DNA of 64,000 nucleotides, from assembly GCA_015179025.1 (NCBI GenBank), contig WHUX01000070.1, positions 186,001 through 250,000 on the forward strand, written 5' to 3'. Position 1 is the first letter of the stretch. Each line of letters opens with the position of its first letter. Positions 1 through 64,000 of this stretch are shown here, in pieces. Source of the stretch: Terfezia claveryi. Taxonomy: Eukaryota; Ascomycota; Pezizomycetes; Pezizales; Pezizaceae. Under the pieces are notes generated by a model that did not search any database, was not told the origin of the DNA, and worked only from the letters and a program-made list of their open reading frames with translations. The position numbers and the translations under genes are program-made.

Positions 1-143
1 TACGGTATGCGAAAAGACTAGGATGGCCATGAGAACCACCATATTGATTCAGCTTTTGCCTGTTTGCATCAACAAGTCCTCTTGTCTAAATTGATACTTC
101 AAGATCATGGCAATCAAGTAAAATATTTTCACCTCTTAGATTC

Positions 144-171
144 AGATAATCGTAGTCTGGTTAGATAATCG
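144..171 (+). mobile_element. TAGTCTGG micro-insertion (10 bp)
   Basis: TAGTCTGGTT at 153-162 is flanked by perfect 9-bp direct repeats AGATAATCG at 144-152 and 163-171. It is the simplest form of the family: 10 bp of insert plus one duplicated target. Confidence 0.8.
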
Positions 172-270
172 GGGCGTTAAAAAGTTCAACAACGTTCGTC
201 AGATTCCTTTTACAACTGATTCTTGCAGCTTCTTGTATTTAATTTGGGACTTGTAACTATTTAATTACCA

Positions 271-423
271 GGAAAACTGGTGAATAAGACTCCTTGTCTG
301 TATCTTTGCTCTTTCCTTTTTGTGGTAGGGGCGTTACTAGTTGTGGGCAGATTAGCGTCCTTGACTCGGATTTTGAGAGTATGATTCAGATACAGACAAG
401 TGAGTCTTATTCACCAGTTTTCC
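271..423. repeat. Hairpin element with ~34-bp inverted repeats
   Basis: The sequence GGAAAACTGGTGAATAAGAC and its continuation (271-304) returns as its reverse complement at 389-423, with one extra base in the arm. About 85 bp separate the arms. The whole could fold as a long stem-loop and resembles a very small MITE. No transposase or clear target duplication is visible, so the class is unknown. Confidence 0.65.
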
Positions 424-3400
424 CGGGTAGGAAATAACTTTGGTGTTAGATACTACGGATGTCAGCAGACTTATTACTGTCGTCCTACCTAATTTTCACC
501 GGGCGGGGGATGGGCATAGGTAGTTAAGAGTGTGTTTAAATAAAGAGAACTAATGAATAATGACGTGAGTAACTTCCCCCACGCAGAGGACGGGATTAGT
601 ACTAAGTAAACAATTTGATATTGATATTCATATCATGTTGATACCGAGAACACTTTTTAACATCCACCATGACTATGCCTTTCCGAGCATCTATGACACG
701 TTCTTATTATATGCACCTGCCTGAGCACAGAATTATCTCATGAAGTACTTTATTACTTATGTAATTCCTCTGGCCCCATATAAAGCCTCAAACTGTGGGT
801 TATGCCACTTGCTAACAGCATACTGTACATATTGAATCCGAATATAAGTACATTAAGTAGGTATACCTACTCCTGTATAAGGGCATCTTATTACATGATG
901 GACATATCTAATGCATGTCTGAGGTGATGCAAAGATATTGGCATTGTAATTTTTTCCGGGGTATGTAATGTTGTTTTTAGCTCCACTGCAGATCGTCTCA
1001 TGTGGTTATGGAAATGCGTAGAATTTCTTCGGACTCCAAATTATCGCGGTGATAGGCCAATTAGCACGAGGGTCTGATCGAGACAAAATTTAGCTACATA
1101 CCTTATGATCGGAATGGGCTCACTTTACTTCCGATACGCAACGTTAACAGTGAGCCTTCCGATTGTTGTCTCTTCTGGGAGATGCTATACAATCAGCTTA
1201 ACCAGATGTACGCCTGTAGTCTGGTTGCTCGGCACGCCGTTATGAGTGAACGAAGGGATTCGATGGTGTATGCGAGCTGTGCTCAGAGGAAGGTATTTGC
1301 TGTCGGTCGTGCTGGCGGTAGCGAATCCATTAAAGCACTGATGGAATGGTATGATATTTTGTGTTGCCATCTCACCGTGCCCTGGACTTTCGAAGAGTGA
1401 GAAAGCTCTCCCCACTTTCAGACCTTCCCGCTAATGTAGACATTATACCCGGGGGGGAAGAACTGATGTATTCAGGCTTATCCTGCTCACAGGCTGTCCT
1501 TTCACAAACCAACGACATTCCCCTCAATCGATTGAAAAACAACGGATATTATTGCATTACCATGCTCTGGAAAAAAATCAAAATATAGGGTACAAAGTTC
1601 CGGCAGTTGCTGCTCAGTGGTTGGTGGTTATACAGAATCCGAGCAATTCCTAATACTACACGAGTCCACAGCAGATCTAGAAGCACGTGCAGTGATGACC
1701 CTTCAACGCAGAATGTTTCAATTTTTACACGTCAGTGGAAGTCCTGTGTCGTTGTCACCTACTGCCTGAAATACCTGCGTGAATCTCCTCAATGTGCTCG
1801 CAAATTTGTGCAAAAGGTAGTTTGGTTCACAAAAGGGAACCCATGATGCTACCCAATAAGCTAGATTTGGTGTTTAGGCAGCATCCTTGGCTGATATATT
1901 GCACGAACCCCAGCGTGTTCGGCACGAGATCACTGTATTTCTTCCAAGGAGACAACTGCGACTCAAAATTGTTTGCGTTTAAACTGAGGTGTTCAGTGTT
2001 GCTAATTCTCTACCAAAGTCGCGGTCGATTTTCTTGCCAAAGGGTACACACCCTGGCAAATCAACAGCTCCTATGACGACACCGTGCTTCCATCAGCAGT
2101 TACAATTTCTCGCTTCATGTATGTCTCAGCGCTGGCAGATTTAAGTACTCGAAGTCATACATATGAGAGGGTGCTTAAAGGTCAGCATGCAAACATACCT
2201 ACCTTTCGGGGTCATCTGGCTCAGGCACTCCATAGGCCCAGGGTATTATATTCAATATGGGGCTCTCGGATGGACAGTTAGCCCTCCTTGGGGAAGACTT
2301 CCATGCATGGAAGCTCAACGTCATGGTGCCGCTCAGCGATGGGGGTTACCTTTATAGTTTTCGTCCCTGTGTGCGGGGATACTGCCGAGACACTCTACAA
2401 AGAACTGCAGTCTCTTATCAACAAATGAGGATATGTCCTAGATATGATACTTTCCTCTGTCTTACATTGGATTGGTCTAGACTGGAAGACGATATGGATA
2501 CCTCTGGCCACAGTATGTCTCTCGTTTCAAAGGCAAGCCAAACTAATGGCTTTGGTGGTCAGTAATGCAAGTTATGACAATATATTTAAATGTTTCTTTT
2601 ATATATATGACGCTTGCAATAAATCTTTGAGGATTGGGTGTACCAACCACACGAGAACACTCTTGAAGTGAAAAATACCCATGGGCACTTTATTTATATA
2701 AGCTTGGACATCACCAGGCTAGACTGCCATTGCAGGAGGCAATGCTAATATTGTGATACATGACCACCGCTTCGATGGGCATTAACTAGTCGAGCACAAC
2801 TGTGCTGAATGAAACGATCGGACTCTGACCTATCAGACTACTAATCATTTGGGCTTGAGTATCCTTGAGTCCGTCGGCCGCGGGCCGAAACTACAATGCA
2901 ACCCGCTTGCTCCCATCTGCTCTAGCAAGCGATGCTCCTTTAAGTAAAAACCAACGTACTACGTCATGGGTAGTCTGGTTTAATTTTTACCACCCACTTA
3001 GGTACCGCCCACCTATGTACAGCTACTAGCTTAGGGCTAAATTGTACTCTAGCGGGTGCAATATTTAATGCACGCATACCGACTTACATATGTAGCCATT
3101 GGCAGATACTCACGCATGTAAACTCATGAATGGCGATAGATACTCACCTCAATCTGATACGCCCGCATATTTGCGCCTCTCCTCTCCGCTTTCTTCCGTC
3201 GTCTCGGTCGACATATAAGCTTTAACAACCCCAGAATCGATCCGAAAGCTAGCTAGTATACTGCGTGCGAAACACCAGACCACCACATATCATCAAAGCA
3301 CCAGACCGCTCCCTGCTTAAGCCGCAACTCCCGTCGATCCACCACCAGATACAGCTTTAGATCGAGACACTTCAGTACGTTGCAGCACAAAGTCTCCGAT

Positions 3401-3429
3401 AGTAGACTTTTGCGATCAGGAAGTTGGCT

Positions 3430-4874
3430 ATGGGTCCTCCTACCTCAACCGGACGCCGTTCAATCTTCTCCGATGGGATTGATATGCTGGAATCGTCCCT
3501 TGCAAATGTCAACTTTGGGGGGGTGGATAATCGCACAATGGACGATCTATTATCGTCCACATACTCTGCTATTGGGAACCTGGAGGCGATAAGTCCGGAC
3601 TGTCTACCAACGATACCCATTTCAATAGAAGCCCCAGAATATGCGCCTGCGTCTCGAGGAGGATATCCTGTGTTACCACAAGAAATTGTATTGCACATCT
3701 TGAGTTTTGTGCGGCCAGACAATCAGCAACTTTTTGCAAATGCATGCAAGGTTTCTCGGACTTGGTATCACGCCGCCATTGGACATTTGTAAGTTCCGTC
3801 ATTTTGATTTTACCTGGCTGCAGTAGATGTGGTGTGCGTCCGATGTATGTGTCATGTTAACATGAAATCTCCTGCAGGTACGCCCGGCCTTACATTACTA
3901 CTGGAAAATATGAGAAATTCATAGCGCAAATATGTCCAACAGTTACATATACCAAACACTCTCCCCTAGCAGAGTTTATCAAGTCGCTGGATTTGAGCCA
4001 CCTGCTCTACGACGGTAAACCGTCGTACACAGCTCGGTTACTCCGAAGGACTGCACCAAATTTGGAGGAGTTCATTGCTCCTGCAACACAGTTCGGTTAT
4101 AGCTGCATGGTCGCTCTAGGCAACTGTCACCAATTGCGAGTTTTAGATCTACGGCTAGTAACACAATCCTTGGGGCTGGTCGACTTGTTCAAGACAATGA
4201 GTCGCCTCAAGGAGCTTCGAACCCTGACTTTCCCACGATCATTGATGATGACCACGGGAGAGCAGGGAAGGACCTTTTCAGGAGGGTACAATCTACCCGA
4301 GAAACTGGAGTGCTTTTGCCTAACTGGGAATGTCTCTGATACATTTCTCACGACAGTCAATGTATCAGAGAACTTAACGGAGCTGCGAATTGCCCACGCC
4401 TTTGCAAGGCACGGATCAATAAAAAACCTGTTGAATAGGTGGTCCTCCCAATTGAAGGTCTTGGAGATTAACTATCACATATCTACACTTCCACACAACG
4501 CTATGGATAAAATACTGGTCACGTGCATCGGTTTGGAGAAGTTGCGTATAGCAGTGGATTTTGTTAGCCATCGATTGTTTGACGAGGAGAACACGCCAGT
4601 CAATCATCCACTGAAGAGGCTGGACCTGGACAGTAGTGGATACCTAGGGGCAGGACATAAACTGAATGCGGATCACATCTTCATATGCCTTGCTGAGGGA
4701 CGATTGCCCCATTTACGAATACTACGAATAAGTGAGAAGCTGAACTGGAAGGGTAGGGATGCACAGGGGTTAGCGGATTTAGCGGTAGTGCTGGAGTCAA
4801 GGGAGACTGACCCGGGTGAGTTAGTTGGCGTTTGGGAATTTGATACCATAGAACCAGGGCATGGCAAGTTTTAA
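3430..4874 (+). CDS. F-box protein with leucine-rich C-terminal region
   Basis: Two exons, 3430-3788 and 3878-4874, separated by an 89-bp intron with GTAAGT donor and CTGCAG acceptor; the product is 451 aa. The F-box lies around residues 80-118 (LPQEIVLHILSF followed by a CKVSRTWYHAA segment). The remainder is rich in leucine and in repeated L..L..L patterns such as LRVLDLRL and LRILRI, typical of degenerate LRRs. By family knowledge, F-box proteins bind Skp1 and recruit substrates to SCF ubiquitin ligases; this substrate is unknown. The start is the ATG at 3430, following an in-frame TTG. Fungal F-box/LRR proteins diverge fast, so no orthologue is named. Confidence 0.85.
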
Positions 4875-5677
4875 TGAAGGGAAGTCTTAAGAATGTTTTA
4901 TTACTAGCGTTCTCAGGGAAAGCTATTCATACTAGAAGTCATATACGTTAACCTTTATATTTATATTTCAATGAAGGAAGGTTTTGGTCTTGAGGCATGC
5001 TCGATTATGCAGGAGAGTATCGATCACCATCTGGTTATCTGCTCTATAACTTACATTTAAAACACATTATTCACAGGCTTTATGATGTAGACTTTTTATT
5101 GTGACAACAACTCCAATTGATCTCGAATTTAAGTCAGTGTACATTTTGTATAATTGAAATTGTTTGCTCAATATTGAATTATGATTATAATTTAGCGGAG
5201 GCTTCATGATATAACCTTGGGAGCTATGGGCGGAATATAGTCTCTCGGAATATATAAAAAATATGTACTATACTATACTGGTACATATATAGGTAGTATA
5301 AATCTCCTGTGCAGCAAGTCAACGGTTCTGGGTCGTCACGCTGCAGGGCACATGTATAAGTCCAAGAATGACCTACTTTACTGTAAGCACTTGATCTCGG
5401 CCTCAAGCACACAGGGGTTGCGAACCACAAGGGATCGTTAATGCTAGACAAAGGGCGCGTTTACTTGATGGTAATTTCCCCCTCCTAAGTCGGGTGTCGC
5501 TCACAAAGGAAAGAGATCGTCTCACTGAAAACGCCGCCATTTGTCTCGGACTTGGTGATCTTCTATTGACTTAACTACACACATCGTCAACCTCAGAGTC
5601 GACTCAGATCTTGGAACGACAGAATTAGGATTTCCTGATCGCTAAAGCCAACTTTAACCTCAGAAGTTGCCTCGAGG
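4875..5677. other. Intergenic region F-box / rgd1
   Basis: About 800 bp. AT-rich, with no recognisable gene, RNA or repeat. It should hold the terminator of the F-box gene and the promoter and leader of rgd1. Confidence 0.5.
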
Positions 5678-5714
5678 CCACCAAACTGTTGTGCCAACCA
5701 GCCTACCACCAAAC
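5678..5714 (-). mobile_element. TAGTCTGG micro-insertion in the rgd1 leader (19 bp)
   Basis: The 19-bp insert TGTTGTGCCAACCAGCCTA (5687-5705) is flanked by perfect 9-bp repeats CCACCAAAC at 5678-5686 and 5706-5714. One base differs from the usual CCAGACTA end. The right repeat ends 7 bp before the rgd1 ATG at 5722, so the insertion lies immediately upstream of the start codon. Confidence 0.8.
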
Positions 5715-5721
5715 GAACATC

Positions 5722-8166
5722 ATGAGTACAACCGACTCCCGAACAGACCGTGTCATAGACGCGGCCACTCCATCCGGGACCTTGAAAGGAAGATTAGGTT
5801 CTATAACTATGCCGAATGGTGATTCACCAGCTACGCCACCGTCTACGAACGCAGTGTCCCCGGCCGTAGACAATAGCGAGGTGACAGACGCTCGCGTGGA
5901 GGAGATCCTACTTTCGGATGTGCGCGTAGCCAATTTTGTCGCCCCCTTGCAGACTTTCTGCTAACTTTGTGCGCAGATCGGGGTCACAACGTTGTTAACA
6001 CGGTTGAAGCAAAGTATTGCTTCTTGTCGAGTATGCTCACCCGATGAATGGAGCGATCTGTAAGAGAACCGCCAAGGCTAACCGACATACGTAGGAGCTT
6101 GCAGGCTTTGTGAAGAAGCGAGCTACTATTGAGGAAGAGCATGCTCAAGGTAGAGTACTGCATAGGACGTCACTGTACATAAGGCAATTTGTTGATATTT
6201 ATTTTTTCCCTGATAGGACTACGAAAGTTATGCAAACTTATGTTTGAATCGCCACGGAGGCTAGAAGGACGTCATGGATCGTATCTGCGACAGGTCGATG
6301 AAACGACAGCTATTCACGATCGAATCGCGGAACATGGGATTCAATTTTCACTGGCGTTACACGAGATGTATGAGGACTTGATGGAGCTTGCAGCGAATAT
6401 GGAAAGAGGACGCAAACACTGGAAGATGACTGGCCTGAGTTCGGAAAAGAAATTACATGAGTCTTTACTCATACTTGAAAAGGCAAATTGTCATTGGAGA
6501 TTCTTCCATTGACTAGTCCCTGCTAACTTCTGTTTTTGTAGACAAAAGGAAAGTATGATCAAATTGCAGAAGAATATGACAGAGCTAGGTCAGGGGATAA
6601 GCGGGCACGAGATTTTAAGGTTGGCAGGGGATTTGCGAGGACAGGAGCACAAGTGGAAGAAGATCTGAGAAATCGAGTCTCCACTGCAGACCAGGAGTAT
6701 GCGAAACAGGTTCAGATTACAAATCTTCATCGACAGGAGCTATTGGGCGTGCAGAGGCCACAAGCTGTGAAAGCTTTGAAGGCTTTGATATTCGAATGTG
6801 ATGCTGTTCTGACGCTTCAGCTCCAGAAGTTTGGTAGTTACCCTCATACACATAGGTGCAGGACAGTCACTAAAGTTTGCCGTATCTGGTGACAGCTACA
6901 TTGAACGAGAAATTGCTTCTAAACAATGGCATGAGCGTCAGCCCAATAAAGGCTCCAGGTAATACTTCAAGTATGTATGCCCGGAGTTTTGCGGAAATGA
7001 GATGTGCTCACAATCTATCTAGATGCTCAAAGCATGCGAGACGTCATTTTCATGATTGACAATGACCAAGATTTCAAGAAATTCATCCTCAGCATGGAAT
7101 CAAAGTTGCCTGCACAATCGAAGCCCGCTGAGATCAGATATGAAAAGAATCCTGTATGTGGAGTTTCGGCTCAACTCATATTGACAAAGTCCCGAAACTG
7201 ACGTGCCCATAGGTCTTGTTCACTGGGGCGCATAGTCCATACACTACACCCTCCACACCATCAGGTGCACCCCCTGGGTCACAATCAGGCTTACCGGGTC
7301 TCCAGCGCGAGGCATCAAACCATTCACAAACCCCCACGCAAGGCTATGGTGCCGTCATCCAGCAACCTGCTATTATCCCACAACCCCATCCAGGGTATAA
7401 CCCACAACAGTTTCAGCCGCCGCAGAACAATAATTCTGGTGTTCCGGAACTACCTCGTGACAAACCTGTGTTTGGAGTCTCTCTGGATCAGCTGCTGGAA
7501 AGGGATAGCTCGGCGGTACCGATAATTGTATATCAGTGTATACAGGCTGTGGACCTTTATGGACTCAATGTAGAAGGAATATACCGGATCCCCGGAACGA
7601 AGCAGCACCTTGTCAAGATTAAAAATATATTTGATAATGGCGAGTAGTATTGGGCGGATGCCTACGTAATAGGATAGAGAACTAACTTAGTGGTTAGACT
7701 CCTCACAGGTGGATTTCAGGCGACCAGAGGATTTCTTCCACGATGTCAACTCCGTTACTAGTGTTCTGAAGTCATTTTTTCGTGAATTGCCAGATCCATT
7801 GTTAACCAGCGCGCTATATGATGAATTAATTACTGCTTCTCGCATTAATGATGATATTGTGCGAAGAGATACTCTACATGGCATCATCAACCGACTCCCT
7901 GATCCAAACTACGCTACCTTCAGGGCTCTCATATTGGTAAGAATCCTACCTTCGGATTATTGGATTATCAATTGTTAAATTAGCACTAGCACCTGAACCG
8001 TGTACAGCAGAAGTCTGCAATAAACAGAATGAACTCTGGCAACCTTGCTATTTGTTTTGGACCAACGGTGATGGGCTCCGAGGACATCGCCAACACCGGA
8101 TGGCAAGTCAGGGTAGTCGACACTGTGCTACAAAACTGGGACAGTATCTTCGACCCTGATGACTAG
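5722..8166 (+). CDS. rgd1: F-BAR / RhoGAP protein (Rgd1-like)
   Basis: Ten exons: 5722-5919, 5977-6030, 6095-6149, 6217-6482, 6542-6833, 6896-6958, 7023-7153, 7213-7643, 7720-7936, 7990-8166; 627 aa. The N-terminal half is an F-BAR domain (LLTRLKQSIAS, FVKKRATIEEEHAQ, YDQIAEEYDRARSGD). A proline/glutamine-rich linker follows (about residues 355-430), then a RhoGAP domain containing GIYRIPGTKQH with the conserved arginine, FFRELPDPLLTSAL and AICFGPTVMG. In yeast Rgd1 stimulates GTP hydrolysis by Rho3/Rho4 and acts in polarity and stress signalling at the membrane. Intron 4 appears to use a GC donor (6483). The exon 8/9 join keeps frame only with the acceptor at 7719, which skips four residues (VDFR) expected from the family. 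A micro-insertion lies just upstream. Confidence 0.88.
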
Positions 8167-9163
8167 GATCCTTCACAACTACTTTGAAAATTGTGGCAAA
8201 AGCTTCCCCAAGTGGGGTACACAAACAAAATTGGGCGATCTGAGATTTGTTTTGGTAGAAGCAATTTGGCACGGTAATTGTTGGGCAAAATTTTAGGCCA
8301 GTGGGCTGTGCCAGTGCTGGGAAGATTCGCTATCTTTTTGGCTGCTGTGCGGGGGTATGATTAGGGATTCCGAGTAGTAAAATATTAAATGGTTGTGTTT
8401 TGGCTAATCGATCATACCCCAGCGAACTGTTACCCTCAAGTCGCATTCTTGATGATGCTGCTCTTCTCAGCCACAAACTTTTTTTTTGTCCTTTTTCTAA
8501 CATTGGCGTTCAGTTTAAGCTCTTCAATCGTTTTTTCTTTGCGTCATCGTTCTTGTTCTTTTCTCTGTACCAAAAACTTGGTTAAGTAGTCCGCTTTAGT
8601 TCCTTGTTTACCTTACCATAATCGTCCGTTTCACACTTGTGTTTCCCTTTTGTCACTTCCAAGCAAGTCTTTTTGCAGCAAAATTTGGTACTCTATCTGG
8701 GAATTCTTGTCACTTTGTTCGTACCGTTATGGTTTTGAATTTGTATTTTATATTAGACTCATACCTAAGCTACTGACCCATGTCGTAGTTTTTTTGCCGA
8801 GAATCATATGGTCCTGTACGGTATGCTCCGTGTGTTGCGGAATTAATCACGGGCACCTGCAGTTTACTTTCTTCAGGTTTTTGGATGTTCCTTCTGGAAA
8901 CGCATGCAACTTGCTTTTCATGGCAGCATTGTCGGTGTGCAAAAATGGATTTTTTCTTTAACGTATGTATATCTAAGTATTGGTCTTCTCCAGCTTTCGT
9001 TTTGGTATAAGCAACACCTCCCCATCTGTAGTCCGCTAGCCATCCTCATCTGTGGAGATTCATAGCCCATCCAATTCCCACGCCTGGGTTTCTTATTGTT
9101 TACTGATTGCCCTCATAGTAATGTGCCTACCCATAACGTATGCCACTCAATTACCATGCTATC
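8167..9163. other. Convergent intergenic region rgd1 / gna1
   Basis: About 1 kb between two gene ends. It is T-rich (8390-8780) and holds open frames rich in F, L and S that look like chance translation of T-rich DNA. It probably contains the two 3' UTRs. No RNA gene or repeat was recognised. Confidence 0.55.
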
Positions 9164-9797
9164 TCATTCATCTAGTGGGAGTGGGGCACTCACCATCTGT
9201 ACCCCGGCCTTGGTATACCCACACTTGACATAAAACCCTTCATTCTTCTCCGAACAATCCAGAATGGCCTTATAACAGCCCACCTTTTCCGCAATATAAT
9301 CCAGGGCCTGAATGACCCTTTGGCCAAACTGCTTTCCCTGCATCTCCTTCGCAACAGAGATATCCTCGATATGCCCAACGACGCCCAAATTCCTCAGGCT
9401 GATCCCCCACCCGCATATTAGTTTCCCCCGCGACACACACACGAAAGATACTTGCGGCGGAGGTTTGGGAGACGGCAATAACGACCCACAATTTCTTCTC
9501 GACAATCAAACTCCCCGCAGCGACAATCTTCCGACTGGAAACCTCCTCAATCACAACCACGAAATACTCGTTGTTGCGGGTGGACATCCATGTGTACCGC
9601 TCTGTCCAGGCAGCCTCGGAGATGTCGCCGACGGTGGTGAGCACGCGCAGGACGTCAAGGAAGCCGTGGTGATAGTCGGCGGCGTGGAGGGGCCGGAGGA
9701 GGTAGCCTTCTGGCAGGGAAGAGGAGACGGCGCGGGAGATTAGGGTGGGGCAGAAGAGACCGGGAGTGGTGGTGGTGGTGGCGGTTTGGTCAGACAT
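9164..9797 (-). CDS. gna1: Glucosamine-6-phosphate N-acetyltransferase
   Basis: Two exons on the minus strand, 9797-9490 and 9398-9164, with a 91-bp intron; 180 aa. It transfers acetyl from acetyl-CoA to glucosamine-6-phosphate, a step toward UDP-GlcNAc used for chitin, GPI anchors and N-glycans. The GNAT core is clear: GSLIVEKKF just before the splice, then GVVGHIEDISV, the acetyl-CoA loop QGKQFGQRVIQALDYIAEK, and CSEKNEGFYVKCGY. Length is close to the usual 160-190 aa. The acceptor at 9399 gives KKFLRNLGVVGHIED, which fits the family better than the next AG six bases downstream. Convergent with rgd1. Confidence 0.92.
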
Positions 9798-10489
9798 TTG
9801 TTCCGGGGGGGAAGAGGTGAATGAATGAGTGAGGGAGTGGTTGATAGAAGCTTATTTTAAGCTGGAAAGTCACCTAGAGTTTCTCTACATAGCTATGTAC
9901 ATGTCCCCTTTCTTGCTGCATGATGAACCCCCCCATGAAATATCAAATATCCCTGTAGGTAATGCATCTTTCCGTGATTATAGAAGTAGGTACCCGTATC
10001 AACCAGATCATCCCATATACTCAACTCCCGCCCCCCCCTCGCAGAATCAACCATGGAGAGGCCTTCCCCTTATTTTCATTTTCGACCGAGGACCCAGGCC
10101 AAGTGCTTGCCATATTGAGATATATCAACGCCCTCATCCCCAGTACAGCCCGTGGCGCCTTCAACACCCTCCTCCGACGCACAACCCGCAGCTCCCTAGA
10201 AGCCCTCCCCCGGGCGGGGGTTATGCCATGAAACGGTCTGTAGCATTTTTCCCAGATGTGTTTTACATTATCGTCTATGCCTCAACTTCAAAGTCTTTAG
10301 ACGTAATTCAGTGTTTGTTTTTTTAAATTGTATGTATGAATTAAGATTAAAAATTAAATTATACAAATTGTGATCTTTTTGTTGTATGTATTGAAGGTTA
10401 CATACAGCACTTAAAGCCTTTACATTCATTGTTGCGTCTAATTTCAAAGCCGCAAGAACAATCCTTACCGAACCGAACTCACGACCGAA

Positions 10490-10690
10490 CTCACCCAGCG
10501 ACGGAACCCATTTGCCCAATCCCATAAGCTACTTAACTCTACACATATCTTATTATATTCCACTGAATCACGCGTTGCAATTATTGGCCATAGGGAGCTA
10601 CACTGCAATAGAATTAAAGATGAATAGTGTCCGGTTGATTTGAAGCTAATGTAATAGGAATATCGGGAAGCTGATCGGTTTAAGGTAATG
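10490..10690. repeat. Dispersed ~215-bp repeat, copy 1
   Basis: Shares long stretches with 20172-20392 and 20393-20590: ACCCATTTGC, CTTAACTCTACACAT, CTTATTATATTCC, GTTGCAATTATTG, GGGAGCTAC and GATGAATAGTGT occur in the same order. Copies differ by small indels and substitutions. No coding capacity. Confidence 0.7.
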
Positions 10691-10794
10691 CATGTCGTTC
10701 GATTCTGTTTGAAGTACCGTATTGTGGTGACGAATACGGGCATGCACTCGGATTTTATATTAATTTGTGCTCATCAGTTTATCTTTTTGCGGGA

Positions 10795-11095
10795 CGTAAG
10801 TATAATGTGAATACCAAACAACTACCCCCCCCCCCCCCTCCAAATCTCATCCCCAGGTTCCCCAGTCCTTCTCCCACCCCTTCATTAATTAACTCATCCA
10901 ACCAACCACCACAAAGCCCCTTTGCTACAATGTATCTCTAAACGCCTGCACCTCCGCCAAACAATCCAAGGGGCTCCTATCTCCCCCTTTTTACCTCCTC
11001 ATCTTCATCATCCCTTATGCTGGCTTCCACCAGGGATGTTTTCTAATCAGTGTTTAATCTCAGTGACTTTACTCACCAGGGAGGCTCAGGAGACC
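10795..11095 (+). repeat. Dispersed repeat, partner of 25480-25790 (inverted)
   Basis: The order of blocks TATAATGTGAATACCAAAC, CTCATCC.CAGGT.CCCCAGTC, CCAAGGGGCTCC/GGAGGCCCTTG, ACCTCCTCATCTTCATCATC, CTTATGCTGGCTTCCACCAGGGAT and CACCAGGGAGGCTCAGGAGA is matched by the reverse complement of 25480-25790. A poly-C run (about 10827-10840) is present only here. The element is about 300 bp and non-coding. Confidence 0.75.
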
Positions 11096-11099
11096 TAGG

Positions 11100-12158
11100 T
11101 AATAGCCGAAGAGCGCACTGGCAAGCGGAGTAACAAAAATCTGAAGCGCTAACAATCTCGTCGTTGGGCTAACGTAAGGGACTGCTACGTCCAGAAATCG
11201 ATATCAGAATAAGAGGCAGTATAAATGGCCTGCTCTTAAGTAGATACAACTGATTTAGGGAGTACAAACACATTCCAAGCATCCTATTGGGAAATAATAT
11301 ATGAGGCGTCCTCTTGGGAATGTACTCAAAGATAACTATTTGGGATACACACTATGATAGGAATCTTGAAATACTAGCTAGGAATTGTGAGAAGTTCTAC
11401 CGCCATCACCACATCGAAATATAGTCAAGTGGAACAAGGGGGAGAGATTTATAAAATATACCACTAGGGAAGTTGAGAAAATAAGCTGCCATATGCCCAC
11501 TCAGTCAAAATCTCAAGTCTACATGCACCGTCTAATATAAATTATATAAGTACAGTAAGTGTCTATACATGTACTTTGCTGATGACTCCCACATCCCTCA
11601 CTTTTATTTATTTATTTACTACATATCCCTCCACCCCCCCAGATTTCCATCCCCCAATTAAAGAGAAGTGAAGAAGCGGTAACAACATTTCAGCTGAGTT
11701 TAGACGAAGTTAAGTGTCTGGCGGACGTTAAGCCACAATTAATATAGGGAAATACATCACATTGCATTCGAAGAGAGGGCTGGGTAGAAGCGAAGCCTCG
11801 GATAAGGGTCATGCGAGGGGCAGTGGGAGGAAGGTAAGAGGGGTAAGTCAATACTATAAGGCTGTATCAAGTTCAATGGTTTCAGGTAATGTAATATATA
11901 GCAAAAAAAAAAGGGAGGAGAAATAAGCAGACATATATCATGCAAAAATCAACCTACAAGAAATAAGCACCTAAAAGTAAAGAAAGAGAAATAAAATAGA
12001 AGTAGAAGGAAGCGACCTAACAAGCAGACCCAAGGCAAAGAAAATACATAGCAAGCCATGAATGGGAGAAGGAAAAATAACAAACATTAGTACTGTTACA
12101 TTATGATCAACCTGACCTGTATACATGCAAGGAACCCCAGTTAAAATACTACTACTAA
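11100..12158. other. Intergenic region downstream of scc2
   Basis: About 1 kb without a supported gene. It should include the 3' end of the cohesin-loader transcript (minus strand). Only short chance open frames are present. Confidence 0.5.
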
Positions 12159-15100
12159 TCATTTTTTTGCCCTTAATTTATAAGATTTTTTCCTTGGTGC
12201 CTTCTCCTTATGCGGGGTACCTGGCATCTTGCGCTTGCGCTTGCTAGGCGTCAAGGGTTTTAGTGGACAAGTATTCCCCTCATCGTCACTTCCATCCGGT
12301 GTATGTGGCCCTTCCGGTGGCGCATCAAAGTCATCATCATCCTCCCCAGCAACTTTGAGATCTCCATCGATATTCATGATCTCGACAAACTTAATGAGAA
12401 GGTTAGCTCATGCATGTGATGAAATGGACATGAAGGGGCCAAATTACATCTCGACACTGCTGCATCATTCCATCTTCCGTCTCCAATGCAGCCAGAATCC
12501 CTTTAATCTCCTCCCACAGCGGAGCACCACTCACGAACGGGACTTTCGTGGGTGCCTTTGATGTAGCATCCTTTGCCGATACCTTGCCTGCCTTTTTGCC
12601 TGCATTAAGTCCATAAAGCTTCCGTAAATGCGATCGTGTACTCCAGATAAGGGATAATACGGCAGATGCATTCGCCAGTAGTTTCAGTCGCTCAGGGTCA
12701 GCCGAGGTCCCCTCCTCCTTTCCGATCAAGAAGACCTCGGTTTCTATAGAATGCGCTATAGGAACACCCATCGATGCCACAGAGCGCTCTATTGAGATAA
12801 GCACCTGCAACAGCTCATCCATCGTGGAGTACTCGAAGAAGGCTAAATTCTCAATCACGAATCGCGAAAACTCTAGGTGAGTAGGCCTTGTCTCCAGCTC
12901 AAATTTTGTGGGCTCATAATTGAGAGCCGCAGTAAGGACACTGAGGAATTTTTTGCGGGCCTTTCGACTGCCTTTGACAATGTCATACATCGGCCTCATC
13001 TTGGAAACAAATGGATGTGGAGTGGCACCACTCCCATCCTGAATGACATTCAACTGGTATAGAAAGCACTGTCGTAAACCATCCCCATAACACCTCTCCG
13101 CAATTGTCTCATGCTTGCTATGCAGAGTTCGCAACTCCGTGAAGGCAAGCAGTTGTATGGTGGTATTAGTCGATGTTTGCAAAGCAACCAGGGTTGGAAT
13201 ACACTAGTAAAGGTTAGGAAACCTGCACAAGGGGTTGGAAATGAGTTCAAACCTCTTTAGGGTGTACTAGTCCTTGACGGCAGATGCTGGCAATGATTTC
13301 CACTGCAGTAAGGGCATAATGCTCAGTGGTAGCAAGAGCAATTCGTGTGATGTCACCAAGATACTTCTGCGCGATGGACGTACTCACTCTGTCCAGAAAT
13401 TAGCAATTGTTTTGAATGGACTGTTAAAGGTACAGGTGACATGCCCATCATTTTGATTGATGCATGCAGCAAACTCCAATCTACCAGCTCTTTCTGTCCT
13501 GGAATTATCAGCCTCTTCTGCGGACACCTCTGACCTCCTCTCCTCGATCAGGAGAAATCCCTTGAAGCCGGAAAGGACTAGATCCTCAAGTTCCGGCTTC
13601 TTCTCCACGAAGACAGCGTCAAACGCCGCCTGAATCCGGGAGTCAAGGAAGATAGCTGCGTGTGTTTGACACACGTCACCCAAGCTCTCCAAAGCACGTT
13701 TCCGCACAATGAGTGGACGTCGTGACGCAGTGTAGGGCAAGATAGTGTCCGCAATAAGGCCAGATATTGTACTTCCCTTCCATTTCCCTTTCGGGTGACG
13801 AAGCTCCTCAAATTTCTCGCGGTCGCTCTCAAAATCACACTCCATTCCAATGAGGCCTAGGATGTTGATAGACCTATTAAGCTTGTTGATACCCTTCTCG
13901 TCAAGCTCCCCTGCACAGCTATCAATGATCTTGATGCACGAGATGGTCACACGAACAAGACGGTCGATATTTTTTAATACCCCGTTAATGGTCCACAAGC
14001 ATTGCACAACTTCATGTAGCTCCTTTGCGGTGATACGAGAAAGACATTTTAGCAAAGACTGCTGAACCTTCTCTAAGAAGGGGGACTGTGCAGGACCAAG
14101 CGCAGGAAGGGCATAGCGGTATATAATTATGACCGAGCGGAAAACAAGCAGGTCATCAATTGTGGCCAAATTCTCAGTGTATGGCTGTAGCATAGCTAGT
14201 TGTTCAGGCGTGAATAGTTTTGCATTTGCACGAGCAAACACTGCCAATGCTTGTAATGTATATTGTCTCTCAACCTACTCCGAATCAGCTTTATCTCTTA
14301 GATTACAGGGTAAACTCTTACCTTGTCTGTATCGCTTTGACGGTCCAACAAATCATCGAACATGGAGCCGACCATGGCCTTGCAGACTCTTAGATTGATG
14401 TCTAAATTCTTGCAATCCTTGGCAAGTTGCTATACGACACTTGTCAGCACCTCTCCTGTGGATGTGTATAGTAAAAGGGGAACCAACAGATTGGATGAGG
14501 TTCTGCAAAATAGAGAGGGTGAAGTTGTCAAGAGCTCTATCACTTCCAGTACTATGAATGACCTTAATCATGATAGATAATCTCTCATTGACCATCTGTT
14601 TGGCTTTCGGTGGCATTTCCTTTCCTTCACCGTCCTCAACATATGGGTAAAGTGGAGCAATCCAAATCTCCTCAAAAGTTCTCCTTGCAAGTTCCGAAAC
14701 AGCTGAGTCCACATCCTTGATACGAGTCATAAGCGCCTTCGCAATGGAAATTTTGATAGCCTCTTCGTCTGTGCGAAGATAGATATCTTTGCATAATTTC
14801 ATCGCTCTCTTGCGTACGCCAACCGCTACGTCTGTGATGCCCATTTTGATGTGTTCGTATAGATCCGGCTCCAAGTCAGGCCGTAGTGTAATGCACTTCC
14901 CAAGAAGGTCAATGACAGAGTCTCGGACCAAAGACGACTGATCCTGAGCCTTGCTCTTGAAAAATCTCAATACATTAGGACGATTCAATATTGTTGGGTC
15001 CTTTTGCAGAAGCTGCATGATTGACTTCAGGCCTTTGCTACGTGTGGTTGCTTGATCACTATCGATTGCCTTCAAGAGGCGAGTCACAATCGGTTCAAAC

Positions 15101-18100
15101 GACTTGCAAAATGCGTTGTGCATAACAGTTAATGTATAGGCTTGCCGAACTTGTATCGAAGAAACGGACGAGGGGTCACTATGAGATGTTAATTGTGATG
15201 CTCCCTAGATGTAAAATTCTAGAAATACCTACTATTCATCATCAGCTGCCCAGTTGGAGTCGGTCATCATACGCGAAAGATTATACGCTGTAAGTGATAG
15301 TCTTATACCGCTTTCGTCTTGAATTTCCTCCTCTTCTAATTTGTCAAACGCAACGCATATCTTGATGCCCCATGAAACTAAAAAGTATCCTAAAGAGCTC
15401 TGCGAAGGGTCACTATCAGTAGTCAATTCATACTAGCAAAAACCGCCGAGTAGTGACCGAACATACCTGGAACGACTCATCCTGAATATTTTGCTCAGCA
15501 AGGTACTCTGCGGCGCATCTATGGGGACTTTCCCAATCTACAACATCTTCGCTAGCGCCCTGATTTGTGAAATAATTCTCCATGATGCTAGCCATATGTG
15601 AGTCGAATGAATCAAGGTTCTCCCTGTTCGCATGGAATCCTTTCATATGGACATAGATATCGCAAATGGAAGATCCCATAAGCCCAAGAAGGTCAAGTGC
15701 CATGGTTTTAGCTGGGGCTGGCTGTTTATCCCCATCAACGATATTCACCATACTCCGCAAAATTTGTTCAAGCAATAAATCCGCTCCTGGCCATTCTGGA
15801 GATTGCAGAACAGCAAGGAAATCTTCCGTGAAAATATCCATTAAATGCCGGTAAGGCGTGTCACCAGTCTTGGTTGACCGCATTGCCCGCTGTACTAGAT
15901 ATTGCACAAGGTACTTCGCATTCGCCCTTGCAGTCTCATTCAGTGTGCTGCACAGGGTACGTAGCTAAGAACGTTAGCCGTAAGAATGAGAATGTGTGCT
16001 AGGCTTCGAGGTCGTACCTTGTCAACTGCCCTCTCTGGGTGTACTTCATCGAACTCCTCATCTACATTTCTGCCATGTGACTTCTTATCACCAACATATA
16101 TTACCTCCCCATCCTCACCAATGGCCTCTAGCGATCTAGTTTTTTGGGGCGGATTATAGGTCGCGCTTGTCTGCACGAGGGTCATCATTAGGGCGCTAAC
16201 AAGTTGAATGTTTTTGCCGCCCTCGACAAGCTTAAACTGTCTTGCACTTTGGCGGTTGACAGGGAGTTTTTCCAAGCTTGTCAGGATTTCGTCAAAAATA
16301 AATATCCGTTGATCTTCATATCTCGCGAATATCTGGGCCAAATTAGCGGAAATAAACGATGAAGGATATTCATTGCTACCTTTGCCAAGATATCCATTGC
16401 TGCTACCCTGAAACGTTCCACTTTTTGAGAACCAAATACAGACTCCTTCTCGTTGGCTGCGTTATCTATGAAAATGATATCCTTGGCCAGGAATTCCATG
16501 GTCGTCACGGCAGTTTCTGGTATGTCTTCCGAAGCAATGAGTAGGGACAGTAAGGCAAAGACGTTCGTAACCTCGTGGAGCAGTCCTCCGAGTATCTTCC
16601 TCTGGCTTACTACACTTTTGAATATGGTAGGTTTCTCAAATGGCCTCAATTCAATCAAGGGATTGACACATTCATCAAGGAACGATTTTAACATGATCAA
16701 CACTGCTTGCAATATGTCTTCATTATAAATCTTTTTGTTCGTTAGCTTTCCAGCCAGGTAAGTATCGAGCGAATCTCTCACCTGTTTCTCTTCTCGCCCT
16801 CCCACCATCATACGAAGAACGGTCTTAGCAGTCTTCAGCGCACTGTCTATAACATTCAGTCTTCCTAGCCATGAATCTATTGATCCTTCATCCCCAACTG
16901 ATTCTTCGTCAACCTTGACTTTTGTTTCTTCGGCGAGTTTCAACGTCGAGTCACAAAGCTTCTGTATTCTAGCCAAATCTTCAACGGGTATTGCAGAAAA
17001 TCGACCAACCCCTATAACCCTATGTATCGAATTTTCCAGTTTTATCTGAATGGCGGCTGATAAGCACGGCATCTCACTCTCTAGAGTGCTTGACATCCAG
17101 TACTTGCTGGCCTTTTCAATGGTCCTCTCAGATGTATCTCGCTGAAGATTGTCCTCAGCCTCAAAAATGCCATCGATCAATGCTTCCAGTGAGCGCACAT
17201 GTGAGTCTGCCTTGGCTCTTTGATCTATACCAGCTGTCATGGGTTCATCATCCCCTTCAGATGACGATCGTTTTCTTTTCCTACTCTTGCTGGTGGCCGT
17301 TGTCCCCACCGGTTTTGTCTGCCTCATACGATGATCCAATTCAATATGGGTGCTGTACTGCGAAGGATCGAACTTCGGCGGCTTCGTAGGAATAATAATG
17401 GCAGCAACTGGCTGTGAACTCTCAGGAGATTCTTGGTGTTCTTCGATTTTTAGTGGAGGCGTATATGAGTACGCTTGACCCCGGGATGGAGTTACAACTT
17501 CCACTGCAAAGGATGGTGTTTCGGTAGATGACGGCTTGTCCCGGGGTGCTGGTGTTTTTGGCTCTGGTTTCGGGGTTGTGGAGCTGGGTTTTGATCTGAC
17601 AGTAACATTTTGTGGTGGGCCTGGTATATGGTCAGCCGTATGTCCAAAAATCCAAAAGAACCCTGAGGTCATTTTGTATACCAGTCTTGTAACGCGGATC
17701 TGTCTTCTTTAATATCATCTCCCCAAACTTCCCAATTTTAGGATTTCTTATGAAATCATACGGAGCTCCTTTAGACGCTTCATTTGCGGCACTATTGGTT
17801 CCTTTCTTGACATCCATAACGGATTTGAACCGGCTAGGCAAATTGATTAGTTTTGGACATGAGGCATCTTCTAGAACATGGATATTGACTCACTATTCAG
17901 TAAGTTCGTGAGAGTTGATATAAGATGCAACTTCTCCTAGTTGTCTCCCAACTACCCTTGAACTTGGGTCTGCTTCAGCCTGTGCATTGAGTGAGTCCAG
18001 GGTATGCCGAGCCTGGTCCCTTTCGGTAGGATCTGGAAATGTATGTGAAGTTCCAGAGGTCTTCACCACTGGTAACGGAATGGACTCTGGCAAAGAGCAT

Positions 18101-18304
18101 GTATATTAGAACCAAATTTGACTTGATAATATCAATGAGACAAGCTTTCTCCAACTTCGTGAATGAAATGCATGCTATGGAAGGATTACCTGCAGCAAAT
18201 GGTACAACTGATGACAGAGGAGTAAATTGTAGAGCATCGTCGACATCGACTGGGGGATTTCGGCGATGGGTATTGGCCCCATTTCCATATGTATTGCGCT
18301 CCAT
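12159..18304 (-). CDS. mis4: Sister-chromatid cohesion loader Scc2/Mis4 (NIPBL family)
   Basis: Thirteen exons on the minus strand: 18304-18190, 18086-17894, 17833-17682, 17620-16380, 16332-16018, 15964-15467, 15432-15233, 15178-14488, 14429-14322, 14274-13434, 13386-13253, 13203-12448, 12380-12159; 1821 aa. With Scc4/Mau2 this protein loads cohesin onto chromatin. Visible features are an N-terminal FTPLSSVVPF segment typical of fungal Scc2, a basic patch SRKRKRSSS near residue 265, and HEAT repeats from about residue 920 (SLVR..VIDLLGKCI, VGVRKRAMKLCKDIY). Further landmarks are RQYTLQALAVFARA, KYLGDITRIALATTEHY and a basic C-terminal tail after an acidic stretch. The length matches fungal Scc2 proteins. 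The exon 10/11 junction is the least certain; all other joins restore family-like sequence. Confidence 0.93.
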
Positions 18305-18722
18305 GTTGCAGGTGGATATAGCCTTGCTTGATGGCGTATGCTGGAGTCGAAATGGAGCTTCAGCTATTTTTCCGTCGGCCCGTTTTGTTCATCACGAAGT
18401 TGAAACTCGACGGGCAGTAGTGTGAACGTTACGGACACAATGATTTTCGTCACTGCTTCATCCAGGTACCCGCCCGTCACGTTAATAGTGGATTCACAGG
18501 CCAGCACGAAAATCGATGATCGGGTGACGGATTGATAACTTTGGACTTGAATTTATTGCAGGGTTCCGTCGACTTGAACGCATGAAGGTCGAAAGTACTA
18601 AGTAGGTAGAAGACGCACTCTGACGCTAAGCAAGCACCGAGTGCGGCTACAAAAAGTTCAACAGACATACCAATGCTTGGCGGTCGAGGTACTTATGGTT
18701 ACCGGTAGTCCATATCGAAGTA

Positions 18723-18734
18723 ACGCGAACGCGT
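18723..18734. promoter_or_regulatory. Possible tandem MCB-like boxes upstream of mis4
   Basis: ACGCGA (18723-18728) is followed directly by ACGCGT (18729-18734), about 420 bp upstream of the mis4 ATG. ACGCGT is the MluI cell-cycle box bound by MBF in yeasts, which drives G1/S transcription of cohesion and replication genes. The role here is inferred from sequence and position only. Confidence 0.3.
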
Positions 18735-18812
18735 CTCATGCACGACTTCTCATTTGAGCAGCCGGGTGGGGTATTGATGATGAACACATCTCTAGGAATT
18801 GAAAAATTCTAT

Positions 18813-19928
18813 CTATAGATTTTTGAATACTGTCTGCCAAAGCTCGCTATCCTCTCCCAGCACATATGTCAACTCGATATCGGCAAAACTACTTTCTTCA
18901 TTGGGCATGCTTTCAAGTTGACTAATGACATTTCCCAGCAAGAATGCCTTCCCCGCTGTTTGCCCTAGGCCGCCTTCATGTGAAATTGCTACTGCGTGGA
19001 TGTGGAAATGATAGTAGGAAGGTTGATCTAGACAAGAGTTCACGTTAGTACGTGCTTCGGGGAAATTTTCATATCCCGGCCGGGAGTCATACAATGAACA
19101 TAAAGCTTTAGTTGATTTGACTCAAACTCTGGATATGCCTCACAAACTGCTGATGCTATCTTATGGCCGACCCTGCGAAGCCATGGCACGTTTTTCTTCG
19201 TTAAATCTCTGAGCGACGTGATATCCTTTCGATGGACCAGGGCCATCATGTATAATGAGGTCAAGGTTCTGCGGTCCCATTTACTACACCTAGTCAGCAG
19301 TCGAAGCAGCAATGGCCCGGCCCAACATACAGGTCTGGAAGTAAAATAAACCCTTCATGCTCGTCTGTATCCTCAAAGACTATTCTCTCCGCCTCAGATT
19401 GATGGGCCAGTATATTATACACCCAATTAAGCCTTCCACCAACCCTTTTACTTTCCACATAGGGTTTAACAAGCTCCCGGTATACCTGTGGAGTTTCGGT
19501 GACCATCCGCAAGCTTTGTCTGCTATACTTCTTGATATGCGTTTCAGTAGCTGGGTATATGAAAGTAAATTTCATCTCGGGACGTTTCTCAATGTCTGGC
19601 TCAGAATGGGAAGCCAGGAACCAATGGTAAATGTCATTTTGACCGAGCATTGTGAGTGCGGAGAGATTGGAAGGTTCCTGGAACTTTGCTAGAATCTCAG
19701 GAGAGATATTGAAGGCAGTTTTCTCTGCAACTATGATTGCATCTTGAGAACCAATCTTGCCTAGAAGACTCATAGATTTCGTCCCAGTGTCTAGAACCAG
19801 ACAGGTAAGCTGCAAACTACTGAATTATAAATGAGCACAATCACCTACGTACCTTCATTGAGAAGCCTAGTCAGTTTGAAACTCCGAAACGCTTCTATTT
19901 GTTTGCTTTCACTGCCAGATTCTGTCAT
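18813..19928 (-). CDS. dcs1: Scavenger mRNA-decapping enzyme DcpS/Dcs1
   Basis: Four minus-strand exons, 19928-19853, 19790-19331, 19283-19093 and 19027-18813; 313 aa. It hydrolyses the cap left after 3'-5' mRNA decay, releasing m7GMP. The N-terminal domain holds LLNEDTGTK..SLLGKIG. The C-terminal HIT domain shows EGFILLPDLKWDRRTL, VHRKDITSLRDLT and the histidine triad YYHFHIHAVAI, with the central catalytic histidine. Splices at 19791/19853 and 19284/19331 restore exact family motifs. Same strand as mis4, whose start lies about 510 bp downstream of its stop. Confidence 0.93.
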
Positions 19929-20171
19929 TTTGGCTGTGAAGCCTCTCAATGCTAAAGTTGAATGGTGATCAGCAGCACCGTTGGGTGGAGTCTTCTGCAA
20001 TTATTGATGATGAATGTTGATATATCATTCGAATATTGGTATGAGTTTGTGTGATCCCACCTGTACCTACCCCGCAGTGGGGCAATTGAACTCTTTGAGA
20101 TCTTCAGGCCACTTGCATGTGCATATATGCGACGACTCATCGTCAGTTTTGGAGGAACTATGTACTGTACA

Positions 20172-20590
20172 AGCGAACCCATTTGCCAATCCCATTTCAC
20201 AATCCCATTAGCGAGACTGCTAGCACTTAACTCTACACATCTTATATTATATTCCACTACTACTGAATACCGTGTTGCAATTATTGCCATAGGGAGCTAC
20301 TGCAATTACTGCTGGCTAGTGAGTCTATAAGTAAATGAATTAGGTGTCGGGTTTATTCGAACAGTTAAGCTATTGGAATAGGAATCTGATCGCGAACCCA
20401 TTTTGTCAATCACATAAGCGAGATTGCTAGAACTTAACTCTACTCCGTACACATCTCTTATTATATTCCCTACTACTGAATCCCATGTTGCAATTATTGC
20501 CATCGGGGGCTACTGCAGTTACTAGTGAGCCTATAATCAAGATGAATAGTGTGCGGTTTACTCGACAGTTTAAGCTAATGGAAATCTGAA
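20172..20590. repeat. Dispersed ~215-bp repeat, copies 2 and 3 in tandem
   Basis: Two head-to-tail copies (about 20172-20392 and 20393-20590) of the repeat also seen at 10490-10690. Each begins near GCGAACCCATTT and ends near GAATCTGATCG or GAAATCTGAACG. They abut the minisatellite that follows. Confidence 0.75.
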
Positions 20591-20691
20591 CGGTTGGATG
20601 CGAAGGTTGCTGGAGGCTTTGACCTGGGAAAGTAACCCAGAACATTGAGCTTTGAACCAGCGTGCCCGGAAACCAGTTTAGCAAATCAATC

Positions 20692-20732
20692 GAAAACCCT
20701 GTCTGGTTGGCACAACACTCTCCCAAGAACCC
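20692..20732 (+). mobile_element. TAGTCTGG-type insertion, degenerate duplication
   Basis: TGTCTGGTTGGCACAACA begins at 20700; flanks GAAAACCC (20692-20699) and AAGAACCC (20725-20732) differ at two positions. A neighbouring repeat unit (about 21015-21035, CAATCAAGAACCTAGCG) lacks the insert. Probably an older copy. Confidence 0.5.
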
Positions 20733-20883
20733 AGAGTGCAAATGAGCCTGAACCCAGCATCCAAAGCGGCCTATAAACCAGCAACCCAGCTTAGCTTAAC
20801 CCAGCGTGCAATAATTGAGGCCTGAAACCAGCAGCAAATACTTCTTGGCGAGTTCAGGGTAACTCCTGTCATATAGTAATCAG

Positions 20884-20911
20884 TAAGTCAACTAGTCTGG
20901 TTTAAGTCAAC
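20884..20911 (+). mobile_element. TAGTCTGG micro-insertion in the minisatellite (10 bp)
   Basis: TAGTCTGGTT (20893-20902) between perfect 9-bp repeats TAAGTCAAC (20884-20892 and 20903-20911). The related unit at about 21429-21446 reads AGTAAATCAACCAAGAACCC without insert or duplication, so it represents the empty site. Confidence 0.9.
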
Positions 20912-21381
20912 CAAGAACCAGGGTCCAAATGAGGCCGAAATTCCAGCGTGGAATTGAGTTTTGAAACCAGCGTCCAAAAAACCAGCGTGCAAATAAGCCC
21001 GGAAACCAGCTTAGCAAATCAATCAAGAACCTAGCGTGCAAATGAGCCTGGAACCCAGTTCCAAAGCGGCCTAGAAACCGGCGTCCAAATGAGCCCGAAA
21101 CTCAGCTTAGCCTGATCTAGAATTCAGCATGCAATTAAGGCTTGAAACCCAGCAAATTCTTCTTGGCGAATTCAGGCTACCCTGGGTGAGTTCAGGGTAA
21201 CATTGTCGTATTGCAATTAGTAAAACCCAGCGTGCAATTGAGTATTGAAACCAGCATCCAAAGAACCAGTGTTCAAATGAGCCCAAAACTCAGCTTAGCT
21301 AATCAACCTAGAACCCAGGTGCTTGAAACCAGCCCGAAACCCAGCAAATTCTTCTTGGCGAGTTCAGGGTACCCTGGGTGA

Positions 21382-21406
21382 GTTCAGGGTTAGTCTGGTT
21401 CAGGGT
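21382..21406 (+). mobile_element. TAGTCTG micro-insertion in the minisatellite (7 bp)
   Basis: GTTCAGGGT occurs at 21382-21390 and 21398-21406 with TAGTCTG between. The related units at 20852-20860 and 21190-21198 carry one GTTCAGGGT followed directly by AAC, giving two empty-site references. Confidence 0.85.
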
Positions 21407-21804
21407 AACACATGCCGTATAGTAATTAGTAAATCAACCAAGAACCCAGCGTGCAAATGTACCTTGAAACCCAAAGCAGCCTAGAAACCAGCGTCCGAAT
21501 GAGCCCGAAAACCAGCTTAGCAAAGCAACCTATAAACCAGCGTGCAAATGAGCCCGGAAACTAGCTTAGCGGGATTTCGCAACTTATTTATTGTTATGTC
21601 ACTATGGCAACCCAACAAACTTCAGATGTTACTATGGCAACGACTTACTAGTAAATAGAAATAGCCGCAGCTTGAAGTATACTTATATAACGTACAGTAT
21701 CTACCCCTCTTGTATTTCCTCTCACTCAAGGTATAGCTATCCAAACAGCTCATCGCTTTAGATATGGCTTCTCACGATCGAAAACTCCTTACAGTGCAGA
21801 GTGC

Positions 21805-22125
21805 GTGCTGCCTTCCGAAGTTGAACAAGCTCTAGCAAGTACTCAACTGCCACCTATTCTAAACCTATCTTCAAGCAGCGGAAAACCTATTTCAAGCAGC
21901 GGTAGCAGTAATAGAGTCCAACTTACAGAGGATGTAAAGGTTAAGCTTGTTATTCTATATACAATATCAAGCAGACCACCAGTATAATAAAAAGGCTTTT
22001 TGGGTACAGATTCGGGATCTATTGCAGGAAGAGATTGGCAAAGCATTGCGAGATCCCCAACAAACAGCAAACATATTGGTCGCTCAGTTTGAGGACCAAA
22101 TTTAAAAGGAGGAAAATGAGTCTGG
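21805..22125 (+). pseudogene. Relic of an unidentified gene
   Basis: Frame 1 from 21805 reads MLPSEVEQALAS and continues through a serine-rich stretch to VQLTEDVKVKLVILYT, then stops. After a one-base shift the sequence continues as QYNKKAFWVQIRDLLQEEIG and LRDPQQTANILVAQFEDQI (to about 22110). The two halves look like one protein with a helix-rich segment, possibly DNA binding, broken by a frameshift. Further coding-like text downstream (to about 22400) could not be joined. The family is not identified. Confidence 0.45.
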
Positions 22126-22489
22126 TATGTTTTAAATTTAATATATATTCATAATTTGATCAAGGCTGAGATGGAGAAGTATCTGACGTACCTCACTCCG
22201 TGTAAATCGAAAGAACTCAACACACAATCAGTGTCTGTAAACTGACCGAATCCAATTGCTGGGGCTGGGAGTGGAGGTGATAAGGGTTGTCAATAACGTG
22301 AATTATCATAGCAGTGCGATCTGTGTCTCATTTGCAGTTGCTATCGCTAGAGTTGCTGCTGCTGCTGCTGATTTCGCTGTCATGGCTGGTATCTACCACT
22401 TAACATAAACCTCTTCTTTCTGTTTCTTCGCTAACTTTAAGGCTTACTAACCATAGACATAGCCATAACAAGAAAGCTCGCGAAATTCC

Positions 22490-22565
22490 TCTAACCAATC
22501 AAGAACCCAGCATCCAAAGCAGAGTAGATACCAGCGTCCAAATGAGCCCGGAAACCAGCTTAGCC
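22490..22565. repeat. Outlying minisatellite fragment
   Basis: AATCAAGAACCCAGC, CCAGCGTCCAAATGAGCCCG and GAAACCAGCTTAGC are shared with the array at 20595-21575, 0.9 kb away. This suggests the relic at 21.8-22.1 kb was inserted into, or is bounded by, the array. Confidence 0.75.
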
Positions 22566-22569
22566 AATC

Positions 22570-23428
22570 AATTAAGAACAGAAGAATCTTTTATTTCAAA
22601 ATGTCAAAACGAGTTACCACAGTCCACTGTACTTCTTTAACTACACCTACTTCTTAGGTCATCCTCGTTGTAGACTCGTGCTCCAGAGATATGTAGTGAA
22701 CTGGAGCATTAAGGAATGGATACCTTAAAACCTTACTCCCTCGCCCTTCCAATGATATTTAGGCAATTAGCTTTTTGCCTCCACTGGGATTCGAACTTGG
22801 CCCTCAATAAGCAACCATGTCCGTAAAGTAAAGAACCTCCTACCGTCAGTTCATAGATTAAATGCCAATTATGCAGTTGAATTACACCAAAATGCTGGAT
22901 TATGCAGATGAACTTAAGGTTTATGGACTGATTCCGAGCAATTCTATTACCTGATTCCAGCTGATTTGGAGCAACTCATATCAGCCTGTTCCCATAGCCC
23001 GTATAAGGTGATTCTTAGGATATAGAGCTCGATATATGAGACAGTCGAGGCTGGCAGGGCATGCTTATAGAGCTCGATATAAGAGAAACTCGTGGCTTGC
23101 AGGCTGTTTTGCACGCTGATATATACCTTGATTTGCACGCTGAGATCTAGGCTGATGTGGAGACTGGGGTCTAGGCGGTTTGAACGCTGAGTTGTAGGCT
23201 GATTTGCAGGCTGAGATCTAGGTTGATTTGCATGCTTGGATATATACCCTCGGGGGTGCAACCAGACTGCCCCCGGGGCCAGCAATTTCCCTGCCCTCCG
23301 GTAGAGTAGGCACCGTCCTTATAGCATAGCGATAGTACTCTCTTCACGAATTTTGATTTACCATCCCTTAGGTGTAAGCCTCAAATTTCAAGAGAAAAAC
23401 CAAATCTTTCATTTTGTATAAAATCAAA
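22570..23428. other. Non-coding stretch with short tandem duplications
   Basis: No gene seen. Between about 23020 and 23245 two short repeats occur: ATAGAGCTCGATATA twice (~47 bp apart), and GCTGATTTGCAGGCTGAGAT-like units four to five times. Confidence 0.55.
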
Positions 23429-24047
23429 ATGCAACTGTCCAAAGCTATCCCCGCCCTCTCCCTCGTCGTCTTCACCTCCGTCACCGCCATGCCTACTCAT
23501 GGCGGGGGCTTATGCCAACCAGACTAGCCTACTCATCCTCTACGAGGGTCTGATCGAGACTACCTACTCACCCAGGTCCGGATTCCAAAGACGGTATAGT
23601 CCACACATGGACAATAAGCCGAAAATGAACATTGCCGATAACCCCATGTACAAGTGCAAAGGCCCCAGGTAAGACTTGCCAAAAGTCTTGGAAGGGCAAA
23701 GGTGACAAGAAAGATGGCATGCGGAAGGTCAAGAAGCCAACGAAGAATGGGGGACAGAAGCCAGAGAACAAGGGGGGAAAGAAGCCAGAGGAGCCTCAGA
23801 GGGGGGACCAATGGGCCCAAATGGTGAGGAGCCGGAAAAACTTGGGGAGAAGCCAGACGGACCACCATCATCTAGTACCAAGCCAGAGAAGAAGAAGCCA
23901 GACGTAAAACCACCATCAGGTACCAAGCCGGAGAAGCTTGATACAAAGACCCCACCCGGCGAAAGGAAGCCCACTCCATCGGATTCCACTGTCAATATTG
24001 AATCCGAGAATCCACTTACTGAGAACCCAGACACGACTACTCCATAA
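23429..24047 (+). pseudogene. Broken gene for a small secreted lysine/proline-rich protein
   Basis: The ATG at 23429 opens a signal-peptide-like sequence (MQLSKAIPALSLVVFTSVTA) followed by MPTHGG. The frame stops at 23527, inside a micro-insertion. Downstream, frames encode K/P/G-rich sequence (GGKKPEEPQRG, then GPMGPNGEEPEK, KPEKKKPDVKPPS, ending ENPDTTTP at 24047). The last two parts are offset by one base near a G run at about 23800-23807. An intron may lie near 23590-23650. Without the insertion the first exon would read on through HPLRGSDRDYLL. Function unknown; the composition resembles fungal secreted low-complexity proteins. Confidence 0.55.
23491..23536 (-). mobile_element. TAGTCTGG micro-insertion in a coding exon (26 bp)
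   Basis: The 26-bp insert (23501-23526), ending TATGCCAACCAGACTA, lies between perfect 10-bp repeats GCCTACTCAT (23491-23500 and 23527-23536). The insert's terminal TA plus the first G of the right repeat creates the TAG stop that ends the secreted-protein frame. Confidence 0.88.
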
Positions 24048-25479
24048 ATGACCCCCGACCTAGGGACAGCTGCAAGGCTGTCTGGTCTAACAGGCTTGAA
24101 CCCCAATTATCCTAGTTTTTTCTTTTTCTTGGCTGGGCATCATTTGCAACTGAGGGGCTATTGGTATACATGTAATGAAGTTTTTTTTTTTTTTCTTTTT
24201 GTTGATTGAGTTAAAAAAAAAAAATCGGGAATTGAGAGCAGTTATTTGTTCTGTGATTTTTAATTTTGAACAAATGTTATGATTAAGAGTAGATTCTACA
24301 GGAGACATCAGAGCTTGACCACCAGTGAGATAAAAATACATTAATTGGAGACAGAGAGAAAATCAGGGTAATCGGGGGGAGAAAGTGCACTGGGAACCAC
24401 TTTAAACGCAATGAACACAGGGAAAAAAATCAAAACTAACAAAATACAAATATTATCAATATATATTATGACGAAGTGACGAGCCCCGCCTCCTGGAAAG
24501 AAGCCATGAGAGTAATGTTCATGAAGAACCATCTACTGGACCCTATGGATCTGGGAGATCCATAAGGTCGATGGCAAATGGAGAAGAGCCAACAGGGTAG
24601 ACTTTTTCTGAGAAAATTTTCCTTGTATCTTCGGAAATACAGAGCAACCGGTCTTACACATGTCAACTAGAGAAGCATGGCTAGCTCTGGAAAGCTTACA
24701 TCTGGACCCTTCCCTCCTGGGGGGTACCAGACACTCCCAGGAATTGCCAGGTCGGGTGCACGTCCGGAATAGTCTGGTTGTCCGGAAGGCCTATGGGTAG
24801 GAGTTGCTGCCCAGGCGTTACAGTGTTGCCAATTAAGTGACCGTTCTAGAAATCTATCTATTAATCTAGTTTTTTCCCCATCCGCCCCCCAAACGTTACA
24901 TTATTCTACCTAACGGTCCTGCCAAACCGCAAAGCAAACAAGACCCCACCACAAGCATGCACCTTTTCATGTATATTCACTGAATTGTTTCATTGATATA
25001 AAAGACATGTATTTTGCTTATTAAAATGTTTCTCAGACGGACATGCTGCATGCAGTCTCAGTGTACCCACTACAAAGACTCCATCAGCTTCACACAGTAG
25101 CGGCCTCTTGACTGTGGGATAGATGTAAAATAGCCAGGGTGTATTTCTGAAGCTTTCAGCTTCTTCGTCACCAGAGGAGCTTGTGCACGTCCTCCCACAT
25201 GTCCTTGAGTGTGGAAACTGGTAGTAGGTCTCCGAGTTCATCTTTGATACGGAAGCCAGTATCTATTATGTGTATAAGAAAGCTAAGGGGAAGGAATAAA
25301 CGAATGGATAAGAGAAAGGAAGACTGAGCCCCCAAAAATGAGATTTGGTATGTCTGAGTGTCTCCGGCTTGAAAGCCAGGCTATTTGTCCTTCATGATAG
25401 AATGTGAAGTAATATGAGCAATATGTAGTGATGTCACATCTTATATTGTAGTGTCTCTGTGATGATATCAGTCATAGAA
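24048..25479. other. Non-coding stretch
   Basis: No supported gene. It holds a poly-T / poly-A pair (about 24180-24232) able to form a hairpin, and the micro-insertion at 24762-24787. Short minus-strand open frames near 24990-25241 lack any recognisable motif. Confidence 0.5.
24762..24787 (+). mobile_element. TAGTCTGG micro-insertion (10 bp)
   Basis: TAGTCTGGTT (24770-24779) between perfect 8-bp repeats GTCCGGAA (24762-24769 and 24780-24787). Confidence 0.85.
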
Positions 25480-25790
25480 CACTGAGTAGGCTAACCCTCT
25501 CCTGAGCCTCCCTGGTGAATAAAGCCACTGAGGTTAGAAAATATCCCTGGTGGAAGCAGCATAAGGGATGATGAAGATGAGGAGGTAAAAAGGGCAAGAT
25601 AGGAGGCCCTTGCAGGCGTTTAGAGATACACTGTAGCAAGCACAAGGGAGAGGGGCTTTGTGGTGGGGGCTGTCGGAAAGTAATAGGTTCTTAGAGAAGG
25701 GGTGCGAGAGGGACTGGGGGACCTGAGGATGAGATATTTTTTAAGGGGGTGTTTGGTATTCACATTATACTTTAAGGGTTGCTCTGTTTT
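25480..25790 (-). repeat. Dispersed repeat, inverted copy of 10795-11095
   Basis: Reverse-complement copy of the repeat at 10795-11095, about 14.7 kb away. Shared blocks include CTCCTGAGCCTCCCTGGTGA, GATGATGAAGATGAGGAGGT and TTTGGTATTCACATTATACT. Confidence 0.75.
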
Positions 25791-25809
25791 TTATCTTTTT
25801 GCGGGATGC

Positions 25810-25876
25810 GGTCGTCGAGTCAGGTTGGCACAACAGCCCCGCCTAAGGTCGTGCAGTCTGGTTAAAGGTCGTCGAG
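25810..25876 (+). mobile_element. Nested pair of TAGTCTGG-type micro-insertions
   Basis: Outer 10-bp repeats GGTCGTCGAG at 25810-25819 and 25867-25876 bracket 47 bp beginning TCAGGTTGGCACAACA. Inside, AAGGTCGT at 25845-25852 and 25865-25872 brackets GCAGTCTGGTTA. The simplest reading is a first insertion, then a second insertion into the right-hand duplication of the first. Confidence 0.75.
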
Positions 25877-25992
25877 GATTAGGATAGAGCCGATTGAGAC
25901 TAGCGCTACTCAGCTTCTCAATCTAAAGCAGAAATCGAAATTAAATGCGTTTGCCAAGTGCATCATCTTCAGAGTAGTAAAATAGCAGCAAT

Positions 25993-27024
25993 CTAAACTA
26001 TAGATACTAGTTTAATGCTACATGAGGCGTGCTTTACTGGTAAACTTGGTGGGTCAATTTTCTGAGAATGGACACGGAGACCCTCCTCCTTCTTCCCCGT
26101 CATCTTTTTCCGCTTCTGAGCAGCCATGGCAAAATTGGGAGAGTTTGAGTTGGGAGAAGCTGAAAGTGGAATCATTGGTGAGGCACTGGCGTTGGGCGAA
26201 ACTATCGAATTATCATCAACAAGGCTGGCATTTGCTGATGGCTCTGTGGCAAAGTTGAGAAACTGTGAGGAGCTATTGTTCCATCTAAGTCCGGCACTGA
26301 ACGGAGAAATGGAGTTGCCTGTGGGGAAAGTAGGCCTGTATAATAGTGACATTTCCTCGGGTGGCGGAGGGAACATTTCCTCGGGTGGTTGAGGGGACAT
26401 TTCCTGGGGTGGCGAAGGGGACGCAGAATTATTTTTCCTTCGTAATGCCCGTTCATCCCTCATGTTTAAATTTTCAGAAGACTGTGACTCCCATGGGGTT
26501 GAGGACTTCTGGCAACCGCCGCGAAGGCTAAGAAATGGCATCAAGACACTCTCCTCCATCAACTCGTAAATAATATTCACGGCTGGGTCTAGGCATTCTG
26601 GAGGTGGTGGAGTTCGTTGGTTGGGAATATTCAGCAAATTCTCCCGGATCCCGCTCGGTAGGTTTACTTCTCTGGGTGCATCTGGTGCAATGTAGGCATC
26701 CAAAAGCCTCTGCCAGAGCATCCTCATGTACTGGCAAGAAAGACTGTCGGGAGTCATGAGGCCCCCATTGGCCGGGTGTAGTGAGTTAAAATGTTTCCTG
26801 TATCTGGAGGCATCTATGGTAAATTCCAGTGTTTCCAGGCAGTGGTTCTGTGATAGATAGGCCATGAATGCACTGAGGGTGTAGGGTGGTGGTGCTTGGT
26901 TTGATAATATATTGGCCAGTGTTGGCTGCCTGAGACAGTATGGTGCTTGAGCCATCACTACATCAATTGGCCTCTGTGAGCATAATGATGATGATGATGA
27001 TGATGATGTGGTGGTAGAATCCAT
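25993..27024 (-). CDS. RGS-domain protein (regulator of G-protein signalling)
   Basis: Single minus-strand exon of 343 aa with ATG at 27024. RGS proteins speed GTP hydrolysis by G-alpha subunits. The RGS domain spans roughly residues 35-165: LANILSNQAPPPYTLSAFMAYLSQNHCLETLEF at its start, then RENLLNI and the final helix around NIIYELMEESVLMPFLSL. The remainder is low complexity, proline/serine/asparagine-rich, with repeats such as PPEEMSPQ / PPEEMFPP / PPEEMSLL (around residues 205-230) and a basic KKMTGKK stretch. A poly-serine run near the N-terminus is encoded by an ATG/ATC trinucleotide tract (26985-27008). It resembles the small single-RGS fungal proteins (RgsB-like), but the orthologue is uncertain. 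The C-terminal end might be altered by an unseen intron. Confidence 0.85.
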   Translation of the reverse strand: MDSTTTSSSSSSSLCSQRPIDVVMAQAPYCLRQPTLANILSNQAPPPYTLSAFMAYLSQNHCLETLEFTIDASRYRKHFNSLHPANGGLMTPDSLSCQYMRMLWQRLLDAYIAPDAPREVNLPSGIRENLLNIPNQRTPPPPECLDPAVNIIYELMEESVLMPFLSLRGGCQKSSTPWESQSSENLNMRDERALRRKNNSASPSPPQEMSPQPPEEMFPPPPEEMSLLYRPTFPTGNSISPFSAGLRWNNSSSQFLNFATEPSANASLVDDNSIVSPNASASPMIPLSASPNSNSPNFAMAAQKRKKMTGKKEEGLRVHSQKIDPPSLPVKHASCSIKLVSIV

Positions 27025-29783
27025 CGTTGCCAGTGGAGGTGGTGTTGGCGAGCCGTAAATTTAAGATCTAGTAAAAGGAGGCTATCTGATCTCCGTACTC
27101 CAGGCCACAATCAGAACCGGCCTTTTGCGTTGCTATTCAGCAAGCCAACTTAAATGACAGATTTCTATTCGGTAGTTGTGATAATAACGACGGTATTAAA
27201 CCAGTAGTGCTTCTCGAAGGATAAAATAAGGATTAGATGAACTTTCCAGCAAGTAAGGGGTCAGTGTACTGCCACTCCTAGAATGTGATTGTATTTATTT
27301 ATTCTGTGCCTGCCGAGCCAACACAACAGTTACATACGGGTATAATATTAAATGCAACCGCAGCTGCCAGTAACAAAGTTGGATAGTAGCGCCTCCAGAA
27401 ATAGTAATGATCAGTAACGGCTGAGGTTGCACCCCAGCATGAATCGAAAAAGAAAAGTTGTTTCTCTTCTTTTTCAGTCTCTACCTACTTAATCCGCAAG
27501 TGTCGAAATATGTAGACGCCAGGCAGCCGATATGTTTTAAAGGCAGTTTTTATTTTTATTTTATTTTTTATTTATTTAAATCTCAGTATATAAATGAGAG
27601 GCAAATATTACGAGCCGTTGACGGCAGCTAGACGGCAGCTTGGTTCAATTGATCACCGGAGTCGGTAAGTTAGTCGAGAGGTTGTTAGAAAGTCTTTTGG
27701 TGGTTGGTTGGGGCGGTTGGTCATGTGAGAGGTCAATGGCAGTGGATGTTCTCTCATCTTCGCCAATATATTGCCGAAGCGCGCAGACCCTCTTTTCTCC
27801 CATATTTACCTATATATTGCTCAATTACAGGCGTGAAGACCGTCTTTTCTCTGATAGTTGGCAATATTCGCCTAGATATTGCTCAAGAATGCACACACAT
27901 CGTTTCACTAAATTGATGCATACATTCAGGGTAACAGCAAGCGTGAAGCCCTCTACTTCCATATTCGCTCAGGGAAAGTCAGTCAATGGAGAGGATGGTT
28001 GGGAGGAAGTGCTTAGGGTTCATCTACTAGTGTATCAGCACTGCTGGTAGTGTAGTAAGTAAGCTCAGTTGCAGTTGCTGCTGGAGTAGTAGCTTGGAAT
28101 TCACGAGTACTACTAGCCTTGGAGGGGGGTACTAAAACGATTAGGGATAATACAAAAGCAATGTTTTCTAAAAAAACATCTACCGGCTTATGATATTGTA
28201 TTGGCTAGCGGACTTCCTAAGACCAGATTACCTCGAGTAATATGTAAGCCTAATGTATCAGAGGGGGTGGACGCTGTAGGAAGGGAGTAGGGTAGGAGGT
28301 TGTTGAATTTGGACCTATCGCAAGACTACTAATTCCAGAAACTATCATCAATCACAACCCAGATTCACTAGTAGTGATTGACATTAATGTAGAGTCAGGT
28401 AAGGTGGAGATTGACGAGTAGGGACCGATTTTACAAATTAGGGTCATCCAAAAAAACCCAATTTACCCTCCCATTTTGAATGTTCACCCAGGCCACACCC
28501 AGGCACCACACCCATGCACCACGCCCCTAGCAAGGCTCCGAGTATATTTCTGGATGGAAGACCACGAGGGTTATATTCCCGCTCGCAAATGAAATTAGTA
28601 ATCGGGATAACATCGGCATTCTCGGCTTTTATGTGGACCCATATATGTTCTGGGCCAATTGCGGGCAATGTATTCAATTACTGGATTTGGAACCTAACGC
28701 ACTTGAATTAATAACAATATACCTAACTAGACCTATATCATATATATACAACTAGGCACCCGGCGCGGCCAGAAGCTTGCCTGGGAGCTGTGGGACGTGT
28801 AACAACTGCATCTACTTCTGGGATCTCCTTCCGAGTCATCCTCCAGGTCAATTGGATTATTATCTAATAGTCCAATTTAGCAATAAAATGGAATATTTCA
28901 AGTCATTTTTGTAGCATCGGCAGCGACAATTGGCCAGGAATTTTGCAAGTAAAGTTCATGTGACTGAAACTGGAGTTGTTGAAGATGCCTGCCGAGCAGC
29001 ATTGGCTAAGGTGATTGTAATTTGTCGAATAGCTGGAGTACCCACAATTTCATCATCCAAGCCCATAAGATTAGATGCTGGCTGAAGGTCTTTGGTTGGA
29101 TATGTTGAAAAGTACACCATACTGGGCTAACAATTGATGGTGTTCAGGCTGTAGATTTGCAATAACTTTTGCATATAACATTTTATTATCAGTTAAAGCA
29201 CAGTCTTCTCTTAAAATAACCGGTAGAAAACCAAGGGCAGGTGTTGCAATGTATTGATATTGAGGAAAGAATAAATCTCACAATACCGGATCTCAGCTGG
29301 GCTTTTAAACTATGAATACTGTACGGTGCTCAGCATCGACAAACTACCCAACCCAGGTCAATATCTTATGCCTAATCTCTCACATCAGATTACTGCACAT
29401 ATCTAATTAGTATACCAATCTCACATCAGATATATGTATCAAATTGAGTAATTAAATTGATAGCCCGAGGGGCTTAGTGGGTATGCCGCCCGTGGGAGGC
29501 ATATGCTGCGGCCCGAACATATACACATGTTCTATGTACTCCGTACCTGTTTCAGCAGATGCGGGCCTAGGAGGCAACGAGTAATCTATGACTGTTACGT
29601 GCCCAAGGTCACGGAAACTAATTGAAGTTATTACAGATTCCATAACAGGAGAATTTGGCATGTGGTCCTCCTCAGAACAGTCGAGCCTTGTCCCATTATG
29701 GAGTGTTGGCGAGGCTTGGCGCTGATCGCACTTTGGGGTTGATGGTGTGTTTGTCCAGATGGTGGCTTGCTCATTGAAATATT
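27025..29783. other. Gene-poor stretch with unidentified relics
   Basis: No supported gene. There is a TTTTATTTT-type simple tract near 27547-27580. A plus-strand open frame at 27640-28050 and a minus-strand coding-like stretch at about 29040-29250 (ALGFLPVILREDCALTDNK, then VIANLQPEHHQLLAQYG) are interrupted by stops and match nothing I recognise. A minus-strand open frame (29452-29661) is also unidentified. Confidence 0.45.
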
Positions 29784-29830
29784 AACGACCTCCTGTGGAG
29801 GGTGTTGTGCCAACCAGACTAAACGACCTC
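29784..29830 (-). mobile_element. TAGTCTGG micro-insertion (29 bp)
   Basis: A 29-bp insert (29793-29821), starting CTGTGGAGGG and ending TTGTGCCAACCAGACTA, lies between perfect 9-bp repeats AACGACCTC (29784-29792 and 29822-29830). One of the longest single copies. Confidence 0.9.
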
Positions 29831-30311
29831 TAGGTACAGTATGTGCCTGGTATCTGAAGGTAGTAAGACCACCGCTTTTGGCAGGAGCCTGAAGCTATTA
29901 TTCCACTTCAAAGTGCTAAAGTGCCGTGTAGGTGGAATTGAAATATGCAGATGCCCCCTGGGATTTCGTAGCTGAAAATGCGCCCCGATGTGAAGATAAT
30001 CACTATTCAAGATTATCTGACGGCATATTTCTAGGTTATAAGCCTTGGAAACACTGATCCGGGTTCCTAGTTAGTACTCTCCTAACCATTCCTTCGTTGC
30101 CGCCTGACTAAGTTTGTTGAGCCTCATCTTGGCTCTTTGGCAAACTGCATAGCATAGAGTACCGAGACCCAGCATAAACGTCGCACTCTCTTCCATCAAC
30201 CGGCACGACTATACCACTCTCTCTACCACACTCGACTCTCTCTCTACTTACCCGAAGATGCCTATCTAACTCCGACCATAGGCTACAGGTCTCAGCAGAT
30301 AAAACGCATGG

Positions 30312-30868
30312 ACCGGACCCGAATATCTACCAGTCGTGGTCCAGAGGACTCCAAGTAACCGTCCTCCATCCCGGTTACCCCGTCTCTATTTTCTCTCCCA
30401 TATTGCAACTGGAGAACTTGTGGGTCAAGCCGGAATCGATGGTCATATTGTTGCTAGTGCCGCCTCCATCGTTTGTGGGAACCGGCAAGGTCAACTCCTC
30501 CCCACCCTCCATCGTAGCCAGACCGAGCTCGAAGGCGCCACCTCCACTCTGCTCAAGCTGAGAGTTCCCTTCTTCCAGGAAAATACTACTACTACCCCAC
30601 TGGATGGAAGGTGACAGATGATCCCTACCCTATTACATTGACATTTGAAGACTGGCAATTCCCACATGGGGAGGTCCCCGAGGCCTGGAAGGTCTTCCCT
30701 GGTAGTGAACAATGCCTCAGCGATCTAATCTTGTCAAGTCAAGTGAGACCGTTTGTTATTCGTCGGGATAGACGTTGCCCGATGACTGGGTGGGAGAACA
30801 TTTGTGAGGTAGCATATCTACTTCCAAAACAGAATGAGAATTGGGTATGTTACTCCATTAGCCCCTAG
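30312..30868 (+). pseudogene. Relic of a fungal HNH-endonuclease-type protein
   Basis: Family-like pieces occur in order but in three frames: VTVLHPGYPVSIFS (about 30355), IVASAASIVCGNRQGQLL (about 30450), then KYYYYPTGWKVTDDPYPI and FEDWQFPHGEVPEAW leading into RDRRCPMTGWENICEVAYLLPKQNENW (30580-30850). The last part aligns with the HNH domain common in uncharacterised ascomycete proteins, where the first histidine of the motif normally occupies the Y position (V-A-H-L-x-P). Two frameshifts and the lost histidine indicate decay. The exon may end at the GTATGT at 30845. Confidence 0.6.
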
Positions 30869-31627
30869 TAACGGTATATTAAATCACAAACACCATTAAC
30901 CTTTACCTACCTACCTAGTTCTGTTACAGCGCAAGACTGATAGGGGTGGGGGGTATGCGAATTGTTGTGGGTCAGGTGATACATATGTGCGAATTTGATG
31001 CATTGGAGGCCTGACAGACCCCGCTTCCTATATATGTGCCCATATCCTGTATCTAGCTTTTGGCTTCTCGAGCAATGTTCTAAGTTCAAACCGCACCCCG
31101 TACGTGTAGCAATTAGGCCCGAGTTATGTGATCTTGCCTTCGCTCGACCTCCAAATACCTGTATTCCGACAACATTGCTTAGATCACCGGCTCGCCCCTA
31201 ACAAGTTCGACCTCAATCAAATGGGGCAATATAATCAACTTCCGACAGCACAAATCCCAATAATCTGCTTCTACTTAGAGAGGATTTACATTCTACTTTT
31301 AATAATAAGGCTTTCATTCTGGTACCGAAGCAGGGGAGGCAGGTACTTCATTTTATTGCCTATATGCCACCAGTTACGGATATTTTTCATAATAGAGAGA
31401 TTGGTTGTGTGCAAGATGGCCTATGCCAGACTTGCTTGGAGTCTGTTTCCACTTATTGGCACTGGCAACATCGTAATCTGGAGGGTCTGGGCACGAGACT
31501 AGTAGTTACGTAAAGAGTAACTGTCACTGTCTTTGACTAGTCTGGCTTGCACTAGCCCCTACAGTACATTAAACATATGTTACCTACTCGAAAATTGTAA
31601 TTCCAAGCCGCTCCGCGGAAACGCAAA

Positions 31628-31828
31628 ATGCTCGGCGCCAATCTCAATGAAGAACTGAAAGAAACCCTTGATAGCATAGCGCACCGCCTAGAAGTTCTTC
31701 TACATTCTGGAATTGAGGCACACGATAGCAACCAGACTAATAGCAACGGCGCTATAGGGATCTCGGTTGAAGAAGCTGGTGAGCAAGAAGATGAAGCAAT
31801 CGCGGAGATACCAGGAAATTCTCTTTAG
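31628..31828 (+). CDS. Small acidic open reading frame carrying a micro-insertion
   Basis: 66 codons from an ATG at 31628. The N-terminal half looks helical (LNEELKETLDSIAHRLEVLL) and the C-terminal half is acidic (VEEAGEQEDEAIAE). No family recognised. It may be a real small gene, a last exon of the HNH relic upstream, or chance. A micro-insertion adds five codons (NQTNS or equivalent) in frame. Confidence 0.3.
   Translation: MLGANLNEELKETLDSIAHRLEVLLHSGIEAHDSNQTNSNGAIGISVEEAGEQEDEAIAEIPGNSL
31725..31747 (-). mobile_element. TAGTCTG micro-insertion, in frame (7 bp)
   Basis: CAGACTA (31733-31739) between perfect 8-bp repeats ATAGCAAC (31725-31732 and 31740-31747). The total gain of 15 bp leaves the surrounding frame open. 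Confidence 0.75.
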
Positions 31829-32224
31829 GAAGGAGAATATTACAAGTCTGGTCACCGAAATTTAAGTGAACCAAGTCAAATCTTGAAGCAACAGCTAAAT
31901 TCTCCTAGCGCTTCCAAGCTGTCTTTAAAACCCTGTGCTTGGGCTGAGAGTGGGCCATGATCTATGCTCTGGGGTCGGCAGCTAATGAGTTTTTTTTTAC
32001 AGTTATTTTGAAATATGAGTTTTTTTAAGGGAAAACTTTTGAGATAGCATCGGGTAGCAGTGGAGAAGTGCGGAGTAAAAAAGATAGGATATAGTCAATT
32101 TGTGTTCTCTCTACTTCAGCTCGATAATATTGCAACATGCCTCCTCACCGCCGATATGGGCGTACTACCTTGTAAAAATGGCAGATATATCAAGTTCGAC
32201 AGGTTCAAGGGCAGCGGTTTCCCT

Positions 32225-32257
32225 TATCCCTCTCTGTGCCAACCAGACTATCCCTCT
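32225..32257 (-). mobile_element. TAGTCTGG micro-insertion (15-17 bp)
   Basis: TATCCCTCT at 32225-32233 and 32249-32257 brackets CTGTGCCAACCAGAC; the terminal TA of the family is shared with the first two bases of the right repeat. Confidence 0.82.
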
Positions 32258-32399
32258 AGTTCCTATTCCTCCCTAGTGTAGCGTCGTCAAGTAACCCATT
32301 AGTTTGATTAGCGCACTACCGGTACGACTTTCACTAGCCAATATAGTTTGCTATGATTGAATTTATAAGGCGCGAAATTCTCTACACTATCGTTGTATC

Positions 32400-32799
32400 T
32401 GTTGGAATGACCTTGTAGGAGGCTGCAACACTAGCGAGCTAATGATCAACGAACAACGAAGAGTCACTTCACCAGTATGAAAACGTATGAGTTGTATGAG
32501 AACGTTATGAGTTGCTTATTACCTCTAAAGAAGAGGCAGTCAGGCCAGCTCTATATACACTTAAGGGATAATGCTAAAGACTAAGTATTGCTGGAAAGCA
32601 GGAAATGCTGGAGATACGTGAGTGTAGCAATGACACGAGTGGCCGACATGAGACATGTTAATGAATGTCATTGTATGACCTGAGTGGCTGCAATGACATG
32701 AGTGGCCGACATGACATATGTTAATGAATGTCATTGTATGACCTGGTGGCCGCAATGACATGAGTGGCAGACATGTGTGAACTCACGTGCTTTTCAACA
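32400..32799 (-). repeat. LTR (3' LTR in element orientation)
   Basis: Direct repeat of 33573-33977. Contains an internal minisatellite of about 55 bp (ATGTTAATGAATGTCATTGT twice). Confidence 0.85.
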
Positions 32800-32888
32800 C
32801 CCCTCCTCAGCAGATACTGCTGGATAAGCAAGACGAACATGAAAAACCTCAAAACCCAGTAGGAAAAAGCAGGTGAAAAGAGTGCTAA

Positions 32889-33464
32889 TCAGGTTGTTCG
32901 CATTATTTGTTCCCTTAAAGTAAGAAAATGAGGCCGTGGCAGCGGCTTTGTGCAGATATCAGCTAAGTTGCTGGTACCTGGTATCCATAAGACGTTGATT
33001 TTGCCTGTTTCCACAAGATCTCTAATGTGGTGGTAGGCAACGTCTATATGTTTGCTTTTATCACTGATGCGGGGATTGTCTGTAAGATCAATAGACCCGT
33101 CGTTGTCAGCGTTTAAAGCACAAGGAATCTCAACATGGAGTTCTTTCAGTGCATTCTGCAACCAAATTAACTGTTTGGAAGAGGTAGAAAGAGATGAGAA
33201 CCCCTCCTGTTCAGCTGAAGATGCATTGGGATCGGGTTGAACACCGTCAACAACGATATCCAATACATTTATGGTATAAAAGACCATGGTCATCTGAAAT
33301 GCCCAGTTCTCATAGTTCTTAAACCCTTCGAGCGGCTCAATGCCATTGAGCTTAACTTCGGGGCGAAAGTCTTTTGAGAGAGCAAAGGACCTAGGAAAGG
33401 GAGACATGATGATAGGAGGTAGAGAGATTGTGGTTGCAGGAGTTGTAGTTGATGTTTCTTCCAT
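32889..33464 (-). CDS. Copia gag N-terminus fused to RNase H C-terminus
   Basis: 191 aa. Residues ~1-105 (LNGIEPLEGFKNYENWAFQM, LDIVVDG, LIWLQNAL) look like the start of a Ty1/copia Gag polyprotein. Residues ~130-191 (SDKSKHIDVAYHHIRDLVE, WIPGTSNLADICTKPLP) are the conserved end of copia RNase H. Protease, integrase, RT and most of RNase H are missing, yet the frame is kept across the join near residue 110-130. Such an element could move only with enzymes supplied by a complete relative. An uninterrupted frame after deletion suggests either a recent deletion or a maintained non-autonomous type. Confidence 0.85.
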   Translation of the reverse strand: MEETSTTTPATTISLPPIIMSPFPRSFALSKDFRPEVKLNGIEPLEGFKNYENWAFQMTMVFYTINVLDIVVDGVQPDPNASSAEQEGFSSLSTSSKQLIWLQNALKELHVEIPCALNADNDGSIDLTDNPRISDKSKHIDVAYHHIRDLVETGKINVLWIPGTSNLADICTKPLPRPHFLTLREQIMRTT

Positions 33465-33572
33465 GTTGAAGAAGTTCGTTATGGAGTTCTCGTATAGGGG
33501 AGTTCGTTATAGAGATCTCGTATAGAGGAGTTATGGTGAATACTGTCTTGCGCGTGCACCGGGCTCATAACC

Positions 33573-33977
33573 TGTTGGAATGACCTTGTAGGAGGCAGCA
33601 ACACTAGCGAGCAGATAAGATAGCTAATGATCAACGAAGAGTCACTTCACCAGTATGAGAACGTATGAGTTGTATGAAAACGTTATGAGTTGCTTATTAC
33701 CTCTAAAGAAGAGGCAGTCAGGCCAGCTCTATATACACTTAAGGGATAATGCTAAAGACTAAGTATTGCTGGAAAGCAGGAAATGCTGGAGATACGTGAG
33801 TGTAGCAATGACATGAGTGGCCGACATGACATATGTTAATGAATGTCATTGTATGACCTGAGTGGCTGCAATGACATGAGTGGCCGACATGACATATGTT
33901 AATGAATGTCATTGTATGACCTGGTGGCCGCAATGACATGAGTGGCAGACATGTGTGAACTCACGTGCTTTTCAACG
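33573..33977 (-). repeat. LTR (5' LTR in element orientation)
   Basis: Direct repeat of 32400-32799, with the same internal minisatellite and small indels near its start. Confidence 0.85.
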
Positions 33978-34105
33978 TACATACCACGACTACGGATATA
34001 GCAGTTCTTATAGTATAAGAACCCCCTTGGCAGGAGGGTCTTGGCATAAGACTAGCCAGGGTACTTTAGCTGCGTGCAGGAAATCCCTTCCGTACAGCCG
34101 CCATA

Positions 34106-35104
34106 CCCCTAAGCCCCGCCACCAAACTAGTTACTTTTCACCTAAATCACCCTTGCTATAACGGATTTTTGCTTATACAGTCTACCCTTGCTATAACGGA
34201 CGGCAGAAATCCAGGGCTTTCTGTCCGGTATAGCAAGGGTTCCGGTATAGAAAATGGCGCTAGCCCTCAGCAGGGGCTGACCAGTCACGTGGGTTCTGAG
34301 AACTCCCATATTGTCCTCCAATAAGGGTATTTCGAGTCACATTAAGCCTAACAGAGTAGATTATTCAGCAACCAGACCTGCCTCAGCGAGGGAGAAATGT
34401 ATGGGGACAGCCCCTGCACTCCTCTACCACTCTGTCCGGTCCGGTATAGCGAGAGGCAATTTGCTGGTAAGAAATCCGGAAGCCTCTGGTCCGTCCGGTA
34501 TAAAAAGGAATCCGCTATAGCGAGGTCCGGTATAGCAAGGGTAGACTGTACCGGACTGGACAGCGAAGTTACTACTATCTACATATATTTTGCCCTTGCT
34601 ATAACGGAATCCTTAAGTAGACACTGCTCCAGAACCGGGTATTGAGATGTTTGCTCCTTTTACTTCCATGAATCGACTGCTGTAACATCAACCTCAAGCC
34701 ATTTCTTACTATGTATCACGTAAGATGTCCGACAATGTGGATGTTGGTACAGCTCGACCTTGCTTTATATTAGGATCTCTACCAACATAGATTTACCATT
34801 CTTCATACCTCAGAGTCTAAGAAATGATTTCCAAATTCACTCAATTTCTCCTTCGCATGCTTAGGATCTTGTCGCTTTTTACAGATCTGGTGCTTCTCTA
34901 ATATGGTGAGCGCTGAACGCTTTTGTTGCACGCAACATGTTGACTGATGAGCTTAATGTTCAAATATACGGAAGTTGAAGAATTTTCCTTCTTTGGTAAC
35001 TTTTGTCTTGTCCCACGTACCCTTGTATTATTTCATACCGGAACCTTGCTATACCGGACAGAAATGGCTGGATTTTGGTCGTCCGGTATAGCAAGGTTAG
35101 ACTG
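34106..35104 (-). mobile_element. Pogo-like (Tc1/mariner) element remnant, copy A
   Basis: The right end GGTATAGCAAGGTTAGACTG (to 35104) is followed by TA; the left end is truncated near 34106. It shares nearly identical sequence with 45350-45996 over several hundred bases. On the minus strand (about 34680-34930) a decayed transposase N-terminus can be read (VPTSTLSDILRDT), resembling the CENP-B/Tigger helix-turn-helix of pogo transposases. A MITE is inserted within it (34178-34548). Confidence 0.7.
34178..34548. mobile_element. MITE with 24-bp TIRs, TA target site
   Basis: 371 bp. The left TIR begins CAGTCTACCCTTGCTATAAC and the right end is its inverted repeat with one mismatch; both ends adjoin TA (34176-34177 and 34549-34550). 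The related copy B reads TTTTTGCTTATACCGGACTGG (about 45414-45434) with no insert, giving the empty site. TIR similarity to the host element suggests mobilisation by the same pogo-type transposase. Confidence 0.88.
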
Positions 35105-35212
35105 TATGTCGAGGTTCACTATAGCCAGGTTTACCTGTACACGCCCAGTACCCAGTACACCGCAGCCTGCATACCCGGCTTACCCAACTTGTCAATTATA
35201 AAACGAATACCA

Positions 35213-35261
35213 GGGTCGATTCTAGTCTGGCTTGCACTAGCCTCTCGGTAGATGGGTCGAT
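35213..35261 (+). mobile_element. TAGTCTGG micro-insertion (about 33 bp)
   Basis: 8-bp repeats GGGTCGAT at 35213-35220 and 35254-35261. The insert starts TCTAGTCTGGCTTGCACTAG; two bases precede the usual TAG start. The inner part CTTGCACTAGCC matches the copy near 31536, which lacks a clear duplication. Confidence 0.7.
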
Positions 35262-36271
35262 ACAACATTTGCAACTGGCTCTTTCATTAAGCGGTTTGAA
35301 GATTCATATGTTAACTTTGTGAGGTCTATCCAAAACTTTGCCTATCCTGTCCATTTCAACCCAAAAGTCTGGTCTGGAATACGATGGTCAGGATGAGACA
35401 ACCCTTCCTATAGTGGAGATGCAATACGTTATCCCAATCTATCTCCTTTACCCTTTCAATATGGTTGAGGGGTTGCTGAAACAAAGATTCATATTGTGGA
35501 TACTACCCCATGGATGAACATGAAAGAAGGCGATTTAGAGCAGTGGTCGCTTATACCAATTCACTCAACGAATGCCGTTTATACGTTGAGGCTCACCCCC
35601 ATAGGACATGGTCTACCGTACCTTCAGCCAAGGCTTTGAACGATATCTTGCGACTAATCCACGAATGGAGTGCGCAGATCTGGGGGAGCTTGATGGCAGG
35701 GTAACTAGAGGAATTCCCCCTCATGGGACTGTGCGGTTGAGAGAGGCAGATGCGAGAAAAGACAGGATGTTAAGGGAGGAAGGAAGGGCAAGAGAAAATA
35801 AGCTACGAAAGAAGTTTGTCTGGTGATTGACGTACTTGCATGCCGTGGGTGATAAACGAAGCAGCTCTTGCCATGTCGAGCCTAAGAAGGCCTTGTGCTG
35901 TTCACTATTGCAGAAATCTAGTAAATCAGACCCCACGATCTTTTCCTGTCCTTGCTAAACTTAAAGCTGACGCTTCCAATTGCTGAGGTTGTACAAACCT
36001 CGTGTGTAACGCCGGGTCTATTCGGTGTGCAACCTGAGTCCCTCTCACATTGCCAGTCTAATCTCAAGTAGCGTATACGATGTCTCTCTTCGATGCAGGG
36101 GATCAAGTATAATGGTTTTCCACTCCCCTATCCATGAAAACTCACCATTAATACTCTCTTTACCTCCCCTGAGGGGAACGCGTGGTTTCCTGCCCAATGT
36201 TCGAAAGCTCGCCGGTATTGTTCACTCCTTAGAAACAGCTTATTTGTTTCCTGATCTTTTTGCCGACTCGG
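35262..36271. other. Intergenic region with an unidentified ORF
   Basis: A 64-codon plus-strand frame (35510-35704, starting MDEHERRRF) and an overlapping frame ending in a charged helix (to 35826) are unidentified. The promoter and leader of the next gene should lie in 35830-36271. Confidence 0.4.
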
Positions 36272-38569
36272 ATGTGGTCATCAGTCCCTTCGGCCAGGGC
36301 GTCCTTGCCCAGGCCGAGCCTCACTCTTTTAATTATTCTCGGCACTGTATCCAATGCTTCGGCACAGGCGATATGGATGCAATTCGCGCCGGTATCGCCA
36401 GCACTGAATACTACGGATGATTTCTTAATTCCATTCACACTGGGCTCCAATAAGCAAGTCGTCAACCTTGCCCCTTCACTAACCCAAACTGAAACATCAA
36501 TAATTGGCCCTAAAGCGTGTACACCGCCAGGGCAGAAGGACCCAAAAGATAAATGTATATTATATCGTGGAGGGGCCTTTGAGGAGTCAAAAACCACCGA
36601 TTTCAATGCCGGCTCTGATGAATTCAACTACAAAAATCCGACGTTCGGTACATACTCAAATGGCCATATGGGCAAGGATACTGTGTATTTGAATGGGGGT
36701 GATGGAAGTTTGGAAGTCAACGATTACCAGTTCGCCGTCATTGAATCGAGCAACATGACAAGTGGTATGTTGGGTTTGGGAAAAGACTCGACATTCCTAA
36801 AAAGGCTGTATGATGACGGAAAAATTGCAAGTCGGTCCTTTGGGCTTCATGTTGGTATAGATATCTGGAACCATCCATGGCCAGTTCTGAACCCTACATT
36901 CGATGAATCGGGCAACAAGCCTACGTCTAAGGATGACCTCAATACTGGGAACGGAAAGAGGGCTGCGGAAACACACAAGAGTTTTATCCGCCAGGAAACA
37001 GGCGACAATCAACTGCCCATCCGTGAAAGTCACAAGTTTCCAGGGTCTCTCACCCTGGGCGGTTATGACAAAACTAAGATTTTCAATAAGACAAAGCCAA
37101 TCAATGTGCCAATTGCCGACGATGGTTCACTCCAACTTTCATTAACCAGGATCGTGGCACGCAATATCCATGCAGATAGCCCATTTGACCTCATCTCAAA
37201 ACCCTTGAGCGTGGTTATTGATGCAGACACCCCCCACATGTACTTCCCACGGAACATATCTCGTAATATAGGAGGGATCTTCAGCGCCGTCTATGGTGAA
37301 CCAGGAGAGGATTTCTTTTATACAAACCTGGCGGATAGAGAAAAGTATCTGGGGAATCTCACCATGACTTTTACTGCACCGGATGGGAAGGGCGATGAAA
37401 TTGAAATTTTGATACTACCAACAGTTTGGTATCAACCTATTGGGTACATGAGGAATTTTGGATTGGTTGGGAATGACGAATACAATTACTATGCCCCAAT
37501 AAGGGAGTGGGCACAGGATCCGAAGTCCATACAAATTATCCTTGGGAGATCGTACGTATCAGCACTGGATACTTTAAAGGAGATTCTAATTGAAACCAAA
37601 AATAGATTTCTTAAAGCAGCCCATCTTTTTGTCAATTATGACACAAATAAATTTCAGCTTGCTCAAGTGGCATATACCAATAGTACCCAGGACATCGTCA
37701 CTGTGGCAGCTGATCAAGACACACCTAACGATAATGCACCTACTGGAAATTCAAATGAAAACTCAAAAAATGGCCCACAAGATGGCGGGGGGAATATGGG
37801 AGTTCCTATACCGATCCTTGTGGGCGCACTTGGCGGTGGTATCGTCTTTATTGTAGCTCTTGTCCTTATTCTTTGTTGTCTCAAGAAACGACGGAACAGG
37901 GAAAAGACTAAGCAGCATCAACAGCTTGAAGATAGGCCCAACACTGGTACAAGCGATCTACCAATAGGTGGGCGTATGGAAATGGACGGCGATAACGTTG
38001 CAATGGTGAAACTCAACCGCCCAACCACAGCTGCTTCCCATGCAGAATCTCATGCAGAGCTACCTGTGACGAAATTCAAACCCACACCTCCTGAACTTCC
38101 CTCTACGGATGTGTATAAGAAAGCAGAGCTTGGAGCAGCGGCACGTACCTATGTGGAACTCAGGACAAAGACTGGTTATCATGAGATGCCATCAAATACA
38201 GTCTTGTCGACCACTCCTCAACAGGCTCACCCTCCTGTTTCTCCAAATCTAGCTAAATATCCATCTCCATCTCAGTTCCCGCTACCAAGCACGCCGTCAA
38301 CCCCTGGCTATCCTGGTTACAATTACCAGCACCAGCAATATCCACCACCTACTGAGCCCCCATCACCAACTTGGCAACAATACCCAGGCCCACCTCCGCC
38401 AAATATGTTCCCAGCGAGGTACGTGCCGCCGCCACCCCCCCCAAATCCGCCATCACCGGGTTCGCCGTATAAATATGCTCCTCATCAATTCCCGGGGCAG
38501 ATATATCAACCGCATCCTATTCCGACACTAAACCCACTTCAGCGTACCAGCCTGCATGAAATGGCGTGA
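36272..38569 (+). CDS. Aspartic-protease-like single-pass membrane protein
   Basis: Single exon, 765 aa from the ATG at 36272. A signal peptide (SLTLLIILGTVSNASA) is followed by an ectodomain of ~480 residues with the fold pattern of pepsin-family A1 proteins (GMLGLGKDSTFLKRL, FPGSLTLGGYD, LSVVIDADTPHMYFP, IILGRSYVSALD). Next come a linker, a transmembrane helix around residues 512-537 (VGALGGGIVFIVALVLILCC), a KKRRNR stop-transfer and a long proline-rich cytosolic tail (PPPPPNPPSPGSP). The first catalytic D-[TS]-G is not seen (N-L-A-P-S instead) and the second region has D-A-D-T-P. It is therefore probably not an active protease and may act as a cell-surface or wall-sensor-type protein. Confidence 0.82.
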   Translation: MWSSVPSARASLPRPSLTLLIILGTVSNASAQAIWMQFAPVSPALNTTDDFLIPFTLGSNKQVVNLAPSLTQTETSIIGPKACTPPGQKDPKDKCILYRGGAFEESKTTDFNAGSDEFNYKNPTFGTYSNGHMGKDTVYLNGGDGSLEVNDYQFAVIESSNMTSGMLGLGKDSTFLKRLYDDGKIASRSFGLHVGIDIWNHPWPVLNPTFDESGNKPTSKDDLNTGNGKRAAETHKSFIRQETGDNQLPIRESHKFPGSLTLGGYDKTKIFNKTKPINVPIADDGSLQLSLTRIVARNIHADSPFDLISKPLSVVIDADTPHMYFPRNISRNIGGIFSAVYGEPGEDFFYTNLADREKYLGNLTMTFTAPDGKGDEIEILILPTVWYQPIGYMRNFGLVGNDEYNYYAPIREWAQDPKSIQIILGRSYVSALDTLKEILIETKNRFLKAAHLFVNYDTNKFQLAQVAYTNSTQDIVTVAADQDTPNDNAPTGNSNENSKNGPQDGGGNMGVPIPILVGALGGGIVFIVALVLILCCLKKRRNREKTKQHQQLEDRPNTGTSDLPIGGRMEMDGDNVAMVKLNRPTTAASHAESHAELPVTKFKPTPPELPSTDVYKKAELGAAARTYVELRTKTGYHEMPSNTVLSTTPQQAHPPVSPNLAKYPSPSQFPLPSTPSTPGYPGYNYQHQQYPPPTEPPSPTWQQYPGPPPPNMFPARYVPPPPPPNPPSPGSPYKYAPHQFPGQIYQPHPIPTLNPLQRTSLHEMA

Positions 38570-39179
38570 GGTATTAAGGATATGATCTTCTATAGAGAAA
38601 AGTGATATCGTTATGATGTGGTTCATTTGCGTGTGGTCTGGGAAACAGTGGAGGGTTTGGTATTGGTAAATGCATCTTGCTTTGGTTAATTGGGGCTGGC
38701 ATATTCTTAGGAGGTCTTTTGATTTATAATATTTGTCGGCCACGCTTAAGCGTGTTAAGAGTGATGTTGCACTTAGCATTTTGATTTGAGACATTGATAG
38801 AAGGGGTGCGAGCTTACCCTGAAATCCCGATTACTGGGTAGAGACTACTGATTACCGGAGTTCCGGGGTTCCTTATTGTTAGGAACACGCTCACAACTTT
38901 CCCTTCAATCAGATATGCCCTGGGCTTCATCTTGCCTACACCTTTGAATAGATACATTACCAAGTAGTACTTATATCGAGATATAGACATCTCAAGATCA
39001 ATTTCTATTCGACTCTTTGCCCCAAATGTAATAGTGTGACGCAGAGATACAATGCCAGCAGGTGTGTATCACATATTCTCGAACTCAATGGATCTGTATA
39101 CCATCTAATTCTGCCCTGCAATCAGATATCATCGCTATTTAGTCTTTTTTTTTCTTGCCTTAACACTGAATCTTTTATT
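38570..39179. other. Intergenic region
   Basis: About 600 bp; nothing recognised. Confidence 0.4.
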
Positions 39180-40770
39180 CTTCTACTAGACCAAGTCTTA
39201 GTTTCCCTAGAGCCTGTTGTAATAGCTCACCACCAACGGCTCTATCTAACCCCTCCAATACAACTCACCCATCCCACCACCTTAACATGGGATCTCAAAA
39301 TCTTCCCCTCGCCTCCGCCAGCCCATCTAGTTTCAGTACTCACCTTGATGACATCCCCAGCCACTCCCATCGACCCTAACACGCACATAATTACCCTCAA
39401 CTACCGCCTGCATCCCATCTTCATTGATGCAAGAAACTCGTACTAGAACCCCTCAATCGTTAGCCTTCCTTCGGGTGCTCCGGCAGAGTATCTACTCGTA
39501 TCACGGGTTCTTAAAAATGGGTTGTATCAACAGACTAAAGCCTGCTATGCAAATTGGACAGAGGAATACCAGTCCCTGAACTGTATAGGGGAGTTGATGA
39601 TGCTCGATATTACACCTACAGCTGCCAGGTTATGCGGGCAGGTTAATAGTAGTGCGTGGGAGGTGTTGGCCAATATTCCGGGGCTGCATGATGGAAGAGT
39701 TATGTGGACGGATAGGGGGAGGTTTTGATGATCGGGGAGACGCAGTATTCCACCCATTCGCTCTTCAAAGACATTGAAAGTGGGCTAAATTGGGGAGTAG
39801 ATCGAGATATATGTGTTTCTCACTTTCACTGTTGACGCTGTCGGCCCCGGGAGAATACTATCCTCTACACGCCCTCCACCTAACTCACCAATCTCATATC
39901 CGGTATTGACGGAGTTAAGACGACCATCCCCTTACGCAACTATGGAGAAAAACTGGCTCTTGTTGTTCTCCCCAGACTACGGAGCATATGCACAATACGA
40001 GCTATCTCCGGGCAAACGCACATTCGCAAAACTAATCGGTAACGGATACGTCACACAGAACTTAACCAGCCCATCAGAAGCTCCCTACCTAGGTTTTCAT
40101 ACCCAGTTACCCTCAACCCCGATGCCGAGCATGAGTCTCGAAGCGGGATTAAAAAGGATGGGTGGCACCAGGCAACGAATTCCCTTCGCTTAGTACTTTG
40201 TGATAAAGGGGACTTGGAGTGCCAGGGAGTTGAGGGAATGGACGTATTTATTGCAGTAGTGCAGAGAAAACGACATAATCGGCTTGGGCTGGTAAGTAGG
40301 TATGAGCGGGTTGTGGTTGTTTGGGAGGGAAAACCACATTTAGGATAGCGAATATTGTTTGAGGGAGAAGATGGGGGTTTTCACAAGACACTAGCACTAT
40401 AGTTTTGCCAAAAGGTGTTATAAAGCAAAATGGTGAGAATGGGGCAATGCCATTCTCGACAACATTGGAGGCAATACCACCTTCAACAGCTACAGTTACC
40501 CTGAATACGTCAGCAGATTCATTAGGTAAACGTAGATTCCGGCAACATCTCACTTTCATGGTTTCTATCGCATTTGATCACTCACGTAGAAGAAAGGAGG
40601 AAGGTATGGATAGTAATGTGGGGAAGAATTCTAAAGAGATGTATGTGGGATATCTCGATGATTATTTGATTGCTGGGATGGGCATTGGTGATGAAGATAT
40701 GGGTGTGGTTAGGGTGAGAGTCCGGGAACTTGTGGCTAGGATTGCGGCCTGCCCTGGGTTTGAGAATTGA
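39180..40770 (+). pseudogene. Multiply broken conserved fungal protein gene
   Basis: Fragments in successive frames follow the order of an uncharacterised conserved fungal protein: LYQQTKACYANWTEEY..LDITPTAARLCGQ..SAWEVLANIPGLHDGRVMWTDRG, a shift near 39720, VLMIGETQYSTHSLFKDIESG, a shift near 39810, FLTFTVDAVGP..MEKNWLLLFSPDYG..GNGYVTQNLT, a shift near 40160, WHQATNSLRLVLCDKGDLEC..RYERVVVVWEGKP. A stop at about 40347 and a further change of frame precede the final YLDDYLIAGMGIGDEDMGVV (to 40770). Four or more lesions at places without good splice sites argue for a pseudogene rather than introns. A glycosyltransferase-type role is only a guess. Confidence 0.6.
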
Positions 40771-41303
40771 GGAGTGGGTAGGTGGAATAAAGATGGGTCT
40801 GATATTATTGCTTTGAATTCTGCCTTTATGCAGGTGGACCACTATTCTCCTTGTTAACGCACTTCACATTAACACTTTTATGAGTATGGCTAGACTAGTT
40901 ACGTATTAGAAAAAGTCTGCTTCCTGCCTAAGCTCTGTGAGAGAGAGTGGGGGGTTAGATAAAAACCGGGTCCGCTGCTTCCCTACTCAGGCTTATGATT
41001 TCCCCCCAGCAGAAGCCTAAAGAGGATACTAGGAGATTTGCCAAAAAAATTTATATTCTAATCGAGTTCCGGGCGCCGTGGCCACACGGCGTTTTCTGCC
41101 ATTGCTGTCACCTTCACCTCCCCTCGGCAGACTATGTAGAGACAACTCCATATGAACCATGGGCCCTAGAAATGAGAGTAAATGGATATATTAAGTGCAA
41201 TTTCGCCAAACCATAACCAACCCATATCTATGAGATAGGTACAAGTACTCAAATAAAAAACATTCCGCTTCTCTTTACACTCCCCATGCTTCTCCCAGTA
41301 GCC
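40771..41303. other. Intergenic region
   Basis: About 530 bp between the relic gene and the 3' end of yif1; no feature seen. Confidence 0.4.
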
Positions 41304-42444
41304 TTACTTCCCCCCCACACTCGGGCTCCCTTCTGGTCTTGACGAAAGGATCCACATGAAAAAGAACTGCACGACATAGCTATAAAAAAACAAGAACTGC
41401 GTTCTCCGGTTCTTCTGCGACCGCGCCATAGCGTAGGTTGTGCCTCTGGGGTTATCGGCGGTGTTATCTGGTAGGAGAACGTACTTCAGACTCCGTAGCT
41501 GCCATCACAATTAGCAAGAGATGCTATCGCGAAGTGCAAGACTTACCAAGAAAAACGCTAGTGAAGCAAAAGTATACAGAAACGACCCCCAAGTAATCAC
41601 ACTCGACCCCAATCTCGACGCCGCCATGTTTACGATTATTCCCACGAACTTGTACCCAGAGTAGGCTACTAGATCGAGTAACTGCGACTCGTTACTGATG
41701 TTGAGGAGGTAGCATCCGAGTTTCAAGCCGAGGATCTCAAAAATCACGATGGCGAAGGCGGTGGTGGCTGTGCGGCCGAGGAGTTCGGGTTGGAAGTTGC
41801 CAGCGAGACCGGCGAGGAGGGTCGAGAGGAGAATGTATGTTACGAAGGCCATTACAGGGATATACATATCTGGGGAATTGATGTCGTCCCGTGGTGGGAG
41901 GAAGTATGCCTCGGCCTGCCCACTAGAATTTGTTCGTTGCCCGCCGGTGCGGGACCATGGTTTGTGCCGCCAGGGGAAGAGTACGAGACCGAGTTTATTG
42001 AGGACGTAGCCGTTCGTGACGTTGAAGTAGTGCTTTAGGGCAGTAACGTTGATGTATCTGAATAACTGCCAGCCCGTTAGCAGCTATCTCCAAATTCTCC
42101 CCCAGGCCCCGCCCCTACACACACTTCATACCAACAAGAAAATCAACAGCAAAACCTACATTATGCTCCACATACTCCTGCCCTGCCATATACGCAGTCC
42201 TGCCAACCTGAAACCCCATCTGCGCTGTATGATCATTGAAAAATCCACCATACGCTGGGTGAATCGGCGTCGTCCCCGGCTGTGGGACGTGCGAGCCCTG
42301 CGGACCACCATAATTACTATAACCCGACGCGGAGCCTGGCGGGGGAGGCGGCGAACGCATCATTGGAATTGTGGAGACATGTTGGGGGACGGGGTGGTGG
42401 AGGGGCGGAGATGCTGCCGTGGGCGGGTACCCTGGGCGCTGCAT
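41304..42444 (-). CDS. yif1: ER-Golgi transport protein Yif1
   Basis: Three minus-strand exons, 42444-42160, 42065-41547 and 41498-41304; 332 aa. Yif1 works with Yip1 and Rab GTPases in COPII transport between ER and Golgi. The N-terminal cytosolic part is proline-rich, followed by FFNDHTAQMGFQVGRTAYMAGQEY and, after splicing, FRYINVTALKHYFNVTNGYVLNKL..LFPWRHKPWSR. The membrane part has several hydrophobic helices (MYIPVMAFVTYILLSTLLAG, ILGLKLGCYLLNISNES, LVAYSGYKFVGIIV) and ends with LRSLKYVLLPDN and a final hydrophobic stretch. Length matches the family. The first acceptor (42066) was chosen because only it keeps the family sequence. Confidence 0.92.
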
Positions 42445-42757
42445 CGTCTTACGATGTGGGTTGGATTGGGAGAAAGTGTGGTGTGGCTAGGTAAGTATGT
42501 GGGAGGTGTAGGCTATGGGTGGTTTGGTTGGGGGCTGCCTGAGGTGCCTGATATTCCCGCTCCGTGGATGATATTATATTAGATGGTGACGTGGGGGAAA
42601 TTTAGATGCAACGTTGACCTTCGTTGAAACATTAGAGCCTGGAAGACAGGGTCAAAGCAGGGTCACGTGTAATGTATCCAAACTCTTGTATTTTCACCCA
42701 TTATAATTTGGATGAGATATATAACGATATCATTCTATGCTACAACAAAGTCCCCCC

Positions 42758-44991
42758 TTACATATTACCAAGTACCTTTGCAATCCCCCCGGTTTTCTCT
42801 TTGAGGCTTTGGCCGTAGGCGAATTGAATCAAACCTAGCACATATGTAATTTAGCAATTACCGTGAAGGCGCTGGCGAACTGCGGAAACATACCTTTGGT
42901 GAAGTTCCAGCTGTCTTCCGGTCTTGTAATTGGATAGTCAACAATCGGGGGAATTCCAGTGTTTATCAGTGAAGGCCACCGGTCCACAAGTACACTTTTC
43001 AGGTTACAGACATCACGGAGGCCCTCTTCTCCAGCAAACCGGCCATACCCTTTGGGTAAAGTTAGCAACATGAATCTCACACCTCATGAGACAATAGCCT
43101 TACCAGACCCACGTACACCACCAAATGGAAGACTCTGGTTAAGATAGAAGCTTGCAAAATCATTGACAGCAACCATTCCGCATTTCATCTCTCTAACAAC
43201 TCTGTCGATATGGGCTTGGTTCTTTCCATACACTGAACCGCCTAAGCCAAAGTTTGCAGAGTTTGCGATTTTGATTGCCTCATCGACATTTCGAGCCGGC
43301 ATCAACACGCAAATTGGGGCGAATGTCTCGTTTTGTGCAATTTCCATGTCCGAGGTAACATCTACGAGAAGTGTAGGCTGGAAGTAGTGACCCTTGGGAA
43401 ATTTCGGGTTGGTATATCTTTTTCCACCCACGAGGCAACGTGCTCCTTTGCCAACAGCCTCCTTAATCATTCTTTCCAATTTATCGAAGCAAGCAGGAGA
43501 GATCATGGCTCCCATATCGACTTGATCCTCATCAATTGCTGAGCCAAGCCTTAATTTTGAAATCCTTGGTTCCAAAATATCGATCAGTTGCTTGTATACC
43601 TTTGGCAAGGCAATGATCCGCTCAATCCCAATGCAGTTCTGAGATGCGCTCTGAAAAACACCCCGCATCAGCACACTACACAAGGACTTAAGATTCTTGA
43701 CGTCATCTAAAATGATATGAGCATCTTTTCCACCCAGCTCAACGCAAAGCGGGACAAGGTTTTTTGCAGCCGAGGAGGCAACATGATGGGCAACCAGGCG
43801 GGATCCAATAAACGTTATGTGCTGAATTCCAGGATGCGATGTAAGGTATGGTGCAACATCTGGCCAACACATGATAGGCTTTAACCTCTGATCAGTATAA
43901 TTTCCCCATCGAAGTTTTTTCATAAATATTGTACCTGAACGAGGTTAGGGTCGTGACCACAGGCTGACAGTGCCCCCTTAACGATACCGATATAAAATTC
44001 GGAGGACCAAGCAGTATTTTCACTACCCTTCACTAATAAATATTAGAAAAATATCATCTTACCCGGTACATATATATACATACCAATTATGCCATTACCT
44101 GCGAAAATTGAACTAACGATCGGCCCCAGAAGATTGTGAAACTACAGCTCCAGCATAAGTATAGTAATGGGAATAACCCTAGAAGCCGATGCCTACCGGA
44201 TAGCTAGACGCAAATTTAAGTAAAACCCAAATATATATGCTCGAGTAAGGGGTCTTACTTCCAAGATACAAGCGCAGCTACAACTCCAAGAGGCTCAAAT
44301 CGAACTTCCGCTTTTTTATAAACCATCATAAAAGAGGTAGGTCTTTTCTCAGGCCTCAATGCCCTCTCTCCGTAGTCCAGAAGATATTTGATTTTCTCAG
44401 TGGTCACAAGAATTTCTCCCAAGGCGGCATCCACGCGAGTCTTTCCAGAATCGAGGCAGGATGCTTGGACAATTGCATCCTGGTTTGCCAAAATATACCT
44501 GTAGTATCCGTTAGAGCTTGAACAAGATCCTCTCCAATGCCATAGAACCAAACCCTTGAAGTGTCCGTAGAACCTTTCTTCGCTCATCGAATGACGTCCG
44601 AGCCCATGATACTTGGGCCTTAGCGGCCTTCACGATAGCAGCATCAATATCGGCACATGAAGCTGGACGGACGAACCCAAGGAATTTTCCGCTAGCAGGA
44701 CAATAGCATTGAATGTCATTGCTGCCAGGAGCCTTTCCAAGAGTCAGCCAGGGTCAGTCCAGAGGCTACTCTGTCCCAAACCTTTATCGATGGGTTTTCG
44801 AGCACTTTCCCTTCCCAACCCGGATTACACTGCTCAGGGACCGGCACAGTGTATGGTACCCCAGCCCACTTGCTTGCTCGAACATTGGGTATGACCACTG
44901 TGGCGAGCACAATTGTAGCAACAGAGACGGCAATGGTGCTCAAATGCTCTGTTAGAGCTTCAAGGACTGCGACATGAATTCCTCCGGCCAT
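42758..44991 (-). CDS. msc7: Membrane-anchored aldehyde dehydrogenase (Msc7-like)
   Basis: Nine minus-strand exons: 44991-44782, 44732-44554, 44498-44259, 44203-44197, 44141-44084, 44032-43935, 43887-43104, 43049-42894, 42834-42758; 602 aa. An N-terminal transmembrane segment (residues ~18-40, LSTIAVSVATIVLATVVIP) precedes an aldehyde dehydrogenase domain: DSGKTRVDAALGEI, the segment SWNYPFHNLLGP, ITFIGS, VELGGKD (general-base Glu), QNCIG (catalytic Cys), ETFAPI, LPFGGVRGSG. The domain oxidises aldehydes with NAD(P). Yeast Msc7 is the closest named relative by architecture. Exon 4 is only 7 nt and supplies the last base of Asn plus Tyr-Pro; without it the reading frame is lost and the YP of SWNYPFHN is missing. 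Close neighbour of yif1 on the same strand (about 310 bp). Confidence 0.88.
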
Positions 44992-45247
44992 AGTGGGTGG
45001 TGTAGGTTCAGACCTGGCTTTATGTAGCACGCCCAACTGTTGACTAAATTACTTATGCCATACGCCGATCGTTACCTCCATTGCTCATGTGTAGTCTGCC
45101 GCTACTCGTTGGATAAAGCTTATGTAGCTGGATCCTAACCAGCCCCTTACCCCACCCCTAGTCTGGTTGGCACAACACCCTCGTACTTACAAGACATTTT
45201 TTTTCGTGTGGTGCCCGGTTCATGTTGGTATCTTGGCAATGTATATA

Positions 45248-45291
45248 CAGTCTAACTAGTCTGGTTGCACTACCCCTCGCAGCAGTCTAAC
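45248..45291 (+). mobile_element. TAGTCTGG micro-insertion inside a pogo TIR (26 bp)
   Basis: Perfect 9-bp repeats CAGTCTAAC (45248-45256 and 45283-45291) flank 26 bp starting TAGTCTGGTTGCACTACC. The duplicated target is the start of the pogo-like terminal repeat itself. Confidence 0.9.
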
Positions 45292-45996
45292 CTTGCTATA
45301 CCTAAGTACCGGACCTCGTTGTACCGGAAACCTTGCTATACCGGAATAGCCCTACGGTAAGCCCCGCCACCAAACTAGTTACTTTTCACCTAAATCACCC
45401 TTGCTATAACGGATTTTTGCTTATACCGGACTGGACAGCGAATACAGAGAAGTTACTACTATCTACATATATTTTGCCCTTGCTATAACGGAATCCTTAA
45501 GTAGACACTGCTCCAGAACTGGGAATTGAGATGTTCGCTCCTTTTACTTCCATGAATCGACTGCTGTAACATCAACCTCAAGCCATTTCTTACTATGTAT
45601 CACGTAAGATGTCTGACAATATGGATGTTGGTACAGCTCGACCTTGCTTTATATTAGGATCTCTACCAACATAGATTTACCATTCTTCATACCTCAGAGT
45701 CTAAGAAATGATTTCCAAATTCACTCAAATTCACCTTCGCATGCTTAGGATCTTGTCGCTTTTTACGGATCTGGTGCTTCTCTAATATGGTGAGCGCTCG
45801 ACGCTTTTGTTTTCCGGCACGCAACATGTTGACTGATGAATCTTGAGCTTAATGTTCAAACATATGGAAGTTGAAGAATTTTCCTTCTTTGGTAACTTTT
45901 GTCATGTCCCACGTACCCTTGTATTATTTCATACCGGAACCTTGCTATACCGGACAGAAATGGCTGGATTTGGTTCGTCCGGTATAGCAAGGTTAC
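45248..45996 (-). mobile_element. Pogo-like element remnant, copy B
   Basis: The left TIR begins CAGTCTAAC after TA (45246-45247) and is interrupted by a micro-insertion, then continues CAGTCTAACCTTGCTATA. From about 45350 the sequence matches copy A (34106-35104) closely but lacks the MITE. The right end is lost after GGTATAGCAAGGTTA. A further TAGTCTGGTTGGCACAAC motif lies just outside at about 45162, without a clear duplication. Confidence 0.75.
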
Positions 45997-46037
45997 ATAG
46001 AACTGTACACAATAGTCTGCCACAACAACAACATCCC

Positions 46038-46093
46038 TGTACCCCGTACTTACCTAGTCAAAGATAGAGTCAAAGAACCAGACTATGTACCCC
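46038..46093 (-). mobile_element. TAGTCTGG-type insertion (40 bp)
   Basis: 8-bp repeats TGTACCCC (46038-46045 and 46086-46093) flank 40 bp ending AAAGAACCAGACTA. A TAGTCTGCCACAAC motif 26 bp to the left (from 46012) points the other way, so this may alternatively be one ~74-bp element with inverted ends. Confidence 0.65.
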
Positions 46094-46314
46094 ACCCCAC
46101 ATTACCGTAATAATAATTACTCTCACTTCAGTAACACCCGCTGAACCATTTGTATGATTAAGTATCATTTACCCTACAAAAGCTAGCAGCGTACACCAAT
46201 CTGAATACCTTAATCCAGGTTCAACAGCAAGCATGTCCCTTGTATCACAATATGACATACAGTACAAACGAAGAAGATGAAAAGAATGAGCTCGAGAAGG
46301 TTAAGCGAGCTCTA

Positions 46315-47149
46315 TAGTGGTGTCGCATTATAAGAAACTGCTCGTGACCACTGTATATGTACATAAAAACTAAGAAATATCCTAAAATACCCCGTGATGG
46401 CTACTTAATTTGATGCTCTGTCCGGCGAGCCATGCCTTCTAGACTCTCAATATCCCGCTTTTCTCGATATAAAAGACCTTCCAGCTGCTCGCCTTTCCGT
46501 AAATTGACATGAGGACTTTGAAGGCGAAAGAGACGAAGGCTTCATGGCCTTCTAGTGCAGCTTTATAAGAAATAACAAGTACATCTAGGAGGTTATCTAG
46601 TTCAGAATCAGACTCATGGCCTTTTCAGTCCATGGAGTTTGAGTAGGCTTGGATGTCATGGTGAAGAATGACTAGGTAGGAGTACAATCCAATTGAATAA
46701 CAATTTATCTGAAGAGAGGTGACTTTGGCAAGCAGAAGAAAACATGATTCACTTGATTTCGCTATAAACTTGCTGAGAACAATTCTCACAATGCGGGGTA
46801 ATTGTTTGGAGGTCATACTTATGTCGGGGAAGGGCCGGCGGAGGAGGAAGGGGTTATTTCAGGTATATTGTTTCTTTGGTTCGGGGAGGCAGGGCGTTTA
46901 TGCAATCCGTTGTTCCGTGGATGCCTTAGGCTTCTTAGACGTAAGTATAGACTTTTTAAAAATAAATTCGATGTGAACCATCTACAACTTCGTTATAAGA
47001 AACTCTATGTATTACTAAGCAAAGACTTAAGAAACCTGCCTATAACGAGAGTTCCCTATTTTGCCATAAAAATTTTGACGGGACCGGGGCACCGTTTCTT
47101 ATAATGCGAGGTTTCTTATAACGAGGTTTCTTATAACGCAAAGCCACTG
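46315..47149. mobile_element. Second pogo-like element, 835 bp
   Basis: Ends are inverted repeats: right CAGTGGCTTTGCGTTATAAG (as reverse complement, ending 47149), left TAGTGGTGTCGCATTATAAG (from 46315), both next to TA. Internal GTTATAAGAAAC repeats occur near 47110-47135 and 46995. A minus-strand coding relic near 46400-46620 (KGEQLEGLLYREKRDIESLE) may be the transposase C-terminus. No complete transposase, so non-autonomous or decayed. Confidence 0.65.
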
Positions 47150-47154
47150 TAGTT

Positions 47155-50100
47155 GAAGAAGGCCTCCGTGGCCTCAAAAACATCCTTCCTCCACTCCGGC
47201 TTATCCAGTTCTACCCATGTGCGCTTGTTCCCCAGAAGGTTGGCTCTTGCTCGCTCGAACCATGGGCACTCGGAGGTGATGTGTTGTGCATTCTATATCA
47301 GCTGTCCGCACACGCAAGCCGTGGAGTCCGCTCTGCTGCAGCCAGCTTTTCTGGGGCCCTCGATCCGTCCGCATCCATGTGTAGACCGAAAGTGCCTGCG
47401 GTCACCCATTCACACCTTCGCACCCCGAAACCAGCCTTAAACCTGACCTCCTTCCGGATGGCTTTGGAGGCTGCTCGTAGGCCGCCTACTGTTGCCGTGC
47501 GAGTTGAGCCTTTTATTTGGCCCAGGTGGGATTCGAAAGTAGTCCTTCGGTCTGCCCTCTCGTTGCCTTCGATCTCTATATGGCCACCTACCCAGGCAAT
47601 TTTGACGTCCTTTCTATCTGCGAGTCGGACTAGGGTCGCTTTGACGATGCCGAACCTCGGCATGTTAGAGATGGCCCTATTTTTTTTAATAAAAAAAAAT
47701 AGTTTTTATATTACGGCCACGGAGTCCGAAAGGATGGCTATCATGTCCGACTCCTCCGTATTGAGGGCCGGGCGGATGGCATGGAGCTCACCATCCGCCA
47801 CCGTAGCTATGTCCGTCCCCCAGGTAGGTAACCTCCGTACGAAACCTCTGGACCGCCTTCTGTAAGTTGCGCTGACAGTCATACCTCCTCTCCCCGTGCC
47901 ATCAGTGAAGGAAATTCTCCACCCTTCGTCTAGGATGGACCTTACTCCAACGTTAGTGATGCAGCCCACCTTCTGGTGGCCGCTCCCATGGAAACCCCCC
48001 CGGCCCGTAATCTTCCCCAATGACTGATCTTCCAGCCTCCGCATCTATAGAAGATATCCCTGGTCTGTTAAAACAATTCGCCGCCCCAGGTGAAGGTAGT
48101 GCGGATGGCTCCAGTGTGGAGGGCTCTGAGCTCTAGGGCTCATACAGCCGTTGGAGTTCCCTAGCCTAGTTAGGACCCGGAGGAGATTGGCTGCCAAAGC
48201 AGCTTCTTCTGTAGCCCATCCGCGATCAGTTTCTTGGCTGATTTCCCAACGGTATTGGCGAGGACGATCGGTCTCCACCCTTTGACCCTGGAGAGGACCT
48301 TGGGTATCAGGACCATTGAGAGCAGCTGCCAGTCTTGGGGTGGGTGTGCCTGAAGCCGTGCATGCAATGTCATTGAGGACGGTTTTGCCAAGGTCGCAGT
48401 CTTTAATTAGCTTGAATAGCCAATAGCTGATTCCATCGGGGCCTGGTGCTGAGCTGTTCGAGGTCGATTCTGACCCTGCTAATATATATATATAACTTTA
48501 TATATTCATTACTCCGATTCGGTCCGACCCTGGTCAGCCTCCCTATACCTTGGGTTGTACTGTTGCGCGGTAACCAGGTGTTGTTTTTTGAAGGCCTCAA
48601 ACCTTTTCCGAGTCTGAAGTGTGGTCACTAAGAACTTGCCCCAGCATGTTCTCTTGGCGTTTTTTCGACCATTCTCTTCAGGATGAGGGGGATTCTTTCC
48701 TTATAATTGTGGCCAACCAGACAAGTACCTATATTAGGCATGAGACTAACCTATATTCGTCCCTCCTTTGTCCCCCCGCACTGCTTAGTAATTTCCATTT
48801 GTTCCCGAATCTCTTGGTTCCACCACTTCTTACTGGGTAGATACCGTCTTCTCCACAGTATGTCGGCCTAAAGGGGATCTCTTTGTCCACGTAGGAGCTC
48901 CACCAATCCCAGTGGAACCCTAAATGGAGCAATATCCTGGTGCACGTAACTGTCCTCTTTGAAGGTTTTTAGCAACACCAAAGTACTCTGTGACTATTGC
49001 GTGTTCTGCACCAAACCATAATTCGATGAAATGCCTTACCTACGCGATCTAACACAGCAGTCATCCACACCGGTGTATCCACTTGAACAATATTTGGAAA
49101 GACTACTCTCAAAGCTAAAAGTAAGAGGGGGAACTGTCCCAAACGGCTAACCCACTCAGTTCTTTGCGGCCACGGAATCAACCGTTCACGATCCTGGTGT
49201 TGGAGGGATAACAACCTGGCGTCCAACGGGCCCTCTAGCACCACATCGAATAATTCCAGCTCCTGTGAAAGATCATCACACCCGGCAGGGATCCTGAGAT
49301 CCTCACCCCAGAGAGAACAGCAAAGAATTTTCTCTTAACACAAAAGGTGAATGCCTGGGCTGGGGTAGCTTTCATGCCAAGGTTTTCGGTGTAACCATTA
49401 GGAGAATTGTGTGCCTTTTCTCGATGTCTGACCATAGTTGATTTTGCCCTACTGGCATAGGGGCGAACATCATCGATCGTCTTATAGGTTCGATTGCTCT
49501 AGTCTTGATGAAGCCGGCTATGGTCCGACCCTACCCACTCCAAATGTAGCGGGTGGTTCTGCCACGTTGGTGAAGGCCAGGTCCAACACGCTCTCTCTAT
49601 CCGACCGTCGGAATGTGGTTGCTTGATAGTGGATCTTCTGTTGCGCATTTCACTTCAGTCAGGAACCACTCTGGCGTTGGCCTTGGGCGTGGCCGCCTTA
49701 GCATACAGTAGCTGGCTGCGTGTTCACTCCTCTCCGCCGCTTTCCGCTCCTCCATGGAAATTTCTGCCTCCATCTCCGGGGACGACCATCGGGCTCGGGG
49801 GGTATGGGGGAGGGTGGCTGCCGATGGCGCGGCCGTGTCCTGTTCCCTGTTGGCAAGGTTTTAGCAACTCTTATAAAGTTGCGGAAGCCGCCCACAAGCT
49901 GGATGTTTGCGTCCGTGTTGTGAATTGGCGAGATCGAGCCATGCGAAGGGGGGTGTTCGGGGATGAGGCATAAGAGGAGAAGACAGCGTCCTTTGTGGCT
50001 GCTAACAGATCCTCTTCTGTTTCCCTGTGGATCTTCTTTTTTGCCGGGGCCGCCGGTTCTTCGTCGTGCGCGAGGAGAGCCTACTCGAAGCCTGCCTGGA

Positions 50101-51130
50101 CCTTCTCGACTTCTGTCCTGGGTCCCACCGGCGCCAGCTCTGTCATGACGCGAACTTCCGCTGGGCTCTTGCCCGTGGGGCTCTTCCTTGTGGGGGGAGT
50201 GGCTTTCGCCTTGCCTTTAACTTTTGCCTTCGGGCGGTCGCTGGCTTATCACTTGTTACGGCTGCTGCCGGCGGAGTGTCGCACATAGACGGTGTTGGTT
50301 TAGCCGCTTTTGTTGGCTCCTCAGTCGTTGTTGCTATCTTAGTAACGTTGATGGGGTGCTCTGTTTTGTACTCGATTCCATGAGACCTTGCCCTTTGATC
50401 CTGTGGCGTAGGCTTTATCACTGCCTCATGTGGTGGTCCGTGGGTGGCTCCGGAGGGATCTTGTCGCTCTTTGCTGGAGTGGCAGCTGGTAGTGGTCCCG
50501 TCGGTGGCAGAGGGGCGAGGGGTGATGATGGGGAAAAAAGTGAGGGGTTGAGGTCCCTGTGTGAAGCCGGGTGGGGCTGTTGGTTGGGGTGTCGATGAAA
50601 ACAGTTACTGGTGATAGGGGTGGAGCGGCGCGAGGGTCCTCCTGATTTCGTTAACCTCCCTGAAGACACTCGGAATCAGAGCTGTCTCTCTTCCATGTCT
50701 TGTGCCCTCGTTGAGCGGATTAGCTGCCGGATCTGAAAGAGCTCATTGCCCTGAGCCCTCATATGAGTGTTAAGTTTCCTCGCGAGGGTTGCGTAGTGAT
50801 TATCAAGTATCGAGATGCTAGCCTCTATTGCGCCTAACCTTTCGTCGAACTGGTCGACCTGTTCGCCCAGTTTCTCCACCACGGATTGTTATACCCCGTG
50901 AGAAGGTCTGTTTTCTCCCTCAAAATAGGGGGTTGCACGGGGTTGCACACGGGTAATTTGTGTTTGATCTACCCTACGAGGTATGTAACTCGCACTCTGG
51001 AGTGGGAAGAGGAGCTCGATCTGAGGAGCCATATTGAGAGTTTGCATAAGCAACAGCGTGCGAGCCTTTTTATTTATCAACTAATGGTTGCCATGGTAAC
51101 GTCAGAAGTTTACTGTATAATATTTAAATA
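47155..51130 (-). mobile_element. Decayed LINE (non-LTR retrotransposon)
   Basis: Minus-strand coding pieces in order: ORF1-like coiled segment (50882-50676, MVEKLGEQVDQFDERLGAIE) and proline-rich pieces (50669-50143); uncertain pieces near 49435-48969; an RT fragment (48391-48170, VLIPKVLSRVKGWRPIVLAN); RNase H in two pieces (48044-47706 and 47663-47298) with FTDG, ADGELHAI, ILSDS and WVGGHIEIEGNERADRR. Presence of RNase H places it with Tad/I-type fungal LINEs. Many stops and frameshifts; a poly-T/poly-A insertion of about 35 bp splits RNase H (47680-47715). Ends are not well defined; the 3' end abuts the pogo element. Confidence 0.75.
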
Positions 51131-51472
51131 ATAATAAACTGGTTGGCTGGTGTTGTGCCATTAGATCAAATTCCTACATAGGAAAATACAGAACTTGGCG
51201 GGGCATCCGTGACCCAGAGACAACAAGGCCCTCACGCCGATTTACATAGATAGAGAGTTCCTTCGCCACTTACTGACACCACTCTAAAGCGCAACAACTT
51301 GGTATCCTCGTTCTAGTTCATGGTACTGTAGCAACTATATACAGTAAAAGATATTTTACAACAAATTATTCCTCCATATTATGTATTAAAAGGCAGGTGT
51401 TTCAATGTTATCAGACAGCGTTTCAAAAAAAAAATGCCATTAGCTTTACAGCCAGTGTCCATCATCGGCTCC
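51131..51472. other. Short intergenic stretch
   Basis: About 340 bp between the LINE and the erg11 stop. It includes ACTGGTTGGC and GGTGTTGTGCCA near 51140-51163, words related to the TAGTCTGG family but rearranged. The erg11 3' UTR should lie here. Confidence 0.4.
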
Positions 51473-53279
51473 CTACTTCTTTTCCGGCTTTCGCCATTCG
51501 TAAATCATGGTCGCTGGATGCTGGGGCATAGCAATGAGAGTCTAACAATATAAGCTACGTCTGGCATGGGATTCCCTGAAGGAGCTATGGGGCACTTACG
51601 GTATAATCCGGTGGAGCAGGCTCCTTCTGTCCATCAGGGAGGTTCATTTTGAGGAACCGCACAAACATGGCAACCAAAGTACCAAGCTGGACATTTGCAA
51701 ACTGCTCACCAATGCAGCGGTGTCGGCCAGCACCGAAGGGAAGGTATGGAGACGCAGTACCCTTGCTAACTAACCCATAACCAAAGTCGAATTTCTCCTC
51801 CTCTTCTTCTGTAGTCACTTTCTCTCCGGCCCATCTGTAAGGGTCATAGGCAGTTGGGTTCTTGAAATACTTGCCATCGATAGCGGAGACGCCAGGGGCG
51901 GCCATGAGGTAGTGATTATCGGGAATAACCCAGTTGGTGTTTGGAACGCGCATTGGAGACTTGACCTTACGCATAATAGAGTGAAGTGGGGGGTGAATAC
52001 GGAGGGTTTCCTTGATGACGTGGTTGTGGAGGGTAAGCTCGCCGAGAGTCTCGTAGGTGAGGGGCTCCAGGTCCTTTCCGAAAATACGCTGCTGCTCCTC
52101 ATAGAGGTCTTGACTGTGAAATCGTCAGCTTCATACTTAAATCGAAAATTTGATTGTGACTTACACAACATCAGGTCTTGAAGCCAAGTGCAAGAGAATC
52201 CATGTCATAGTTGCCATTGAGGTGTGTTGACCGGCCATAAGTAGCGCAATCATCATGTGAGCAATTTCCTTGTCCGGCACAACCGTTCCATCCTTGTATT
52301 TTTGGTTCATCAAGTTCCAGATCATATCCTTCTCCTCAGGTTGCTCCCCACGTGCTGCCGCAGCCCTACGCTTGGTAATAATGTCCATGTAGGTCTGAGC
52401 CATCTTTCGCTGAGCAGCATCACGACGCTTGTTCTGAGGAAAAGGAAACCACGGAAACATGAAGTTCATTGGGGTGAAGCCGGCATCGAGGTCATGGTAG
52501 AGCCCTGCAACCTCCCCCGTGAATCCCTTTCGGATCTCCTTTCCTTGAAGCGTACGAGAAGCGGTGAAAATGGTGAGTTCCGGTATCGCGGCGAGGAGGT
52601 CAACGGGGCCTTTCCTAGCAGAGAACAGTGGGCTGTTCTTGAGGTAGGTCTCAACTTCTTCGACGATCAACGGAACGTATGCCCTGAAAGTTTCAGAGGT
52701 AAGACCGAATTTCATGAACTGCAGCGCATGTTTTGTTAGTATAAACCTCCCATCGCCCTGAACAGTGCCACATACCCTCTTTTGATCCATAAGCTTGTGG
52801 TTGGGGCAATCGTAGACGACATCGGTTCCAAACACAGGCGTGGTGAGATGGGTATAGGCCTCCTCTGCGCAGACTTGGGACAGTTTGCCATTGAAGATGA
52901 AATCGTTGCCCTTCGGCCCTAAGTAGACGGTCATTTTCCTGCCAAGCAGGATGAAAGTAAATGTATCTCCATACTGAATTTCAATTAGCTCTTCTCCAAT
53001 CACTACAGAGCAGAATACCGGTACCTTCTCCTGACAAGCGAAAAAAAACTTATATGGATCGATTCCGTATATGATAGTGGAACCAAAAAATGGGAAGATG
53101 TGGAAGACGACGGGTGGTTTATTCGAGTCCGCAAAGAGGAGCTGCTGGATAATGTTGAGAACAGTTGTGATGACGCAAAAGGCAAATATACCCCCAAACA
53201 CCAACACGGGAGTGCTCTGCTGTGCCAGCGTCTGAGTAACTGGGTTCAATTGGATCACAAATTCCGAAAGGACGCCCAT
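51473..53279 (-). CDS. erg11: Sterol 14-alpha demethylase CYP51
   Basis: Four minus-strand exons, 53279-52776, 52718-52165, 52113-51600 and 51541-51473; 546 aa. This P450 removes the 14-alpha methyl of lanosterol/eburicol in ergosterol synthesis at the ER and is the target of azoles. An N-terminal membrane helix ([17 protein letters not shown]) is followed by [16 protein letters not shown] (substrate-recognition site 1), the I-helix AGQHTS, the K-helix ETLR, and the heme loop [11 protein letters not shown] with the cysteine ligand. The tyrosine often changed to Phe in azole-resistant fungi (VYDCPN) is unchanged here. The short last exon encodes a normal C-terminus ([11 protein letters not shown]). 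Confidence 0.95.
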
Positions 53280-54103
53280 CTTTTGTTTACGTTCGACAAA
53301 AGAGTGAGAAAAACACAGGTAACTCCCACAATGGCGATGTGGAGTAAAAGAGGGAAATAGCGCCTGCAGATAGAGATAGCCTTAAGTACTAGCTTCGTAT
53401 CGACGTCTGACAGCTAGAGAGTCAATTCGTCTCCTGAGATAATTTTGTGCTCTGGTTCTCTATCAGGGGACATCCGATTCGCTGCGATAGTTCAGGGTCC
53501 TAACCAACAATGGCCGCAATTTGAGAAATGCTTAGGGGCTGCTCTGAACCTGCAGGTAACGTTTAGAACTACCACACGTTACACGTTTGGCGAGAAAAAT
53601 TAATGCATAGCATGCACGGCAAACCGCGACCATGATCCCGCACAACCTTCTTTACTGTAAAAAGAATACTTATATGAGGCTCTGCGGCATTTTCAGATAT
53701 GCAATGGTTTGCGAACTATTCCTTCAGATCTCTGCTACAGCTTGAACATTTCGCTGATGGGAGAACCCGTCTCAGTCCGTGTCACCAGACTGTGTGCCAC
53801 TGGTTTAGAATTGAGCTCCGGAGTTCCAGCATTGCGTACCAAATATTTATTGTAAACCAAATCGCCTGAAGATAGTTCTCACCATGCCCTAAGGAAGAAA
53901 TACGTAACCCCTTTGCAAGCCTTTTTGATGAACCACAGACATCCTAGATACGACATACTCAACCCCCTCAAAATACATGCTTCACCACCCCAAAACGAAT
54001 ATGAATGCCATATCTGGTGAAATGTCAAGGCGACAACCGTAAAAATATAAACGACGCACAGATGCATCTATACCTATTGCATTGAATTTCCAGTGAGTAA
54101 CAC
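53280..54103. other. Intergenic region erg11 / cds1
   Basis: About 820 bp: erg11 promoter on one side and cds1 3' end on the other. No sterol-response element was recognised with confidence. Confidence 0.45.
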
Positions 54104-56338
<2,235 letters not shown>

Positions 56339-57138
56339 CCTAACAAATAAGGCGTGGACCTTCAAAGTTTCACGGGCGAGTTTGCGGAGAGACGCGAAAT
56401 GCGTTGGCACCTGCGTTTCTACAGCGTGGAGAGCCCCAAATTATGGTGTCAATCAGCACTACTCGGTAGTTGTGACTCTTCCTTACAGAGGATCAAGGAG
56501 CAGCAAGGTCGAATATAGATCCGAGTCAGGTGGAGGGACTGCTAAGTTGATAGCTCTGTGGGGCTTGGATGTGTCCGAGACGCGAGACTGCCGAGACGTG
56601 GTAAAACACGGGCCTTAGGTATTATTAACTTCTAAGCACTTCCGGACAACCCTTGTGAAGATACTCGCAAGATCATTGGATTATTCCGAATGTACCAAGG
56701 GACACGTAAAAGGCGACCTGGAAATCTGCCCCTGACGTGTTCTCGTGCCCAGACCGATTTATTTGCTGGTGTGCATGTATGGTTCTCTTGCGAAGCACAG
56801 GAGATTTATATCTATATAATTACTTAGGTAATTCCAGTTTCAATTGTATGTAGTTTGGTTTCCTCTGATATGCACTACTACCCTCTAGGTTCAGATACGC
56901 TAGTCTGAATCAGGGCAGTCTAACGTCAGTCTTGCCGAACCTCAGGAATTGGACGGTAATTTCTGCTGTTCATCTCATTTTCGGCTTTGCAGTTCCAACC
57001 CCTCGTAAGGAACACTCAACTCACGGCCGAATTGTACTTCAGTTCCAGATTTTCATATACGCTCGAAATCCGTCTTGGGAGTGACCATTGTCTCGTGGGG
57101 GGTTAGCTGCTAGGCAGTTGCGGCAGTAGCATTTCGCA
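56339..57138. other. Divergent promoter region cds1 / stt4
   Basis: About 800 bp between two divergently read genes; it must contain both promoters. No repeat or RNA seen; no clear ACGCGT box. Confidence 0.5.
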
Positions 57139-60100
57139 ATGGACTTGTATGCCGTACCTGCTTCTCAACATCTGCTCTTGCTAACCAAGTCCCTCGTTTT
57201 TGTAGTGCTTCGAGAAATTTACGTCATGCTTCCTTGCTTCGAATCGCATCACTCTCAGCATGCCCGGCTGCAAAGGTGGATCGTGGTGGGAATGAGAACC
57301 TCGATAGACTAGCCGCAGAGTGCCCCTCTCAGAGCGAGAACGTCACCCAAAGTAGCAGCCCTGTGAAGGAGCATTCATGGACTGCACAAATTCCGATGGT
57401 CCGTACCCCCAATTCTAGATTTTCTGAAGCTCTGCTGATGAAGATTCTCTTGATAGTCCGTCAGAGAACTACAGGTGCTGCTTGCTCTTTGCCGCGCTGC
57501 TCCTCTCATAGACAACATTGAAAGTGCAGAGAAACTTCTCTCCCAACTGTGTCCTTACTTAATCGAATCACATTTCCAAAAGATCACACCGTCCCCGTAT
57601 TTAACTATTATTCAGCCATCTCCATGGGAATGCTTGACTTCAAGTCTATCTGAAGCTATCTTATGCCTTGGTCTGCGATTCCCAAGATTACACGAAGACA
57701 CTCGTATGGCTATGGACCGCTATATTGATAATGTCCTCTCATTTTCAGAGGTTGAGTTTCAAGATTCTGAGCTCCTTAATTTCGCATCTACAGTAGCGTC
57801 ATTCCTAGGATTTCTTGAAACTGCGGCAACATATATATATTTCTGGACGTCAAATGAACAACTCAGTCTTATTGCAAGAGCGAAACAGATCCTGTCGAAT
57901 ACCTTCCCTATTTCTGTTGAGGCTACATTCTCAACGATAAGGAATTCACATGACCGACATTTAAGAGCCTGGAAGCGCTACAGCCGTCATTATGCCGCGC
58001 ATGGGAGGCCACTTGGTTCAATGCTACTTCAGCGCGGCTTCATGAAACTGTTATTGTCAACCACGTCAACCATGCTGGTTACAGACCCAACAACTTTGCA
58101 AAGTAATGACATACTTGATATTCTCATGTCCTCAGATGATGCGGGAAAGACTGGGATTAATCTCAACGAGGAGGAGGAAGATCGTCCTACCGTCCAATCC
58201 CTCGCTGAAATTGCTACAGAGGAGGTTGCTTTGATTGAAGATGGAGCTGACTACTTGCAACTTGGCACAGCCTGGCAGCAGCATCTCGCGTTCTCTGTGA
58301 AAGCTTTTGCTCTTGCTTCATATTGTAATTGTGTTATCCTCAGCGGTTCTGCTGGGGACCGGGAGTTATTGATGAAATGGTTGGACACAACTATACAAGA
58401 TCCAATTCAGATGGGGGACGAGACACTAGCAGAGGTTACATTGAAAGTAATGGCAATTGTCTCTCAAAGGGATCCTGCTCTGGCTTCTTCCCTGAGCCGT
58501 ACACTTCCGAGGTTCATTGTCCGAAATTCCCCAAGTCAAGTTATTGTTAAAGTTGCCGCTCAATGTTTGGCATTTGTGTTGAAGTTTTTGTCTCAAGACG
58601 TCATTATTACCACCCTTTATACACTGGGAAATGTTCTTTCCTCGGGAGTTCCAGAACGTGCGTTGCAAGGTGGTTCACTAAGAGATAGGCTCCTGCCGTA
58701 TGACCAACAAACCACGGGTAGTGCTATCTCTTTGGCACTGAACTCGGATGAAGAGAAGCTCCAAGTCTATGCCAGCGTGATTGAGGCGGTCGTTGGCCTA
58801 GCCAAAACCTGCAAGGACGAAAAAGTAAGACTCTCATATGTATATTTGTAGATCCTATCTAACATCATCTTTAGATTATAGCTCTCGCCCAGTCTATCCT
58901 CACCCAGAAAACTGGCAAGGTGAACCCTACAGTGGACACTCAAATAGTAATTCGAGTTGCATCCCTTGCACTGGTAGCGAATATCACAGAATTTAAATCA
59001 ATCCTCAAGCTCTACTCGAAGCTTGGATCTGATGCCATTGTCAACGATGATACTAATATGCTTAGTGCTGTATGTTTATCCCCTTTGTGTCAAGTCACAG
59101 TCAACGGGCGATACTAACAGGTTACAATATGAAGATTCTGGCGGCGAGGGAGTATATCTCCAAGAACATCGAACCAGACTCTCCATTGCTCGAGGTTTAC
59201 CTAACCGACCTCCTTGAGTGTATTGTCGCCAAGGGCGATGTTCAAGAGAATGAGCCTAAACGGCAATCCGATCTCGAGGTTAGTTTTCTCTTATAATTTG
59301 ATTAAATCTTGCACTAATCTCGTGTATAGCTCGCTGCTCGTGACATATCACAATATTTGTCACCTCTTGCACTCCTCTTTACCAGCCACAATCTAGAGTC
59401 CATTGGCTCGATGAGTGTCGATATCCAGTCAATATGTCGTGATGCCTGGTATAACTGCGTAGTTCATGGGTTCTCTCGTAAGACAGTTCTCGCTCGTAAG
59501 TACGATACAGAGCTGCGTAGTATTGCAAAGATCAGCCCACCTTTGATTGCCGATACCCGCACAACTTTGTTGGAGAGTGATATGGAGCTTAACACTGTCC
59601 TTCGGAGGGGCATGAATGTGCCAAATACAGTTGAGCACAAGAAGAGATTAATTGAACTGCTCCCCGAGCATGCGAAGGACATTGGCAGCCTGTCCTATCC
59701 AAAGGTTATCTTCCTCGAAACTGCCTTCCTTCTAGAGTCACTTCGAGCTAGTTGCGGCAATTGCTCTGAAGTCCTTTCTTATTTCGTGGATCCATTGCTC
59801 AAAGCGGGGGATACCGCAGGCTGCATGATGACAATTGCCAATGAGGTTTGTCCAGGTAACTTGAAGCTACTCTTCCTTGCTAATACTTTCACAGGTCACG
59901 AGGATATACTTAGATAAAGCAAGAGCGGGAATGCATCCGGAATTTTCCGCTGCAATGGTTGGAAAACAGCTGGTGAAAGTCTTCACAAAATGTTGCCACA
60001 GGGTGGAGAAAGTTCATGCCGTTGCCATATCTTGTGCCGAGCGGATCATTGGTGCCATTCCATCCGCTTTGTGCCAGCAAAGCTCTCTCTATGCCATGCT

Positions 60101-63100
60101 TGAGCTCCTCACACTGATGTGGTGTAGCTGTCTTGATGAAGAAATTAATGAATACTCATGGAGATCCACAATGACATCTGTACGGGGAGGAGTCACCATT
60201 GAGCTCTCAGATTCTTACCCTCTAAGGAGGAGGATTTTGAAGGCATTCCACACAAATTCCCGCAAATGGGTACTTCATGTGCTGAACATGGCGCCGATGG
60301 ATATCAAAGGGCTGCTTCAGGTACTCAATTGTCATCCCAGAGAAAGGCACAGAAAGCAAACTAATATCTATAGACTTATTTATCTGAGCACGATGACGAC
60401 AATTCTTTTGGGCATATTTCCTTAGGGCGGTCCTTTGCTTTAACGATTGGTTCAGAAGTTCCCACGAGTGATCAGCGCCTAGGTAAAATGTTGAAAATAT
60501 GCTTTCGGTATTTCAGTATGTGCTAATTGTATTTTAGCATCGCTTGATTCACTAGACGGCGCGACTGCGGCCTCGGACTTCATGAAGCAGTATACTACAC
60601 GCCAGGGCTATCGACACACTGACCCAGCCCCGGAGCATGAGGTGGAGTGGCTGAGATTCATGCAGATAGGCCGTCCTGGGCAGATAATTGGAGAGGATGA
60701 GGAGACAATAGCGGTGCTAGAAAACATCCAACGTCGTGCCGCTGCTAACAAGTTTGTCGCAATTGCCGAGCAACGTGACGTCCTGCGGCGTGCAGCTGCT
60801 CTCTTGTGCCGATCCAAGAAGGTAATGATTCTCTTTTAGCAAGATATGTATATGCTAGGCTAATAGGTTACAGAATCCTCATGCACTTGTGTCCTACCTT
60901 GTCAGCATACCATTCACGATATTCACTAAGCAATCCATTAAACTGGGCATTTCCCTCTGGATGGGAATCATCAACGAAAAGCCAGGGGTGCAGTCACGAA
61001 TTTTGGTTGAAGTTGCACAGCACTGGGAGGAGACTGTTCGCAAGAAGATTGGTTTATTCTCTGACAAGATACTGTAAGACTTATTTGCCAATTCATTTCA
61101 TCTTCTACTAATATGTCAACCACCTAGAGCTCCAGATGCCTTCAGCATGAAAATGGAGTATGCGCCGTCTGACAAGGAGGTACTTATGAGGCAGCAACGT
61201 GATGCGCTGAACTTGATAACACCCCATCAAAAAATACTCTACATGTTGTCCAGTCACTTCCATGCGTGCCGCCTGGGAAATCCCCACATAATCAAGATAT
61301 TTCAGAGGATAGTTAGGGTATCGATGGCAGGGCTTAAAGATGCAACTGGACACCCGTTGGCGCGTGAGACCCGTTTGCAACTCATTATTTTCGGGCTTCA
61401 AGTATTGCGTTTCAGCAGCAGTAGCAACACCATGAGTCACACACTACAGTACAAGCTCAAGGACCAGATTCTGTCAGGTGCTCTGTGGTGGTTCAGTAAT
61501 GCGCCAAGGTCAGTGAAATGCTTACCATACGGCTCTATAACTAACACTTCTCCTTTAGTTGGACTTTTGGGGGTAACCGCTTGCAGCTCAGGTCCGAGTT
61601 ACAGGCCATGACTGAGGTCATGAACTTGCTTATGCAAATGTCTCCCAAGCCGAACGAGGCGGAGTCTACATATGCTAAAGCACTTCGTCCCAGGCAAGAC
61701 CTTGTATGTTTGCTGCTGGAAAACGAGCATGCACGACTCATGACCTGGCTTTACCCACTTGATAATGGGCGAAAGAATACCAATTTTGCGTTCCGATCAC
61801 CAGCTGATGTAAGAAACAGTCCCTCTGAAAATTATATTGACTAATTTGCAATACGCAGAACTCGATTGCAATACTTCTTCAAACAGCTTGGCTAGAAACC
61901 CCACAGCTCGCCATTCAGCTTACGAAACGTTTTCAGTCTCCACGGCTTAGCGCGAATGTTCGCAATCTACTTCTCAGATATCCAGAACAAGTTGTTGAGA
62001 CTCCAGAGGCCATCCAGCTAATTCTTGGGGGTGGGATTCCACCCGACATTAGTTTTCAGTTGAAGGTAAGAAATCTTATTGCCTCACCAACATTTGCATA
62101 CTAATGAACGAAGTATCTGCTTTATTGGGCACCTGTCGACCCGATTACTGCCACAACTTACTTCCTTCCCTCGTACTCAAACAACGCATTCATACTACAG
62201 TATGCGATGCGGTCACTAGAGAGCCATAGTGTGGACACAACATTCTTTTATGTTCCACAGATTGTGCAGGCTTTACGCTGGGATGAATTGGGCTATGTGG
62301 AGCGTTTCATTCTTGAAACTGCAAAATTCTCCCAGTTGTTTGCTCACCAGATTATATGGAACATGAAAGCAAATGCTTATAAAGATGAAGAGGCCTTAGT
62401 TGTATGTGATCACTTATCTTAATGATGTAGCAGGCACTAACAACCCTTTGAAGCCTGATGAAGTCAAGCCGAAGCTTGATGTGGCAATGGAACGCCTGAT
62501 TAGCAGCTTCTCTCCCATGGACAAAAGCTTTTATGAACGAGAGTTCAACTTCTTCGGCGAGGTCACCTCGATCTCCGGAAAACTCCGCCCCTATATCAAG
62601 AAATCGAAAGCTGAAAAGAAGCAAAAGATTGACGAGGAACTTCGCAAAATTAAAGTCGATGTTGGGGTTTATGTGCCTAGCAATCCTGATGGTGTTGTCA
62701 TTGGTATCGATCGCAAATCTGGACGGCCGTTACAAAGTCATGCTAAAGCACCATTCATGGCAACCTTCCGCATCAAACGAACCAAAAAAGGTGATGTTGA
62801 TAGCCAGGAGGAGAATCTACGCAGGGAACAACAGAATGCCCCAGCAGCCGAGCCCACAAATGAAATGTGGCTTTCTGCCATTTTTAAAGTCGGGGATGAT
62901 GTCAGACAAGACATGTTGGTTTTGCAGATCATTTCAGCCTTCCGGAGCATTTACAATAGCGTGGGATTGGATGTTTATGTTTTTCCATACAGAGTCCTTG
63001 CTACAGCCCCAGGAGTAAGTACAAAATCTGCTTCTTATCTGAAGATAATATGGCTAACATGTATTACAGTGTGGTGTTATTGATTTGATCCCGAAGTCAA

Positions 63101-63754
63101 TCTCTAGAGATATGCTTGGTCGTGAAGCCGTCAATGGTTTGTACGACTATTTTACCACCAAATATGGCGGGGAGGATTCCATTAAGTTCCAAGAGGCTCG
63201 AAATAACTTCGTCAAGAGTATGGCCGCGTACTCGGTCATCTCCTATCTCCTCCAGCTGAAGGACCGACACAACGGAAATATCATGATTGACGATGCCGGA
63301 CATATTATCCACATTGATTTTGGGTTCTGTTTTGATATTGCTCCGGGTGGTATTACATTTGAACGAGCACCATTCAAGCTCACCTCGGAGATGATTGCCG
63401 TAATGGGGGGTAGTCAAGAGTCTCAGCCCTATCAATGGTTCGAAGAATTGTGTGTTAAGGCATTCCTAGCTTGTCGCCCATATGCCGATAAGCTTGCTGC
63501 ATGTGTCAAGGTTATGTCTGCTAGTGGGTGAGTTTGTGATACAGAATACTTTGTGGCGTCTTGTACTGACTTATCCCAGGTTGCCTTGTTTCAAGCCTGA
63601 TACTATCCAAAATTTCAATGACAGGCTTGTTTTGGACAAGAATGAGAAGGAAGCGGCTGATTTCATGAGAAGCCTGGTTAAGAAGAGTTACAGCAGTTAC
63701 TCCACCAAGGGATACGACCAGTTCCAGCTGCTCACTAACGGTATCCCTTATTAA
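57139..63754 (+). CDS. stt4: Phosphatidylinositol 4-kinase alpha (Stt4)
   Basis: Seventeen exons: 57139-57146, 57206-57398, 57457-58824, 58875-59069, 59135-59278, 59330-59845, 59895-60320, 60374-60482, 60538-60821, 60874-61073, 61128-61508, 61559-61808, 61859-62065, 62114-62401, 62454-63014, 63070-63527, 63580-63754; 1920 aa. It makes PI4P at the plasma membrane, feeding PI(4,5)P2 and wall-integrity signalling. A long helical N-terminal region is followed by the lipid-kinase unique and PIK domains (residues ~1250-1560), then the catalytic domain: KVGDDVRQDMLVLQII, KDRHNGNIMID near residue 1776, HIDFGFCFD and the terminal FQLLTNGI. Length equals yeast Stt4. The 8-nt first coding exon is inferred because it supplies an ATG in frame; an alternative upstream start is possible. 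At exon 5 the acceptor 59134 follows a TACTAAC branch site. Confidence 0.93.
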
Positions 63755-64000
63755 GCTACCGGCGTATTTGCCTCGTTTGGCCGTTTCTAATACCCTATTT
63801 AATTTAATGGATTTTTGGATTATTAGTTACCTTGAGAGGTGAATATAATTCGTTCGTTTTCCTATCCTAAGAGGATGTCACAATCAATTCTATAAATAGC
63901 TTAAAATTGACAGATGCCATGATTTACCAAGGTGACTTTGGTCGAGTGTGGAGCTTGGCAGGCCTCGACCTGGCTTGGTTGTCTGATTAAGGGTCTCGTT

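Follow-up and report, generated by a model that had tools for sequence, protein, structure and literature searches.

Short one-ended insertions with a common terminus and a 9-bp target duplication in Terfezia claveryi

MITEs combine high copy number with a target duplication and inverted repeats. The P element has an 8-bp target duplication and a 17-nt stagger; its transposase cleaves inside the terminal repeat, and its footprints retain part of that repeat together with the target duplication. REP/REPIN and double-hairpin elements are, to our knowledge, confined to bacteria or organelles and have no 9-bp target duplication. The MULE Muta1 of Aedes aegypti is 3,198 bp long, and in yeast it excises precisely in about 90% of cases if a duplication is present (PMC5225508). 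For solo terminal inverted repeats (TIRs) of Paramecium, recombination between short direct repeats inside the TIRs has been suggested (PMC3464196), a route not easily extended to 10-nt inserts of the kind described below.

The inserts considered here were analysed in a 64-kb stretch of DNA (the window) and in other parts of the genome. They have a fixed terminus, a 9-bp target duplication, some empty paralogues, preferred far ends and rare two-ended copies.

The insert family and its target sites

A direct repeat surrounds the motif-bearing insert at all 13 window sites listed by a first-pass annotation, and at 10 of them the repeat is flush, exact and 8-9 bp long. Together with paralogous empty sites this bears out the claim of real insertions with one fixed end and a duplicated target. 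A sister family with the terminus TAGTCT(C) behaves alike and adds two further sites, so that the features are as follows.

144..171, forward strand: one-ended 10-nt insert TAGTCTGGTT, flanked on both sides by AGATAATCG
5678..5714, reverse strand: one-ended 19-nt insert with the variant terminus CCAGCCTA (one mismatch); duplication CCACCAAAC
20884..20911, forward strand: 10-nt insert; duplication TAAGTCAAC; empty paralogue at 21398-21566
21382..21406, forward strand: 7-nt insert (10 nt with three shared bases); duplication GTTCAGGGT; empty paralogues at 21144-21284 and 20844-20892
23491..23536, reverse strand: one-ended insert of 26-27 nt, TAGTCTGGTTGGCATAAGCCCCCGCC(A); duplication of 9-10 bp
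23528..23570, reverse strand: sister-family 27-nt insert (TAGTCTCGATCAG...), with the same target 9-mer as the insert at 23491..23536
24762..24787, forward strand: 10-nt insert; 8-bp duplication GTCCGGAA
25810..25876, forward strand: two nested degenerate copies enclosed by the exact 10-bp outer repeat GGTCGTCGAG
29784..29830, reverse strand: 29-nt insert with its far end 2 nt beyond the second hairpin loop centre; duplication AACGACCTC
31725..31747, reverse strand: 7-nt insert sharing bases with the 8-bp duplication ATAGCAAC
32225..32257, reverse strand: insert of about 15-17 nt; exact 9-bp repeat TATCCCTCT, which takes in the terminal TA of CCAGACTA (7 bp when only the flush part is counted)
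35213..35261, forward strand: variant insert TAGTCTGGCTTGCACTAGCCTCTCGGTAGAT; exact 8-bp repeat GGGTCGAT, two bases off the motif and not flush
45248..45291, forward strand: 26-nt insert TAGTCTGGTTGCACTACCCCTCGCAG; duplication CAGTCTAAC; the insert lies inside another element's terminal repeat, and that element's other repeats seem to be unbroken
46038..46093, reverse strand: 40-nt insert, family-like in its first 10 nt only; 8-bp duplication TGTACCCC
48727..48757, reverse strand: sister-family 13-nt insert TAGTCTCATGCCT; duplication ACCTATATT; missing from the earlier list of 13 sites

The expected excess of flanking repeats over shuffled motifs was confirmed in a control region made up of the window and C1:1-200000 (264 kb, both strands), where repeats of 7-12 bp were scored at most two bases from the motif edge with a partner at most 110 bp away. 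Such repeats flank 29 of 56 TAGTCTGG sites (19/40 in C1 alone, 10/16 in the window) and measure at least 8 bp at 25 of the 56; the remaining 27 sites have no detectable repeat, and the window sites without an exact repeat are those at 1217, 2971, 31538, 35223, 39979 and 45159 (n=6). Thirteen of 15 shuffled motifs gave no repeat of at least 8 bp, the exceptions being GTGCTTAG with one and GTAGTCTG, which contains TAGTCTG, with six. In the genome-wide search TAGTCTGGTT occurred 7,569 times and its reversed control 161 times. In a motif-free scan of 333 kb, short repeat pairs numbered 829, as compared with 239 in a Markov control; ordinary tandem repeats account for part of this excess, and the top 7-mers in the pairs belong to AACCAGACTA/TAGTCTGGTT. 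Among 6-mers with at least five repeat-flanked sites, TAGTCT had the highest such fraction (31/179).

Of 67 inserts, 7 have paralogous empty sites, with one weak case among the 7. The spanning copies of one repeat were empty in 14 of 14 cases in a genome-wide search in which 40 of 148 candidates were scored. Among the matches listed from searches of largely open-access literature, no description of the family was found.

Lengths of the duplication and of the inserts

The duplication has an essentially constant length of 9 bp, sometimes 8. Exact repeats (n=65) measure 9 bp in 33 cases, 10 bp in 12, 11 bp in 5, 8 bp in 8 and 7 bp in 7, counts expected from a fixed length of 9 bp that chance extends in some cases, and in a forced choice between 9 and 8 bp, 62 of 72 inserts fit the former and 10 the latter. 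The duplication itself had been recognised correctly, its proposed range of 8-10 bp less so. The observed length agrees with that of MULEs (8-11 bp, usually 9), while membership in hAT, with its 8-bp duplication, was rejected on the mode of 9 bp. Bare 9-bp tandem duplications show a weak excess (18 at period 9, 14 at period 8 and 7 at period 10).

The inserts checked span 7-54 bases. Of 72 that were classed, 62 are one-ended (at most 36 nt), 6 are unclassified and 4 are two-ended, with the terminal inverted repeats at both ends that a MULE would have; classification as MITEs, compact elements with inverted repeats at both ends in most copies, was rejected on the same counts. One-ended inserts cluster at 10, 14-15, 26-29 and 31-36 nt, the commonest short length being 10 nt (8/62), and none of the 62 measures 17-23 nt. 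The variable far side of the first-pass annotation is retained as a difference in length and replaced by preferred stops where a continuum had been supposed. In particular, a 31-nt insert with an identical far-end nucleotide recurs at the independent loci L011, L061, L062, L065 and L066.

Two hairpins could form in the terminal strand, one being GTTG-GCA-CAAC and the other exemplified by CCTCC-ACA-GGAGG. Far ends could be assigned to a hairpin in 34 of 62 cases (28 unassigned), and 22 of the 34 lie 2 or 5 nt beyond the loop centre. At hairpin 1, three far ends fall at +1, six at +2 and one at +3; at hairpin 2, with 24 assigned, eight fall at +2 and eight at +5, the latter subject to a sampling bias as four of the eight were retrieved through their match to a long insert. 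No hairpin loop accounts for the 10-nt class.

Copies with the same terminus at both ends within one 9-bp duplication are rare (L008, 25 bp; L074, 35 bp; L025, 50 bp; L053, 54 bp), and L025 and L053 form perfect or near-perfect palindromes with 9-bp duplications. The region C29:113557-114026 resembles two separate short two-ended copies that lack a matching target repeat, and an apparent triple target at L016 proved to be a tandem duplication with no second insertion. The mirror-image ACA/TGT loops and L025 prompted the idea of a 53-bp palindrome. As an extant parent this palindrome, predicted from the commonest arm, was rejected with 0 genome copies at up to 3 mismatches, and a 25-bp palindrome was dropped as the unit with 4 copies at up to 1 mismatch. 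The 24-nt arm of the predicted 53-bp palindrome has 334 copies.

Possible origins of the inserts

No long element with these ends emerged from the sequence examined, in which 114 ends share no common interior except for the two arms of one MULE. Four candidates, inward-facing end pairs inspected at both ends (C13, 4.3 kb; C24, 8.2 kb; C30, 15 kb; C101, 14 kb), were not supported: 5 of the 8 candidate ends each carry a separate repeat 25-33 nt in, and three (one at C13 and both at C24) have none. C24 as a long element is unsupported, though not excluded, its outer 9-mers mismatching each other. The genome has 21 MULE domain matches; a transposase bearing these ends was not found, and inspection by eye of the matches listed (two lists of 100 places) revealed no inward-facing end pair flanking a MULE match. 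The MULE at C773 was rejected as parent, its terminal repeats being different and long and TAGTCTGGTTGG in its arms facing outward, off the termini. An origin from Merlin/IS1595 was likewise rejected, with 0 genome matches to DDE_Tnp_IS1595 (PF12762).

Our tentative reading, which we find plausible, is that a DDE transposase, perhaps a MULE-like one, inserted only the ends of a DNA transposon family. The enzyme would join the terminal inverted repeat TAGTCTGGTTGGCACAA... to the genome after cutting the target with a 9-bp stagger in the manner of MULE transposases. In most events the terminal 10-36 nt of a single end would stay joined, and the opposite side would be closed at the edge of the 9-bp duplication once that had been filled in. 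The far end would often be set by cleavage or strand loss just beyond the hairpin loops of the terminal strand, and the gap would be closed by end joining. The identity of the enzyme as DDE/MULE and a single-stranded hairpin intermediate are inferred, as is the failure of the element body ever to integrate (an end-only or aborted insertion, as opposed to later excision). More doubtful is the extension of this reading to a tagmentation-like process, in which a transposase would routinely insert ends alone, leaving thousands of heritable 10-36 nt inserts, each within a 9-bp duplication and of a kept length dictated by hairpins, with the body never integrating. No description of end-only DDE insertion at this scale was found in the literature searched.

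It is also conceivable, though rather unlikely, that the inserts are excision footprints, left when full-length elements with 9-bp duplications were later excised by a transposase that, like that of the P element, made its cuts within the terminal repeat, so that part of one end stayed behind. Such footprints would accommodate the two-ended copies of 15+10 nt at L008, of 24+10 nt at C1:88848 (repeat with one mismatch), of 25+10 nt at three loci (L074 with a repeat, L052 without) and of 10+10 nt at three loci (one mismatch each), and a 10-nt stagger would be expected to make 10 nt the commonest short length. Long copies are missing from the sequence examined, however, and the 114 ends and four candidates yielded no parent. 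Independent trimming of both sides moreover predicts many bare 9-bp tandem duplications rather than the weak excess reported above, an argument that is weakened because such duplications may be repaired to the empty site. The earlier suggestion of a DNA-transposon remnant that keeps part of one terminal repeat, then given as an alternative, comes closer to the evidence than the mechanism favoured at the time, target-primed reverse transcription truncated at random 5' positions, from which the near-fixed 9 bp, the two-ended copies and the recurrent far-end nucleotide lead away. A version of the latter, in which a short structured RNA with the 3' end CCAACCAGACTA is reverse transcribed and hairpin stops give one-ended inserts, would account naturally for one-endedness and for the missing long copies, and stops past hairpin loops are plausible. 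Against it stand the two-ended copies inside a single duplication and the near-constant 9 bp, which differs from the variable lengths of LINE/SINE-type insertion (0-13 bp for a fungal LINE; PMC12810828); no RNA was identified, and a search of the window found no Rfam family at gathering score. We consider this RNA route improbable, and it keeps some weight because hairpins could stop a polymerase too. Transposon ends are favoured over it because of the near-fixed 9 bp, the preferred far ends and the rare two-ended copies.

Least probable, and very much so, is a palindromic MITE of 50-54 bp that was inserted whole, one of its arms being lost afterwards as a hairpin or cruciform was processed. 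The palindromes L025 and L053 and the hairpins contained in the arms speak for it, and diagonal cruciform cleavage and hairpin-tip cleavage are both known for human palindromes (PMC4940405). The 53-bp parent is nevertheless missing despite the abundance of its arm, the 25-bp palindrome is scarce, and a precise cut would be needed to remove an arm right at the edge of the duplication.

If end-only insertion is real, a transposase can mark a genome at thousands of places and yet not copy itself. The scars would then supply small insertions from a hidden source, and in their lengths nature would have recorded how a fungus processes and joins DNA with hairpin ends. Repeat annotation would miss such marks because each scar is shorter than 60 bp. 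If the inserts are excision footprints instead, the case would be an extreme one, with far more scars than surviving elements.

Comparison with known transposon remnants

MITEs share the high copy number and the duplication with the present family, in which inverted repeats at both ends occur in rare copies only; most classed copies are one-ended and shorter than the MITEs known to us. The P element resembles it in a partial terminal repeat with a duplication, which here measures 9 bp and accompanies lengths of 10, 14-15, 26-29 and 31-36 nt. REP/REPIN and double-hairpin elements are likewise very short dispersed hairpin repeats, from which the 9-bp duplication sets the inserts apart. Single terminal repeats standing alone are a further parallel, seen in the solo TIRs of Galileo in Drosophila mojavensis (PMC3573991) and in Paramecium IESs matching Thon TIRs (PMC3464196). 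These derive from known larger elements, whereas no larger relative was found here and the pieces are 10-36 nt long with a 9-bp duplication. Mutator-like elements, including Muta1 (PMC5225508), share target duplications of 8 or 9 bp and, with the rare two-ended copies, terminal inverted repeats, and MULE domains are present in this genome; in contrast to Muta1, only 7-54 bp remain at the sites described here, and no transposase-bearing element with these ends was found.

Target duplications and their extent

Direct reading confirmed the 13 intervals (144-171 through 46038-46093) at which the first-pass annotation had placed short inserts with one constant end between target-site duplications: in 13 of 13, a direct repeat surrounds an insert with TAGTCTGG, the complementary motif or a form that differs by one base. 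Repeats are exact, flush and 8-9 bp long at ten intervals; an exact 9-bp repeat at 32225 overlaps the motif by two bases, the 8-bp repeat at 35213 is not flush with it, and at 25810 degenerate copies lie between the two members of an exact 10-bp outer repeat. The 14 window sites compared (these 13 together with 48727) all lie outside the 12 open reading frames of at least 200 aa. The window also contains an aspartic protease (36260-38569), which is 80% identical to a Tirmania nivea protein (99% query coverage) and 92% identical to a Terfezia boudieri protein (58% coverage), making a desert truffle or near relative the probable host.

The window and C1:1-200000 (contig C1 of the same assembly; together 264 kb, both strands) hold 56 occurrences of TAGTCTGG. 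Allowing a motif-edge shift of up to 2 bases and a distance of up to 110 bp, we found repeats of 7-12 bp at 29 (at least 8 bp at 25), and at 19 of 40 sites in the C1 part alone; the 27 sites of this 264 kb that lack a repeat under the same test count against the observation. An excess of flanking repeats over shuffled motifs was seen, as 13 of 15 shuffles gave zero repeats of at least 8 bp; GTGCTTAG gave one and GTAGTCTG, which contains TAGTCTG, six. A motif-free scan of 333 kb (8-14 bp repeats, 5-70 bp apart) returned 829 pairs versus 239 in one Markov control. The most frequent 7-mers within these pairs spell AACCAGACTA/TAGTCTGGTT, and the rest of the excess is partly due to tandem repeats. 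Among 6-mers with at least five repeat-flanked sites, TAGTCT has the top repeat-flanked fraction (31/179).

Exact repeats (n = 65) measure 9 bp in 33 cases, 10 bp in 12, 11 bp in five, 8 bp in eight and 7 bp in seven, and two further repeats carry one mismatch; the 9:10:11 ratio would be the one expected if a constant 9-bp duplication is at times lengthened by chance matches. With just 9 bp and then 8 bp tested, 62 of 72 inserts fit 9 and ten fit 8. The target 9-mer displays a weak base preference, T being scarce at position 1 (6/50) and frequent at position 3 (21/50).

A sister family ending in TAGTCTC behaves likewise, with short inserts and 8-9 bp duplications (window 48727-48757 and 23528-23570). 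Repeats of at least 8 bp occur at 7 of 43 TAGTCTC sites, from which C1:164333 and C1:164408 were left out as resembling a tandem repeat; the members are W48748, W23562 (W, window position), C1:86057, C1:141897 and C1:141835. Inserts of both families lie in tandem at 23491-23570, in the same orientation, with one target 9-mer used twice.

Throughout the assembly (72.56 Mb, 794 contigs), TAGTCTGGTT occurs 7,569 times versus 161 for the reversed pattern, TAGTCTGGTTGGCACAAC (up to 2 mismatches) 3,260 times versus 1 in the control, and the 24-mer TAGTCTGGTTGGCACAACACCCTC 334 times versus 0.

Empty sites

The inserts are true insertions. When the joined flanks of 67 inserts were searched against 338 kb of sample, the flanks behaved as empty sites in seven cases, with junction-spanning paralogues carrying a single target copy (L027, a fetched genome locus):

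W21391, two paralogues
W20893
C1:152134
C1:65902
C1:152612
L027:1198
L027:1501, weak

For the other 60 an informative paralogue was not seen in the 338 kb, some aligning to family members only. Genome-wide, a 261-base query around L027:1198 found 14 other site-spanning copies among 40 scored of 148 candidates. These span 204-224 bases versus 249-261 for the aligned part of the query, which contains 43 additional bases, and since the spans are shorter, all 14 are empty. Related terminal repeats within the window likewise cross the target of the insert at 45257 uninterrupted. The empty paralogues of two scars derive from a degenerate array of tandem CCAGCGTGCAAATGAGCC-like units (window 20700-22600).

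Far ends and hairpins

Far ends were compared in the window, C1:1-200000, 23 fetched loci and the small loci L053-L076, minus L063 (a duplicate of L062), the overlapping L001-L003, L022, L026, L028 and L029, and L051 and L052. An exact repeat of 9 or 8 bp flanks 72 inserts, of which 62 are one-ended (up to 36 nt) and four two-ended; the remaining six, longer ones are unclassified. One-ended lengths are 7 nt (2), 10 (8), 11-13 (3), 14-15 (9), 16 (1), 24-25 (3), 26-29 (17), 31 (9) and 32-36 (10), the 31-nt peak being inflated because L054-L068 were chosen for matching long inserts. None of the 62 measures 17-23 nt; a looser set, accepting repeats from 7 bp, also contains two 17-nt inserts and one 23-nt insert. 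The identical 31-nt sequence, TAGTCTGGTTGGCACAAGCCTCTCGTAGAGA, is flanked by a different duplication at each of five loci (L011, L061, L062, L065, L066). In L065 (1-111; C223:931630-931740) a 31-nt scar adjoins a 14-15 nt scar in opposite orientation, with overlapping target sites.

The terminus can fold into one hairpin at positions 8-18 (GTTG-GCA-CAAC) and a second, e.g. CCTCC-ACA-GGAGG or CTC-GTA-GAG. Counted from the loop middle, far ends fall at +1 (3), +2 (6) and +3 (1) of the first and at +1 (2), +2 (8), +4 (2), +5 (8) and +6 to +8 (4) of the second. Thus +2 or +5 accounts for 22 of 34 assigned ends, under a rule blind to ends before the loop that leaves 28 of the 62 inserts, including those of 7 and 10 nt, unassigned; four of the eight +5 cases come from outside L054-L068 (L011, L015, L021, L073). 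We suspect that hairpin processing sets the far ends, because the nick by which Artemis predominantly opens hairpins during V(D)J recombination falls at +2, according to PMC10212571. A polymerase quitting its template once the product closes a hairpin would leave a similar pattern.

Parent elements and mode of insertion

Pairwise comparison of 114 TAGTCTGGTT ends at positions 45-105 (same-locus pairs under 400 bp apart skipped) found no shared interior, save the two matching arms of a Mutator-like element (MULE) in L051; random positions yielded 2 matches by chance. We estimate that ends of long family members would account for under roughly 4% of all ends. In four inward-facing end pairs that were opened (contigs C13, C24, C30, C101), a separate repeat follows after 25-33 nt at five of the eight ends and at none of the other three, which include both of C24; the C24 pair is unsupported as a long element, its outer 9-mers mismatching one another. 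Domain matches in the genome number 21 for MULE, at least 150 for hAT and zero for IS1595. The one MULE match read (L051 1-5001; C773:254500-259500) has a 575-aa open frame flanked by long arms of tandem units in place of family termini; TAGTCTGGTTGG lies at the matching inner position of both arms, facing outward. Another repeat, with two related copies in the window (34174-35107 and about 45281-45995), has TACAGTCTAACCTTGCTATACCGGAC-like ends and inverted repeats in its interior; the latter copy carries a TAGTCTGG scar inside its terminal repeat.

Two-ended copies, which have TAGTCTGG at one end and CCAGACTA at the other within a single 9-bp duplication, measure 25 bp (L008), 35 bp (L074), 50 bp (L025) and 54 bp (L053). 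Genome-wide, the 35-bp form has three loci (up to 2 mismatches), the 25-bp form four (up to 1) and a 10+10 form three (one mismatch each). A 33-bp copy of the TAGTCTC family with duplication GCAAAGACT was read by eye in L057.

The fixed duplication, the terminus common to both families and the two-ended copies together argue for a DDE transposase with DNA as its substrate. Target-primed reverse transcription, preferred in the first-pass annotation for the constant end, is accordingly improbable, and a small palindromic MITE that later decayed is even more so, the predicted 53-bp palindrome having zero copies genome-wide at up to 3 mismatches. Excision footprints, the annotation's alternative, are somewhat less doubtful, yet still unlikely. 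Our tentative preference is for a mechanism in which only the transposon end would insert, or insertion would abort, and hairpins would direct trimming of the inserted end. We favour it because the one-ended majority and the absent long copies are unlike the remains that cut-and-paste transposons usually leave.
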